From positions 1 to 44,931 of the IMG/VR virus record IMGVR_UViG_3300013126_000060: 44,931 bases of DNA. One strand, given 5' to 3'. This DNA is from a virus. The translations under genes were made by a program, and so were the position numbers. The notes below the pieces were generated by a model, which made no database searches, was not told where the DNA came from, and was given only the letters and a program-made list of their open reading frames with translations. Shown here in pieces: positions 1-44,931 of this stretch; position 1 is the first letter of the stretch, and each line of letters opens with the position of its first letter.

Positions 1-1
1 A

Positions 2-1384
2 ATAACAACTGCACAACAGTTTACCGAAGCAACGGCAGCAGCTCTTTGCTCGCTTCACACAAGAACGCTCGCACTTGAAACTCCAGCATTTACAGTTCCT
101 TCATGTATTGGAACTCTTACTTCTGGAGTATCAACCTTAGGAAATATATTAACTGAATATGGTTCGAGAATTTGTACTATCTATTCAGGTATAATTGAGG
201 TAACAGGAGTAACTGTTCCTGGAGCATGCACATTTACTGCAACTCCATCAACAACTGCAGGAGTAGGTGTTTGGTTTGATTGGATTACAGATAATCTCTG
301 TGCTGTAAATACAAATCTCAGTTCTAGTATTACAACTTTAAATACTGCAATTACCACTATTAACACTTTCTTAGGAAGCACAACTAAGTTTAACAATAGT
401 GCTAACTGTCTTACTGCTTTAGGTGGAACTGCAACTGATAGTGCACACGCTACTATCGGCTATCTAACTACTAAAGTATGTGCAGTAGACACTACAGTAA
501 ATGCTATTCCTACTTACATTAAAACTGATAGCATAGGATTAAGTTGGGTTGGATGTTTTGGTTCAGCTCCTTATTCTTATACTAATACAGCAACTACAAT
601 CCAAACCCAACTACAAAGGATTGTAAATGTATTGAATACAGAAAAGACAAGTTATGATGCTACGTATTTTAGTTTGTCTACCCTTCCATGTGGTTCAAGA
701 AGTGTGACTTTAACTCCAGCTGCAATCTTTAGTTGTTCTTCTTTGAACACTTGTTCCATTGACGCACTAGGAGATGTAGTAGTTACTTCTCCGTCTGACC
801 CACACGTTCTTTATTACAATGGAACTAACTGGGTAAACAAAAACATTAATGCACTAGTTACTTTTACTAGTAGTGATAGCTCAGTTTCAATAACTCCTAC
901 GACTATTCCCGGAAACTTAAATGTAAATCTTACAGTTCCAAATGCAGCATCAAATCGTTATGATTTAAGTCCCACTACTATTACAAACCTTACTAACGGT
1001 AATTCTACTGACTTTACTCTTACACCTGGTAGTGGATATTGTTATGGAGTAAAACAAGGAACAAATGTTACACTTAATGGAAACATTAAACTAACTAACG
1101 CTGGTGGGGGTTCTATAACTTATGGAGCTGCTCTTCAAATTGCTACAGTACCAGGTGCACTTACTCCTAGTCACAATGCTTATATAGACGTAACAATCCT
1201 AATGAGATTAACACCTTCTCCATTTACTGTAGTGAGTGCTATAGAACACGGTGTAATTAGTATTACCTCAGCAGGTGCTGTAATCTTACATCCTTATTTT
1301 GAAACTGGTAGTCTTGCATTTGCAACTATTGGTCAAAATGTAGAAATAGTATTGGGTGGTAAATCATACTCAACACTAGCATAA
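2..1384 (+). CDS. Fibre/appendage-like protein, 5' truncated by window edge
   Basis: The frame is open from the left edge to the TAA at 1382-1384, about 460 codons, with no ATG in the visible part. The only alternative start I see is a TTG at 632, which is an internal codon of a longer gene and not a real start. The protein is rich in Thr, Ala, Ser, Asn and Gly. An N-terminal helical-looking portion has regular Thr/Asn/Ile spacing (for example around bases 300-400), as in trimeric coiled fibres. It is followed by a beta-rich part with the fibre-like phrase YYNGTNWVNK near base 815, and a C-terminal beta-sandwich-like region (about bases 960-1380). This fits a trimeric head or tail fibre or receptor-binding appendage. 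Its place just before the tail ring genes supports a virion role. A terminator follows. Exact type (head fibre or tail fibre) cannot be told from the sequence alone. Confidence 0.6.
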   Translation: MTTAQQFTEATAAALCSLHTRTLALETPAFTVPSCIGTLTSGVSTLGNILTEYGSRICTIYSGIIEVTGVTVPGACTFTATPSTTAGVGVWFDWITDNLCAVNTNLSSSITTLNTAITTINTFLGSTTKFNNSANCLTALGGTATDSAHATIGYLTTKVCAVDTTVNAIPTYIKTDSIGLSWVGCFGSAPYSYTNTATTIQTQLQRIVNVLNTEKTSYDATYFSLSTLPCGSRSVTLTPAAIFSCSSLNTCSIDALGDVVVTSPSDPHVLYYNGTNWVNKNINALVTFTSSDSSVSITPTTIPGNLNVNLTVPNAASNRYDLSPTTITNLTNGNSTDFTLTPGSGYCYGVKQGTNVTLNGNIKLTNAGGGSITYGAALQIATVPGALTPSHNAYIDVTILMRLTPSPFTVVSAIEHGVISITSAGAVILHPYFETGSLAFATIGQNVEIVLGGKSYSTLA

Positions 1385-1389
1385 AAATC

Positions 1390-1419
1390 TTGACAGTAAT
1401 TTGGTTGGTTGTCTGTCAA
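1390..1419. repeat. 7-bp perfect inverted repeat in the intergenic gap
   Basis: TTGACAG (1390-1396) and CTGTCAA (1413-1419) are perfect inverted copies separated by 16 bases. The pair lies just after the fibre stop codon and before the terminator hairpin. It could be an RNA hairpin or a protein-binding palindrome. The function is not known. Confidence 0.4.
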
Positions 1420-1432
1420 ACACTCCAAATAG

Positions 1433-1455
1433 AGCCTAGGCAACTAGGCTTTTTT
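1433..1455 (+). terminator. Rho-independent terminator after the fibre gene
   Basis: AGCCTAG (1433-1439) pairs with CTAGGCT (1444-1450) across a GCAA tetraloop of the stable GNRA type, and is followed by a run of T (1450-1455). It closes the upstream fibre transcript and isolates the following tail unit, which has its own promoter 18 bases further on. Confidence 0.85.
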
Positions 1456-1472
1456 GGTTTAACTAAAATAAA

Positions 1473-1503
1473 TTGACAAAGGTAACAGTTTAAGTTATAT
1501 TTG
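1473..1503 (+). promoter_or_regulatory. Bacteroidota-type promoter P1 for the tail unit
   Basis: TTGACA at 1473 supplies the -33 TTG. Twenty bases after that TTG comes TATATTTG (1496-1503), a perfect match to the Bacteroidota -7 consensus TAnnTTTG. The expected start of transcription, about 7 bases downstream, leaves a leader of only about 10 bases before the ATG at 1520. This is the pattern used by the host primary sigma factor. Confidence 0.8.
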
Positions 1504-1519
1504 TATAAAAACTAAGAAC

Positions 1520-2149
1520 ATGACAATATCAGATGTAATATCTAGAGTTAAAGTCTCGAACAAGTTTTTTAATGATGACGACTTTATGTCGGACAGATTT
1601 ATCTATAATACACTTAGAACTAAAGCAAGTGTACTACTTAGGAGAGAAATTAACTTACGTAAACTATTAACCTCTGATAACGTGTATCGTTCTTATGAGT
1701 GTATATGTTTGATACCTGCTCCTGGAGCAGAGTGCGACTTAAACTGCGATATACGTAGAACTAAAAAGAAACTACCCAAGATTGAAGAAGGATATTATTC
1801 TTACTTTATTCAAGGTGTATTTAATACTTCAAACTCAGAAGAACTTTTTCCAACATCAATTAGGGACTTTATTAATCACCAAAAACTTCGTGTAAAGACT
1901 AATAAAACTTATTACACTATTAGAAATGGTTATTTGTATGTTCTTAATCCTGATGTAGAAGCAATTAATATCTATGCTTATTTTGTTGAGCCGATTGAAA
2001 AGGATGCCTGTGACTCTATGTATGAGCAGGAGTTTAAGTTTCCTGAGTACTTACTTGATAGTTTAATTGAAGCAACTAATCAAAGTTTAATTAACTTCCA
2101 TAAGTTACAACCCGAACCTCATAGCGATAACGAAGACGATGCAATCTAA
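1520..2149 (+). CDS. Putative tail ring/adaptor structural protein
   Basis: A 209-residue protein, first in the P1 unit. It starts with a short helical region that resembles head-completion and adaptor proteins of crAss-like and other Bacteroidota phages (residues about 1-45). A mixed alpha/beta middle carries several Cys (ECICL, ECDLNCD, residues about 60-78), and the C-terminal tail is acidic. The ATG lies 16 bases after the promoter box and has no Shine-Dalgarno site, as usual in this host group. It overlaps the next gene by 11 bases, so the two are translationally linked. The position, followed by an IHF-like gene, a second ring-like gene and the muzzle gene, matches the tail-barrel block of crAss-like phages. 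I infer a ring protein of the tail barrel. Which ring it forms cannot be told. Confidence 0.6.
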   Translation: MTISDVISRVKVSNKFFNDDDFMSDRFIYNTLRTKASVLLRREINLRKLLTSDNVYRSYECICLIPAPGAECDLNCDIRRTKKKLPKIEEGYYSYFIQGVFNTSNSEELFPTSIRDFINHQKLRVKTNKTYYTIRNGYLYVLNPDVEAINIYAYFVEPIEKDACDSMYEQEFKFPEYLLDSLIEATNQSLINFHKLQPEPHSDNEDDAI

Positions 2150-2588
2150 TACTGAGATAAAGAAAAGAAATAGATTTCACTCAGACGTTAACCCATCGTC
2201 AAAAGCATCTTATAATGAGTTTGTCAAGGAAACAGGAAACAAAGACATCTCCTACGAACTCTTTAAAAGGATAATCGAAGGAGTAAATACTAAAGCTGTT
2301 AATACAGCTATGAAAGGTAGATATGGAATTAGGTTTCCTAAACTTGGTATACTTAAGTTAATTAAAGTAAAACCTACAAAACTAATTAAGAAGATAGACT
2401 GGGGGAGGTATCGTAAAGATAAAGTGTACACTACATACAAAAACCATCACACAGAAGGATATATGTATAGACTTTTCTTTTACTTGTATGAGAAAAAAGT
2501 TATTCCTTTTGGTTTTTATAATTTTAAGTTAGCTAGAACAGCACAAAGACAAATGTGCGTAATGATTAAAGAAAATGAAATACGATAA
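2139..2588 (+). CDS. IHF/HU-like DNA-binding protein (crAss-like conserved)
   Basis: A 149-residue basic protein. Residues about 35-80 have the HU/IHF layout: a helix-helix segment (ISYELFKRIIEGVNTKAVNTA), then a short turn and a strand pair with the pattern RFPKLGILKLIKV. This parallels the G-x-x-V-x-L-P-G-F-G-T-F core of HU and IHF. An IHF-like protein beside the tail genes is a known conserved feature of crAss-like genomes. The C-terminal half (WGRYRKDKVYTTYKNHHTEG onward) is aromatic and basic and is not typical of HU. It could bend or condense DNA during packaging, or it could be a virion component using the same fold. It overlaps its neighbours by 11 and 14 bases. Confidence 0.55.
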   Translation: MQSNTEIKKRNRFHSDVNPSSKASYNEFVKETGNKDISYELFKRIIEGVNTKAVNTAMKGRYGIRFPKLGILKLIKVKPTKLIKKIDWGRYRKDKVYTTYKNHHTEGYMYRLFFYLYEKKVIPFGFYNFKLARTAQRQMCVMIKENEIR

Positions 2589-3414
2589 TATCCCTTTTAT
2601 ATCGTCTGAGACTTTAATTGCGGAAGTAAAACAAGAACTTAAAACCTACTTTGAAGCAGGTGCTATTAGTGAGGTACTGATTCCTACATTTATAGACCAA
2701 GCTCTTCGTAAACTTAAGGTTCTTGTATTAAGACCAGAAGAAGCAATTATACGTTTTGAGAACTATAAAAGTGAGTTGCCTTATGACTTTGCTATGCTCG
2801 ACTATGCAATTAGTTACGATAGTGATATTTTTTGGCAGACAGGTGCACAATCTTTTACAGGATATTGGTATAAGAATCTAGTAGGACAGTGCGATATTTG
2901 TAATCCTTGCAGTCCTAACGTAGAAACTTATGAAACAATAAGTGTGCTTACACCAGGTTATCGTATTACAATGAAGCATCCAAGATGGGTTAGAGTTTAT
3001 TTTGATTCTACCTCACTATGTACTGAAGATTGTGAGAATCTAAAAGTATCAAGTACTGATATTATTAAGATAGGAAACAACAAAAAAGCAAGTGCAACAT
3101 TTGAGAATGGTTGTATTTACTTAAGATACTTTTCTAGACCTATGGACGACAATCATGTTCCAATGATTCCTGAAATCCTAGAAGTAGAAGAGTATGTAAA
3201 ATCTTATCTTAAGTATAAGTTCTTTGAACTACTTTGGCACTCAGTTATGGATGAATCAGTTCGTCAGATAACAGAGAAACTCCAATACTATAAGAATGAA
3301 CAATATGCTAAACTACAAGCAGCATTTAACTACTTAATGACCAAAACAAGACAACAGATGGCAGATGCTATTGTACGTACTCGTAATAGATTTAGTAAAT
3401 TCCACATTAAGTAA
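2575..3414 (+). CDS. Putative tail ring / tubular tail protein
   Basis: A 279-residue protein. The N-terminal helices (residues about 8-50, including TLIAEVKQELKTYF and FIDQALRKLKVL) look like the helical bundle of T7 gp11/P22 gp4-type adaptor proteins. A central beta-rich section has a Cys cluster (CDICNPC, residues about 104-110; CTEDC about 151-155). The C-terminal part is long and helical (residues about 200-275). The ATG overlaps the previous stop by 14 bases, and the stop overlaps the ATG of the muzzle gene (TAATG), which indicates co-translation and stoichiometric assembly. I infer a ring protein stacked between portal and muzzle. The assignment rests on order and fold impression, not on a search. 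Confidence 0.55.
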   Translation: MKYDNIPFISSETLIAEVKQELKTYFEAGAISEVLIPTFIDQALRKLKVLVLRPEEAIIRFENYKSELPYDFAMLDYAISYDSDIFWQTGAQSFTGYWYKNLVGQCDICNPCSPNVETYETISVLTPGYRITMKHPRWVRVYFDSTSLCTEDCENLKVSSTDIIKIGNNKKASATFENGCIYLRYFSRPMDDNHVPMIPEILEVEEYVKSYLKYKFFELLWHSVMDESVRQITEKLQYYKNEQYAKLQAAFNYLMTKTRQQMADAIVRTRNRFSKFHIK

Positions 3415-6400
3415 TGGATATTAAAGGTAATCAGAATACCAATGGTCTAAACTTAGACTCGTTAAACTGGCAAATACAAAACAACCAGTTAACTTGGGCA
3501 TTAAATGCAAACATAATGTCCCATGATGGTAATACTTATACCTATACAAATGAAATGTCTAACCAAGTATGTGTAAACTTTGAAACACTTAAACCTGGTT
3601 ACACTATTGTAGGACTACTTAATATTATTGAACAAGATAAAATAGTAGTATTTCTAGTAGGTCCCGGAGGTAAAGGAGAGATAGGAATTATAACTGCAAA
3701 TGGAACTGATTGTGTCGAAGTAGAACAAGTAGAAACAGACTGCGGTTGTGTAAAAGGAAAAGTCCTAAGTGCCCCCACAAAACTAACCTACGAAGACCCA
3801 ATAGTAAACTATGATTGTCCTGATGGTTATAAACTAGTTGAATCTCCAGTAGGTGTTTTCTTTTGCGAAAAAAAACAGTATACTCCAGTAACTAAAGAGT
3901 CAACTTTATTACCTTTAAATTCAGTACAAGACACAGCTTGGGGTTTTGGTAATCCTTCTTTATATGCTCCAGGGTGGAATATTGGTGGTTGGGGGGGAAA
4001 TGGAACATTCGGAAATGGATACACTAAACTAACTAATACATGGTGGAGACTTATACCAGCACCAGCGGGTAAGTTTGGTAGAATAAATCAAATAGCAAAA
4101 TCAGTAAGTAGCGGAGTAAATGTATGGTATTCCTTTACTAGTAATATTTGCATAGAAGAAACTAAAACTTATTACTTTGCAATAGCAGCAGATGACTTTT
4201 TTAGAGTACGACTTGATGGTAATCTTATTCTTGACCCTGCTAATGTAGATTTTGCACAGTGGCAACTTAACCAGTACGGTCCTCCTGGAACACTAAATGA
4301 AGAACGAATTAGTTATATGTATCTTCACATATACCCAATTCAACTTACTCGTGGTGGGCATACTTTACAAATAGAATACATTGATGTAAGCAATCCTGGA
4401 ATGATTGCTGCTGAGATATACGACAATACAGCTGCAGAAATAACCGCAGCAACAGGACCTTCAGACTTAGATATTATTTGGAGTACACAAAATCAAACAT
4501 ATATAGAGTCAATAACGTCTATTTCCTGTCCTTCTGGTTATACACTTATGGCAAATTCAGGTGAAGATTGTAGTCTTGTTTGTGGAAAAATAACTACTGC
4601 ACCTGCAACTCCTAATCTGGAAGCTAATAGTTGTTGTAAGTACGAACCAGTACTAATAGATGAGTGTTGTCAAGATTGTTGTCCTGAATGTGTTAATATC
4701 CAATTTATACTGAAACCTGAATATGTCGCAACCAATCTAGTTGCTATTAAGTGGACAGATTGCGATGGAAACACACATTATCAATCTTTTCAAAGTAATT
4801 TTGGTCCTTTAAATGTAATTAAAGATAGTTGGGTATATGTTGTACCAAGCCAAGAAGATTGGGTACAAAGTATTAATTATTTTCCAATAGACCATGATTG
4901 TGACCCATGCCTCGACCCTAATAATCCTATAAACTGTTGTCTTAACTTTGATATAGAAAATCCTGTATATGCTACTTATAGAGTAGACCAATGTGAAACT
5001 AGGATATACTTTGTTGATAGAAAGAATCCACCACGTTATCTTTCACTTGAATTTCCATTAAACAGAGATGCTTGTGGTAAAGCACAAGATTGTGATGGCA
5101 AAAAACTAGTTACACAGAAAACTTGCGGTGAGCTAAAAATATTCCCAGATACTTGTCACCCCAGAATTTACCCAGATAGAGTATCTAGTGGGGGAGAACT
5201 TAAGGCAGGTACATATCAATTCTCTATTGCTTATTGTGATGAAAATGGTTCAGAGTTTACTGATTACTTTGACTTTACTCAACCTCTTCCTATATATGAA
5301 AAGAAACTAACTAATTTAACTGATTATGTAACTAATCAGTCTATTAGAATTAAAATAGAACATCAAACTAACATCTTTGACTTTTTCAAACTAGTTGTTT
5401 GTGAGACTGTCCAAGGCGGAACTTTTAAAGTTTCTGTTGTTGGAATATACAAGATGGACAAACAGTTCTTAAATGATAGTATAGTATATACTGGACAGAT
5501 TGATAGTGTATTTGCTACAGAAGCTGTATTAGCTCGCACACCATATTATAACACAGCAGGCATAGTAGAAAATCAAAACGATATTCTAATGCTTGCTGAC
5601 TTAGAAAAAGAATATCAATATAACTTCCAACCTTTTGCCAATAAACTTAAACTCCAATGGGAAACAGTTAATATGCCTGTTGGTGGAAACTTTGATTACT
5701 CTAATTCTGAGATAGCTTATTTTTTCCGTACATATCAAAGAGACGAGGTGTATGCTTTTGGTATTAAGTTTAAACTAAAGTCAGGTAAGTATACCGAAGT
5801 ATTTCATATTCCTGGTAGAGCTAAAAACATTTTACCTGGAGATAGTCAGACTGTACCTGTAACTAATCCTGATAACTTTATTGAACCTGGAGATTGTAAA
5901 GACCCACTCGGAACCAAAGAAGGTTGGCAAGTTTACAATACTGCAGGATTTCCAACTGCATTTACACCAGCTACAGAACTAGACTATGAAAAACAATACA
6001 GTTGTGAGATAGGAGCACAATCTAGAGGAGAGTTTGCTTATTGGGAATCTACTGAAAAGTACCCATGTAATGAAGATATATGGGATGAGGATGCTTGGGG
6101 AACTAAACTAGCAGACACTAATATAAGATTTCATAAGTTTCCTGATTCTCGTATTACACACATTCATAATTCACCAACTCTTCCTGGAAATGCTATGAGA
6201 GGATTTGGTGCAAAAGAATATATCCATCCTATTGGGGTAAGAGTAGATGCTAATGTATTTAACAACTTACTTAATAACTTTGAGCTAGCAAATCCTGCTG
6301 ACCCAAGTAAACCATTTAAAGCAAAAGATATTATATGTGGATTTGAGTTAGTTAGAGCAACAAGAGTAAACAACAAATCAATAGTTGCTAAAGGACTCGT

Positions 6401-9400
6401 TTATGACGTAGGTAAGTTTGAGGGAGATGGAAAAGAATACTATTATCCTAATTATCCTTTTAATGATATTGGGTGGAGAGGTAACTCTGTAGCAAATGAC
6501 CCATATATAAAAACTAATGATAATTGGTATTACAAACAAAGACCTTATGGGAATGTTATTTATGACCACTATGGATTCTTACCTCAGTTTAAAAATATAA
6601 TTAACTACAAACATCAAAGATTTACCTTTCATTCTCCAGATACTCACTTTGCTTTTCCTAAAATAGGTTCCGAGTTAAGACTTGAGACAGTTGAGTTTGG
6701 ACAAGTATTAGGACATTTTGTTAATGTAGAAGAACATAGTGAAACCAGATTATATACAGAGTCTGTTTCTATTATTTCTACTTTATTAAGTGGCTTTTTG
6801 TCTATTAATGGCGGAAAGATTGACTTATCTAACTTTATAGCAGATAAAGCACAATTCATGTCAATAATAGAAAAAGTTATTCCTAGAACAAACTATGCTT
6901 GGCAGTATAATGGAGTAGGTCTTTACAATAACTTTAGAAATATAAATAACTTAGGGAACAAAAGAAGAAGAATCAAATTTGGTAATTATGCTTTAAGTGA
7001 TATACTAAACTTTGGAGAAGGAGAAAAATCGTTCCATAATAGGTTTAGAGAAAGTAGCGTTTATTTATCACTAGATAATACTTTTAATCATGAGGCTTCA
7101 GATATAATAGACAACACTAAGTATGTTGCTAGTGAACATTACTCTAACTACGAAGATAATCCTGGAGTAGTTGATGGTAGTAAAGTGACCCGTGCTTATT
7201 ATGCTTCAATAAAAGACAACATCCCAAATCAATATGGACAGTTAAATAATGTACGTTACGTTTCTACTGGTTATACAGTTAATATTAATATTGACCCTGT
7301 ATTTAAAACAGGAAGTATTGAAGAAACTTATTACCCTGCATTTGGTGGAGACACTTATATTAATCAATTTACCCTTAAACGTAAACATGCATTCTTCAGA
7401 CAGAACTATGCAGGTAAACCTAATGACTTAGCAGGCAACTACCATTTACTTCCTAACTTAGGATATCCAACACACTACTACGGAATGAGACCAGAGTTAC
7501 AAGATATTGAAACTTTTTTGCGTAATCAATTAGTTTTATTAATTGGAATCATGATTGGTATAGCTGCAATTGCTGTTGCGGCTTATGCTGCTTTTCCTGC
7601 AGGTAATCACCAACAAATAGTAGACTTAACTGGAGAAGCATTTAAGTTTGGATTAATGATAGTTTTGTTAGATACTTTATCTGATTTGTTTTCAATTACC
7701 CCAGCTTACCATCTAGATAGAGATTTTAAGAATAAAACCATATTTTATCATAATGGAATGATATACTTATTCTCTTATGGTATGCCTGTATTCTTTGTAG
7801 AGTCAGATGTTAACGTAGACTTTAGACATGGGAGAAACGACAAGGAGGAAAACTTTTATAGAGCTAAAGAACTAGGAGAAATCCCAGATGATTGGTTGCA
7901 AGAAATAAGAGTTCCTATTAAGTACGATAACTTCTATCACTATAATATATCTTATTCAGTTCAAAATATACTTAATCCCAATCCTCCTTACAACGAGTTT
8001 ATACCAGAGCTTTATTGCGAGACAGACCTTTATAATAGAGTTATTTACTCTGATATGGGTAATAAGTATCTTAAGAGCGACCCTTGGCTAAACTACAGAA
8101 GAAATAATCTTTATGACTTTCCTAAAACTTCAGGTAAACTAATTGCTCTTAATAGTGTTGAGAACAATAAAGTTTATGCAAGATTTGAAAATAGTACTAA
8201 ACTTTACAACGCAATAATCACCCTTGATAGTAACAATCCACAAGCTCTTGAATTAGGTAATGCAAGTATGTTTAATCAGAAACCTATTGACTTGTCAACT
8301 TCTGATACCGGCTATTTAGGTTCACAACATAAAGCATTTATTAAAACTACTCATGGAGGATTTTGGGTTGATGCACGTAGAGGTCATATTTACCAAGTAT
8401 CAGGTTCATCAGGAGTAGATGAGATTTCTAATAAAGGTACAATGAACTGGTTTAAAGAACATTTACCTTTCCAAATAATTAAAGACATTCCAAACTTCCC
8501 AATAGACAATACATTCAAGGGTATTGGTATTGCAATGGGTTGGGACGAAAGATTCCACAGACTCTTTATAACTAAACTAGATTACAGATTAAAACCTCAA
8601 TATAGAAAACTTGTAACTTATGAGAATAAAAAACTCTATTACAACGACACTATTATTGAGTTAGGAGACCCAACATACTTTGAGAATAAGAGTTGGACAG
8701 CATCATACTCCGTACTAATTAAAGCTTGGTTGTCTTTTCATTCTTTCTTACCTAACAATTATATTGGACTTATAGACCATTTCCAAACAGTTACTAAGAC
8801 AGGAACTTGGAATCACAACTTATCTCCGTTTACTTATCAAACGTATTATAATAAGTTTTATCCGTACATCATTGAGTTTGCAGCAAATGCAGCTCCTAAT
8901 GTAGCTACGATTAACTCAATTACTTATTTCCAAGACATCCATAAATATTATAACAGAGAAGACTATTACTCACTGGGTTCTTATAATGGAGTAAATACAC
9001 CCAACTTTACTAAAGCTATTATCTATAACAAAGAACAGACAAGTGGTGTAGTTAAGTTAGTTGCACAAGTTCCCAATGATGCTCGTCAGATGCTTACTTA
9101 TCCAAGAGTAAGTGGTGGTACTTTTGAGACTCTTTTAACTAAAAGAGAACATAGAAATACTTTTAATGGTTTTTGGGACGCTACTAATAGCAAACTAAAT
9201 AACCAACCTTTGTTCTCTACTGAGTGGTCAAGTGTACAACCAGAGTATCCAATAGACAAAGTAGTTAATACTAAAGCAGTTCTTTACAACTCCATACTTA
9301 CAGGGAAACAAAGAATACGAAGCACATTTTCTAGAGTACGTTTGATACAAGACCTTTATAACAGATATAAATTCATAAACAATATTCAACTATCACAAAT

Positions 9401-9419
9401 AAATAACTCAATAATATGA
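3414..9419 (+). CDS. Giant tail hub/muzzle protein with PA14-like insertion
   Basis: A 2001-residue protein that matches the muzzle/tail-hub protein of crAss-like phages in size, place and style. The N-terminus NGLNLDSLNWQ and the late section with FWVDARRGHIYQV (residues about 1645-1657) and GWDERFHRLFIT are typical of these proteins. The N-terminal third is rich in Cys (C-G-C, C-C-x-D-C-C). Between residues about 160 and 350 lies a beta-sandwich resembling PA14/GLEYA sugar-binding domains (YYFAIAADDFFRVRLDGN, then RGGHTLQIEYIDV), probably an inserted receptor-binding module. Residues 1373-1394 form a long hydrophobic helix (IGIMIGIAAIAVAAYAAF), and a second hydrophobic stretch lies at about 1412-1426, which is unusual for a tail hub. 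The TGA stop overlaps the next ATG. It is the only TGA stop seen in the window. Confidence 0.75.
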   Translation: MDIKGNQNTNGLNLDSLNWQIQNNQLTWALNANIMSHDGNTYTYTNEMSNQVCVNFETLKPGYTIVGLLNIIEQDKIVVFLVGPGGKGEIGIITANGTDCVEVEQVETDCGCVKGKVLSAPTKLTYEDPIVNYDCPDGYKLVESPVGVFFCEKKQYTPVTKESTLLPLNSVQDTAWGFGNPSLYAPGWNIGGWGGNGTFGNGYTKLTNTWWRLIPAPAGKFGRINQIAKSVSSGVNVWYSFTSNICIEETKTYYFAIAADDFFRVRLDGNLILDPANVDFAQWQLNQYGPPGTLNEERISYMYLHIYPIQLTRGGHTLQIEYIDVSNPGMIAAEIYDNTAAEITAATGPSDLDIIWSTQNQTYIESITSISCPSGYTLMANSGEDCSLVCGKITTAPATPNLEANSCCKYEPVLIDECCQDCCPECVNIQFILKPEYVATNLVAIKWTDCDGNTHYQSFQSNFGPLNVIKDSWVYVVPSQEDWVQSINYFPIDHDCDPCLDPNNPINCCLNFDIENPVYATYRVDQCETRIYFVDRKNPPRYLSLEFPLNRDACGKAQDCDGKKLVTQKTCGELKIFPDTCHPRIYPDRVSSGGELKAGTYQFSIAYCDENGSEFTDYFDFTQPLPIYEKKLTNLTDYVTNQSIRIKIEHQTNIFDFFKLVVCETVQGGTFKVSVVGIYKMDKQFLNDSIVYTGQIDSVFATEAVLARTPYYNTAGIVENQNDILMLADLEKEYQYNFQPFANKLKLQWETVNMPVGGNFDYSNSEIAYFFRTYQRDEVYAFGIKFKLKSGKYTEVFHIPGRAKNILPGDSQTVPVTNPDNFIEPGDCKDPLGTKEGWQVYNTAGFPTAFTPATELDYEKQYSCEIGAQSRGEFAYWESTEKYPCNEDIWDEDAWGTKLADTNIRFHKFPDSRITHIHNSPTLPGNAMRGFGAKEYIHPIGVRVDANVFNNLLNNFELANPADPSKPFKAKDIICGFELVRATRVNNKSIVAKGLVYDVGKFEGDGKEYYYPNYPFNDIGWRGNSVANDPYIKTNDNWYYKQRPYGNVIYDHYGFLPQFKNIINYKHQRFTFHSPDTHFAFPKIGSELRLETVEFGQVLGHFVNVEEHSETRLYTESVSIISTLLSGFLSINGGKIDLSNFIADKAQFMSIIEKVIPRTNYAWQYNGVGLYNNFRNINNLGNKRRRIKFGNYALSDILNFGEGEKSFHNRFRESSVYLSLDNTFNHEASDIIDNTKYVASEHYSNYEDNPGVVDGSKVTRAYYASIKDNIPNQYGQLNNVRYVSTGYTVNINIDPVFKTGSIEETYYPAFGGDTYINQFTLKRKHAFFRQNYAGKPNDLAGNYHLLPNLGYPTHYYGMRPELQDIETFLRNQLVLLIGIMIGIAAIAVAAYAAFPAGNHQQIVDLTGEAFKFGLMIVLLDTLSDLFSITPAYHLDRDFKNKTIFYHNGMIYLFSYGMPVFFVESDVNVDFRHGRNDKEENFYRAKELGEIPDDWLQEIRVPIKYDNFYHYNISYSVQNILNPNPPYNEFIPELYCETDLYNRVIYSDMGNKYLKSDPWLNYRRNNLYDFPKTSGKLIALNSVENNKVYARFENSTKLYNAIITLDSNNPQALELGNASMFNQKPIDLSTSDTGYLGSQHKAFIKTTHGGFWVDARRGHIYQVSGSSGVDEISNKGTMNWFKEHLPFQIIKDIPNFPIDNTFKGIGIAMGWDERFHRLFITKLDYRLKPQYRKLVTYENKKLYYNDTIIELGDPTYFENKSWTASYSVLIKAWLSFHSFLPNNYIGLIDHFQTVTKTGTWNHNLSPFTYQTYYNKFYPYIIEFAANAAPNVATINSITYFQDIHKYYNREDYYSLGSYNGVNTPNFTKAIIYNKEQTSGVVKLVAQVPNDARQMLTYPRVSGGTFETLLTKREHRNTFNGFWDATNSKLNNQPLFSTEWSSVQPEYPIDKVVNTKAVLYNSILTGKQRIRSTFSRVRLIQDLYNRYKFINNIQLSQINNSII

Positions 9420-9799
9420 TTAACAAAAACGAAATCATAAGCTCAGTAAAACCTGAGATTGTACTAGGACAAATCTACCACACAAGGGATACCATGCAGA
9501 TTGTACACCACCAAACAACTTCATTTGCAGAACACAAAGCAAGCGAAGAGTATTATGATGGCATTGTAGAATTAGCAGATTCTTTAATTGAATCTTACTT
9601 TGGATGCATGGGTAAAAGACTTAATTATAAAATACCAGCTTCGGAGTATACAAGTCCAGTACCTTACTTAACTAACTTCAAAGAGTATTTAATGAAGCAC
9701 CGTAATGTATTTGGTAGCGAAAGAACTCATCTACAAAATATTATAGATGAGATAATCGCTTTGGTAACTAAGACATTATATTTGCTTAGCTTAAATTAA
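9416..9799 (+). CDS. Small helical ferritin/Dps-like protein (DUF5856-like)
   Basis: A 127-residue, almost wholly helical protein. The motif HHQTTSFAEHKASEEYYDGI (about residues 31-50) followed by LADSLIESYFGCMGK resembles the four-helix, ferritin-like family I know as DUF5856, which is common in phages. The His and Glu residues of helices 1 and 2 sit where Dps-like proteins bind metal, but metal binding is not shown. It overlaps the muzzle gene by four bases (ATGA), so it is probably translated with it. The role in the virion is unknown. It could be a tail chaperone or a minor structural protein. Confidence 0.5.
   Translation: MINKNEIISSVKPEIVLGQIYHTRDTMQIVHHQTTSFAEHKASEEYYDGIVELADSLIESYFGCMGKRLNYKIPASEYTSPVPYLTNFKEYLMKHRNVFGSERTHLQNIIDEIIALVTKTLYLLSLN
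9777..9784 (+). promoter_or_regulatory. Possible -7 box (TATATTTG) inside the end of the DUF5856-like gene
   Basis: TATATTTG matches the Bacteroidota -7 consensus and lies 28 bases before the next ATG. No TTG is found at the expected 19-21 base spacing; the nearest TTTG is only 13 bases upstream. It may be a weak internal promoter or a chance match in AT-rich coding DNA. Confidence 0.3.
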
Positions 9800-9812
9800 A
9801 ACTATATAAGTC

Positions 9813-10049
9813 ATGATGAACTCACTTAAAGAAATGTACTATGCTAAAAAAGGCATGACAATGAAAAAAGGTGGAAAATGGATTCAGAAAGCAATCTCAA
9901 AACCTGGTTCATTTACTGCTCAAGCTAAACGTGCAGGTATGTCTACTAGTGCTTTTAGAGACAAAGTTCTTTCTAATAAGAAAGGATTCTCTTCTACTAC
10001 GGCAAAACGTGCACAACTTGCAAAGACACTTTCTAAAATGAAAAAGTAA
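9813..10049 (+). CDS. Small basic protein, KWIQKAI-type phage domain
   Basis: A 78-residue, strongly basic protein (many Lys). The stretch KWIQKAISKPGSFTAQAKRA (residues about 22-41), followed by helices ending in AKRAQLAKTLSKMKK, is a recurrent short domain in Bacteroidota phage structural blocks. It is small and positively charged and ends in a Lys-rich tail, so binding to DNA or to acidic cargo is plausible but not proven. Two consecutive ATG codons (9813 and 9816) could serve as the start. The stop TAATG overlaps the next start by one base, so it is coupled to the 945-residue protein. Confidence 0.6.
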   Translation: MMNSLKEMYYAKKGMTMKKGGKWIQKAISKPGSFTAQAKRAGMSTSAFRDKVLSNKKGFSSTTAKRAQLAKTLSKMKK

Positions 10050-12886
10050 TGAAGAAGTCTCTACTTGACCACTATAAAATGAGATATAATACTGGAGGTA
10101 AAGTACCAGTACGTAAGACAGGTATGTGGTATCAAGAAGGAGACGTAGTGGTTCCTTCTAATCAAATCACAATGGAAGGTCCCAAAGGACAACCTGATTA
10201 CTTTAAAGAACCAATCTTAGGTAAAGGTATTCCTTCAGGTAATTTAGTTTTAATGAAGCCAGGAGGTAAGTATTATTTTCCTGGAGACAAAGCTGTGTTT
10301 GAAACTAAGAAATACCAAACTGGTAAAAAAGTTAAAAACCCTTCAACTGGCTTTAGTTGGTATTCAAATAAACCTACTTCTTTAGTTTCCCCAACTAAAT
10401 CCCAAGTAGTTGCTAGTCAAAGTCAGCAAAGAAATACAACTACAGTAGCACGACCTGTAAACAATGCTACTCAACTACAACAACAGCAAAATGCACAGAC
10501 TGTAAAAAATGTCGAGGAATTAAGAAAATCTATACGGGAAATATATAAAGAAGATTTTGAGGCAGAAGAAGCTGCAAAAAAAGCAGCAATGCAACCAACT
10601 ACTGAAGATATTGTAATAAAATCAAATCAAGCTCGTGAGAAGATATTTAGTGGGGATGTTTCTTTTGATAATATTTCTGATTGGTTTGCAGCTGCTCCTG
10701 AAAAGTTAAAGTTATCAAGTCCTTATTCTGTGCTTACACCAGGACTAAGTGGTAAAATACCAAAAGGTATAAAACCAGTTACTGATTTTCTAGATAACTA
10801 TGTTAATCCAATTTCTTTTGGAGGTAGTTTTTGGTCTAACGCAACTCAATCAGCAAGTGAGTTTTCAAAAGGAAAAGGAGAAGAGGGAATAAAAAGTTCA
10901 TTAAGAGCTGCATTTGTTCCTGCAGGAATGTTATTAGGACAAAAACTTGCTCCTGGATTACATAGTATAGAAAAAAGTATTGGACAAGGAATACAAAAAA
11001 GAGTAGGAAACATAGGAGTCACTGCAGCACTGAATACCGGACCTTTAGCAAATGCTTTAGTTACAGGATTAGGAAGAGCAGCTATAGGTGCTGGAAAAGC
11101 AGGAACAAAAGCAGGAATACAAGCAGGAGAAAAAGTAGGTGTTCATACAGTATCACTGCCTCCTAGAGAATACCAAATAGGGGGCATGTCTATTCCAGGT
11201 GTTAATGGAACTGTAGTAGCGTCAGTGTCTAACTCGTCAAAAGGCAAAACTAAAAAATATCAAGCAGCTGGTTCAGTAACTAATAATCCTATTGCAGAAG
11301 AAATAATGCAAAGATTCAGAGTTCAGAATCCTATGACTCAAGGTAATTTTAATTATCCTAGTTTTATTGATTTGTCTCAAGCTAGTTCAATAGCAAAAGA
11401 TATTAATAGGTATAAAGACAAGAAAAACTTAACTGATGGACTTAGTGAGGAAGAATTGGCAGCTGTGGCAACAGGTAGGTCTGATGTTAGTCAGAGTGTA
11501 CTAGACAAAGCTAAATTAACTAATCTTAGTCTTAACTTTAATCGTTCAGGTAAGATTGGTAATATAGATATATCAGGAAGGGGAACTGCAGGAGAAATAA
11601 CTAAAGGACAATTTAATCCATTAGATATAAATGCAGGACTTAACTTGGGAGCTTTAGGTTCTATAGATTACTCAGGACAAGTAAATAAAGGACAAAAACT
11701 TAAGTCGGCTCTCAAGAAAGAAAACCTAACTTATAGGAATACCTTTGGCAATGAAACATTAGGAGGTAATTTAGTTTACATACCTAACACATCTTTAACA
11801 GCAGGATTAAATGCTGGCAAAGACTTAAAACTAAACTACAGTTCAACTAAAGGAGAAGACGGTAGATATGTAGATGTAGGAGGTTTATTTAACCCAGGAA
11901 TAGTATCACTAGGATTTAATCAAAGTTATGGACCAGATAAAAAAATTACTAAACAGTCTGTAAAAGGCAGTATAGGTAACGAGAAACGTAAACTATCAGG
12001 TTACAGAACTGTTGATGAAAAAGGAAAAACTTATGAAGGTAAATACGCCAAAACAGAAGGAGATATTACCTATGATGTATCTGCTAATTACGGAAATGAC
12101 GGCCTCCAAAATATAGGTGGAAACTTAACTGCAAGTGATTTATTTAACTTATCTTACTTAAGACAAAGAGAAGGAGAAGGTTTTACCAATACAATAGGTG
12201 CAGAACTTATGCCAGGTCAACCATTAAGTGTTAATTTTAGTAGAGCTTACGATAATCAAGGAATGGATAAAACTACAGTTGGAGGTAATCTTGACTTAGG
12301 AAAAACTCAAGCATCTTTATCTAAGACCTTTTCAAAAGGTCAACCTAGTATTATGGAAGGAAAACTTAATACTAAACTAGGTAAGAATGTTGACCTTTCG
12401 GCTTCAACTAATTTTGTTGGTAATAAACTAAATAAGTATGGACTTACTGCAGGTGTAAATGTGTTTCCTGGATTTAGTGTATCTGCAGGATTAGAGAAAG
12501 AAATAGGAACAGGAAAACCTAAAGTAACTGTTAAACCAACTCTTAATGCTAATCTTATAAAACTTGCTTCTAAAAAGAAAAAGACATTTACACCTCTACC
12601 TAAACAACAGCAAGAATCCCAAGATGGTACTGAGGTATTTAAAAAAGGAGGACAACATGGAGGACTAGACAGATGGTTTGCTGAAAAATGGGTAGATGTA
12701 AAATCAGGAAAAGCATGTGGTCGCCAAGAAGGAGAAAACAGAGCTTATCCAGCTTGTCGTCCTTCTAAACGTATAAGCAGTAAAACTCCTAAAACTAGTT
12801 CAGAACTTTCATCAAAAGAAAAAGCAAGATTCAAGTCCGCAAAGACTTCTTCTCAAAGAATACCTTATAATCATAAAAGAAAATAA
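10049..12886 (+). CDS. Large crAss-type structural/cargo protein with beta-strand repeats and Cys-Arg C-terminal domain
   Basis: A 945-residue protein. The N-terminus (residues about 20-90: VVVPSNQITMEGPKGQPDY, then PGGKYYFPGDKAVFE) is a motif I recognise from crAss-like virion proteins. It is followed by a Gln-rich linker (about 110-160), a helical part, and a Gly/Ala-rich amphipathic stretch (about 290-360). From about residue 500 to 850 come many short, alternating polar/apolar strands separated by Gly/Asn/Lys turns (for example LTAGVNVFPGFSVSAGLEKE), as in outer-membrane beta-barrels or beta-helices. The C-terminus (from about 871: GGLDRWFAEKWVDV, then CGR and YPACRPSKR) is a separate small basic domain found in many phages and also, as I recall, large eukaryotic viruses. 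No enzyme signature is visible. It is probably a virion component, but its function is unknown. Confidence 0.55.
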   Translation: MKKSLLDHYKMRYNTGGKVPVRKTGMWYQEGDVVVPSNQITMEGPKGQPDYFKEPILGKGIPSGNLVLMKPGGKYYFPGDKAVFETKKYQTGKKVKNPSTGFSWYSNKPTSLVSPTKSQVVASQSQQRNTTTVARPVNNATQLQQQQNAQTVKNVEELRKSIREIYKEDFEAEEAAKKAAMQPTTEDIVIKSNQAREKIFSGDVSFDNISDWFAAAPEKLKLSSPYSVLTPGLSGKIPKGIKPVTDFLDNYVNPISFGGSFWSNATQSASEFSKGKGEEGIKSSLRAAFVPAGMLLGQKLAPGLHSIEKSIGQGIQKRVGNIGVTAALNTGPLANALVTGLGRAAIGAGKAGTKAGIQAGEKVGVHTVSLPPREYQIGGMSIPGVNGTVVASVSNSSKGKTKKYQAAGSVTNNPIAEEIMQRFRVQNPMTQGNFNYPSFIDLSQASSIAKDINRYKDKKNLTDGLSEEELAAVATGRSDVSQSVLDKAKLTNLSLNFNRSGKIGNIDISGRGTAGEITKGQFNPLDINAGLNLGALGSIDYSGQVNKGQKLKSALKKENLTYRNTFGNETLGGNLVYIPNTSLTAGLNAGKDLKLNYSSTKGEDGRYVDVGGLFNPGIVSLGFNQSYGPDKKITKQSVKGSIGNEKRKLSGYRTVDEKGKTYEGKYAKTEGDITYDVSANYGNDGLQNIGGNLTASDLFNLSYLRQREGEGFTNTIGAELMPGQPLSVNFSRAYDNQGMDKTTVGGNLDLGKTQASLSKTFSKGQPSIMEGKLNTKLGKNVDLSASTNFVGNKLNKYGLTAGVNVFPGFSVSAGLEKEIGTGKPKVTVKPTLNANLIKLASKKKKTFTPLPKQQQESQDGTEVFKKGGQHGGLDRWFAEKWVDVKSGKACGRQEGENRAYPACRPSKRISSKTPKTSSELSSKEKARFKSAKTSSQRIPYNHKRK

Positions 12887-12897
12887 CAAATAATAAA

Positions 12898-13800
12898 ATG
12901 GCAAATAAACCTAATAATCCTTCTCTTTGGTCTAGAGCTAAGTCTATGGCTAAGAGCAAGTTTGATGTCTATCCTTCAGCCTACGCAAATGGCTGGGCTG
13001 CTAAGTACTATAAATCCAAAGGTGGTACTTGGCGTAAGGGGGAAAAAGGTATGATAATGCAAGGGGGAGGAATGTCTGGCAATATTCCAGTTAAAAGAAT
13101 GAAAACTAAAACTGTTACAGTTTCCCCATCTGGTGACTATAAAACAATCGAAAAACAAGAATTAACTCCTAGAGGAACAAGAGGTTCTTTTAGAACTAGA
13201 AGAACTATGAGAGGTGTGTTACGTGGTGTTCCGAGAGCAAATGACTCTAGGATATACGAAAAAGATGTACCATTACTTCGCAGAGAAGCAGACAAAGAAG
13301 ATAATTCTTACTATGAAACTGAAAATAAAGTTACATCTATGATGAGAAGTGGTGGAGTTAATAACCCAGGATTCAAATCTTTGCCAGGATATGTTCAAGC
13401 TAAAATTAGAGCTAACATGCAAGGAGGAGGTATGGCAGTAAGTAATCCTATGATGATGCCTGTTGTACAAACTGAAAACTATAACATGCCTTCAATGGAT
13501 ATGATAGACCAAGCATCAAATGGACTAACTATGTTCAGAGAAGGAGGTATGCCAGACAGATACAAGAAGATGGGATTCAGAGGAGTAAACCAACCTAAAA
13601 GAACACCAGGTGCATCTAAAAGTCATGCTGTTGTAACTAAGGTAGGAGGAGATTACAAACTAATTCGTTTTGGTCAACAGGGTGTAACTGGGTCTCCTGA
13701 AGGTTCCAAAAGAAATAAAGCATTCAAAGCACGTCACGCAAAAAACATAGCTAAGGGTAAATCCTCAGCTGCATATTGGGCTAACAAAATTAAGTGGTAA
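12898..13800 (+). CDS. Basic phage protein with two recurrent small domains
   Basis: A 300-residue basic protein. The N-terminal domain (residues about 5-45: NPSLWSRAKSMAKSKF, then YPSAYANGWAAKYYKSKGG) and the C-terminal domain (about 225-300: FGQQGVTGSP, then FKARHAKNIAKGKSSAAYWA, ending NKIKW) are both widespread short modules of phage structural-region proteins. Between them is a Met- and Gly-rich flexible region (QGGGMSG, MMMP, EGGMPD). The start follows an A-rich leader (CAAATAATAAAATG). Together with its small neighbours it makes up a cluster of Lys/Arg-rich proteins around the 945-residue protein. A nucleic-acid binding or packaging role is possible; none is demonstrated. Confidence 0.55.
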   Translation: MANKPNNPSLWSRAKSMAKSKFDVYPSAYANGWAAKYYKSKGGTWRKGEKGMIMQGGGMSGNIPVKRMKTKTVTVSPSGDYKTIEKQELTPRGTRGSFRTRRTMRGVLRGVPRANDSRIYEKDVPLLRREADKEDNSYYETENKVTSMMRSGGVNNPGFKSLPGYVQAKIRANMQGGGMAVSNPMMMPVVQTENYNMPSMDMIDQASNGLTMFREGGMPDRYKKMGFRGVNQPKRTPGASKSHAVVTKVGGDYKLIRFGQQGVTGSPEGSKRNKAFKARHAKNIAKGKSSAAYWANKIKW

Positions 13801-13804
13801 TATT

Positions 13805-13960
13805 ATGGCAACAAAGAAAGCATCAAAAGGAAATACTCTTTCTAGTTTATATAAAGAGAAACCAAAAGTAAATCGTCCAGGTGTTCATGCTAAGACAAAA
13901 CACTCTAAACTTAAGAGTAGCAAGAACTATCAAAAGACTTACAGAGGTCAAGGCAAGTAA
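13805..13960 (+). CDS. 51-residue very basic protein
   Basis: ATG at 13805, stop TAA at 13958-13960, only four bases after the stop of the 300-residue gene. The protein begins MATKKASKGNTLSSLYKEK and carries NRPGVHAKTKHSKLKSSKN before ending YRGQGK. About a third of its residues are Lys, Arg or His. The motif RPGVHAK-x-K followed by SKNY-x-K-x-YRGQG is, to my recollection, a repeated feature of small proteins in Bacteroidota phage structural blocks. Its tight spacing, the coding-like pattern and the terminator overlapping its stop codon all argue that it is a real gene. The likely role is DNA binding or charge neutralisation in the head or tail channel; this is inference. Confidence 0.7.
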   Translation: MATKKASKGNTLSSLYKEKPKVNRPGVHAKTKHSKLKSSKNYQKTYRGQGK

Positions 13961-13979
13961 AATTAACTACTTGCTTTTT
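13953..13979 (+). terminator. Terminator of the tail unit, fused to the next promoter
   Basis: GCAAGTA (13953-13959) pairs with TACTTGC (13968-13974) across an 8-base loop and is followed by five T (13975-13979). The 5' arm contains the stop codon of the 51-residue gene. The 3' arm contains the TTG that serves as the -33 element of promoter P2. Confidence 0.75.
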
Positions 13980-14000
13980 ATACTTAATCTTGTATATTTG
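13971..14000 (+). promoter_or_regulatory. Bacteroidota-type promoter P2 for the cargo unit
   Basis: TTG at 13971-13973, then 19 bases, then TATATTTG (13993-14000), a full match to TAnnTTTG. It sits within and just after the terminator. The expected transcript start near 14007 gives a leader of about 60 bases before the ATG at 14069. Confidence 0.8.
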
Positions 14001-14010
14001 TAAATCAAGC

Positions 14011-14068
14011 ATGTCAATCAATAAGTTATAACTAAATAAGTTAATAACTATTTAAGTTAACAAAGTTA
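14011..14068 (+). promoter_or_regulatory. Leader with six-codon upstream reading frame and four AAGTTA repeats
   Basis: The leader holds a tiny open frame (ATG 14011, stop TAA 14029-14031) and four copies of AAGTTA at 14023, 14038, 14054 and 14063, the last directly touching the ATG of the 1264-residue gene. Complementary TAAC/TAACT pieces between them could form alternative weak hairpins. This could be a translational control region or simple AT-rich repeat; there is no known family that I recognise. Confidence 0.35.
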
Positions 14069-17000
14069 ATGAAAACAGGTAAAAATAGAGTTAAAGGTTT
14101 AAAGTCTCAGCTGTTTAAGAAGTATCAAACAGACCCTGTAGTACTTAACCCGTCTTCACAAAACAATGTGCCTTCTTGGGGAACCCCAGAAGTTACTCCA
14201 TTGATAACTAACATTGAAGACATATATAAAGATTACGACCCATATAATACTCAATACGCTGTAAATAAAAGTAAAGAAAAGCTAGTTAATACTAAGTATA
14301 CTAGTATGCTTGATAAGATTAAGCAGAAAGACCAAGAAAACTTTGCTTCTCAATCTGATGTATATGGTCCTATGTTTCCGTATCAGTATCCAAAAGCTGA
14401 TGTATCAGGCGGCACAGAACCTGTAACTAAACTAGATGAAAAGAATCTTACTATAGGACAAACTACTTCTAGTTCTATTACTAGTGATAGTTCTAAACCA
14501 AAAGAATCCTATACTTGGAGAGACTACTCAAGAATGGGACTTGGTATGATTAATACTGCATTATCTTTAAAAGAAGATATTAAGAACAGAGAAGCAACTA
14601 TCAAGAAAATTAATGACCAAAATGACCAAGGTAGACATGATAATAACTACTTTCAGTTTGCAGCAAGACCTGGTAGTCAAAAAATAATCTATGCAGAAGA
14701 AGGTGCTGAGATTCGCACAGGAACTGATACAGGCGCTGAAGAAGCAGAACTAGAAAGAGGTGAGTACTTTATATTACCTGATGGAGATGAATACTCAGTA
14801 GGTGGAAAGAAACACTCACAAGGTGGAGAGAAGTTTGTACTTCCTGAAGGAACTATTGTATTCTCTGATTACTTAAAGATTCCTGGAACTAATACAACTT
14901 TTGCAAAAGAAGCTAAGAAATACCCACTAGAGAAGTACAGTGAAGTTATCCAAAACCAACACGCTAAGAGTGTAGATAGAAATACTGCACAGATACTTTA
15001 TGACCGTAACTCTAAAAAGCTTATGCAGTTATTCCAAATGCAGCAAGCTATGAACGGAAACTCAAACGGAGAAGTTAAAGATGAAGTACAAGCTAAACGT
15101 GGTATGCTTTATGGTCAAGTAGGTTTGTATAATGACGTAACTACAGGACTTGGTATTAGTGATGCATTACCTAACTGGGCAAGATTGTCTAATCAAATGC
15201 AGACAAGTATGGCTCAAAATGCACAACAGATAAACGCAGAGAGATACAGAAACCAACAACTATCACAAACTAACTCTGCTCCTACTGCATTTTCATTAGA
15301 TGAAAGAGGAAGACCTTACGTGCAAACTATGTTAGCTAATCCTGAAATGCAATACCCATATCCAGAGTTTGCTCCAAGAGGATACAACAATACATTAGAT
15401 ATGATTGATATAACTCCTGAAGAGTTGGCATCAAGTATGAGTAATGTGTTTGATAAACTAGGAGTAACAGATAGTGAAAGACGTACTCAGTTTATAGCTC
15501 AAATGGTTGGTAAGGCAAATCAAGGATATTTATTTGGAGCATCAAGTCTTGCAAACCGAGAACTAAACGCTAAGTATCCTAATGCACCTAAAACTAGGTC
15601 TGATGTAGTTGAGTCAGTTGTTAAGTTATCAGAAAGTGATAAAGACAAATTAATTCTTGAACAGGCGTATAAAATTAATCCCTATGACCAAAGAAATTAT
15701 GCTGCTAATGTTGCGTTATATGCTAGTGTAAGAGATGCTGCTAAGAATGATTTTGAGACTGCTAAGAAAAAATTTGAAAAAAACCAAATAACAAAAGAAG
15801 AATTGCAGAGTGAAGAAAATCGCTATAATGAGTGGGAAAATGATTTAAAAGCAAAACAAAACGACCTTTACAATTCAATGAGTGGTCCATTTGGGGGAAC
15901 ACCTTTAGGGCCTAGATATGGTCAGCTTTCTTCTACACTATATGACGTATCAACTCAACCTTTACTAACTACTAATACAGGAAATACATCACCAGTATTA
16001 ACTGCAGAATCATTTATACCAGGACTAGACCCAAAAGCTATACAAACTACTGTAAACAATCTAATGCAAGGTTTACAGTTCGATAACGAAGAACAAGCAA
16101 ACAAAGCACGAGAAGAACTAACTAACGAGTTAAAGATTAAAGCAGCTGCTAAGATTGATGCCTACGGTAAAACAACTACTGGTGCAGATAAAAGTTTACA
16201 ACAACCAGTTAACACTTCTACTAATAACGTAAAAAAACAAGCTGACCCTGCTGATGGTGGAACAGTTACCGACGGAAATGCAGTTGATATTAATTCTAGA
16301 CACTGGACTAAAATAGCAGGAACAGGTGGTGTAGAAAGAAAAGTATGGAAAGAAGGACAAGGACAATGGGCAGGTAAAAAACTAAGTGAGCAGTACGGTG
16401 ATAATCCTATATTGTTACTTAGGAATAGAATAAATGAAAACTATGATGTTTTATCGTCACGTTTAGTTGATGCATACAGAGGACAACTAAAAAATAAAAA
16501 TCTTGCTACTGGAAAAGTAGAAGATATGCTTGATGTTCTTGATGGAGGTAATAACTCATTAATTAAGTTTAGACAATTCTTTACTGAAATTGGAAGAGAT
16601 ACTGAACTGTTTGACCCAATGTTAGATAGAGCAGGTAAAGGTGGAGAAAATAAAAATCAAGAAAAAACACTAGCGTTATTTAAGGAGTACATAGAGTCAA
16701 ATACATTCAGAGAAGATGTAGAGGGTAAAGACGGTAAGGGAGGTAATCCTGCTTTATTGAATATGCCTTTAATAAAAGGAAAAATAGTTAAAGGTGCAAA
16801 TGGTAACTACACATTAGAAGAAGGGGCAACTTTTGATAAAGATTTTACAGAAAAATATCAAGCTGCTTATCGTGCTATAGCTGCAGTTAAAAAACAACAA
16901 CCTAAAGATAAAGACCTGCTTAAAGGATTTAGAGTTAGTCCTGAAGGTTTGTCTGACCAAACATTTTTAGGACTTCCTATATCTCCAACTGATAGATGGG

Positions 17001-17863
17001 AAGGCAATACTTATATAGGTCAGATAGTAGGATTTGAAGATGAAGAGTTTAGAAAGAAAAAAGAAGAACCACCATCTCCCGATGTAGTTACTACTTCTCC
17101 TGGAGGTCCTGTACCTGGTAAAGTAGGTCCTGCTCCCCAAGGTAATTACGAGAAAGCAATCTTTGATATTGCACAACTTGCTCCTGAGTTTTATGGGCTA
17201 GCTAATTCCGAGATATTCCCATACGTACCATTTGATTATAATGCTCCGTATGTAATGCCTCAAACTCTTAACATTCAACCTCAACTACAAGATATTGATA
17301 ACTCTTATGTTGCAGCTTTAAGAGCAGGTGCTGACCCTAATGCAGCATTTATGTCAAGTCTTAGTGCTAAACAAAGAATCTATTCAGAGAAACAAAACTT
17401 TGATGCACAACAAAGAGCAGCCGCAGACCAACAAAACGCAAAGTATCGTTGGCAAGAAGATATTCAAGATATTAACTCTTTAGATAGAGTATACAATACT
17501 TTGATGGCCTCAGCAGATGATGCAAGAACTTCTCAAATACAAGACATTGTACGCAGTGCAACACAGAAACGTAATGTTTGGAACTTTGAGGAAAACCGTA
17601 AGAAACTTTACTTTGATAACTTTGTACGCAACTACAACTGGGATGGTAATACCGGTCAAGCTACTTTAAGTAACCCACAAGGATATGACCCGTTTAATCT
17701 TGCAATGACTGCGGAAATGTTGAACGCAGCTTACGGTACTAAGCCTGCTACTAAAACTATAATTACAACTTCTAAAACAGCAACTGAACCTTCCAAGACT
17801 ACAACTACTACTACTACAAGTACAGTAGAAGAAGAGAAAAAGAAAAAAGAAGCTAAAAAATAA
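14069..17863 (+). CDS. crAss-like structural/cargo protein, 1264 residues
   Basis: First gene after P2. Residues about 225-290 hold a motif typical of crAss-like phage proteins: AELERGEYFILPDGDEY, then GGKKHSQGGEKFVLPEGT, then VFSDYLKIPG, followed by TFAKEAKKY. The rest is mostly helical with long charged segments (for example around residue 565: FEKNQITKEELQSEENRY). Helices continue to about residue 1210. The C-terminus is a Thr/Ser/Lys linker with a run of seven Thr and then a Glu/Lys tail. I see no catalytic motif. By position, just upstream of the 538-residue helical protein and the giant proteins, it is a likely virion cargo or tail-associated protein. The Pro-rich patch at about residues 1010-1030 (EEPPSPDVVTTSPGGPVPGK) is a linker between two domains. 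Confidence 0.6.
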   Translation: MKTGKNRVKGLKSQLFKKYQTDPVVLNPSSQNNVPSWGTPEVTPLITNIEDIYKDYDPYNTQYAVNKSKEKLVNTKYTSMLDKIKQKDQENFASQSDVYGPMFPYQYPKADVSGGTEPVTKLDEKNLTIGQTTSSSITSDSSKPKESYTWRDYSRMGLGMINTALSLKEDIKNREATIKKINDQNDQGRHDNNYFQFAARPGSQKIIYAEEGAEIRTGTDTGAEEAELERGEYFILPDGDEYSVGGKKHSQGGEKFVLPEGTIVFSDYLKIPGTNTTFAKEAKKYPLEKYSEVIQNQHAKSVDRNTAQILYDRNSKKLMQLFQMQQAMNGNSNGEVKDEVQAKRGMLYGQVGLYNDVTTGLGISDALPNWARLSNQMQTSMAQNAQQINAERYRNQQLSQTNSAPTAFSLDERGRPYVQTMLANPEMQYPYPEFAPRGYNNTLDMIDITPEELASSMSNVFDKLGVTDSERRTQFIAQMVGKANQGYLFGASSLANRELNAKYPNAPKTRSDVVESVVKLSESDKDKLILEQAYKINPYDQRNYAANVALYASVRDAAKNDFETAKKKFEKNQITKEELQSEENRYNEWENDLKAKQNDLYNSMSGPFGGTPLGPRYGQLSSTLYDVSTQPLLTTNTGNTSPVLTAESFIPGLDPKAIQTTVNNLMQGLQFDNEEQANKAREELTNELKIKAAAKIDAYGKTTTGADKSLQQPVNTSTNNVKKQADPADGGTVTDGNAVDINSRHWTKIAGTGGVERKVWKEGQGQWAGKKLSEQYGDNPILLLRNRINENYDVLSSRLVDAYRGQLKNKNLATGKVEDMLDVLDGGNNSLIKFRQFFTEIGRDTELFDPMLDRAGKGGENKNQEKTLALFKEYIESNTFREDVEGKDGKGGNPALLNMPLIKGKIVKGANGNYTLEEGATFDKDFTEKYQAAYRAIAAVKKQQPKDKDLLKGFRVSPEGLSDQTFLGLPISPTDRWEGNTYIGQIVGFEDEEFRKKKEEPPSPDVVTTSPGGPVPGKVGPAPQGNYEKAIFDIAQLAPEFYGLANSEIFPYVPFDYNAPYVMPQTLNIQPQLQDIDNSYVAALRAGADPNAAFMSSLSAKQRIYSEKQNFDAQQRAAADQQNAKYRWQEDIQDINSLDRVYNTLMASADDARTSQIQDIVRSATQKRNVWNFEENRKKLYFDNFVRNYNWDGNTGQATLSNPQGYDPFNLAMTAEMLNAAYGTKPATKTIITTSKTATEPSKTTTTTTTSTVEEEKKKKEAKK

Positions 17864-17868
17864 TCAAC

Positions 17869-19485
17869 ATGGCAATTTCAGAACAACATAATAGATTTCA
17901 GTTTAATGAATACGTAAGTCCTATTGCTTCTGAAGACCTAATTAAGGTAGCACTTAAGAAGCAGGAAATGTATGATGAAGGTCGTAACAAAATCAAACAA
18001 GTATATGATAACTACGGCCAACTAAGAAATACTATCATTAACGATAACGCACGTAACTACTTTGACCAAGAGTTAAGTAAAGTAGTTAAAGGTATCCAAG
18101 CAAATGCAGGACTTGACTTTGCTAACATTGGTAACGTAGAAGCAGTTATTAACTTAGGCAAACCATTCGAGAATGACAAGTATATTAAGAATGCACTTGA
18201 GAATGGAGCAGAAGCTCAGAGAAGATACGCTGTACTGGAGAAGATGGATAAGAGTCAAAGAAACTCTGACAATGATTTAGTATACTTGCATGATATTATG
18301 GAGTACCAAAAAAGTGGCGGATTAGATACTAAACTTCAAAAGAATAAAAGTTACGAATCCTACATTGATATTCGTAAGAAACTAGAAGAAGCTGAGAAAT
18401 TAGTAGATGCTCAAGAAGACTATGCTATACAAAAAGGAAACGCTCCTCAAGGATACTTTGAACAAGTAACTATTAAAAGAAAAAGAGCAGAAGACATTTA
18501 TAATAGAGCTATGAGCTTTATGAACCCAGACGAACTAAGACAACTGCAAATTCATGCTCAAGCAGATATGTATCGTTTAGGAAGTGATGCAGTTTACCAA
18601 ACGTGGGTAGGACACAATAAAGAACAGAAGTTGTTATCTCAAGATGTAATTAAAAACGCTAAGAGACAACTTGGAGAGTACGCATCTATTCCTCCAGGTA
18701 AAATGACAGCTGAGCAAATTCAAACATCTAACTACTTGCAGAAACTAATCCAAAGTCAAGAGGGAGTAATAGAAGCTGCTCAACAAAACATAGATATGAA
18801 TCCTGATGACTTTGATATTGGAGAATACACTGGTTTCTTCACTAAAAGATTTGTAGAAGGATTTGCTAAGAGATTTGCAATCGAAAATAGAAAAGTTGAC
18901 CTCAAAGAAGACGTTGCTTGGAAACTAGCTACTCAACATAGCTATGAACTGTCTCGTATAAGTGCACAAGAAGCTTCAACTAAACGAGTAGAGAACTATA
19001 AAAAGTCTCTTGACTTTGTTCCTGAATCTGGTGCGGACACAACCCTTATTTCTAGATTGAGTGGAAGTATTGACTTTAATTCTTTAACAGGTACTACTAT
19101 GTCTGCTAAACTTGATGACTTAAGAACTAAAGTTGTAGCACTTACTGGTTTAGATGCAAACACAAAAACAAGTATAGAAAGACAAATTGATAATCTAAAA
19201 AGTATTGCAGAACTAGGAACCGACCCAAAGAATGCATATAAGATAGTTAGAGTTGGTGGAAACTATGTTACTTCTATTGGTGACTTTATCAATAATAGTA
19301 ACCTAGCTGAACTATTAAGTCAACCTACAACTTATGAAGCAGGTCTAACTCCAACAGCTCAAGAAACCTATAGTAAAGAATATGCAAAACTTATGGGAGA
19401 AATAAATGTATATCAAAATACTGGTGCTGCAGGTGGTTTATATGACCAACTAATTAAAGCAAAGAAACCTTCAACACAAGAATAA
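17869..19485 (+). CDS. Helical cargo protein, crAss-like
   Basis: A 538-residue, nearly all-helical protein with no Cys or membrane segment in its visible core. It starts MAISEQHNRFQFNEYVSPI, followed by IASEDLIKVALKKQEMYDEG; this opening is similar in style to the all-helical cargo protein filling the tail barrel and head of crAss-like virions. It lies five bases after the previous stop and 14 bases before the next start, so the three genes form one operon. High charge and long amphipathic helices (for example residues about 150-220) suggest a protein that can unfold and pass through the tail channel. The role as internal cargo is inferred from gene order and composition. Confidence 0.55.
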   Translation: MAISEQHNRFQFNEYVSPIASEDLIKVALKKQEMYDEGRNKIKQVYDNYGQLRNTIINDNARNYFDQELSKVVKGIQANAGLDFANIGNVEAVINLGKPFENDKYIKNALENGAEAQRRYAVLEKMDKSQRNSDNDLVYLHDIMEYQKSGGLDTKLQKNKSYESYIDIRKKLEEAEKLVDAQEDYAIQKGNAPQGYFEQVTIKRKRAEDIYNRAMSFMNPDELRQLQIHAQADMYRLGSDAVYQTWVGHNKEQKLLSQDVIKNAKRQLGEYASIPPGKMTAEQIQTSNYLQKLIQSQEGVIEAAQQNIDMNPDDFDIGEYTGFFTKRFVEGFAKRFAIENRKVDLKEDVAWKLATQHSYELSRISAQEASTKRVENYKKSLDFVPESGADTTLISRLSGSIDFNSLTGTTMSAKLDDLRTKVVALTGLDANTKTSIERQIDNLKSIAELGTDPKNAYKIVRVGGNYVTSIGDFINNSNLAELLSQPTTYEAGLTPTAQETYSKEYAKLMGEINVYQNTGAAGGLYDQLIKAKKPSTQE

Positions 19486-19499
19486 ATAAATAATAAAAG

Positions 19500-22400
19500 A
19501 TGATTTCACCTGGAGGAATTAAAGCATTAAATCTTATTAAACAGGGAGTAGCACCTGATGTAGCAATGTCTCAGGCTGCTAACTACAATATTGAACTTGC
19601 TACTAGAAGAAATCTAATGACAAGTTCATTAGGTGCTCCATCTACTCAAGTATCAGCTACTCAACCTATTTCTTCGGCAGCTATTCCAGATGGACAATCT
19701 TTAAGTACTTTGTTTCCTGGTAAATCTCCCTATGCTAAAGCAAATCCTAATACGCCTTCATTAACTAGGATGCCTGTTTTTGGTTCAGCCATTGATAATG
19801 CAAGTGAAGTTAATAAAGTACTAAAGACAATACCTAACGCTAATAAGATACCTGCTATTCCGCGGACAAATTACTTTGACCAAAAAGTAATTAATAAAGC
19901 AATTACTTTTAGTAACTTACCTAAGATAACCGAAAGATTTACAGAAAAAGTAACTACTCAAACAGAAGAAGAAAAGAAAAAACTAAGAGACTATTTCAAT
20001 ACTCCAAAACCCATAACTGAAAAACCTATTGAAATGGGTATAAGTGATGAGTTGCAGATGATGTTAAATCGTTCTCTACTCAATGGTACTCCTATTGCTG
20101 CTGCAGCTAAGTTTCTTGATGACAATCAACTTAAAAGTTTTAAAACTACTGCAGATTTTCTTGAGGGGAAGTCTATTATGCTTGAGGACCAACAAAGAGT
20201 TAAACCAGGAGTAAGAGCAATAAGACCAACAATTATACCTCAAGACAAAGGTGTATCTCCAGAAGACTTAGTTTATAAAAAAAGCATCAAACCAATAATG
20301 TTGCCACAGGCAACTCCTTACTATAAAACTAATTATAGTGAGTTTGAAAAAGTAACAGCAGATTTTATAGATGATGAGAATAATAAAACACTTCCCCAAA
20401 TACAACAAAACTATAGTAAGATAAAAGATGTAATTAAAAGGGAGAGTCAAAAAGCAGCACTTGACCCTTACCGTGGTCAAATTACAATGGATGAAGACCA
20501 ATCTGTTTTAAATGCTGGGGTAATTGGTAGATATAATGAGTTTGAGAGGGGAATAACTTCTAGTTACGAAAAAAGATACTTATTTAAAAAAGCTGAAATA
20601 GAATACAATAGAATACTTGAATTTACAAAAAACTCACCAACCCCAGATAAAGATGTAGAGTCTTTAATTAAAGAGGCTTTTAATAAAGCTTTAGGCTTTG
20701 CAGCTATAGGTAAAAAATCTTCTGACATATTAAAAGAGATTCATCCAGATTTATACATTAATAGACCTCTTACAGATGAGGATAAAGAAAAAGGGGGACC
20801 AAAATACGGTTACACTTTGGGTATTGGATTTTTAGATGCTTTTGAAAAAGGACAAATAAAAGAGTTGGGTGTATTAGATAGAAATGACCCATTCATAGAT
20901 AATACATTCAGGAATAAACTATTGTATCTTAAGACAATGATGGATAATGGTATGCAGAGAGCAAACTACAATCATCAGCTTGAGTTATTTAAAAAGAAAG
21001 AAAGTATCTATAACGAAGCAGCTAAGAAACAATTAACTAAAGAAGAATCAGATGTAATCAATAGAACTTTTAGTCAAATAGATAAAGAAATAAAAGCATC
21101 AGATAAGTTTGGTTCTAGTTTATTAAAAGTACAAGGAAAAGAAAATTTACTTAAAAACCAAGAACTTAAGTTTGTTGCTGGAACTTATATAGAAGATATT
21201 TTCGAACAACAAAAAGAAAGTGAGGCATATACAAAAGCAGGAGGAGGTATACAATTTAATCCTTCAATATACCTACCTGGTGTTGGTATGCTTATGCATG
21301 ACTATAAAAGTAAAGCTAGAAGAGATGTTTTTGTTAGAACATCTCAATATCTTGGTAAGGGGGCACTTGATTTAGGATTAAACTTAGTTGCATTTGGAGC
21401 TAATGTAGTTGGATTAGGAACTAGATATTCAAGAATTCAAAGAGTCGTAGACGAAGCAACAACTCCTATAGAGTTACATGACTTTAATAAACTTGATAAG
21501 TTTGGAAATCCAGTTTCCGACAATCAAGCGTTTTGGAAAGATAAATATGGAAAAACACACTATCAATTTAGTGGCAGTTTGTATCAAGGTGCACAAATGA
21601 CACCATTAATTGTTGCTACTGTATTTGGTGGACAAGGTATTGCTTCACTAGGAGGTAGAGCCTTTAGTGGGGTAACTAAATTGAGTAGTAGGTTTTCTTC
21701 AGCTGGCAGAACATTAATTAGTTCTAGAGCTTCTTCAGCATTTGCAACCACTTTTGCAGAGACAGGAAGTTACGCTACAGCATTGACAAGAACAATGGCC
21801 AGCAGTGCTAATCCAATTATTAAAGCTGCTGCTTATAGAGCACCTGCTATGTTAGCTATGGGTCCTATGGTATATTCACAATCTTTTATACATGCATACA
21901 ATGATATGTATGAAAAAGGTATTGAAGATGCTAGAGAAAAAGCACATGCAATAGCAGCAGTAAGCACTGCTATAGAAATAGCTACTGAAAACATATTTCC
22001 TGATATGAAGTTCTTAGATGACTTTGCTCAGAAGGGAGTTACTTTCGGAGGTAAGTGGAAAGGTACACCAACTCAATGGGAAACTTTATACAGTAGTGTT
22101 TATGGTAATGTATTTAGTAATAGAACATTACAATATTTAGCAGCAAACAGTTATAAGAGAATTAATCAAGGATTAGCTGGTGCACGTTTTATGATTGCTC
22201 GTGGTGTAGAGGAAGGAATTGAAGAAGTTTCAGCCGAACTAATGGACTATGCTGCACAAAATGCAGGACTAGCTGCAATGCAGGGTGAAAAGCCAAGAGA
22301 GTTGACTCTTGAGGATTTATTAACTGCAGCTACTGGTGCTTTCTTTGGTCCTCCTATTGGAATAGGAAAACAAATAAAAAACTACTCTAAAGAAAGAAAC

Positions 22401-25400
22401 AACAGAATGTTATTTGACATTGCTGTAAATGGAGAATATTATCAAAACAAAGTATTGGAAGCTCAAAAGCTAGGTGAGATAACTAATGAGAATGCAGCTA
22501 AAGTTTTAGGAAAAATAAATGAAGTACAAACTAAAATAGACAACTATAGAGTTAACAACTTAAGGAGGGGAAGCAGTGCACAACAAATGAAAACTGTTGA
22601 GAGTTTATTTGCAGACCCAGAGTTACAATATGACTACTTCAAAAAGATAATCCAAAAAGAAGAACTCGATAAGAAACTACTCGATATTGATAATAAACAA
22701 TATACAGAAGAAGAAAAAAAGAAACTGTTTGATGAGGCTGCAGAAAATACTAAAGCTATAAATGAATACAAAAGAAGAGCTTCTTTATATGAAAATTTAA
22801 CTGAAGAAGACAAAGACCAAATCTATGCTAATACAGTACAGAATAAAAAAAGACTGTCTCAGTTTGCAACAACAGAAAGTTTAAGTAAGTCAATATTAGA
22901 TGCAACAGAAATAATAGCAAAAGCACAAGCTACAAACAAACCTGAGAATTATATTAATCATTTAAGAGATTATCGAGATGAGTTACTTAATATAAGAGAA
23001 GCTAGAGAAGCTGCTAAACTTGATGCACAAGATACAAATACTTATAACCCTATAATTAAATCTTTAAATACTGAGGGAAAAGCTGGACCAATAACAGAGT
23101 CTCCTAAATCAAAAGAAGACGCAATAAACACTATAACACAGGTTTTATTGAATCCAGAAACTCGTGCAGATGTGTCATCAACACTGTCGGGTGAATTTAA
23201 TATAGAGTTAGAGAAAATAGAAAACGACTCAAATGAACTAATAAATAATTATATTGAATCTCTAAATAACAATGCAGTTGCAGCATTACCTAGTAGTACC
23301 ATTATTGATGAAGAGGGGAACTTAGTTGAGTCTACAACTGAAGGAAGAGAAAAACCCGCAAAAAAATATAACAGTATTGAGGATTTAAACGATTCCCAGA
23401 TTAGTGAACTAGAGGAATTACTAGATGAACTTGAAAGAAAAAGAGATATTCTTACTAATAGAGTTAATAATATTGATTCTTCTATCTCTCAATACATAAA
23501 GAATGGGGTTGATGCTGGAACTATAACTGCTGAAGATGCAAAAACTATAATAGAAGAAGTTGGCAAACTAAATTCAGCAGTTACCTCTGCTTATATCGCA
23601 GGAGAATTAGATAGTCAAACTATATTTGATAGTCCAGAAAGACTGGCTGAATATATTTTAGAAAACCAAGCAGTAGTTGATAAGAGAAAAAAGGAGTTTG
23701 ATGCTGCGGTAGAAAAAGCTATAGAAGAACAAAGAAAACAGAAAGAAGCAGAACTAGGAAAAGAAGCTGCAGCAGAAAGTCAAAGAGGAGATGTAGTTAG
23801 TACAGAAAAAACAGATGAAGCAACAACTAGTGAAGTTGCTAATCCCTCTACTGAAGTAACCGCAACCACAAGTGAGGTTGTTGTAACAACTACTCCTGAT
23901 GGACAAGTACAAGTAGAGCCGCCTATTATTCAAGTAAGTAGTGATAACACAGTAACACTAACTGTACCAGAACTTATACCTACAGATGTAACTCCAGAGT
24001 TAACTGAGGTACTTACAGCACTTGAGAGCGTTCCTACTACAGTTATTATTTCAGATGAAAATAACATCACAGGAGAGATAAGTACTGAAGAAGTTGATAA
24101 CCCTGAATATACTAAATTGATTGAAGCAGGACTTCAGCAAGTTGCAAAAGCTAAAACCTTAAAAGGTGCACAAGCAATAATGGCAGCTATGATGACTTCT
24201 ATAAACAAGTCGTCTTTAAAATACACTGATGCAGAGATTGGTGAGACACTAGTTCAAATGGGACGTATGGCACGTAATCAACCAATGTTTGAGGAGGACT
24301 ATACTCACTTGTTTGATTTACTCCGTTTAACTACAAACTTTGAACAGGACTTCAAAGGAATAGAAGACAGACAGTCTGCTGAAGAACTTGGTATATCAGA
24401 AAACCAAATAGCTAGGAAAGCACAAGTAGAAGCTAGAATAGTTGAACTCAATAACATAATTAATAATAGTCTTGCATCAATAGCAGACAATGATAATGTG
24501 AGTGAAATTCAAAACGCTTGGAAAACTATTACCGCAGCCAAAGCAGAGCTAGAACAGTTAGGTAAAGAACTTCCTGAACTAGCTAACATGATTTCAGAAA
24601 AGATTGAATCACTACCTTCTCAAACTAAAAAAACAAACCAACTCCCAGCAGTATCAGAAGAAGAGCAAGTTAAGATAGAAGAGAACAAAGGTGTAGCAAG
24701 AACTAGTCCTTTATTTAAAAGACAAACTGATGCCTCACACTTTAATGTTCAACAGAAGATAATTGATTCACTCCAAAAAGAGTTCCGTGATACTCCAGTA
24801 GCTTTAGTAGATATGTTTACTGTAATTGAAGAAGTTCTTGGTGAAGAGACTCTTACTAGACTTGTTGACATATTTGATGAAGTAACTGCAGACCAAAAAC
24901 CCTCACCCGAAAGACTTGCTCAGTTAAGAGAATCTTTTATTGGATTATTCCCAGAGGGTTTTATGAAGAAAAGTGCTATTGAATATATATTCGATAAGCA
25001 AATGCAAGATGGCATATCTGTTACTGATATTGATGCAGTTAATAAACCTAAACTCAACCCAACTCCAGCAGAGATTTATGAAGTAAACCAAGGAAGAAAA
25101 GTAACAATAACTAAACCTGATGGAACAGTTTATCGTGATGTTAAAGTTGCTACCTTTAGAGATGGTAAAATAATTACACTTATAGAAGGAGCCACAACTA
25201 ATAAATGGGTAGTTATAGATTTTGCTACTGATAAAGTAACAGGACTTAATCAACCAATGGAAGGCACTCGTAAGATTACTATCAATGATATAAATGCTTT
25301 GATATTTACTTCAATAGGTAAAGATGGCAAAGTACAGAAGTACAATAAAGATGGACAGAAAACATCTGACGGTAACTTTGGTCTTTTCCTTTACTTACCT

Positions 25401-27719
25401 AAAGCTAATGCTCAGGCAAACGAACTACGTAAGTCTATTGCGTTAGGAAACAAAGTAAAGAAAGAAACAAAACTTGCAAGCAAACCTGTACCTACTTTAA
25501 CTGTAAAAGCAGATGGAGTTAGCGAAGTAACTGGTTATGAACTTGAGTATTCTTTGGGCAACTTTACCCCTGTAATAAACACTCCTACTGCAGTAGACCA
25601 AGATAAAAATAATGAACTACCTTCTTCTATTTCTACTAATAGCAGACCTAAAGCAATTAGTCAAGCTGATACAGTAGAAAAACTAGATAAGGTTATTGCA
25701 GATTCTAAGAATATCTCAGAACCTGATAAAGAAGGATACAACGTAAAGGGTAAAAAGTTTGAACGTCAATCAAACTTTGTACGAAGAATAAATGGAGAAC
25801 CTAAAGTTAAGTCTAATATCAATATGGAGAGAGGAGCCGGTGTAGGTAACTTACTTGATATTATTGGTAGGGATGTACTAGGAGGTGTTACAGTTAAGTC
25901 AAAAGAAGAATATGTTTCAGAAGCTGAAAAAATGGCACTTAACTCTAAATTAAATGACGGTAAAGGATTTAAGTTGAACATCACTCAAGAAGCTTTTGAT
26001 AACATAGTTGCTGAGCTGACCGAACTTAAAAACGAACTTGAAGGCAAAGGATGGGTATTAAGAACACAAAACCTTGTAGTTTATAGAGAGTATACCGAAG
26101 CAGAAAAGAAAGCAAGCGGTTATGATGGTGTAGCCGGTGCAATGGATATTGTTGCAGTTGACCCTGAAGGAAAGATGCACATTATTGACCTAAAGAACAA
26201 AGTATTTAACTCTAAAGAAAAGTTCACAACAGAACTGTTCTCAGGAACAGAAAGAGTAAAATCAGCTGTAAGTAAGTGGGCAACTCAACAAACAGTATAC
26301 GGACTACTTAGTGAAGACTTTGGTTTAAGTGTAGGAAGTATTAATGCATTTGCTTTTGCTTCAGAGTATGTTCCAGGGGAAGCAGAAAATAGTATAGACA
26401 TATTAGGTCTTACTATGGCTAAGAATAAAACTGAAGTTCCTGCTGCACGTAGGAGTCAATTCTCAGATAAGATTATTAGACTTATGTTTGATGCAAACAT
26501 AACTAATAAACTAGATGCAGTATCTGTAAGTAAGAGAACAATGCAATCTGCTACAGTTACTCCAGTTACTCCAGCTACTCCAACTACTACCGTAGTTACT
26601 GAAGCTTCTGTTTCTGATAAGAAAGCTGATATAGAAAGAAGAAAAGAAGAAGCTAAAAATAATCCTGTTTCCGAACCTGTTGAGTATGCAAAAGCGGTTG
26701 ATGAATATAAAGCAACTGAATTAGGTAGTAGCGAAGATGCAAAAAATAAAAAAAATAAGGTTGTAGAAGAGGCGCAAACAAAAGAAGGAAAAGCATTTGT
26801 AGAAAATCAAGTAGCACAGCTTGATTATAATGATGATGGAACTATAACGGTTTATAGAAGCGGAACTATGCAAGAAGGTCATAATCCTGCTACCACAAGT
26901 AGAAAAACCGCTGAAATCATTGCAAATGAAAGAAAAAAACAAGGACTTTCTTCTGATATAATTGAAGTTAAAGTTGACCCTTCTGATATATCTGCTGTAA
27001 TTCCAGGCATTGAAAGTGAGGTGTTTGTTAAAGTTGACTCAACCAATAAGGAGAGGATTGACAGTAATACAAAAAAAGAACAAAAGTCAAAAACACAATT
27101 ACAAGCAGAAAAGAAAAACCTCAATGATGAATTAGCTAAAACTAAACAAGCGTTAGAAAAAGCAAAAAAAGACAAGGAAAATGGTACTTTTAAGTTTTCA
27201 GATAGTGTGTATAAAGATGTAGTAAAAAAACAAGAAGCTAAAATAAAAAACTTAGAATGGCAGTTAAAAAAGATTGATACAGAATTATCTGCTTTAGAAG
27301 CTAAACCTACAGAAGTAGAAACAAAAAGAGTTGCAACAACACAACTTAGATTTGCAAAAGTGGGAGATGTACTGTATGATAAAGAAGGAAATAAATATGA
27401 AATTCTTTCTAAAAAAGATAGATACGGAAGAAGTTTAGAATACAGAAAGAATGATAAAGAATTAGGTGAGATTAATCCAAAAACAGTAAGCTCGTACGTA
27501 AATTCATTTGCAATGCAAACACTTTACTATGAAAAACCAGAAGTTCCTGTTTCTGATACAAAAGTTATAGGAGTTGAAAATTTAACTGATATAAATGACC
27601 CCGAAACTACAAGAGATATATTATCTTCGCAAGGCATAGATGTCGATGATTTACTTGGTAAGATAAGTGCAAACCCAAATGACATTGATACAGATATTAC
27701 TAATAACCTCTGTGACTAA
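19500..27719 (+). CDS. Giant virion cargo protein with nuclease-like and ADP-ribosyltransferase-like domains
   Basis: A 2739-residue protein. Order seen: helical N-terminus; hydrophobic and small-residue-rich stretches (about 620-640, 699-719, 945-958) around an EEGIEEVSAEL motif (about 903-913), as in membrane-active internal virion proteins; long coiled coils (about 970-1430); a Thr/Val/Ser-rich linker (about 1430-1520); helices; a beta domain (about 1860-1960); then a PD-(D/E)XK nuclease-like domain with GAMDIVAVD (D2216) and HIIDLKNK (D2230, K2232), followed by the usual helix TQQTVYGLL. Next is an ADP-ribosyltransferase-like domain with VYRSG (R2453), TTS (2465-2467) and ESE (E2505, E2507), then a coiled coil and a small beta domain (GDVLYDKEGNKYEIL). 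It ends NNLCD. No transmembrane anchor or signal peptide is clear. Known polyvalent virion proteins of phages combine such domains. Delivery into the host with the DNA is inferred. Confidence 0.65.
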   Translation: MISPGGIKALNLIKQGVAPDVAMSQAANYNIELATRRNLMTSSLGAPSTQVSATQPISSAAIPDGQSLSTLFPGKSPYAKANPNTPSLTRMPVFGSAIDNASEVNKVLKTIPNANKIPAIPRTNYFDQKVINKAITFSNLPKITERFTEKVTTQTEEEKKKLRDYFNTPKPITEKPIEMGISDELQMMLNRSLLNGTPIAAAAKFLDDNQLKSFKTTADFLEGKSIMLEDQQRVKPGVRAIRPTIIPQDKGVSPEDLVYKKSIKPIMLPQATPYYKTNYSEFEKVTADFIDDENNKTLPQIQQNYSKIKDVIKRESQKAALDPYRGQITMDEDQSVLNAGVIGRYNEFERGITSSYEKRYLFKKAEIEYNRILEFTKNSPTPDKDVESLIKEAFNKALGFAAIGKKSSDILKEIHPDLYINRPLTDEDKEKGGPKYGYTLGIGFLDAFEKGQIKELGVLDRNDPFIDNTFRNKLLYLKTMMDNGMQRANYNHQLELFKKKESIYNEAAKKQLTKEESDVINRTFSQIDKEIKASDKFGSSLLKVQGKENLLKNQELKFVAGTYIEDIFEQQKESEAYTKAGGGIQFNPSIYLPGVGMLMHDYKSKARRDVFVRTSQYLGKGALDLGLNLVAFGANVVGLGTRYSRIQRVVDEATTPIELHDFNKLDKFGNPVSDNQAFWKDKYGKTHYQFSGSLYQGAQMTPLIVATVFGGQGIASLGGRAFSGVTKLSSRFSSAGRTLISSRASSAFATTFAETGSYATALTRTMASSANPIIKAAAYRAPAMLAMGPMVYSQSFIHAYNDMYEKGIEDAREKAHAIAAVSTAIEIATENIFPDMKFLDDFAQKGVTFGGKWKGTPTQWETLYSSVYGNVFSNRTLQYLAANSYKRINQGLAGARFMIARGVEEGIEEVSAELMDYAAQNAGLAAMQGEKPRELTLEDLLTAATGAFFGPPIGIGKQIKNYSKERNNRMLFDIAVNGEYYQNKVLEAQKLGEITNENAAKVLGKINEVQTKIDNYRVNNLRRGSSAQQMKTVESLFADPELQYDYFKKIIQKEELDKKLLDIDNKQYTEEEKKKLFDEAAENTKAINEYKRRASLYENLTEEDKDQIYANTVQNKKRLSQFATTESLSKSILDATEIIAKAQATNKPENYINHLRDYRDELLNIREAREAAKLDAQDTNTYNPIIKSLNTEGKAGPITESPKSKEDAINTITQVLLNPETRADVSSTLSGEFNIELEKIENDSNELINNYIESLNNNAVAALPSSTIIDEEGNLVESTTEGREKPAKKYNSIEDLNDSQISELEELLDELERKRDILTNRVNNIDSSISQYIKNGVDAGTITAEDAKTIIEEVGKLNSAVTSAYIAGELDSQTIFDSPERLAEYILENQAVVDKRKKEFDAAVEKAIEEQRKQKEAELGKEAAAESQRGDVVSTEKTDEATTSEVANPSTEVTATTSEVVVTTTPDGQVQVEPPIIQVSSDNTVTLTVPELIPTDVTPELTEVLTALESVPTTVIISDENNITGEISTEEVDNPEYTKLIEAGLQQVAKAKTLKGAQAIMAAMMTSINKSSLKYTDAEIGETLVQMGRMARNQPMFEEDYTHLFDLLRLTTNFEQDFKGIEDRQSAEELGISENQIARKAQVEARIVELNNIINNSLASIADNDNVSEIQNAWKTITAAKAELEQLGKELPELANMISEKIESLPSQTKKTNQLPAVSEEEQVKIEENKGVARTSPLFKRQTDASHFNVQQKIIDSLQKEFRDTPVALVDMFTVIEEVLGEETLTRLVDIFDEVTADQKPSPERLAQLRESFIGLFPEGFMKKSAIEYIFDKQMQDGISVTDIDAVNKPKLNPTPAEIYEVNQGRKVTITKPDGTVYRDVKVATFRDGKIITLIEGATTNKWVVIDFATDKVTGLNQPMEGTRKITINDINALIFTSIGKDGKVQKYNKDGQKTSDGNFGLFLYLPKANAQANELRKSIALGNKVKKETKLASKPVPTLTVKADGVSEVTGYELEYSLGNFTPVINTPTAVDQDKNNELPSSISTNSRPKAISQADTVEKLDKVIADSKNISEPDKEGYNVKGKKFERQSNFVRRINGEPKVKSNINMERGAGVGNLLDIIGRDVLGGVTVKSKEEYVSEAEKMALNSKLNDGKGFKLNITQEAFDNIVAELTELKNELEGKGWVLRTQNLVVYREYTEAEKKASGYDGVAGAMDIVAVDPEGKMHIIDLKNKVFNSKEKFTTELFSGTERVKSAVSKWATQQTVYGLLSEDFGLSVGSINAFAFASEYVPGEAENSIDILGLTMAKNKTEVPAARRSQFSDKIIRLMFDANITNKLDAVSVSKRTMQSATVTPVTPATPTTTVVTEASVSDKKADIERRKEEAKNNPVSEPVEYAKAVDEYKATELGSSEDAKNKKNKVVEEAQTKEGKAFVENQVAQLDYNDDGTITVYRSGTMQEGHNPATTSRKTAEIIANERKKQGLSSDIIEVKVDPSDISAVIPGIESEVFVKVDSTNKERIDSNTKKEQKSKTQLQAEKKNLNDELAKTKQALEKAKKDKENGTFKFSDSVYKDVVKKQEAKIKNLEWQLKKIDTELSALEAKPTEVETKRVATTQLRFAKVGDVLYDKEGNKYEILSKKDRYGRSLEYRKNDKELGEINPKTVSSYVNSFAMQTLYYEKPEVPVSDTKVIGVENLTDINDPETTRDILSSQGIDVDDLLGKISANPNDIDTDITNNLCD

Positions 27720-27736
27720 TAAAACAAATAACTACC

Positions 27737-30700
27737 ATGAGTGGATGTAGTATTAATAATAAAGAGAACAAAGAATACAAAAGTAAGTATGAAGGTATCT
27801 TCGATACATACTTCATGCGATACGTATGGGATAAGAATGGAGAACTTCCATTAGATAAAACACGTATTGGTGGTGAGGTTGTAGATAGTCAACTTTACAA
27901 AGACATACTAAATAGTGAGTATGCAAAAGGTGACGAGAGGAAAGCACTTGAGTTAATGAGTCGCACCTTTACAACAAACTTTGAATCTACTTATGAACGT
28001 AATGAAGATGGTCAACATACCCTCGACCAAGTAGTTGATTACATAAGTAAAAAAGAATACGAAAAAGCCAAGATAAAAGAAAGAAGACTTGCCGAAATAA
28101 ATACTCCCTCATCTTATACTATTAACTTTCCTGAAGCTACAGTTTTTGGAAAAACAACTAGAATATTTTATACAAGAGAACAAGGTATTCAGATATTCAG
28201 AACTTTAGAACTTTATGGGGGGTTGTTAAATAACTGGAGTGCTGTAAAAGCAAAACTAGAAGAAGCAAAGCTAGAAACGCTAGAAAGAATACAGAAGGGA
28301 AAAAGAAAAGAAGGTGATGATTTTAAATTAATTAACTTAATTGCTATTACTGAAAACTTTGAACTATTCAAAGATTGGTATTCAAAGCAAGAAGATAGAG
28401 TAAGCATAGAAACAGAAGACCCCGATATTCAAGATTCCGTTACTGCACTAACTAAAGATAAAGACATCTCCCAACAGAGGAGAGCATCTAAGAAAGTAGT
28501 TAGGATGGTTGCTTCTTTACCTAGTTATAGAAAAGTGTTAGCAGGTGAGATTAATCCTGAAACAAATCAACCATACGAAATAGATAATTATGTACTAGAA
28601 ATAAATAGTGTACTCGGACTTCCTATGTCAGGAAACTTTTCAAGTAACTGGAATCTATTAAGTGCTCAACTCAGCGGTACGCAGAGGTATGAGGATATGT
28701 ATCAAAAAGTTATCAAACTTGGAGATGTTAGACCGCAGTTTAAAGAACTAGCTGCACAAATGGTAGACCCCACTCTTCCTGCTTCAACTATTGACGGAGC
28801 AAATTTTGTCAACATGATGGCTTTAAGAAGTATTATGTCTAATCCTGAAGTAAAACATTTTGTAGTTAACCAAGAAACAAAACAAGATGGAGCAGTTGTA
28901 GTTACAGTACAACAAAAAGGAAAGAGAAACTTACGTAATCCTATTGCAATGTATGATAGGACTTATTTTGCTTTTCAGTCGGACAGATATAAAGCAGTAG
29001 ATACAGACGGAAACGACTATGTTAATATCGAGAATATCTACAATGACTTTAATGATTTTTTTACTAGGTTAGGTGCTCACTTAGCAAGAAAAGACAAGAA
29101 CGGCAAACGTTATGAAGCTATAACTTTCTTTACTAAAGACAACATACAAGAGGGTAATCGTTTCTTAAAAGCTATTGGACTTGGGTTAAGTAACACTGAT
29201 TTCCAAAAAGAAGCTAATAGACCAGGACTAACTGAGTTTTATGGAATAGAAGCCTCGAAGTTAAAAGCTATCTTTGAGAAGCTTAAAATAGTTCACGGCT
29301 TAAATACGCTCGCAGAAAATGATGCTCAGACAATAAAAGTAAGAAACATACTTGATTTTATACATAATCCAGTTAGTGAGATTCTAGGTGTTAAGGGTGT
29401 TCTTTCTGATGATACAAAGATTAAAATTGGAGTATTGGCTCAAAATAAGTTTATTACTTACCAAGCCGATAAAATAGAAACGAATATTAAAAACTACTTA
29501 GGTAAAAAGTCTACAGAACTTAAAGGCATACTTGAATACTTCGATAGTTTTGAGTCAGAGTTTTATAGTACATCCTATCTTACAGCTGAAGACAAAAAGA
29601 AGTTTGGAAGAACAAGTTGGTTTTACTTAACTCAAACAACCAGTGCTGTTAATAGTGCTGAAAACTACGAGGAGTTAATTAACACTCCAGGATTTGAAAG
29701 ATTTGATTACCGAAAGAATCCTGATATGCTTGGTTCGATTTGGTTAAATAGACTTTTTGGTTTACCACTTACTAAAGCAGAGATTGAAAAGAACGCACTA
29801 AGTACATATACTAAAACTAAAATACCATCATTAGGTGGCATTAATAATGCCATAGATATATTTGACTTTGGTGGAATGGAAGTAAAACAAGGTGGAAACA
29901 AAAAAGGATTCCACACTACTAACCTTCACCCAGAAGATAAAATGATGCAAGATATATTCTCTTTCTTCCAAACAGGAAACGTAGAGAATATAAGATTTGG
30001 TGATAAGACAAGTTCTTTCTCAACAATGTTTACTAACGCAGCTTTAGCTGATAGAGTTTACATTCCATTTAACTACGACAATATAGTTGACCCAAAAGAA
30101 GACATTGCAGTAGAAGAACAACTTGTAAATATATTTAATAACTATCTTGTATCAGAGTTTGGTAGAGTCATTTCAATTCTAGAAGAACAAGAAGGCACGC
30201 CAAAGTCAACATATCAAAAGTTAGGTAAGAAGTTATTTATCTTCAAGGATATTTTGTCTCAAGAACTACTGGATAAAATATCAAATGCTAGTTCGGTAGA
30301 AGAACTAAGAGTACTTTACGGAGAAGCTAAATCTCAACTTCCTGCAGGATTAAAAGCCTATTTTGATAAACAAGCAGATAAACTTGTAAACATGATAGTT
30401 GATACCTACACACAGGAAATTAGTCTCCAAACAGGTTTACCATTAAGTGCGGAGGAGAGACTGAATGCAACTGCAAACATTCTTAACAAACACAACTTTA
30501 TTAGTTTACAGATATTACCTATTGATGTTAGAAACGCACTAAGAGCATTAGACAAAACTAAGATTGACATTAATGCTCAGAACTTAAAATACATAGCTAG
30601 TTACTACGTTAAAAATGGATTCATTAATAATGTTGAGTTCTTAAAGTTCTTTGTAGGTGATATAGCAAACTTTGATAAGACAGGTGCAGGCAACTTCCGT

Positions 30701-33700
30701 GAAATATTTAAACGTATACCGTTTACCTCAACACCAGGTAATCCACCTATGTGGAGTAGTTTTGTTGAAGACTTTTTTAAGTTTGACTCTAATAGAGACG
30801 CACTAAGTGTTGAGATAGGTGGAGTTGAAAGGGAATTTACAGACAAAGTAAGAGTAGGAATATATAAAGATGTAATTCCTTTTACCAAAGAAGATTGGAA
30901 TACTTACAAAGAAGCATATTACTCTAATAAAGATTGGAGTGAATTAGGAGTAGATGAAGCTACAGCAAATTACTTTGAGGCATATACAGACAATCCTAAA
31001 GAAGCTGACGGTCAAGGTGTAGTTACACTTGACTTTTACAGAAACTACTTAATTAGTATCGGTAGGTGGGATTGGGACATACAAGAACCTGCATTTAATC
31101 AACAGGTAACTTTTATGCAGAAAGTAAACCAATACAATCAGTCACCTACTCCTGAGTTAAAAAAAGAAATAGAAGACTTTAAAATAAATAACACTTCTCC
31201 TTTTCCTCCTCTTAAACTTGGGTACTTTGGTTCCATAGTAGAAGACGTTAAAAGAAATGCTCTTCATAAGTTTTCTCTTGTGCCTCTTATTCCTTCAGCT
31301 ATTCAAGGAACTCAAATGATGGACCAACTTAAAATAATGTATAAAAATCAGATTGATTATTATACGTTTAGGTCAGGTTCTAAAATGGCAGATTATGGAG
31401 AAGCAGGAGAGTTTTACGTAGAAAAAGAAGTAGATGGTCAAAAAGTTTTAGTACCTAATCCTGAAGCTGGTGTAGATAACGTAACTACATTGTACCTACA
31501 AAACCTCAGAGAACAGCAGTATCAAGCACCTAAGTTCAAAGGAAATAGTACACTTTCAACTCAGATGGTTAAACTTATTTTTGGAGATTTTTTTGAGTAT
31601 GGTGAGATTAATCAATCTTTAACTCCAGAGACTCAAGAGAAGATTCCAGGTTTATACGATAGGTTTACTAAGAACATTGAGGACATAGTTAAGTTTGAAC
31701 AACTTAAACTAGAAAGAAAACTTGGTATCAGTCGTAATGCTGCTGGTGATATAGTTAGTGTAAACCAACTGCAAATGGCTCGGTTCTTAACTAGTGAACT
31801 AGATAAGAAAGAAGGAAGTGATGTGCTGCGTAAATACATTCAAGTAGATGCAAATGGTAACTTTGTCAATCCTTTAGATGGAGTAAATCAAAGAGATAAG
31901 ATTGAGTCAATCATCTTGAGTGTAATAAACAACAGGATTATCAAACAGAAAGTAAATGGCGAAAGTTATATTCAAGTAGCTGGTACTGGTTTTGAAGCAA
32001 AGCGATTCTCCAAACCAACTGCAAAACAACTTAGGGAGTATGGAGCAGCAGGTCTTAAGTTCTATTCCGTAGACGAGAACGGGATAAATCAACCTATGGA
32101 AGTTAAAGTAGGATTTAACCCAAAGAAACATGCTGGCTTACTTAACTTAAAGTTTGGCGGAGTTAAAATAGGTAATCTTGATAAACTAAATGACATTCTA
32201 CTAGGTGACACAGAAGCTAAGAAACAATGGATTAAAGAACACAAAGACAAGATAACTATGGTGGGTGTGAGGATTCCTGTACAGGGACCTCAGTCAATGG
32301 AGTACGTACAGGTAAAAGAATTTTTACCACAATCAGCAGGACCCATTATGATTCTTCCAGCACAGATTGTAACTAAATCTGGAGGTGACTATGATATTGA
32401 TAAATTGACTTTTTTTGAAACAGCACTAGATGAAGAAGGTAACGTAGTTCAATCAAGTATTTCAGTTGCTAACTACGAACAAGCACTAAGCAACCAAAAA
32501 GAATTACAGTCCCGTAAGATTAGGCTCAAGAATCTAAAAGAAGCAGTTGAAAAAGAAGTTAGTGCAAACCCAAGTTATCAAGATAGAGAAGCATTACGCA
32601 CTGAACTCAAAGAAATAAGTAAAAACATAAATGAAGCCATAGCTAATATAGACGAATACCTAGATGACCCTAATTCTATATATAGTGGCAACTTTACTCG
32701 TGAAGAACTAATACAAGAGTTTAAGGGTGACATATACCAAAAGGTAGCTGCGTTGTCTAGCTTTGATGCCGTTAATAACTTTACTGCACAAATAAAGTTC
32801 CTTAAAGACATTAATGAGGAGATAAAAAACATAATAAACGAAAGCACAGAACTTTCAAACATTATCAATTACAAGAAAGCACTAACTAATAACCTAGTTG
32901 GAACTATTAGAGATTTGATGAGTTTACCTGAGTGGTATGGAAAATCAACTGAACCTAATAACAATGATGTATTTAATAAATACACACCTAAAGGAACTAT
33001 GATTTCTAGTACTGATGTCTTTAATCCGTTAACTTCCTGGCAGATATTCCGTGAGAATATTCTTTCTAAAGATGCACTTGGAATTGATGCCAAGATAAAC
33101 ACAATGCAGAAGGAGTTTCAAATAGCAGGTCTACGATATGTTAGTCCGTTCTTAAATGCTTATTACTTTAAAGCTAACAGAAACGCAGACAATCAAATAC
33201 TATTAGGAGGAACAACAGACGCTAATGGAGAACATAAAATCTCTAAAGTACTTAGTGAGTTTATTAACGGACACGTAGATATTGCAAGAGAAGATTGGAT
33301 TATATTACTTGGACTAGACGAAAACACAAGTCCATTAGCACATGCAATGATACTTACAGGTACCCCAGTACAGGATGTATTGAACTTTATTAAGTCTGAC
33401 ATCATATCTACAGTACGTAAAGCATCAGATAAAGGGGCACTCTATCAAAACTTTAACAAAGGACTTTCCGCTAGGGAGGTTATTATAAAACTTACTCAAG
33501 CTAAACTAAGACAACTTGAAGGTACAGAGTATTCTAAGTTAATAAAAAGTGCCGAAGCAGTTATAGATGCACGTAGGAAAAAAGATGGATACGCACCATC
33601 AGATAGTTTTGTATTGTCTACTTATGTGAACATTCTACTTAAAAGTGACTTATTTAATAAACACTTAAGTTCTTTTGAACCGTCTAGAGTAATAGATAAT

Positions 33701-36340
33701 CAAAAAGAAAAACTAGTTAGAGATATTGCTTACATGCTTCAGTTTGGTGTAGTAATACGTCAGCAGGAAAGACTACGTGAACTTACTTCTAATGCAGACT
33801 TTAACACTGATAATATAAGAACTAGTTACACAGCATCTATAAGAGCTGGTAAAAAAGCCGAGTTGACTCAAGACTTTAATTCTGAAGCTATTGAGTTTAT
33901 GTTTAAGAAGTCCGCACTATCAGGATTTAATTCTAATGGGTTTACTCAGGAGATACTAGCACAAGTATTTCCTCTTACAGAATCTAACGATGTAAATACC
34001 GCAATAGGAAATTACATTAAAGCCTTTGGAATATTCAAAGATGAAGAGGTATATCAAACAGTAACTAGATTTAAAAACAATCTCATATTCGGTTACACAC
34101 AGATGATGGCAGAAAATGAGAATGGAAACATAATGGAGTATTATAGAGGTAAGAACGGTATGTTCAGAAGAGACACCCCTAATAATATAAAAGAAAGACT
34201 TGATAGTTTGATTGAGAGATTCCCGTTCTTACGTAATAACTACTTGATTGCTAACTTGTATACTGCTGATGTTACTAACTCAGTTTCAGATAAAGAGATT
34301 GTTTTCTTACTTAAGAACATTGACGTAGATGAAAGCAGTGCGGAGTTTAATGATGCATTTGAAGAAGGACTAAATCATAACCAACCAGAGATAAAACAGT
34401 TCTTTAATGATATTGCACTAGGAACATTCATTCAGTCAGGACCTCATTATGTTAGTGGTGGACTAATTAACATAGTGCCACCAAGTGTATACAGTAAGTA
34501 TACTAACGATGCTTTTGCAAAACTCCAGGATATGAAAGAAAACAATCCAGAGTTATTCGATAGGTACTTAGCATTAACTCGATACAACACTCACTATACT
34601 AAGTTTTATAACAAAGTAATATCCCTTGTTCCAAGTTTTGTAATTAATAATTATGCAGATGCACTCAACCAAAGACCAGCTGAAGATTACTTTAGAAAAG
34701 AAAATAACAAAGTAATAAGATATGCACTGTTTGTAGAACGGCAACTTAAAGGAATAGTTCCATTGGCTCAACCAGTTGTTTCACAAACATCAGAACAGAT
34801 ATATCCTCAATTAGGCAAAAAGACAGTAAGCACTAACATAGTTATTTCTAACATTAAAACTAAAGACGGAAAGTATGATAGAGACGCTAATCTAAAAGAA
34901 GCTAAAGCAAACGGTAGGATTTATTCAATGGAAGTGGATTCAAATGAAAAAAGCTTTTCAAATCCTTGGGCATCATTTGATAGAAAAGGGACTATAAAAA
35001 CCAACACTACAAAAGAAGCTGTTGAAAACTATATCGATTGGTTGATTACAGATAAATTTAAAGATGTTAATCCCCAAAGAAGAGAGTGGATACTTGGAAT
35101 ACTAAAATCAGGGCAACTTAAAGGTAGACAAATTCAATATTATGCAGAACTTAATGAGCCGTCACATGCAACTGCTTTAAATTACCTTATTAATAAGTAT
35201 GACTGGAATCAACCATCTACCCAAGCTCCTGTAAGTGCTCAACCTATTGTAACAGATATTAAAGCAGAAGATATAACCTTTAAGTCAAACAAACTAGAAA
35301 CATTTGAAAGAGCTGAAGGATTAGAACCAGTAAAAGGGTATGGATTAAAAATCAATGGTCAACCTAATGTAGATTTATTTACATATAGAGATGGAAAAGA
35401 ATGGGTAGTAATTGATAATAAATCCAAAAGAAAACTACCATTAAGAGATACATTTAGTGGCAACAGTCCTACAAAAGCTGAGATAGTAGGGTTATTAAGT
35501 GATACATTAACATATTATGCAAAACAAGAAAAAATTAGAAAAGTCCTAGAAGAAGTTGGTTTTAACTTTACGCAACCTACCCAACCTACTGTAAGTGGTA
35601 CAAACAATCCAGCTGAATATACTAATCATTCTGGTGGTGCTAAAGGTTATGATGCTGAATGGGATTTAATAGGAGCAGAATTTGGAATGGTAAATAATAG
35701 ACATTATTTACTGCCTTCAGATGGAGCTGTAGCTGATACTAGACTGCAAGCTAAAGGAGTAAAACCAGTTGATGCTACAAATGATGTAGGACCTGTAGCC
35801 TTAGAAGGACCTGCTACTGGTGAAGCTCAAATTGCAGTAACTAATGCTGAAAGAGCTATGGGTAGAATAGAACCTAATCATACAACTAGAAATACTAAAA
35901 AGATTAGGAACTATGCTCAAGTTAAAAATGCTGATGGTATTTTTGCTATTGGTTCTCTTATACCAAAAGGAGCAGATATTACAGTAGCTAGAGGTCAAGC
36001 AACAAAAAAAGCTTTAGTACCGCAAGTAAATGGAGGCACAAGTGTTGCTGTACAATTAGGAATTACAATGGGTAAACCAACCTATGTATTTAATCAGGTT
36101 GCTAATGACACGTATCCTCAGGGTTGGTATAAATGGGATAACACAAAACAAGATTTTGTGTCTGTAAATACTCCTGTATTAACTAAAAACTTTGCAGGAA
36201 TAGGAACTTCTTCTAACACAACAGAAGCAGGTAAACAAGCTATTAGAGATGTATATGCTAATACATTTAAGACTACTCAAGCTCCTAATACTCCAACACA
36301 ATCAGATATAGATAAATTAACTGATATTAACCCTTGTTAA
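27737..36340 (+). CDS. Giant virion RNA polymerase protein with C-terminal DUF4326-like and SLOG modules
   Basis: A 2867-residue protein. Two double-psi-barrel signatures of single-chain crAss-like RNA polymerases are visible: SGSKMADYG (K1216), resembling the GDKMA-x-RHG element of the beta subunit, and SGGDYDIDKL with D1551, D1553 and D1555, equivalent to the metal-binding DFDGD of beta prime; it is preceded by VGVRIPVQGPQSMEYV, as RPPTLHR-type sequence precedes it in beta prime. A further segment at about 1840-1895 (INGHVDIAREDWI, then GTPVQDVLNFIKSDII) resembles a conserved part of these polymerases. Beyond the core are a DUF4326-like module (about 2375-2490; SFSNPW at 2406-2411, H2477) lacking the family's Cys, and a SLOG nucleotide-binding module (about 2627-2845; SGGAKGYD-x-x-W from 2632, NFAGIGTS from 2818). 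It would transcribe early phage genes right after injection. It starts MSGCSI and ends DINPC. Confidence 0.8.
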   Translation: MSGCSINNKENKEYKSKYEGIFDTYFMRYVWDKNGELPLDKTRIGGEVVDSQLYKDILNSEYAKGDERKALELMSRTFTTNFESTYERNEDGQHTLDQVVDYISKKEYEKAKIKERRLAEINTPSSYTINFPEATVFGKTTRIFYTREQGIQIFRTLELYGGLLNNWSAVKAKLEEAKLETLERIQKGKRKEGDDFKLINLIAITENFELFKDWYSKQEDRVSIETEDPDIQDSVTALTKDKDISQQRRASKKVVRMVASLPSYRKVLAGEINPETNQPYEIDNYVLEINSVLGLPMSGNFSSNWNLLSAQLSGTQRYEDMYQKVIKLGDVRPQFKELAAQMVDPTLPASTIDGANFVNMMALRSIMSNPEVKHFVVNQETKQDGAVVVTVQQKGKRNLRNPIAMYDRTYFAFQSDRYKAVDTDGNDYVNIENIYNDFNDFFTRLGAHLARKDKNGKRYEAITFFTKDNIQEGNRFLKAIGLGLSNTDFQKEANRPGLTEFYGIEASKLKAIFEKLKIVHGLNTLAENDAQTIKVRNILDFIHNPVSEILGVKGVLSDDTKIKIGVLAQNKFITYQADKIETNIKNYLGKKSTELKGILEYFDSFESEFYSTSYLTAEDKKKFGRTSWFYLTQTTSAVNSAENYEELINTPGFERFDYRKNPDMLGSIWLNRLFGLPLTKAEIEKNALSTYTKTKIPSLGGINNAIDIFDFGGMEVKQGGNKKGFHTTNLHPEDKMMQDIFSFFQTGNVENIRFGDKTSSFSTMFTNAALADRVYIPFNYDNIVDPKEDIAVEEQLVNIFNNYLVSEFGRVISILEEQEGTPKSTYQKLGKKLFIFKDILSQELLDKISNASSVEELRVLYGEAKSQLPAGLKAYFDKQADKLVNMIVDTYTQEISLQTGLPLSAEERLNATANILNKHNFISLQILPIDVRNALRALDKTKIDINAQNLKYIASYYVKNGFINNVEFLKFFVGDIANFDKTGAGNFREIFKRIPFTSTPGNPPMWSSFVEDFFKFDSNRDALSVEIGGVEREFTDKVRVGIYKDVIPFTKEDWNTYKEAYYSNKDWSELGVDEATANYFEAYTDNPKEADGQGVVTLDFYRNYLISIGRWDWDIQEPAFNQQVTFMQKVNQYNQSPTPELKKEIEDFKINNTSPFPPLKLGYFGSIVEDVKRNALHKFSLVPLIPSAIQGTQMMDQLKIMYKNQIDYYTFRSGSKMADYGEAGEFYVEKEVDGQKVLVPNPEAGVDNVTTLYLQNLREQQYQAPKFKGNSTLSTQMVKLIFGDFFEYGEINQSLTPETQEKIPGLYDRFTKNIEDIVKFEQLKLERKLGISRNAAGDIVSVNQLQMARFLTSELDKKEGSDVLRKYIQVDANGNFVNPLDGVNQRDKIESIILSVINNRIIKQKVNGESYIQVAGTGFEAKRFSKPTAKQLREYGAAGLKFYSVDENGINQPMEVKVGFNPKKHAGLLNLKFGGVKIGNLDKLNDILLGDTEAKKQWIKEHKDKITMVGVRIPVQGPQSMEYVQVKEFLPQSAGPIMILPAQIVTKSGGDYDIDKLTFFETALDEEGNVVQSSISVANYEQALSNQKELQSRKIRLKNLKEAVEKEVSANPSYQDREALRTELKEISKNINEAIANIDEYLDDPNSIYSGNFTREELIQEFKGDIYQKVAALSSFDAVNNFTAQIKFLKDINEEIKNIINESTELSNIINYKKALTNNLVGTIRDLMSLPEWYGKSTEPNNNDVFNKYTPKGTMISSTDVFNPLTSWQIFRENILSKDALGIDAKINTMQKEFQIAGLRYVSPFLNAYYFKANRNADNQILLGGTTDANGEHKISKVLSEFINGHVDIAREDWIILLGLDENTSPLAHAMILTGTPVQDVLNFIKSDIISTVRKASDKGALYQNFNKGLSAREVIIKLTQAKLRQLEGTEYSKLIKSAEAVIDARRKKDGYAPSDSFVLSTYVNILLKSDLFNKHLSSFEPSRVIDNQKEKLVRDIAYMLQFGVVIRQQERLRELTSNADFNTDNIRTSYTASIRAGKKAELTQDFNSEAIEFMFKKSALSGFNSNGFTQEILAQVFPLTESNDVNTAIGNYIKAFGIFKDEEVYQTVTRFKNNLIFGYTQMMAENENGNIMEYYRGKNGMFRRDTPNNIKERLDSLIERFPFLRNNYLIANLYTADVTNSVSDKEIVFLLKNIDVDESSAEFNDAFEEGLNHNQPEIKQFFNDIALGTFIQSGPHYVSGGLINIVPPSVYSKYTNDAFAKLQDMKENNPELFDRYLALTRYNTHYTKFYNKVISLVPSFVINNYADALNQRPAEDYFRKENNKVIRYALFVERQLKGIVPLAQPVVSQTSEQIYPQLGKKTVSTNIVISNIKTKDGKYDRDANLKEAKANGRIYSMEVDSNEKSFSNPWASFDRKGTIKTNTTKEAVENYIDWLITDKFKDVNPQRREWILGILKSGQLKGRQIQYYAELNEPSHATALNYLINKYDWNQPSTQAPVSAQPIVTDIKAEDITFKSNKLETFERAEGLEPVKGYGLKINGQPNVDLFTYRDGKEWVVIDNKSKRKLPLRDTFSGNSPTKAEIVGLLSDTLTYYAKQEKIRKVLEEVGFNFTQPTQPTVSGTNNPAEYTNHSGGAKGYDAEWDLIGAEFGMVNNRHYLLPSDGAVADTRLQAKGVKPVDATNDVGPVALEGPATGEAQIAVTNAERAMGRIEPNHTTRNTKKIRNYAQVKNADGIFAIGSLIPKGADITVARGQATKKALVPQVNGGTSVAVQLGITMGKPTYVFNQVANDTYPQGWYKWDNTKQDFVSVNTPVLTKNFAGIGTSSNTTEAGKQAIRDVYANTFKTTQAPNTPTQSDIDKLTDINPC

Positions 36341-36361
36341 CTCAAGTAACTAAAAATAAAA

Positions 36362-37012
36362 ATGGCAAACGGTTGTAAAATAACATCAAGAGAAATACAA
36401 AAAGGATTAACTGACAAAGGAATTATTATTGCTCAGTCAGTTGATAGTACATTCACAGTAAGTTCTATAGGAGAACTTGTGTTACCTCTAGACTCAAGTA
36501 ATAAATTTAAAGACGAACCTTATAAGTTAAGAAGGATAGTAGATAGAACTGTCAATAAACTAATTAAGGAACTAAGTATGGACCCAAAGAAGTTTGGTTT
36601 TGTATTTGGAGGTGTTACTTATACTGACAGTGCAGCAGTCCAAATCTTAGTTACTCCACAACTATTTGCGTCTTATCAAGTTAAAAACGAAGAAAAGACT
36701 ATTGAGGAGGCTTTTCCAGTTAACCGCACACCGACACCTACTTTTACCCAGGAGACTGCATACAGACCACAAGGGTTCTATAAGAATGATTATGCTTTAA
36801 TGGAACAAGAACTTAAAGACTTAGAGAGTCTAGAAGAAGCGTTTGCTCCATCAATAACTAGTGTTGAAGTTGCCGAAGATGTAAAGAGTACCTACGTCCC
36901 ACCATCTGCTCCTGTTCAACTTAAGTTAGACCTTAGATTATCTAAAGAACAACCTCCTGAAAAAGGAGACTTAGGTTCAATAGGATTTGAGGAGATAGCT
37001 TGTGACGTATAA
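36362..37012 (+). CDS. 216-residue protein between the giant cargo genes
   Basis: An alpha/beta protein starting MANGCKITSREIQKGL and ending EEIACDV. Residues about 55-110 (KLRRIVDRTVNKLIKELSM, then FGFVFGGVTYTDSAAVQIL) look like one folded domain. The remainder (about 115-200) is Pro/Glu-rich and probably extended, with PTPTFTQETAYRPQ. It sits 21 bases after the polymerase gene in the same unit and shares the short Cys-containing termini of its giant neighbours. Small proteins at this place in crAss-like genomes travel with the polymerase, so it may be a polymerase partner or assembly factor. I do not recognise a named family. Confidence 0.45.
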   Translation: MANGCKITSREIQKGLTDKGIIIAQSVDSTFTVSSIGELVLPLDSSNKFKDEPYKLRRIVDRTVNKLIKELSMDPKKFGFVFGGVTYTDSAAVQILVTPQLFASYQVKNEEKTIEEAFPVNRTPTPTFTQETAYRPQGFYKNDYALMEQELKDLESLEEAFAPSITSVEVAEDVKSTYVPPSAPVQLKLDLRLSKEQPPEKGDLGSIGFEEIACDV

Positions 37013-37018
37013 GAATAC

Positions 37019-37048
37019 TTGCCTAACTAAAAAAATAAACTAAATTTG
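37019..37048 (+). promoter_or_regulatory. Bacteroidota-type promoter P3 for the 2245-residue gene
   Basis: TTG (37019-37021), 19 bases, then TAAATTTG (37041-37048), a full TAnnTTTG match. Only five bases separate the box from the ATG at 37054, so the transcript would begin at or next to the start codon (leaderless mRNA). Confidence 0.75.
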
Positions 37049-37053
37049 TACTG

Positions 37054-40000
37054 ATGTCTTGTTTTGCTAAAATAAAATCACCTATGTCAGGTAACGATGT
37101 TACTAGTGTAGCATACTACCAAACAACTACATTCTTCCCACCTGAAGTAGGAAGAACTATATACGAAGCCACAACCACTACTGCTTTTAAAGTAGACTTA
37201 GGTTTCGACTGGACTAAAAGGCAAATAGGATACTCAGATAAACTAAACTTTCATGGTGAACCTACTATGGAAGAAATGAATAGTATTCTTAACCTTAGAC
37301 TTAGTCAAAGACAAATAGACGCAGCTAATGAAATAGAGGAGTTTGCAAAGGAGGGGTACTTTAATGTAGGGTTTACTAATATAAATGCGTTTGAACTTAT
37401 CGAGGGAGAAGTAAATCTAAACCCTAAATACGAACACGTAGAAACAGAAATCACAGCAAGAGACGGTAAGTATTATATAAGTGTCAAACCTCTGCAATCA
37501 GACAAAGTACAAAAGCCAGTAAGTAAAGGTTTCTTAAATAGAGTTGGATTTAGCCCTTTATTAATTAACAGTGTTGAGGAGTTTAGTAATGCAAACCTAA
37601 GTGAACTTATGGACTCTTTAATTAAAAGTCCTGAGATAGAAGAGTTCCAAAGAGAAATGCTTAAAAGACTCCGCAGGTTAATGAAAGTTAACCCAAGTCT
37701 TAAACTTACAGTGTTTGACGATACAGCAGTTGACGAAAACTTTCAAAGGTCATTTTACGACCCAGCTACTAACACAGTATACATAGGTAAAACTTTAAGT
37801 TCTAAGTTTGGAGATAAAGAATTAGTACGTGACTTAATTCACGAAGCAGTTCACGCATATACTATTTCTGCAATAAACAACCCAAGAACAACTCAAGAGT
37901 TACAGTTTAAGAACGAAATGGTTAAACTGTATGAGATTTATAAAGATACCTTTAAACTTCTTCAGAACTGGTACGGATTACAAAACGTAGAAGAGTTTGC
38001 AGCTGAGTTTTTATCTAATCCTTATTTTAGAGATGGTCTTAAGGAAGCAGAAGAGGGAACAACACGTAATCAAAACTTTTTCTTACGTACACTAACTAGT
38101 ATTCGCAACTTCTTTAGTTCTATATTCTCAGGAGTAGTAGATAGAAACACATCAATGTTTACTCAAGTAGAGAACGCATTAGATAACTATCTTAACTATC
38201 TTGAGAGTATGGGTGATATGCCTGACCATTCTGCAGAAAACCACATAAGATTTAATAGTACTTATCAAGGAAGACAAGCTAGAAATATGGGACAAAGAAC
38301 CCCACTATTTGAAGACTTTTACAACTTCGTAGAGAACTCAGTTAGTACTTCTTCTTGGAAACAACTAGCTCAATCTATTAAAGAACTAGACCCAAGATTA
38401 AATAGTTTGCAGAGATTGCAGACTAGATTTGGTAACCTTTCAATACCTTCGGCAAAAGGAACTTTAAACGACTCTATAGGATATTTAGAATCTATGGGTC
38501 GCATACTAACTAACCTACAAACATCTGTTGATGCTTATGATAATGATAGTACAAACTATACCTCAGAGGAGTTAGTTAGAATCTACCACAATGCACTTTC
38601 CGTATCAGAACTTTTTGAAGACCAATTAAAAGGGTTTAACTTACTTCTTGCATCCTTAGATACTTATATGCCCAAAGAGGAGTATACTCAAGAGGGCAAA
38701 GCACAAGAACTTGCAAGCAAACGCGAAGCTATACGTGCTCAAGTACCAGATGTAGATAACTTAAAAGAAAGCATCAAGAAAAAGATTAAAGAGATTGATT
38801 CAAAGATAGGTACTCTTAACAAAAGTTCAAGAGAAAACTTAATCAAATCTTCAGCTGCACAAATAGTTCCTATCTTCAAAACTTTTATTGAAAAACAAAA
38901 TGACCCATCTAGCCAACTGAATCAAGAAATAAAAGCAATAGAAGAAGAACTTGTAATAGTACGCAGACAAAAAAGTAGTAACTTATATCAGAACTCAGCA
39001 GTAGGAGCTATTCAAAAAAGAGGACTAGAAGCAAAAGAAAGAGACCTAGATGAAAGGCTTAATCAACTTAATAAGTTTAAAAGTTTCATACCAACAACTG
39101 AAAACATAATAACACTATTTACAAATGCTAGTGCTTCAGGTATGTCTGATGCAAATATGTTTGTTAGGTACTTATCAATAGGTAATATGACTGGCAGACC
39201 AATACTAGATATTATGAAGCAATTCATAGATGTACATATTGTAGAAGCAGAAAATGAAAGTATTAAGAGTCGTAATAGAATCCAAGCACTAGAAAAAAGA
39301 ATAAGTGACCTAAACAAACGTAGAGATAGAAAAAACAAACTAGGTTCTGCATTAGGTTCTTTGAGTGCTTTTTACGAGGGGTTCACTCGTCAGGTAGAAA
39401 TGGACTACTATGATGCTAATGGCAAAAAAACTACAATAAAACAAACAGCTTATCAAACAAGATTTAAAGAAGCTGAGTTTCAAAACGACTTAAAGGCAAA
39501 ACAACAAGCATTAAACCAAGCTCTTAAAAAAGGTGACGAGGTAGAAATAGCAGAAGCAGAAAAAGCATTTAATGACTTTGTAGAGGCTTATGCAGTTCGT
39601 CCTTTTACAGATGAGTATTACGAAGCAGAATCACTACTTACTGATGAGGCAAGAGAGGCTAGACAAGAGTTATTTGATTTGATTAATGCAACAAATGACA
39701 TATTTGATGAAGAAGATATTTTTTCTGAAGATATTCTTTACAGTCCAAAGAACACCAAGAAACAACTACAAAGAGATTTAGAAAGACTAGGTTCTATCTA
39801 TAATAAAGACGGAAGTGAAAAACCCGTAGGAAGTAAAGAAAGAAATATAGCAGAGTCTATTATTGCCTATAAGAAAGCACGTAAGGAACTTGAGATTACC
39901 GAGTATATTATTCCAGATAGTGTATTAAATAAGTTTAAGTCAAAAAAGAATGAACTTACTAGAAAAGTAGATGAAGCTAAAAGTAAAGTAAACTCTGCTC

Positions 40001-43000
40001 AGGAGGATGTAAATAATGACGTAGCAAATCCAGTTAGTGCAGAACTTACTCAGTCTTTGAATAATAAACTAACTGACGCTAAGAACAAACTTAAAGAAGC
40101 TACTGATGTATTAAATAAGTGGCTTAACGAAAATACCCGTACTGAAATTGACCCAAAGTTCTTTGAAAAACAAAGAATGATTGCAGACAAGATAAAACAG
40201 ATTCTTGCTAAGTACGGAGAACAAGCAGAAGTTCCTGAGTTATACCAACAGATATTTAGTACTGCACGGGGATATAGAGATAGGGATGGAGTAGTTATCG
40301 GTTCTGATATGTCTGAAGGTTTAATCCAAAAGATAAACGAACTAGAAACTAAACTAGAGAATCTTAAATCAGAATCACGAAAGTCTCGTAAGATTAGTGC
40401 CGCAGATAAAAAAACACTTAAAGATTTATTCCAAGCACTCAACGAACTACAAAGAAAAGAAGAAACAGAATACTACCACGAGACTGTAGCAGAAATTAAG
40501 AACAACTTAAAGAGTGAGATACTGGCTGATGCAGATAGAACCAATACAATAAAAGCAGAAGCACAAGAAAAAGTTGATTACTTTATTAATACAGGAGATG
40601 ATTCTGTGTTTAGAGGAATACAGGTAGATGACATACAAGAATTTGCAGATGTTGAGTTTGGTGAAACAGTAAACACTCAACACCGTGCAGCTTTGATTCA
40701 ACAGGTATACGATAAGTTACTCCAAAGAGAAGTTCAAAACGATTATTACCAATCTTCTTGGTATAAAAATAACCACATCTTAGTTGACAAATCTTACATA
40801 GATGAAAACACAGGCGAAGAGGTTCCGCTGTTTGAAAGTAGACCAATTTACATTTGGAATAAAACCATACCTAAAGATAACAGATACATAAAACAACAAA
40901 GTCCTAGCTTTACTTGGTATATACCTAAAATCAGGGATGCTTTTAAAGTAAAGGATGCTAAGTTCTTAGGTGAATTTAGACCTAGAGCAACAGCAGATAG
41001 ACGTTATGCAAACGAAGAGTATGAGAAAATAGAAAGAGAACAACCAGAACTTAGAGAGTTAATTGATGAGATGGTTGGTATTTACGAGGAGCAACAAAAA
41101 GCTTTACCTGTTTCTCAAAGAAATGAAGGATACACAGTAATTAATCGTGGTAAAACAGGCAATGAAAAAACACTTGACACATATACTAGATTTGGATACC
41201 GGGTTATAACTGGTTGGGATAGTTTTAAAGTTCTATTAAAGAGAAACATACCAGGAGCAAATGCAGAAAGTGAAGAAGTAGAAGTTGATATTGAAACTGC
41301 AAACAAACAACTAGGTAAAGGTAGACTAGTTCGATTAGTTAAGACACGATATAAAGAACCACTAAGTAGCAATCAAGTAAGTAGTGATTTACTAGGTTCG
41401 CTAAGTCAGTTTTCTTTATATGTATCTGAGTTTAAAGCTTTAAGAAAAGCAATGCCAGTTGTTTTTTCTCTCAGAGATGCTGCAGCCGAATCATCTCAAG
41501 GAAGAGAAACAGAAGTCAAGATGCTTGATGACCTTGTTTATAGATTCTTTTATGGAGAAGAATTAAAATTTAGAAATGCAGAAAAGGTAATCCCCGAATT
41601 TGCTATGCCTATATACAGAGGTCTCATAAGACTTTTGAGTAAGACATTTAGATTTACCCAAGCAAGGGTATTGATATTTAACTTACTTAGGTGGCCAAAG
41701 AACTTAATTACTAACATACTTAGGGCAACAGTCAATGCTAAAAAGTACGGAGTAAGAAGACGAGATACTTTGTTAGGAATGGCTAAAGGATTTTGGAACT
41801 ATGCAACAATGCTTTCTCTTCATGCTGGAAACAGAAAGATGAATAAAGAAGCAATGTTTATGACTTACTTTAGAGCTATTCCTTCAGCAGACCCAAGCAG
41901 ACAAGCAGGAAAAATACATCAGCACGCAATCTTTAAGTACATGAATGGTGGGTTTTTTAATGATGCTACTGGTGGATACTTAGAAGGAGCTAGTACTAGG
42001 GGTGTATACGAGTCTATAATGAAGCAATCTAAGATACCAATTACTATAGATGGACAAACTCGCTACGTAAATGTAAGAGATGCTTATGATTTAATTGACG
42101 GTACATTCGTTCCTAAAGATGGAGTATTTGGACTTGAGATGAATTTGATGCGTCAGTTAATCCTGGAAAGAAAATCAAACTTAGAAAGTTTCTTAATTGA
42201 CGCAGGAGTAACTAATAGAGAAGAACTTCCTGCTAAATTACGTATTCAGTATGACAACCTCTTAAAAGCACAAGACCAAAAGATAGCAGCACTTGAAGAG
42301 AGAAATAAACCTAAGAAACTAAAACTACAAAACTTAGAACAAGCTATTCGAGACGACATCCATCAGATGTATACTAGTACTCAGGGTAACTACTTTAAGA
42401 GAAGTCGTTCTCAGTATGAGACTAGTTTGTTTTTAGGTATTTTGTTTTCAATGAAGCGTTGGTTAGTTCCCTCTCTTCAAAACACATACGGACAAAGAAG
42501 GTTTAATATAAACACTGGAAGAATTGACCAAGGATACTTAAATTATTTTTTCATTGAGTTTTTGTTTAGAAATCTTAAATACTTAGCAACAGGTCAAAGA
42601 CTATCACTAGGTTCTACTAGTCACCAAAAAGAAAGACTACACAGAACTGTAATTGATACTGCAGTTACTTATAGTATGATGGGAATAAGTCATTACCTAG
42701 GAGCAGCAGCATTAGCAGCTATGGCAAAACTTGGAGAAGGTGACGATGATGATAGTAAAACTTTTTGGACAGTTCTAATGGCTTTAATAGCAGCAGGTAC
42801 TTACGATGAATACACAACAGTAAGACCAGAAGCAGCCTATAACTATTACGTTAAGACATTCAAAAAGAAACCACTTGAAAAATATGGTACAGATGAAAAT
42901 GCTGCCGAAAGTGTAATAAGACACTTAATTACTTCAGCTATTGGTCAACAATCACGTAGCTTTTTTGAATTTTTAGAAGGTATTGAAATGATTGGAAAAG

Positions 43001-43791
43001 GAATATTAAATCCTAATGAGACTTATCAAGAACAATACGGAGATAAATATCAAATAAAAGATGCAGGTCCAATGCAAGGAAAAAGGCTTATAGTTGCAGG
43101 ATTAGCAAGAACTATGGGTATTGAGTTAGGTATTAAGCCTCTTCAAAATGCAAAAGCTATATCTCAAAGATATATTAATCAAATGCGATATACTCCTTTA
43201 TTGGGTACACCTGATGTTGCTGGCGATATAGTTATGATTGATAATGAGATTGATGAGATAAAGAAAGATATATTCAAAAGACCTCAAAAACTAATGGAAG
43301 ACCTAGCTAAAATAGAAAGGTCACAAATGATTGCTACCAAAAAAGGATTAAAAGTAAATGAAAACGAAAGTGAGGAATTCATAAATAAGTATCTTGAGTC
43401 GGAAGAAGGAACTGTTATAATAGATAAGATGGCAAAAATAATAGCACTTCAAAGACAAAAGAAACAGATAATTAATGAAAACATTATTCTTCTGGAAAAA
43501 GAAAATCAAAAATTAATAGGACAATACCAAGGAAGAAAAGATGCCGAAACACAAGAAAAAATAGCTAAAAAACTTCTTGGAAAAAAAGGCATTGGTGGTA
43601 TAGAAAAAACAGAACAATACGAGGTTGAGAAGGGTAGAGAAAATCTTTGGCAAAAAGCAGTAATGAAGAGACTTAATATGGAGGTAGAAAAAAATAAATC
43701 CTTAATTAATGAAGATTTTGAGAAAGCAAAAACAACTCTCCCAGAAGACATTGAGTTTAATGAGGACGGTCAGTATCAACCATTTAGATAA
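37054..43791 (+). CDS. Giant virion cargo protein with zincin protease-like domain
   Basis: A 2245-residue protein starting MSCFAKIKSP. Residues about 205-330 make a metallopeptidase-like domain: a strand pair (FDDTAVD, TNTVYIGKT) before the zinc-binding helix DLIHEAVHAYT (H263, E264, H267), and downstream NVEEFAAEFLSNP with E313, E314 and E318, one of which could be the third ligand. This is the layout of polyvalent-protein zincins in phages. Long coiled coils follow (about 490-770 and 940-1200). The last third (about 1536-1960) has aromatic and hydrophobic stretches (LIFNLLRWPKNLITNILRA; 1870-1892; 1904-1916), as in membrane-associated ejection domains, then another charged coiled coil to the end. 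By size, order and termini it is a partner of the polymerase protein packaged in the virion. The substrate is unknown; self-processing, host proteins and peptidoglycan are all possible. Confidence 0.6.
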   Translation: MSCFAKIKSPMSGNDVTSVAYYQTTTFFPPEVGRTIYEATTTTAFKVDLGFDWTKRQIGYSDKLNFHGEPTMEEMNSILNLRLSQRQIDAANEIEEFAKEGYFNVGFTNINAFELIEGEVNLNPKYEHVETEITARDGKYYISVKPLQSDKVQKPVSKGFLNRVGFSPLLINSVEEFSNANLSELMDSLIKSPEIEEFQREMLKRLRRLMKVNPSLKLTVFDDTAVDENFQRSFYDPATNTVYIGKTLSSKFGDKELVRDLIHEAVHAYTISAINNPRTTQELQFKNEMVKLYEIYKDTFKLLQNWYGLQNVEEFAAEFLSNPYFRDGLKEAEEGTTRNQNFFLRTLTSIRNFFSSIFSGVVDRNTSMFTQVENALDNYLNYLESMGDMPDHSAENHIRFNSTYQGRQARNMGQRTPLFEDFYNFVENSVSTSSWKQLAQSIKELDPRLNSLQRLQTRFGNLSIPSAKGTLNDSIGYLESMGRILTNLQTSVDAYDNDSTNYTSEELVRIYHNALSVSELFEDQLKGFNLLLASLDTYMPKEEYTQEGKAQELASKREAIRAQVPDVDNLKESIKKKIKEIDSKIGTLNKSSRENLIKSSAAQIVPIFKTFIEKQNDPSSQLNQEIKAIEEELVIVRRQKSSNLYQNSAVGAIQKRGLEAKERDLDERLNQLNKFKSFIPTTENIITLFTNASASGMSDANMFVRYLSIGNMTGRPILDIMKQFIDVHIVEAENESIKSRNRIQALEKRISDLNKRRDRKNKLGSALGSLSAFYEGFTRQVEMDYYDANGKKTTIKQTAYQTRFKEAEFQNDLKAKQQALNQALKKGDEVEIAEAEKAFNDFVEAYAVRPFTDEYYEAESLLTDEAREARQELFDLINATNDIFDEEDIFSEDILYSPKNTKKQLQRDLERLGSIYNKDGSEKPVGSKERNIAESIIAYKKARKELEITEYIIPDSVLNKFKSKKNELTRKVDEAKSKVNSAQEDVNNDVANPVSAELTQSLNNKLTDAKNKLKEATDVLNKWLNENTRTEIDPKFFEKQRMIADKIKQILAKYGEQAEVPELYQQIFSTARGYRDRDGVVIGSDMSEGLIQKINELETKLENLKSESRKSRKISAADKKTLKDLFQALNELQRKEETEYYHETVAEIKNNLKSEILADADRTNTIKAEAQEKVDYFINTGDDSVFRGIQVDDIQEFADVEFGETVNTQHRAALIQQVYDKLLQREVQNDYYQSSWYKNNHILVDKSYIDENTGEEVPLFESRPIYIWNKTIPKDNRYIKQQSPSFTWYIPKIRDAFKVKDAKFLGEFRPRATADRRYANEEYEKIEREQPELRELIDEMVGIYEEQQKALPVSQRNEGYTVINRGKTGNEKTLDTYTRFGYRVITGWDSFKVLLKRNIPGANAESEEVEVDIETANKQLGKGRLVRLVKTRYKEPLSSNQVSSDLLGSLSQFSLYVSEFKALRKAMPVVFSLRDAAAESSQGRETEVKMLDDLVYRFFYGEELKFRNAEKVIPEFAMPIYRGLIRLLSKTFRFTQARVLIFNLLRWPKNLITNILRATVNAKKYGVRRRDTLLGMAKGFWNYATMLSLHAGNRKMNKEAMFMTYFRAIPSADPSRQAGKIHQHAIFKYMNGGFFNDATGGYLEGASTRGVYESIMKQSKIPITIDGQTRYVNVRDAYDLIDGTFVPKDGVFGLEMNLMRQLILERKSNLESFLIDAGVTNREELPAKLRIQYDNLLKAQDQKIAALEERNKPKKLKLQNLEQAIRDDIHQMYTSTQGNYFKRSRSQYETSLFLGILFSMKRWLVPSLQNTYGQRRFNINTGRIDQGYLNYFFIEFLFRNLKYLATGQRLSLGSTSHQKERLHRTVIDTAVTYSMMGISHYLGAAALAAMAKLGEGDDDDSKTFWTVLMALIAAGTYDEYTTVRPEAAYNYYVKTFKKKPLEKYGTDENAAESVIRHLITSAIGQQSRSFFEFLEGIEMIGKGILNPNETYQEQYGDKYQIKDAGPMQGKRLIVAGLARTMGIELGIKPLQNAKAISQRYINQMRYTPLLGTPDVAGDIVMIDNEIDEIKKDIFKRPQKLMEDLAKIERSQMIATKKGLKVNENESEEFINKYLESEEGTVIIDKMAKIIALQRQKKQIINENIILLEKENQKLIGQYQGRKDAETQEKIAKKLLGKKGIGGIEKTEQYEVEKGRENLWQKAVMKRLNMEVEKNKSLINEDFEKAKTTLPEDIEFNEDGQYQPFR

Positions 43792-43805
43792 GTGAGAAAA
43801 AACTC

Positions 43806-43835
43806 TTGACAAAAAATGCTAGATGAATATCTTTG
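43806..43835 (+). promoter_or_regulatory. Bacteroidota-type promoter P4 for the holin gene
   Basis: TTGACA at 43806 gives the -33 TTG; 19 bases later TATCTTTG (43828-43835) matches TAnnTTTG. The ATG is 34 bases downstream. The leader holds an isolated ATG-TAA (43851-43856). A separate promoter lets the lysis gene be expressed independently of the giant gene. Confidence 0.75.
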
Positions 43836-43869
43836 TAAACATAGTAAGATGTAAACTATAACTCAGGAA

Positions 43870-44325
43870 ATGAAGATATTTCCATTACATAAAGTCAAGA
43901 TGAAAGCCACTTCAGCAATTCTATATTTTAGTACTTCAGTGTTTGCCTTTCTTGGAACTTACTTCTATAAATTAGGACAGGATAACTTTGACCAATACTT
44001 TGCAGTTGTAATAGTGGTTTTATTGGATGGTTTCTTTGGACTTTGGGCTGGCATCAAAACTGAAGGATTTAAGACATTTAAAGCAATTAAAGTTCTTTAT
44101 ACACTAATTACTTGGGTACTTTTACTTACTGCAATACTTTTGATTGAGAAAGGGTTTGACGGTACGTTTTGGTTAAGTGAAACAATCTGTGCACCATTTA
44201 TTCTTTTTCAGTTAGCATCAGCTCTTAAGAACGCAGAGAGAGCAGGACTGATAAAAAACGAACTTCTTACAGCTATGCTGAGTAAGATAGACAAACACAA
44301 AATAATAAAAACAAAAGATGCTTAA
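43870..44325 (+). CDS. Holin-like membrane protein
   Basis: A 151-residue protein with three or four membrane helices: about 14-33 (ATSAILYFSTSVFAFLGTYF), 42-62 (QYFAVVIVVLLDGFFGLWAG), 73-95 (VLYTLITWVLLLTAILLI) and a weaker one near 105-118 (ICAPFILFQLASAL). The D-G-F-F-G-L-W-A-G-I-K motif followed by a basic turn (TEGFKTFKAIK), and the basic C-terminus, fit phage holins of the toxin-secretion/phage-lysis type common in Bacteroidota phages. It would form holes in the inner membrane to release or activate an endolysin. No endolysin gene is visible in the window. ATG 43870 is preferred because it is the first in frame after P4; Met11 (43900) is the alternative. It is closed by its own terminator. 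Confidence 0.6.
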   Translation: MKIFPLHKVKMKATSAILYFSTSVFAFLGTYFYKLGQDNFDQYFAVVIVVLLDGFFGLWAGIKTEGFKTFKAIKVLYTLITWVLLLTAILLIEKGFDGTFWLSETICAPFILFQLASALKNAERAGLIKNELLTAMLSKIDKHKIIKTKDA

Positions 44326-44346
44326 ACTAGGGAAACCTAGTTTTTT
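44324..44346 (+). terminator. Terminator after the holin gene
   Basis: AAACTAGG (44324-44331) pairs with CCTAGTTT (44336-44343) across a GAAA tetraloop, followed by T to 44346. Like the fibre terminator at 1433-1455, it uses a GNRA loop. The stop codon of the holin gene overlaps the base of the stem. Confidence 0.85.
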
Positions 44347-44370
44347 GCTTTATATACTTTCAACTATATT

Positions 44371-44931
44371 ATGAAAACAAATGTACATGTTTTCAGTGCA
44401 GACTGGACTCCTAAGAAAATACTATTGGTTTCCGATTTGCACTGGGACAATCCTTATTGTAACCGTGAGTTACTTAAAAGACATTTAGACGAAGCATTAG
44501 AGAATAACTGTGACATTATATTTAACGGAGATACATTCTGTTTAATGCAGGGAGCTTATGACCCACGTAAAGCTAAGTCAGACATTAGACCTGAGCATAA
44601 CGTAAATAACTACTTAGATGCAGTTATTGAAACCGCAATAGAGTGGTTTAAACCGTATGCACATTTAATCAAGGTTATAGGATATGGTAACCACGAAACA
44701 TCAATCCTAAAAAGACAAGAAACAGATGTAGTAGCTAGATTTGTAGACGGATTAAATAAAGAAGCCGGAAGTGATATTAAACTAGGAGGATATGGAGGAT
44801 GGATTATCTATCGTTTCTCACGCAACGAAGGACTAAGTGGAAACCACGCTTACCGAATTAAATACCACCATGGTTATGGTGGAGGAGGTCCAGTAACTAA
44901 AGGTTCTATTCAGTTTAACCGTATGTCAACA
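44371..44931 (+). CDS. Calcineurin-like metallophosphoesterase, 3' end beyond window
   Basis: The frame is open from the ATG at 44371 to the right edge (187 residues seen). It shows the metal-binding motifs of the calcineurin-like superfamily in order: SDLHWD (D22, H24), NGDTF (D54), YGNHE (N107, H108, E109) and the late His pair YHHGYG (H166, H167). Such enzymes hydrolyse phosphodiester or phosphomonoester bonds with a two-metal centre. In phages they act on DNA ends or nucleotides, but the substrate cannot be read from the sequence. It lies after the holin terminator, so it needs its own promoter. The only candidate, TTG at 44345 with TATATTAT at 44365, departs from the consensus and touches the ATG. 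Confidence 0.85.
   Translation, partial: MKTNVHVFSADWTPKKILLVSDLHWDNPYCNRELLKRHLDEALENNCDIIFNGDTFCLMQGAYDPRKAKSDIRPEHNVNNYLDAVIETAIEWFKPYAHLIKVIGYGNHETSILKRQETDVVARFVDGLNKEAGSDIKLGGYGGWIIYRFSRNEGLSGNHAYRIKYHHGYGGGGPVTKGSIQFNRMST

Follow-up and report, generated by a model that had tools for sequence, protein, structure and literature searches.

Gene content of the locus

The DNA analyzed here (the window) is a crAss-like phage fragment, the 44.9-kb IMG/VR virus record IMGVR_UViG_3300013126_000060, taken at its full length of 44,931 nucleotides. It harbors the Crassvirales virion gene block, with ring, muzzle, C1 and RNA-polymerase-type cargo genes in their conserved order, and all genes discussed lie on the plus strand. 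Tail ring protein 2 (CrAss_Ring_2, 1520-2149, E = 5.7e-15) and tail ring protein 1 (CrAss_Ring_1, 2575-3414, E = 1.3e-6) are followed by the 2001-residue muzzle protein (crAss_MUZ, 3414-9419, E = 1.8e-35), a DUF5856 protein identified by profile matches (phrog_858, 9416-9799), the 945-residue mosaic protein that is the subject of this analysis (10049-12886), a 300-residue protein (12898-13800), and then five large proteins. The first of these (14069-17863) is a homolog of cargo protein C1, recognized by an HMM of the domain at 438-535 in crAss001 gp45, which is portal-bound (425-552 in the structure, PMC10172136). The HMM places this domain in 14069-17863 and not in the 945-residue protein, which is thus not C1 but comes in addition to it, between C1 and the muzzle. 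The 538-residue protein at 17869-19485 is assigned by its position to cargo protein C2 (gp46) and is similar to a Leptolyngbya phage protein (L083 25583-28120, lb_845, E = 3e-8). The giant proteins of the window belong to the gp47/gp49/gp50-like cargo set: a gp47-like virion protein (19500-27719, pairwise match to crAss001, E = 1.5e-9), a gp50-like virion RNA polymerase protein (27737-36340, pairwise match, E = 2.5e-15), and a gp49-like protein (37054-43791) assigned from a weak match to crAss001 (E = 0.017) and its position.

Judged by the muzzle, the nearest isolates are Leptolyngbya phage Lbo-JY46 (34% identity) and the Cellulophaga phages phi4:1 and phi17:2 (30%), all of which infect diderm hosts. 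That the closest isolate infects a cyanobacterium suggests that crAss-like tails also occur outside Bacteroidota hosts.

Architecture of the 945-residue protein

The open reading frame is intact and encodes four recognizable parts: an N-terminal domain, a helical middle, a beta meander, and one half of DUF5872. The N-terminal domain (residues 23-92, 10115-10324; VVVPSNQITMEGPKGQPDYF...PILG...MKPG..Y.FPGD.AV) was found by iterated HMM search to be common to 53 other proteins of crAss-like contigs (54 in all), mostly at their N-terminus but sometimes internally, and its carriers include phi4:1 gp040, confirmed in the virion by mass spectrometry (MS), and a Leptolyngbya phage protein. Residues ~100-440 are helix-like (alpha moment z 4.3) and contain the linker motif IGGMSIPGVNG (residues 377-387, 11177-11209), which in an alignment is nearly invariant among relatives, where it is found C-terminally, past the beta module. 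The meander itself occupies residues ~490-840 (11516-12568). It is followed by a basic linker and by the second half of Pfam DUF5872 (profile 48-110; residues 865-933, 12641-12847, E = 2.8e-13). DUF5872 is split over adjacent genes here, since a weak match to its first half starts the 300-residue neighbor (12898-13041), the C-terminal module of which matches phrog_7595, and the same two-gene split recurs in other crAss-like loci.

Judged by hydropathy, there is no apparent signal peptide: the N-terminus (MKKSLLDHYKMRYNTGGKVPVRKTG) is polar and basic with no hydrophobic stretch, and the highest 19-residue hydropathy anywhere in the protein is only 1.03. The Sec signal peptide of host outer-membrane proteins (OMPs) would not be expected if the protein is delivered by the virion. 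A Pfam scan of the protein gave no match to Phage_lysozyme2.

The strand meander resembles an outer-membrane barrel

The original prediction described a series of alternating polar and apolar strands at 11540-12620 (residues 498-858; its example, LTAGVNVFPGFSVSAGLEKE, is residues 799-818) and likened them to a porin or a beta-helix. The strand series is real. The mean hydrophobic moment at 180 degrees over residues 480-860 lies above that of shuffled sequences (z = 3.1), with values of -0.3 to +0.9 elsewhere in the protein and of -2.4 to +0.5 in the other large open reading frames of the window. A transmembrane-barrel HMM with states for up strand, outer loop, down strand and inner turn, trained without strand labels on 17 E. 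coli OMPs only, recovered the known residue preferences (outward L, Y, V, G, F and A; inward G, S, T and N), and gave residues 485-840 a z of 5.9-6.2 and +0.096 nats/residue. This falls within the range of the 17 OMPs themselves when each was left out in turn and scored over its whole barrel region (z 1.3-7.2, 0.047-0.157 nats/residue). Among 321 windows from 35 non-OMP E. coli proteins, the maximal z was 2.9, and none combined z > 2.5 with LLR > 0.03. Beta-helical, propeller, lipocalin and soluble-barrel controls, a set without MORN and OspA proteins, scored between -2.0 and 1.6 (lipocalin -0.1; propellers -0.3 to 1.1; NlpE -0.8), and the beta-solenoids among them reached 1.2 (Ag43 passenger) and 1.6 (phi4:1 pectate lyases). 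With solenoids at no more than about 1.6 and the meander at about 6, the porin-like half of the original comparison is favored over the beta-helix half; Pfam yielded no solenoid family match. In a scan of crAss-like loci (7543 windows of 150 residues), z exceeded 4 in four module groups only, namely the meander itself and the ORF A (5.6-6.9), L058/L034 (5.6 for L058) and L045 (4.2) modules described below.

Decoding with the HMM yields 22 strands with a mean length of 10.8 residues, as well as a 40-residue stretch that may hold 2-4 more, for a total of about 22-26. The apolar fraction is 0.69 on the outward face and 0.05 on the inward face. Turns on one side are 1-4 residues long, and the loops on the opposite side are mostly longer (1-12, one of 40). 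An apolar/polar dyad over ~10-residue strands, tight turns paired with longer loops, and OMP-like residue statistics are hallmarks of outer-membrane beta-barrels, and a transmembrane-barrel fold for residues ~490-840 is likely on these sequence properties. The aromatic content of the outward face (0.16) is low compared to five OMPs (0.20-0.34). Sequence searches found no relatives of the strand stretch in viral contigs, phages, PDB or Pfam, and no significant match to a known OMP family in Pfam, NCBIfam or PDB. MORN repeats were considered as well, and were matched neither in the window nor in any Pfam scan of the barrel-like modules.

Relatives carry a shorter module of the same pattern

Nine contigs whose muzzles share 73-76% identity at the C-terminus, together with L097 and L098, have two genes, ORF A and ORF B, at the place of the 945-residue protein (L091, one of the nine, stops before the ORF A gene). 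ORF A (409-484 residues) shares the N-terminal domain of the 945-residue protein; a brief helical section and an amphipathic strand module of ~220 residues come next, and the protein closes with the SIPGVNG tail. ORF B is a homolog of the 300-residue protein of the window, and by eye its middle resembles the helical middle of the 945-residue protein, which therefore looks like a reshuffled, longer version. The meander and the ORF A module align weakly but colinearly, without significance (hhalign P 0.05; HMM scores no better than shuffles), and the claim is consequently limited to a shared slot and a shared pattern. The ORF A modules pass the same alternation test with z of 5.1-5.2. When residues change between relatives, outward positions keep an apolar residue in 64 of 87 cells, and inward positions keep a polar one in 130 of 140; with dN well below dS, this indicates that selection maintains one apolar face in the ORF A module. 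In L090 and L092, the beta module and the SIPGVNG tail of ORF A are separated by an acidic, helical insert of ~70 residues (~385-455; GGEVEDEEDERENDKEMVEGIADILRRVKDKKNRKQIAKKMVEDF...); this segment is also present in L002 and L097, and in a variant form in L034.

Prediction by AF2 from the single sequence of the meander alone gave a pLDDT of 31 and no usable model. With seven sequences of ORF A, AF2 predicted 13 up-down antiparallel strands at 163-374 with a pLDDT of ~60-76 (lower in some stretches); the protein outside this region was poorly predicted, and closure of the barrel is not confident. The top Foldseek matches of this model were VDAC, KdgM and porins, with E from 9e-4 and low TM-scores of 0.16-0.2. 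With VIA-align, the ten best matches (Z 8.8-9.7) were all outer-membrane barrels, and LptD, PapC, a TonB receptor and OmpF were matched at Z 8-9.7. OspA, a soluble single-layer sheet, was also among the VIA matches (Z 7.6, 2.0 A over 73 residues). The structural matches of the model are almost all outer-membrane barrels, and ORF A may be regarded as a ~14-strand version of the barrel-like module.

A variable slot between muzzle and C1

The gene for the 945-residue protein lies in a slot between muzzle and C1 that adjoins the tail-tip gene and is variable in content. In phi4:1 (gp041) and csAssE (75248-77668) this slot holds Phage_lysozyme2 proteins. Both phi4:1 gp041 and its neighbor gp040 are annotated as virion proteins from MS/MS proteomics, and gp040 (L084:26710-29394) fuses the N-terminal domain (25-85) to the C1 portal-bound domain (349-452), a fusion that appears to tie the mosaic slot proteins to the ejection cargo. 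The original prediction took the 945-residue protein for a phage structural protein, and its synteny between muzzle and C1, along with the occurrence of its N-terminal domain in an MS-confirmed virion protein, supports this placement and a role in entry, making a location in the virion probable.

Other lineages carry comparable mosaics. In L058 and L034, which belong to another crAss-like lineage, the muzzle-adjacent protein combines the N-terminal domain, DUF5872 and a strand module, and the latter matches the Pfam Autotransporter beta-domain (E 2.1e-4 and 2.5e-3, below the gathering score). L045 carries another barrel-like module, located in an ORF B-type neighbor. The number of strands thus ranges from about 8-11 (L058) through 14 (ORF A) to 22-26 (the 945-residue protein). 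In Leptolyngbya phage Lbo-JY46 (L083; cyanobacterial host), a protein with the N-terminal domain directly follows the muzzle, and the N-terminal-domain protein of the Leptolyngbya phage has a weak transglycosylase match.

A putative virion-borne barrel in cell entry

The chances appear about even that the 945-residue protein is an accessory component of the virion that acts in entry by way of a barrel domain that becomes inserted in the outer membrane of the host. According to this model, the N-terminal domain would link the protein to the virion and its ejection cargo, and residues ~490-840 would be a precursor, unfolded or folded only loosely, of a transmembrane beta-barrel with 22-26 strands. 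Upon infection, the protein would leave through the muzzle, arrive at the diderm host's outer membrane or in its periplasm, and fold its barrel into the outer membrane, either unaided or via the host BAM machinery, where it would anchor the tail or give passage to the C1/C2/RNA-polymerase cargo. The C1 protein of crAss001 is believed to exit the tail N-terminus first and partly unfolded, and to form a channel with gp46 (PMC10172136), and the 945-residue protein may be released by the same route. What the data show are the strand pattern and its specificity against other beta folds, the synteny, the recurrence of comparable modules and the lack of an apparent signal peptide; we infer the protein's place in the virion, its delivery and insertion into the membrane, and its role as pore or anchor. 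That an entire group of crAss-like phages carries a swappable transmembrane beta-barrel (of about 8-11, 14 or 22-26 strands) as the functional element of an entry protein in the virion, one that lacks a signal peptide and is inserted from the phage into the host outer membrane, is a more tentative proposition, falling somewhat short of an even chance.

The original prediction went further and proposed an outer-membrane pore for the passage of DNA and giant cargo, a claim that stands unproven. By our own estimate from simple barrel geometry, the lumen of a barrel with 22-26 strands would accommodate DNA or an unfolded chain, whereas the modules of ORF A (~14 strands) and L058 (~8-11 strands) would, as monomers, be too narrow for either. 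The strong variation in strand number between lineages makes a fixed-bore DNA conduit common to all unlikely, and agrees better with an anchor in the outer membrane, or with a channel for protein or solute, than with a shared DNA conduit.

The notion that the strands instead form soluble, water-exposed beta structure (an open meander resembling OspA or a MORN array, or else a beta-sandwich), serving as a spacer or binding surface of a virion protein that makes no membrane contact, is unlikely but has to be taken seriously. The OspA match of the ORF A model, the presence of MORN-repeat proteins among the viral matches, the modest aromatic content of the outward face and the low pLDDT of the meander are all consistent with it. 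Nevertheless, one face is largely apolar and has been kept so in the evolution of the ORF A module, and the related slot module of L058/L034 matches an autotransporter beta-domain; the soluble beta controls (beta-helices, propellers, a lipocalin and a soluble barrel) do not score on the OMP HMM, and the Pfam scans argue against MORN repeats. The apolar face would also be hard to explain in a surface domain, which bears on the improbable reading that the slot protein is a virion protein with a variable module that binds outside the cell to a receptor or glycan, in which case the strands would make up a receptor-binding or decoy domain and no membrane pore. Slot modules do diverge fast and swap, as would suit an arms race at the surface, but the slot proteins of phi4:1 and csAssE carry a tail lysozyme, which acts after adsorption.

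A barrel need not come from the virion. The phage lambda Lom protein is a phage-encoded outer-membrane protein that is made in the infected cell, and BFVD contains entries from uncultured Caudovirales named porin or OMP beta-barrel. The 945-residue protein might similarly be produced in the infected cell, for instance for superinfection exclusion, and not be part of the virion. The absence of an apparent signal peptide, the position of the gene inside the tail/cargo block between muzzle and C1, and the N-terminal domain shared with an MS-confirmed virion protein all speak against this, and such an origin is hardly to be expected. Insertion of a virion-borne barrel remains the preferred reading.

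Comparison with established entry proteins

The 945-residue protein is an accessory, mosaic protein that is distinct from the conserved C1 ejection protein. Like C1 (crAss001 gp45), it is encoded beside the muzzle gene and is thought to act in cell entry, and phi4:1 gp040 joins domains of both. However, gp45 has been resolved as a helical segment with a compact portal-bound domain, and a transmembrane helix is predicted for it (PMC10172136), whereas the 945-residue protein has a beta meander and neither the C1 domain nor such a transmembrane helix. It shares its genomic slot with phi4:1 gp041 and the csAssE protein, but not their Phage_lysozyme2 domain. It resembles bacterial outer-membrane beta-barrels (porins, LptD, ushers, and the autotransporter beta-domain) in its dyad pattern, in the length of its strands, in combining tight turns with longer loops, and in an HMM score in the OMP range; it differs in lacking a signal peptide and a family-level match, and in that the barrel-like stretch is one part of a phage mosaic protein.

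The means by which phages cross the outer membrane are understood for few systems, and the outer-membrane ejection components described in PMC10172136 and PMC10925440 are helical, including the ejection proteins of T7 and N4-like phages (PMC10172136; PMC10925440), among which DEV gp73 forms channels in lipid bilayers (PMC10925440). For T7 gp14 and DEV gp73, both carried in the virion, insertion into the host outer membrane has been proposed or demonstrated, and we infer the same for the 945-residue protein; the former two are alpha-helical, whereas the 945-residue protein would use a beta-barrel. If correct, this would set a beta-barrel beside the helical ejection pores that T7-like and N4-like phages use, as a second solution, and it could account for the way in which crAss-like phages seal or open the outer membrane. 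A search of the open-licence literature found no virion-borne beta-barrel in phages, which is not proof of absence. A phage-borne barrel would further raise the question of whether it can be inserted from the virion without Sec, and perhaps without BAM, and the recurrence of barrel-like modules in a slot otherwise occupied by tail lysozymes provides a defined set of genes for testing.

Muzzle-adjacent proteins of further contigs show additional variety. Those of L024 (5911-9351) and L005 (5911-8970) are mosaics with enzyme-like stretches (for example HEGTHDW, metallopeptidase-like by eye), for which Pfam gave only DUF5872. In L013 (8605-12189), the C1 portal-bound domain is matched twice within a single protein (43-158 and 543-637).

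What the first reader, a model, noticed from the sequence alone, without database searches (positions are those of the whole stretch)
19500..43791. Virion-delivered multi-enzyme arsenal built around the RNA polymerase
Three giant proteins (2739, 2867, 2245 residues), separated by only one small gene and a promoter, hold polymerase, nuclease-like, ART-like, SLOG, DUF4326-like and zincin-like modules plus membrane-active stretches. The known crAss-like concept is a packaged polymerase. The additional effector modules, several linked to NAD/ADP-ribose or nucleotide chemistry, point to an early-infection host-control or anti-defence system that to my knowledge has not been described as a unit.
Basis: inference. 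Interest (0 to 1): 0.8.

Follow-up and report, generated by a model that had tools for sequence, protein, structure and literature searches.

The report
Swappable enzyme modules on phage polymerase
This crAss-like phage encodes three giant proteins of a kind that related phages pack in their particles and inject, and its polymerase carries an enzyme module that distant phages swap between otherwise very different polymerases, which suggests a rotating set of early-infection tools.

Summary
Three intact giant ORFs (2739, 2867 and 2245 aa) of a crAss-like phage encode the 'transcription cargo' whose counterparts are proven virion proteins in phi14:2 and crAss001. Single-sequence domain searches fail, but profiles from about 100 related loci support four modules. 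These are a DxDxD virion RNA polymerase (vRNAP), a RecB/Cas4-type PD-(D/E)XK nuclease, a minigluzincin protease, and a cpYpsA-type SLOG domain fused to the vRNAP C-terminus. DUF4326 is only a weak likeness. The ART and membrane claims are not supported. The concept is known (polyvalent proteins; Crassvirales cargo). I found two further points described in no paper searched. First, the vRNAP tail is a swap site: the window's SLOG module is 93% aa / 91% nt identical to one in a phage whose adjoining vRNAP core is only 25% identical, and core and module identities do not correlate (13 phages, 78 pairs). Other tails carry NADAR, cpYpsA, ART-PolyVal, AlkB-like or SF1-helicase modules. Second, the same SLOG and zincin modules occur in Schitoviridae (N4-type) vRNAPs, which have an unrelated polymerase fold. 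Best reading: co-injected polyvalent effectors tethered to the first polymerase, probably countering NAD/ADP-ribose-based or other early defences. The function is inferred. New variant of a known kind.

The parts
19500..27719 (+). Giant protein 1 (P0001, 2739 aa), counterpart of crAss001 gp47 / position of phi14:2 g067
   Evidence: ORF; shares the PDDEXK domain with crAss001 gp47 (L005) and 32-56% identity stretches with L006; no homology to phi14:2 g067 detected
25842..26363 (+). PD-(D/E)XK nuclease domain of the RecB/Cas4/MGME1 type, P0001 2115-2288, catalytic D2216, D2230, K2232, Q2263 intact
26844..27029 (+).
   Evidence: no Pfam/ART-PolyVal match, no homologues, low-confidence model
27737..36340 (+). 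Giant protein 2 (P0002, 2867 aa), crAss-like virion RNA polymerase with a C-terminal module tail
30950..32536 (+). RNAP core used in profile A1 (P0002 1072-1600), DxDxD (DYDID) at 32387-32401
   Evidence: 6vr4 (phi14:2 vRNAP) E=1e-131
34802..35209 (+). DUF4326-like module in the vRNAP tail (P0002 2356-2491)
   Evidence: 15 domains in 14 records; Pfam link only sub-threshold in relatives; 76% aa identical to L060 whose core is 35% identical
35594..36280 (+). SLOG (cpYpsA-type) module at the vRNAP C-terminus (P0002 2620-2848); DNA block 35602-36276 is 91-92% identical to unrelated-core vRNAP genes
36362..37012 (+). Small gene P0003 (216 aa); its C-terminal part is the end of the vRNAP polypeptide in relative L009 (and resembles that of L006), i.e. 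a split-off tail
   Evidence: 55% identity of P0003 143-216 to the L009 vRNAP end; 8 loci in family
37054..43791 (+). Giant protein 3 (P0004, 2245 aa), counterpart of phi14:2 g065 (RNA polymerase-associated protein)
   Evidence: phmmer E=4e-17 to g065; tblastn 1e-10
37615..38118 (+). Minigluzincin-like metallopeptidase domain (P0004 188-355), HEAVH at 37840-37854, E314
   Evidence: also found in Schitoviridae vRNAPs
3414..9419 (+). Crassvirus muzzle protein: fixes the phage as crAss-like and the virion block as the neighbourhood
   Evidence: PF25731 crAss_MUZ E=2e-35
14069..19485 (+). P0010 and P0011, in the position of cargo proteins C1/C2 (positional inference only)
   Evidence: gene order; no homology detected

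Best explanation
The three giants are the co-injected transcription cargo of a crAss-like phage. P0002 is the virion RNA polymerase that transcribes the first genes. P0004 and P0001 are its partner proteins, carrying a zincin protease and a RecB/Cas4-type nuclease that are widespread in this cargo. All three work as polyvalent proteins: they ride in the capsid, are extruded through the tail with the DNA and act in the first minutes. The C-terminal tail of the polymerase is a docking site where small enzyme modules (here SLOG plus a DUF4326-like domain; elsewhere NADAR, cpYpsA, ART-PolyVal, AlkB-like oxygenase, SF1 helicase) are gained, lost and exchanged between phages whose polymerases are otherwise about 25% identical. 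Steps: packaging = shown for homologues, inferred here. Polymerase, nuclease, zincin and SLOG folds = supported here by computation. Module exchange = shown here from sequence. SLOG/DUF4326-like action on NAD- or ADP-ribose-derived defence signals = inferred from family precedent. Zincin releasing modules by self-cleavage = inferred.
For: Core profile to phi14:2 vRNAP 1e-131. Counterparts found in virions. Nuclease and zincin active-site residues kept across 43 and 35 domain rows. SLOG fold 3imk Z 11.1. SLOG 93% aa / 91% nt identical to L010 while the adjoining core is 25% aa / 47% nt; Spearman -0.22 over 78 pairs; homologous block with sharp ends at 35602-36276. 71 vRNAP tails contain NADAR (4), cpYpsA (5), ART-PolyVal (3), 2OG-FeII oxygenase (10), AAA_30/SF1 helicase (10) and DUF7831 (8). 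In whole-contig scans of 50 records, by my count 47 of 51 hits to NADAR, cpYpsA, ART-PolyVal, DUF7831 and 2OG lie in reading frames of at least 1,400 aa. ART-PolyVal is present in L006 and L028 as an insert of ~180 aa at residue 146 of the P0004 homologue (L029 has the same-size insert at the same point), absent in the window, L027 and L030. The crass-derived SLOG and zincin profiles hit Schitoviridae vRNAPs (Pylas 6e-55 and 4e-8; A5 1e-25 and 2e-9).
Against: No proteomics or assay for this phage. Single-sequence searches of the window find no module. DUF4326 link weak; ART fails. Several tail modules (AlkB-like, helicase, nuclease) fit DNA processing as well as anti-defence. SLOG relatives also occur as stand-alone genes in other large phages, so delivery with the virion is not required for their use.
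Confidence: 0.6

Rival explanations
1. DNA-entry and repair kit: the modules act on the incoming phage DNA and its ends (RecB/Cas4-like nuclease, DprA-like or other nucleotide-binding SLOG, and in relatives AlkB-like oxygenase and SF1 helicase), protecting, repairing or processing DNA during ejection, and have little to do with host signalling.
For: Nuclease fold nearest to MGME1, Dna2, RecE, AddAB; relatives' SLOG matches PHROG 768 'DprA-like DNA recombination-mediator' at 1e-8; AlkB-like and helicase modules are as frequent as NAD/ADPr ones.
Against: The SLOG fold is closest to 3imk, a putative molybdenum carrier protein, not to a listed DprA structure; NADAR, ART-PolyVal and cpYpsA share the same site and are not DNA-repair families.
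Confidence: 0.25
2. Sensor of the polymerase: the SLOG/DUF4326-like tail binds a host nucleotide (NAD, ADPR or an alarm nucleotide) and tunes vRNAP activity or its partners, rather than destroying a signal.
For: Covalent fusion to the polymerase in all retrieved crAss-like SLOG loci where the core is held; non-catalytic SLOG sensors are known (PMC9503650).
Against: The module is also N-terminal to the core in L024 and in Schitoviridae vRNAPs with an unrelated polymerase fold, and many close relatives lack it (L027, L029, L030, L032-L037), which argues against a fixed allosteric role.
Confidence: 0.12
3. Passive accretion: the tail tolerates insertions and picks up domains by recombination without function.
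For: Tail length after the core ranges from about 30 to 1700 aa.
Against: Glycine-rich and polar residues of SLOG, and catalytic residues of nuclease and zincin, are nearly invariant over very divergent copies; a narrow set of enzyme families recurs.
Confidence: 0.03

Closest known systems
Crassvirales transcription cargo: phi14:2 g067/g066/g065 and crAss001 gp47/gp50/gp49
   Same: Same gene order next to the tail/muzzle block, same vRNAP core, same zincin (g065) and PDDEXK (gp47) domains; proven virion proteins there.
   Different: phi14:2 vRNAP has almost no tail beyond the core (about 76 aa on the same measure); the window's has about 570 aa with a DUF4326-like and a SLOG module, plus a split-off end gene.
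Polyvalent proteins (Iyer et al. 2017, PMC5512222), including N4-type vRNAP with zincin
   Same: Giant multi-activity injected proteins, zincin as hub domain, swapping of domains.
   Different: That paper does not contain the words crAss, SLOG, YpsA or NADAR; the polymerase here is the DPBB two-barrel type, not T7-like.
Viral NAD/ADPr-handling networks (PMC9503650)
   Same: SLOG, DUF4326, NADAR and ART as a co-occurring toolkit, SLOG/DUF4326 predicted to process ADPr signals.
   Different: There the ADPr-processing domains are described as typically stand-alone in phages; here they are fused to the virion RNA polymerase and exchanged as cassettes.
Schitoviridae vRNAP of Klebsiella phage Pylas and Alteromonas phage A5
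   Same: Carry the same SLOG and zincin modules in an injected RNA polymerase.
   Different: Unrelated polymerase fold; SLOG lies N-terminal to the polymerase domains and zincin C-terminal, in one polypeptide.

Membership tests
Crassvirales (crAss-like phage) | Crassvirus muzzle protein in the virion block | tested here: met
   PF25731 E=2e-35
Crassvirales (crAss-like phage) | Giant DPBB-type vRNAP with DxDxD, homologous to phi14:2 | tested here: met
   6vr4 E=1e-131; DYDID
Crassvirales (crAss-like phage) | MCP, TerL, portal set | not tested
   these genes were not sought; the window is a 44.9-kb fragment
Polyvalent proteins | Two or more unrelated enzymatic domains in one polypeptide | tested here: met
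   P0002: RNAP core + cpYpsA-type SLOG
Polyvalent proteins | Packaged and injected with the DNA | not testable with these tools
   met for counterparts in phi14:2 and crAss001; inferred here
Polyvalent proteins | Modules shuffled between architectures | tested here: met
   order and gene of residence vary; identity incongruence
SLOG superfamily, cpYpsA-like | SLOG Rossmann-like fold | tested here: met
   3imk Z 11.1, rmsd 3.9, 149 aligned of 158, next row 5.0
SLOG superfamily, cpYpsA-like | Match to Pfam cpYpsA above cut-off | tested here: not met
   no match in the window; a member of the same module family (L026) overlaps a sub-threshold cpYpsA hit, and tails of other loci carry cpYpsA over cut-off
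PD-(D/E)XK nuclease (RecB/Cas4-like) | D...DxK...Q catalytic set and fold | tested here: met
   Pfam PDDEXK_1 over cut-off in relative L054
Zincin metallopeptidase (minigluzincin-like) | HExxH plus downstream Glu and profile match to a known zincin | tested here: met
   projannalysin 4jix E=4e-7
DUF4326 (PF14216) | Pfam match above cut-off | tested here: not met
   none in the window; best relative E=0.0085, 17.2 bits against 25; called DUF4326-like only
ADP-ribosyltransferase (ART) | Match to ART-PolyVal or another ART family | tested here: not met
   no match at E<=10 in the window, no Pfam hit
ADP-ribosyltransferase (ART) | ART fold | tested here: inconclusive
   AF2 pLDDT mostly 36-73 over the region; the fold search was filled by the nuclease

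The most novel reading that the evidence does not exclude
A shared pool of injected counter-defence modules (SLOG, zincin, DUF4326-like, NADAR, ART-PolyVal, AlkB-like) is passed among phages as cassettes fused to whichever giant RNA polymerase is injected first. This has happened on two unrelated polymerase folds (crAss-like DPBB type and N4/T7-like type), so that being tethered to the first polymerase is itself the selected trait.
Probability: 0.45. Interest if true: 0.78.

Novelty: new variant of a known kind. Interest (0 to 1): 0.6.

Why it matters
crAss-like phages are among the most abundant viruses of the human gut, and how they survive Bacteroidota defences in the first minutes is largely unknown. 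If modules on the virion polymerase are interchangeable counter-defence parts, each phage's tail predicts which early defence it meets, and the module list becomes a directly testable catalogue of anti-NAD/ADP-ribose (and other) activities. The reuse of the same modules on a second, unrelated type of injected polymerase would point to a general delivery principle.

Tried and rejected
Single-sequence Pfam, PHROG and NCBIfam scans of the giants and of the module segments gave nothing significant; relatives' profiles were needed. PADLOC gave no defence-system match except a marginal E=0.011 for the nuclease. PDB sequence-profile searches with SLOG and DUF4326-like alignments gave no hits. Foldseek alone gave no match at E<=0.001 for the tail model; the second look by VIA-align found 3imk. 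That model's DUF4326-like half was barely tested there (the rows are filled by SLOG), so its fold is open. The ART idea was tested four ways (Pfam, tblastn, contig scan, ART-PolyVal) and dropped. Transmembrane stretches were tested by hydropathy and dropped. A P0001 scan of viral contigs found no relative by its patterns, though relatives were reached through the RNAP. P0010/P0011 could not be linked by sequence to crassvirus cargo C1/C2. Loci chosen through SLOG are biased towards SLOG. Among loci chosen by the RNAP core alone (L027-L106, about 70 non-redundant) I count 17 with at least one NAD/ADPr-type module (SLOG, cpYpsA, DUF4326-like, NADAR, ART-PolyVal) in the vRNAP protein, a lower bound because Pfam positions were taken for only 50 records.
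Full report
What the window is. All long ORFs run on the + strand. The 3414-9419 product is a crassvirus muzzle protein (PF25731, E=2e-35), so this is a fragment of a crAss-like phage; the record is a 44.9-kb IMG/VR virus contig. The three giants are intact and of exactly the stated lengths. Gene order is muzzle, several virion-type genes, P0010, P0011, P0001, P0002, P0003, P0004, then a holin-like gene and a metallophosphatase-like gene.

Polymerase. No Pfam or PHROG model recognises P0002 from its own sequence, but tblastn finds 115 crAss-like and other records by it, and a profile of 15 cores matches the solved phi14:2 virion RNA polymerase 6vr4 at E=1e-131. The metal-binding DxDxD is present (DYDID). 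The phi14:2 protein ends about 76 residues past the measuring point after the core, whereas the window protein runs on for about 570.

Delivery. In phi14:2 the genes g067, g066 and g065 carry MS/MS virion annotation. In crAss001, gp47, gp49 and gp50 were found in virions, with up to about 5.5 MDa of cargo space (PMC10172136). P0004 is homologous to g065 (phmmer 4e-17), and P0001 shares its nuclease domain with crAss001 gp47. Packaging here is therefore inferred from homologues, not shown.

Nuclease and zincin. Iterated profiles over 962 ORFs from the fetched loci found the P0001 nuclease in 43 loci and the P0004 zincin in 35, with catalytic residues in 42-43 of 43 and 33-34 of 35 rows. The nuclease model fits MGME1, Dna2, RecE, AddAB and AdnAB (Z 9.8 to 8.5). 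PDDEXK in these giants was already reported (PMC7886860). The zincin profile matches projannalysin (4e-7) and a phage ejection protein, gp48 (7e-6).

SLOG module. P0002 2620-2848 has kin in 22 ORF records; in every crAss-like locus where the core is also held, it is part of the vRNAP polypeptide. Its AlphaFold model (pLDDT mostly over 90) is closest to 3imk, a putative molybdenum carrier protein that I recall as a cpYpsA member, at Z 11.1 over 149 of 158 residues; the next row is 5.0. The motifs NHSGGA.G.D, R109, Q113, D118 and GGT..AV (alignment numbering) are invariant or nearly so across copies 38-93% identical.

Module exchange. Window and L010 share 93% aa / 91% nt over SLOG, but their adjoining polymerase cores are 25% aa / 47% nt identical; L006, whose core is 56% identical, has SLOG at 90%. 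Over 13 phages (78 pairs) core and SLOG identities do not correlate (Spearman -0.22). The DNA similarity starts and stops at the module: 35602-36276 with L010, 35606-36280 with L006, 35613-36270 with L013. The DUF4326-like block shows the same with L060 (76% aa against 35% for the core). In L024 SLOG sits before the core; in L015 SLOG and the DUF4326-like module are reversed; in L010 the DUF4326-like module lies in a different, downstream ORF. Close relatives of the window (L027, L029, L030, L032-L037) lack SLOG.

Other tails. Pfam on 71 vRNAP tails finds AAA_30/SF1 helicase (10), 2OG-FeII oxygenase (10), DUF7831 (8), cpYpsA (5), NADAR (4), ART-PolyVal (3) and zeta toxin (2). Whole-contig scans of 50 records place them: by my count 47 of 51 hits lie in frames of 1,400 aa or more. 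One vRNAP (L060) carries DUF4326-like, 2OG, cpYpsA and NADAR in one tail; L013 and L019 carry NADAR, SLOG and 2OG. In the P0004 homologue, an ART-PolyVal domain is inserted at residue 146 just before the zincin in L006 and L028 (with a same-size insert in L029), but not in the window, L027 or L030.

A second, unrelated polymerase. The window's SLOG matches inside the vRNAP of Klebsiella phage Pylas (39%) and Alteromonas phage A5. These are Schitoviridae proteins with N4-type RNAP domains. The crass-derived SLOG and zincin profiles both hit them (6e-55 and 4e-8; 1e-25 and 2e-9). N4-type polymerases are T7-like, unrelated to the crAss-like type (established knowledge). So two of the window's modules accompany injected polymerases in two lineages.

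What fails. ART, membrane stretches and a confident DUF4326 label. The claimed promoter is doubtful.

How it likely works. The cargo is extruded ahead of or with the DNA; the polymerase starts early transcription; the attached modules act at once, before any phage gene is made. SLOG and DUF4326-like domains have been proposed to sense or degrade ADP-ribose-derived immune signals (PMC9503650). That step is inference, and DNA-entry processing is the main rival.

Known and new. The class (polyvalent proteins) and the cargo are known. In the open library I found no paper joining Crassvirales with SLOG, crAss with NADAR and RNA polymerase, or describing crAss-like phages in terms of polyvalent proteins (one search returned one paper, on a Schitoviridae phage). 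Most subscription papers, including the phi14:2 structure paper, are not held, so novelty of the exchange is likely but not certain.

Noticed in passing
L116 (Spirosoma terrae NZ_JAAFZH010000004.1 470005-482598): A 573-kb contig of a bacterial genome holds a 2847-aa frame (open at its 5' end) with a crAss-like RNAP core (E=3e-24) and the same SLOG module: a possible integrated crAss-like element.
   Followed up: partly
window 36362-37012: P0003's C-terminal part (143-216) is the fused C-terminal end of the vRNAP in relative L009, with a similar end in L006; in the window it is a separate gene, so the vRNAP polypeptide end has been split off or fused.
   Followed up: partly
L099 vRNAP residues 3489-3718: DUF7831 appears inserted inside a DUF4326-like domain (halves 3489-3540 and 3663-3718), a nested module.
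   Followed up: no
L002, L003 (cr130_1, cr113_1): Giant vRNAP genes of 4328-5801 aa are open only if TAG is read as an amino acid; they also carry the SLOG module.
   Followed up: partly
window 10049-13800: P0008 and P0009 both match DUF5872 (P0008 C-terminal part at E=3e-13; P0009 N-terminal part sub-threshold, E=0.0016): a small shared domain in neighbouring genes, role unknown.
   Followed up: no
window 13830-14069 and 43791-43870: Intergenic gaps contain Bacteroidota-like promoter motifs (TTG ... TATATTTG and TTGAC ... TATCTTTG, read by eye), consistent with a Bacteroidota host (sequence).
   Followed up: no
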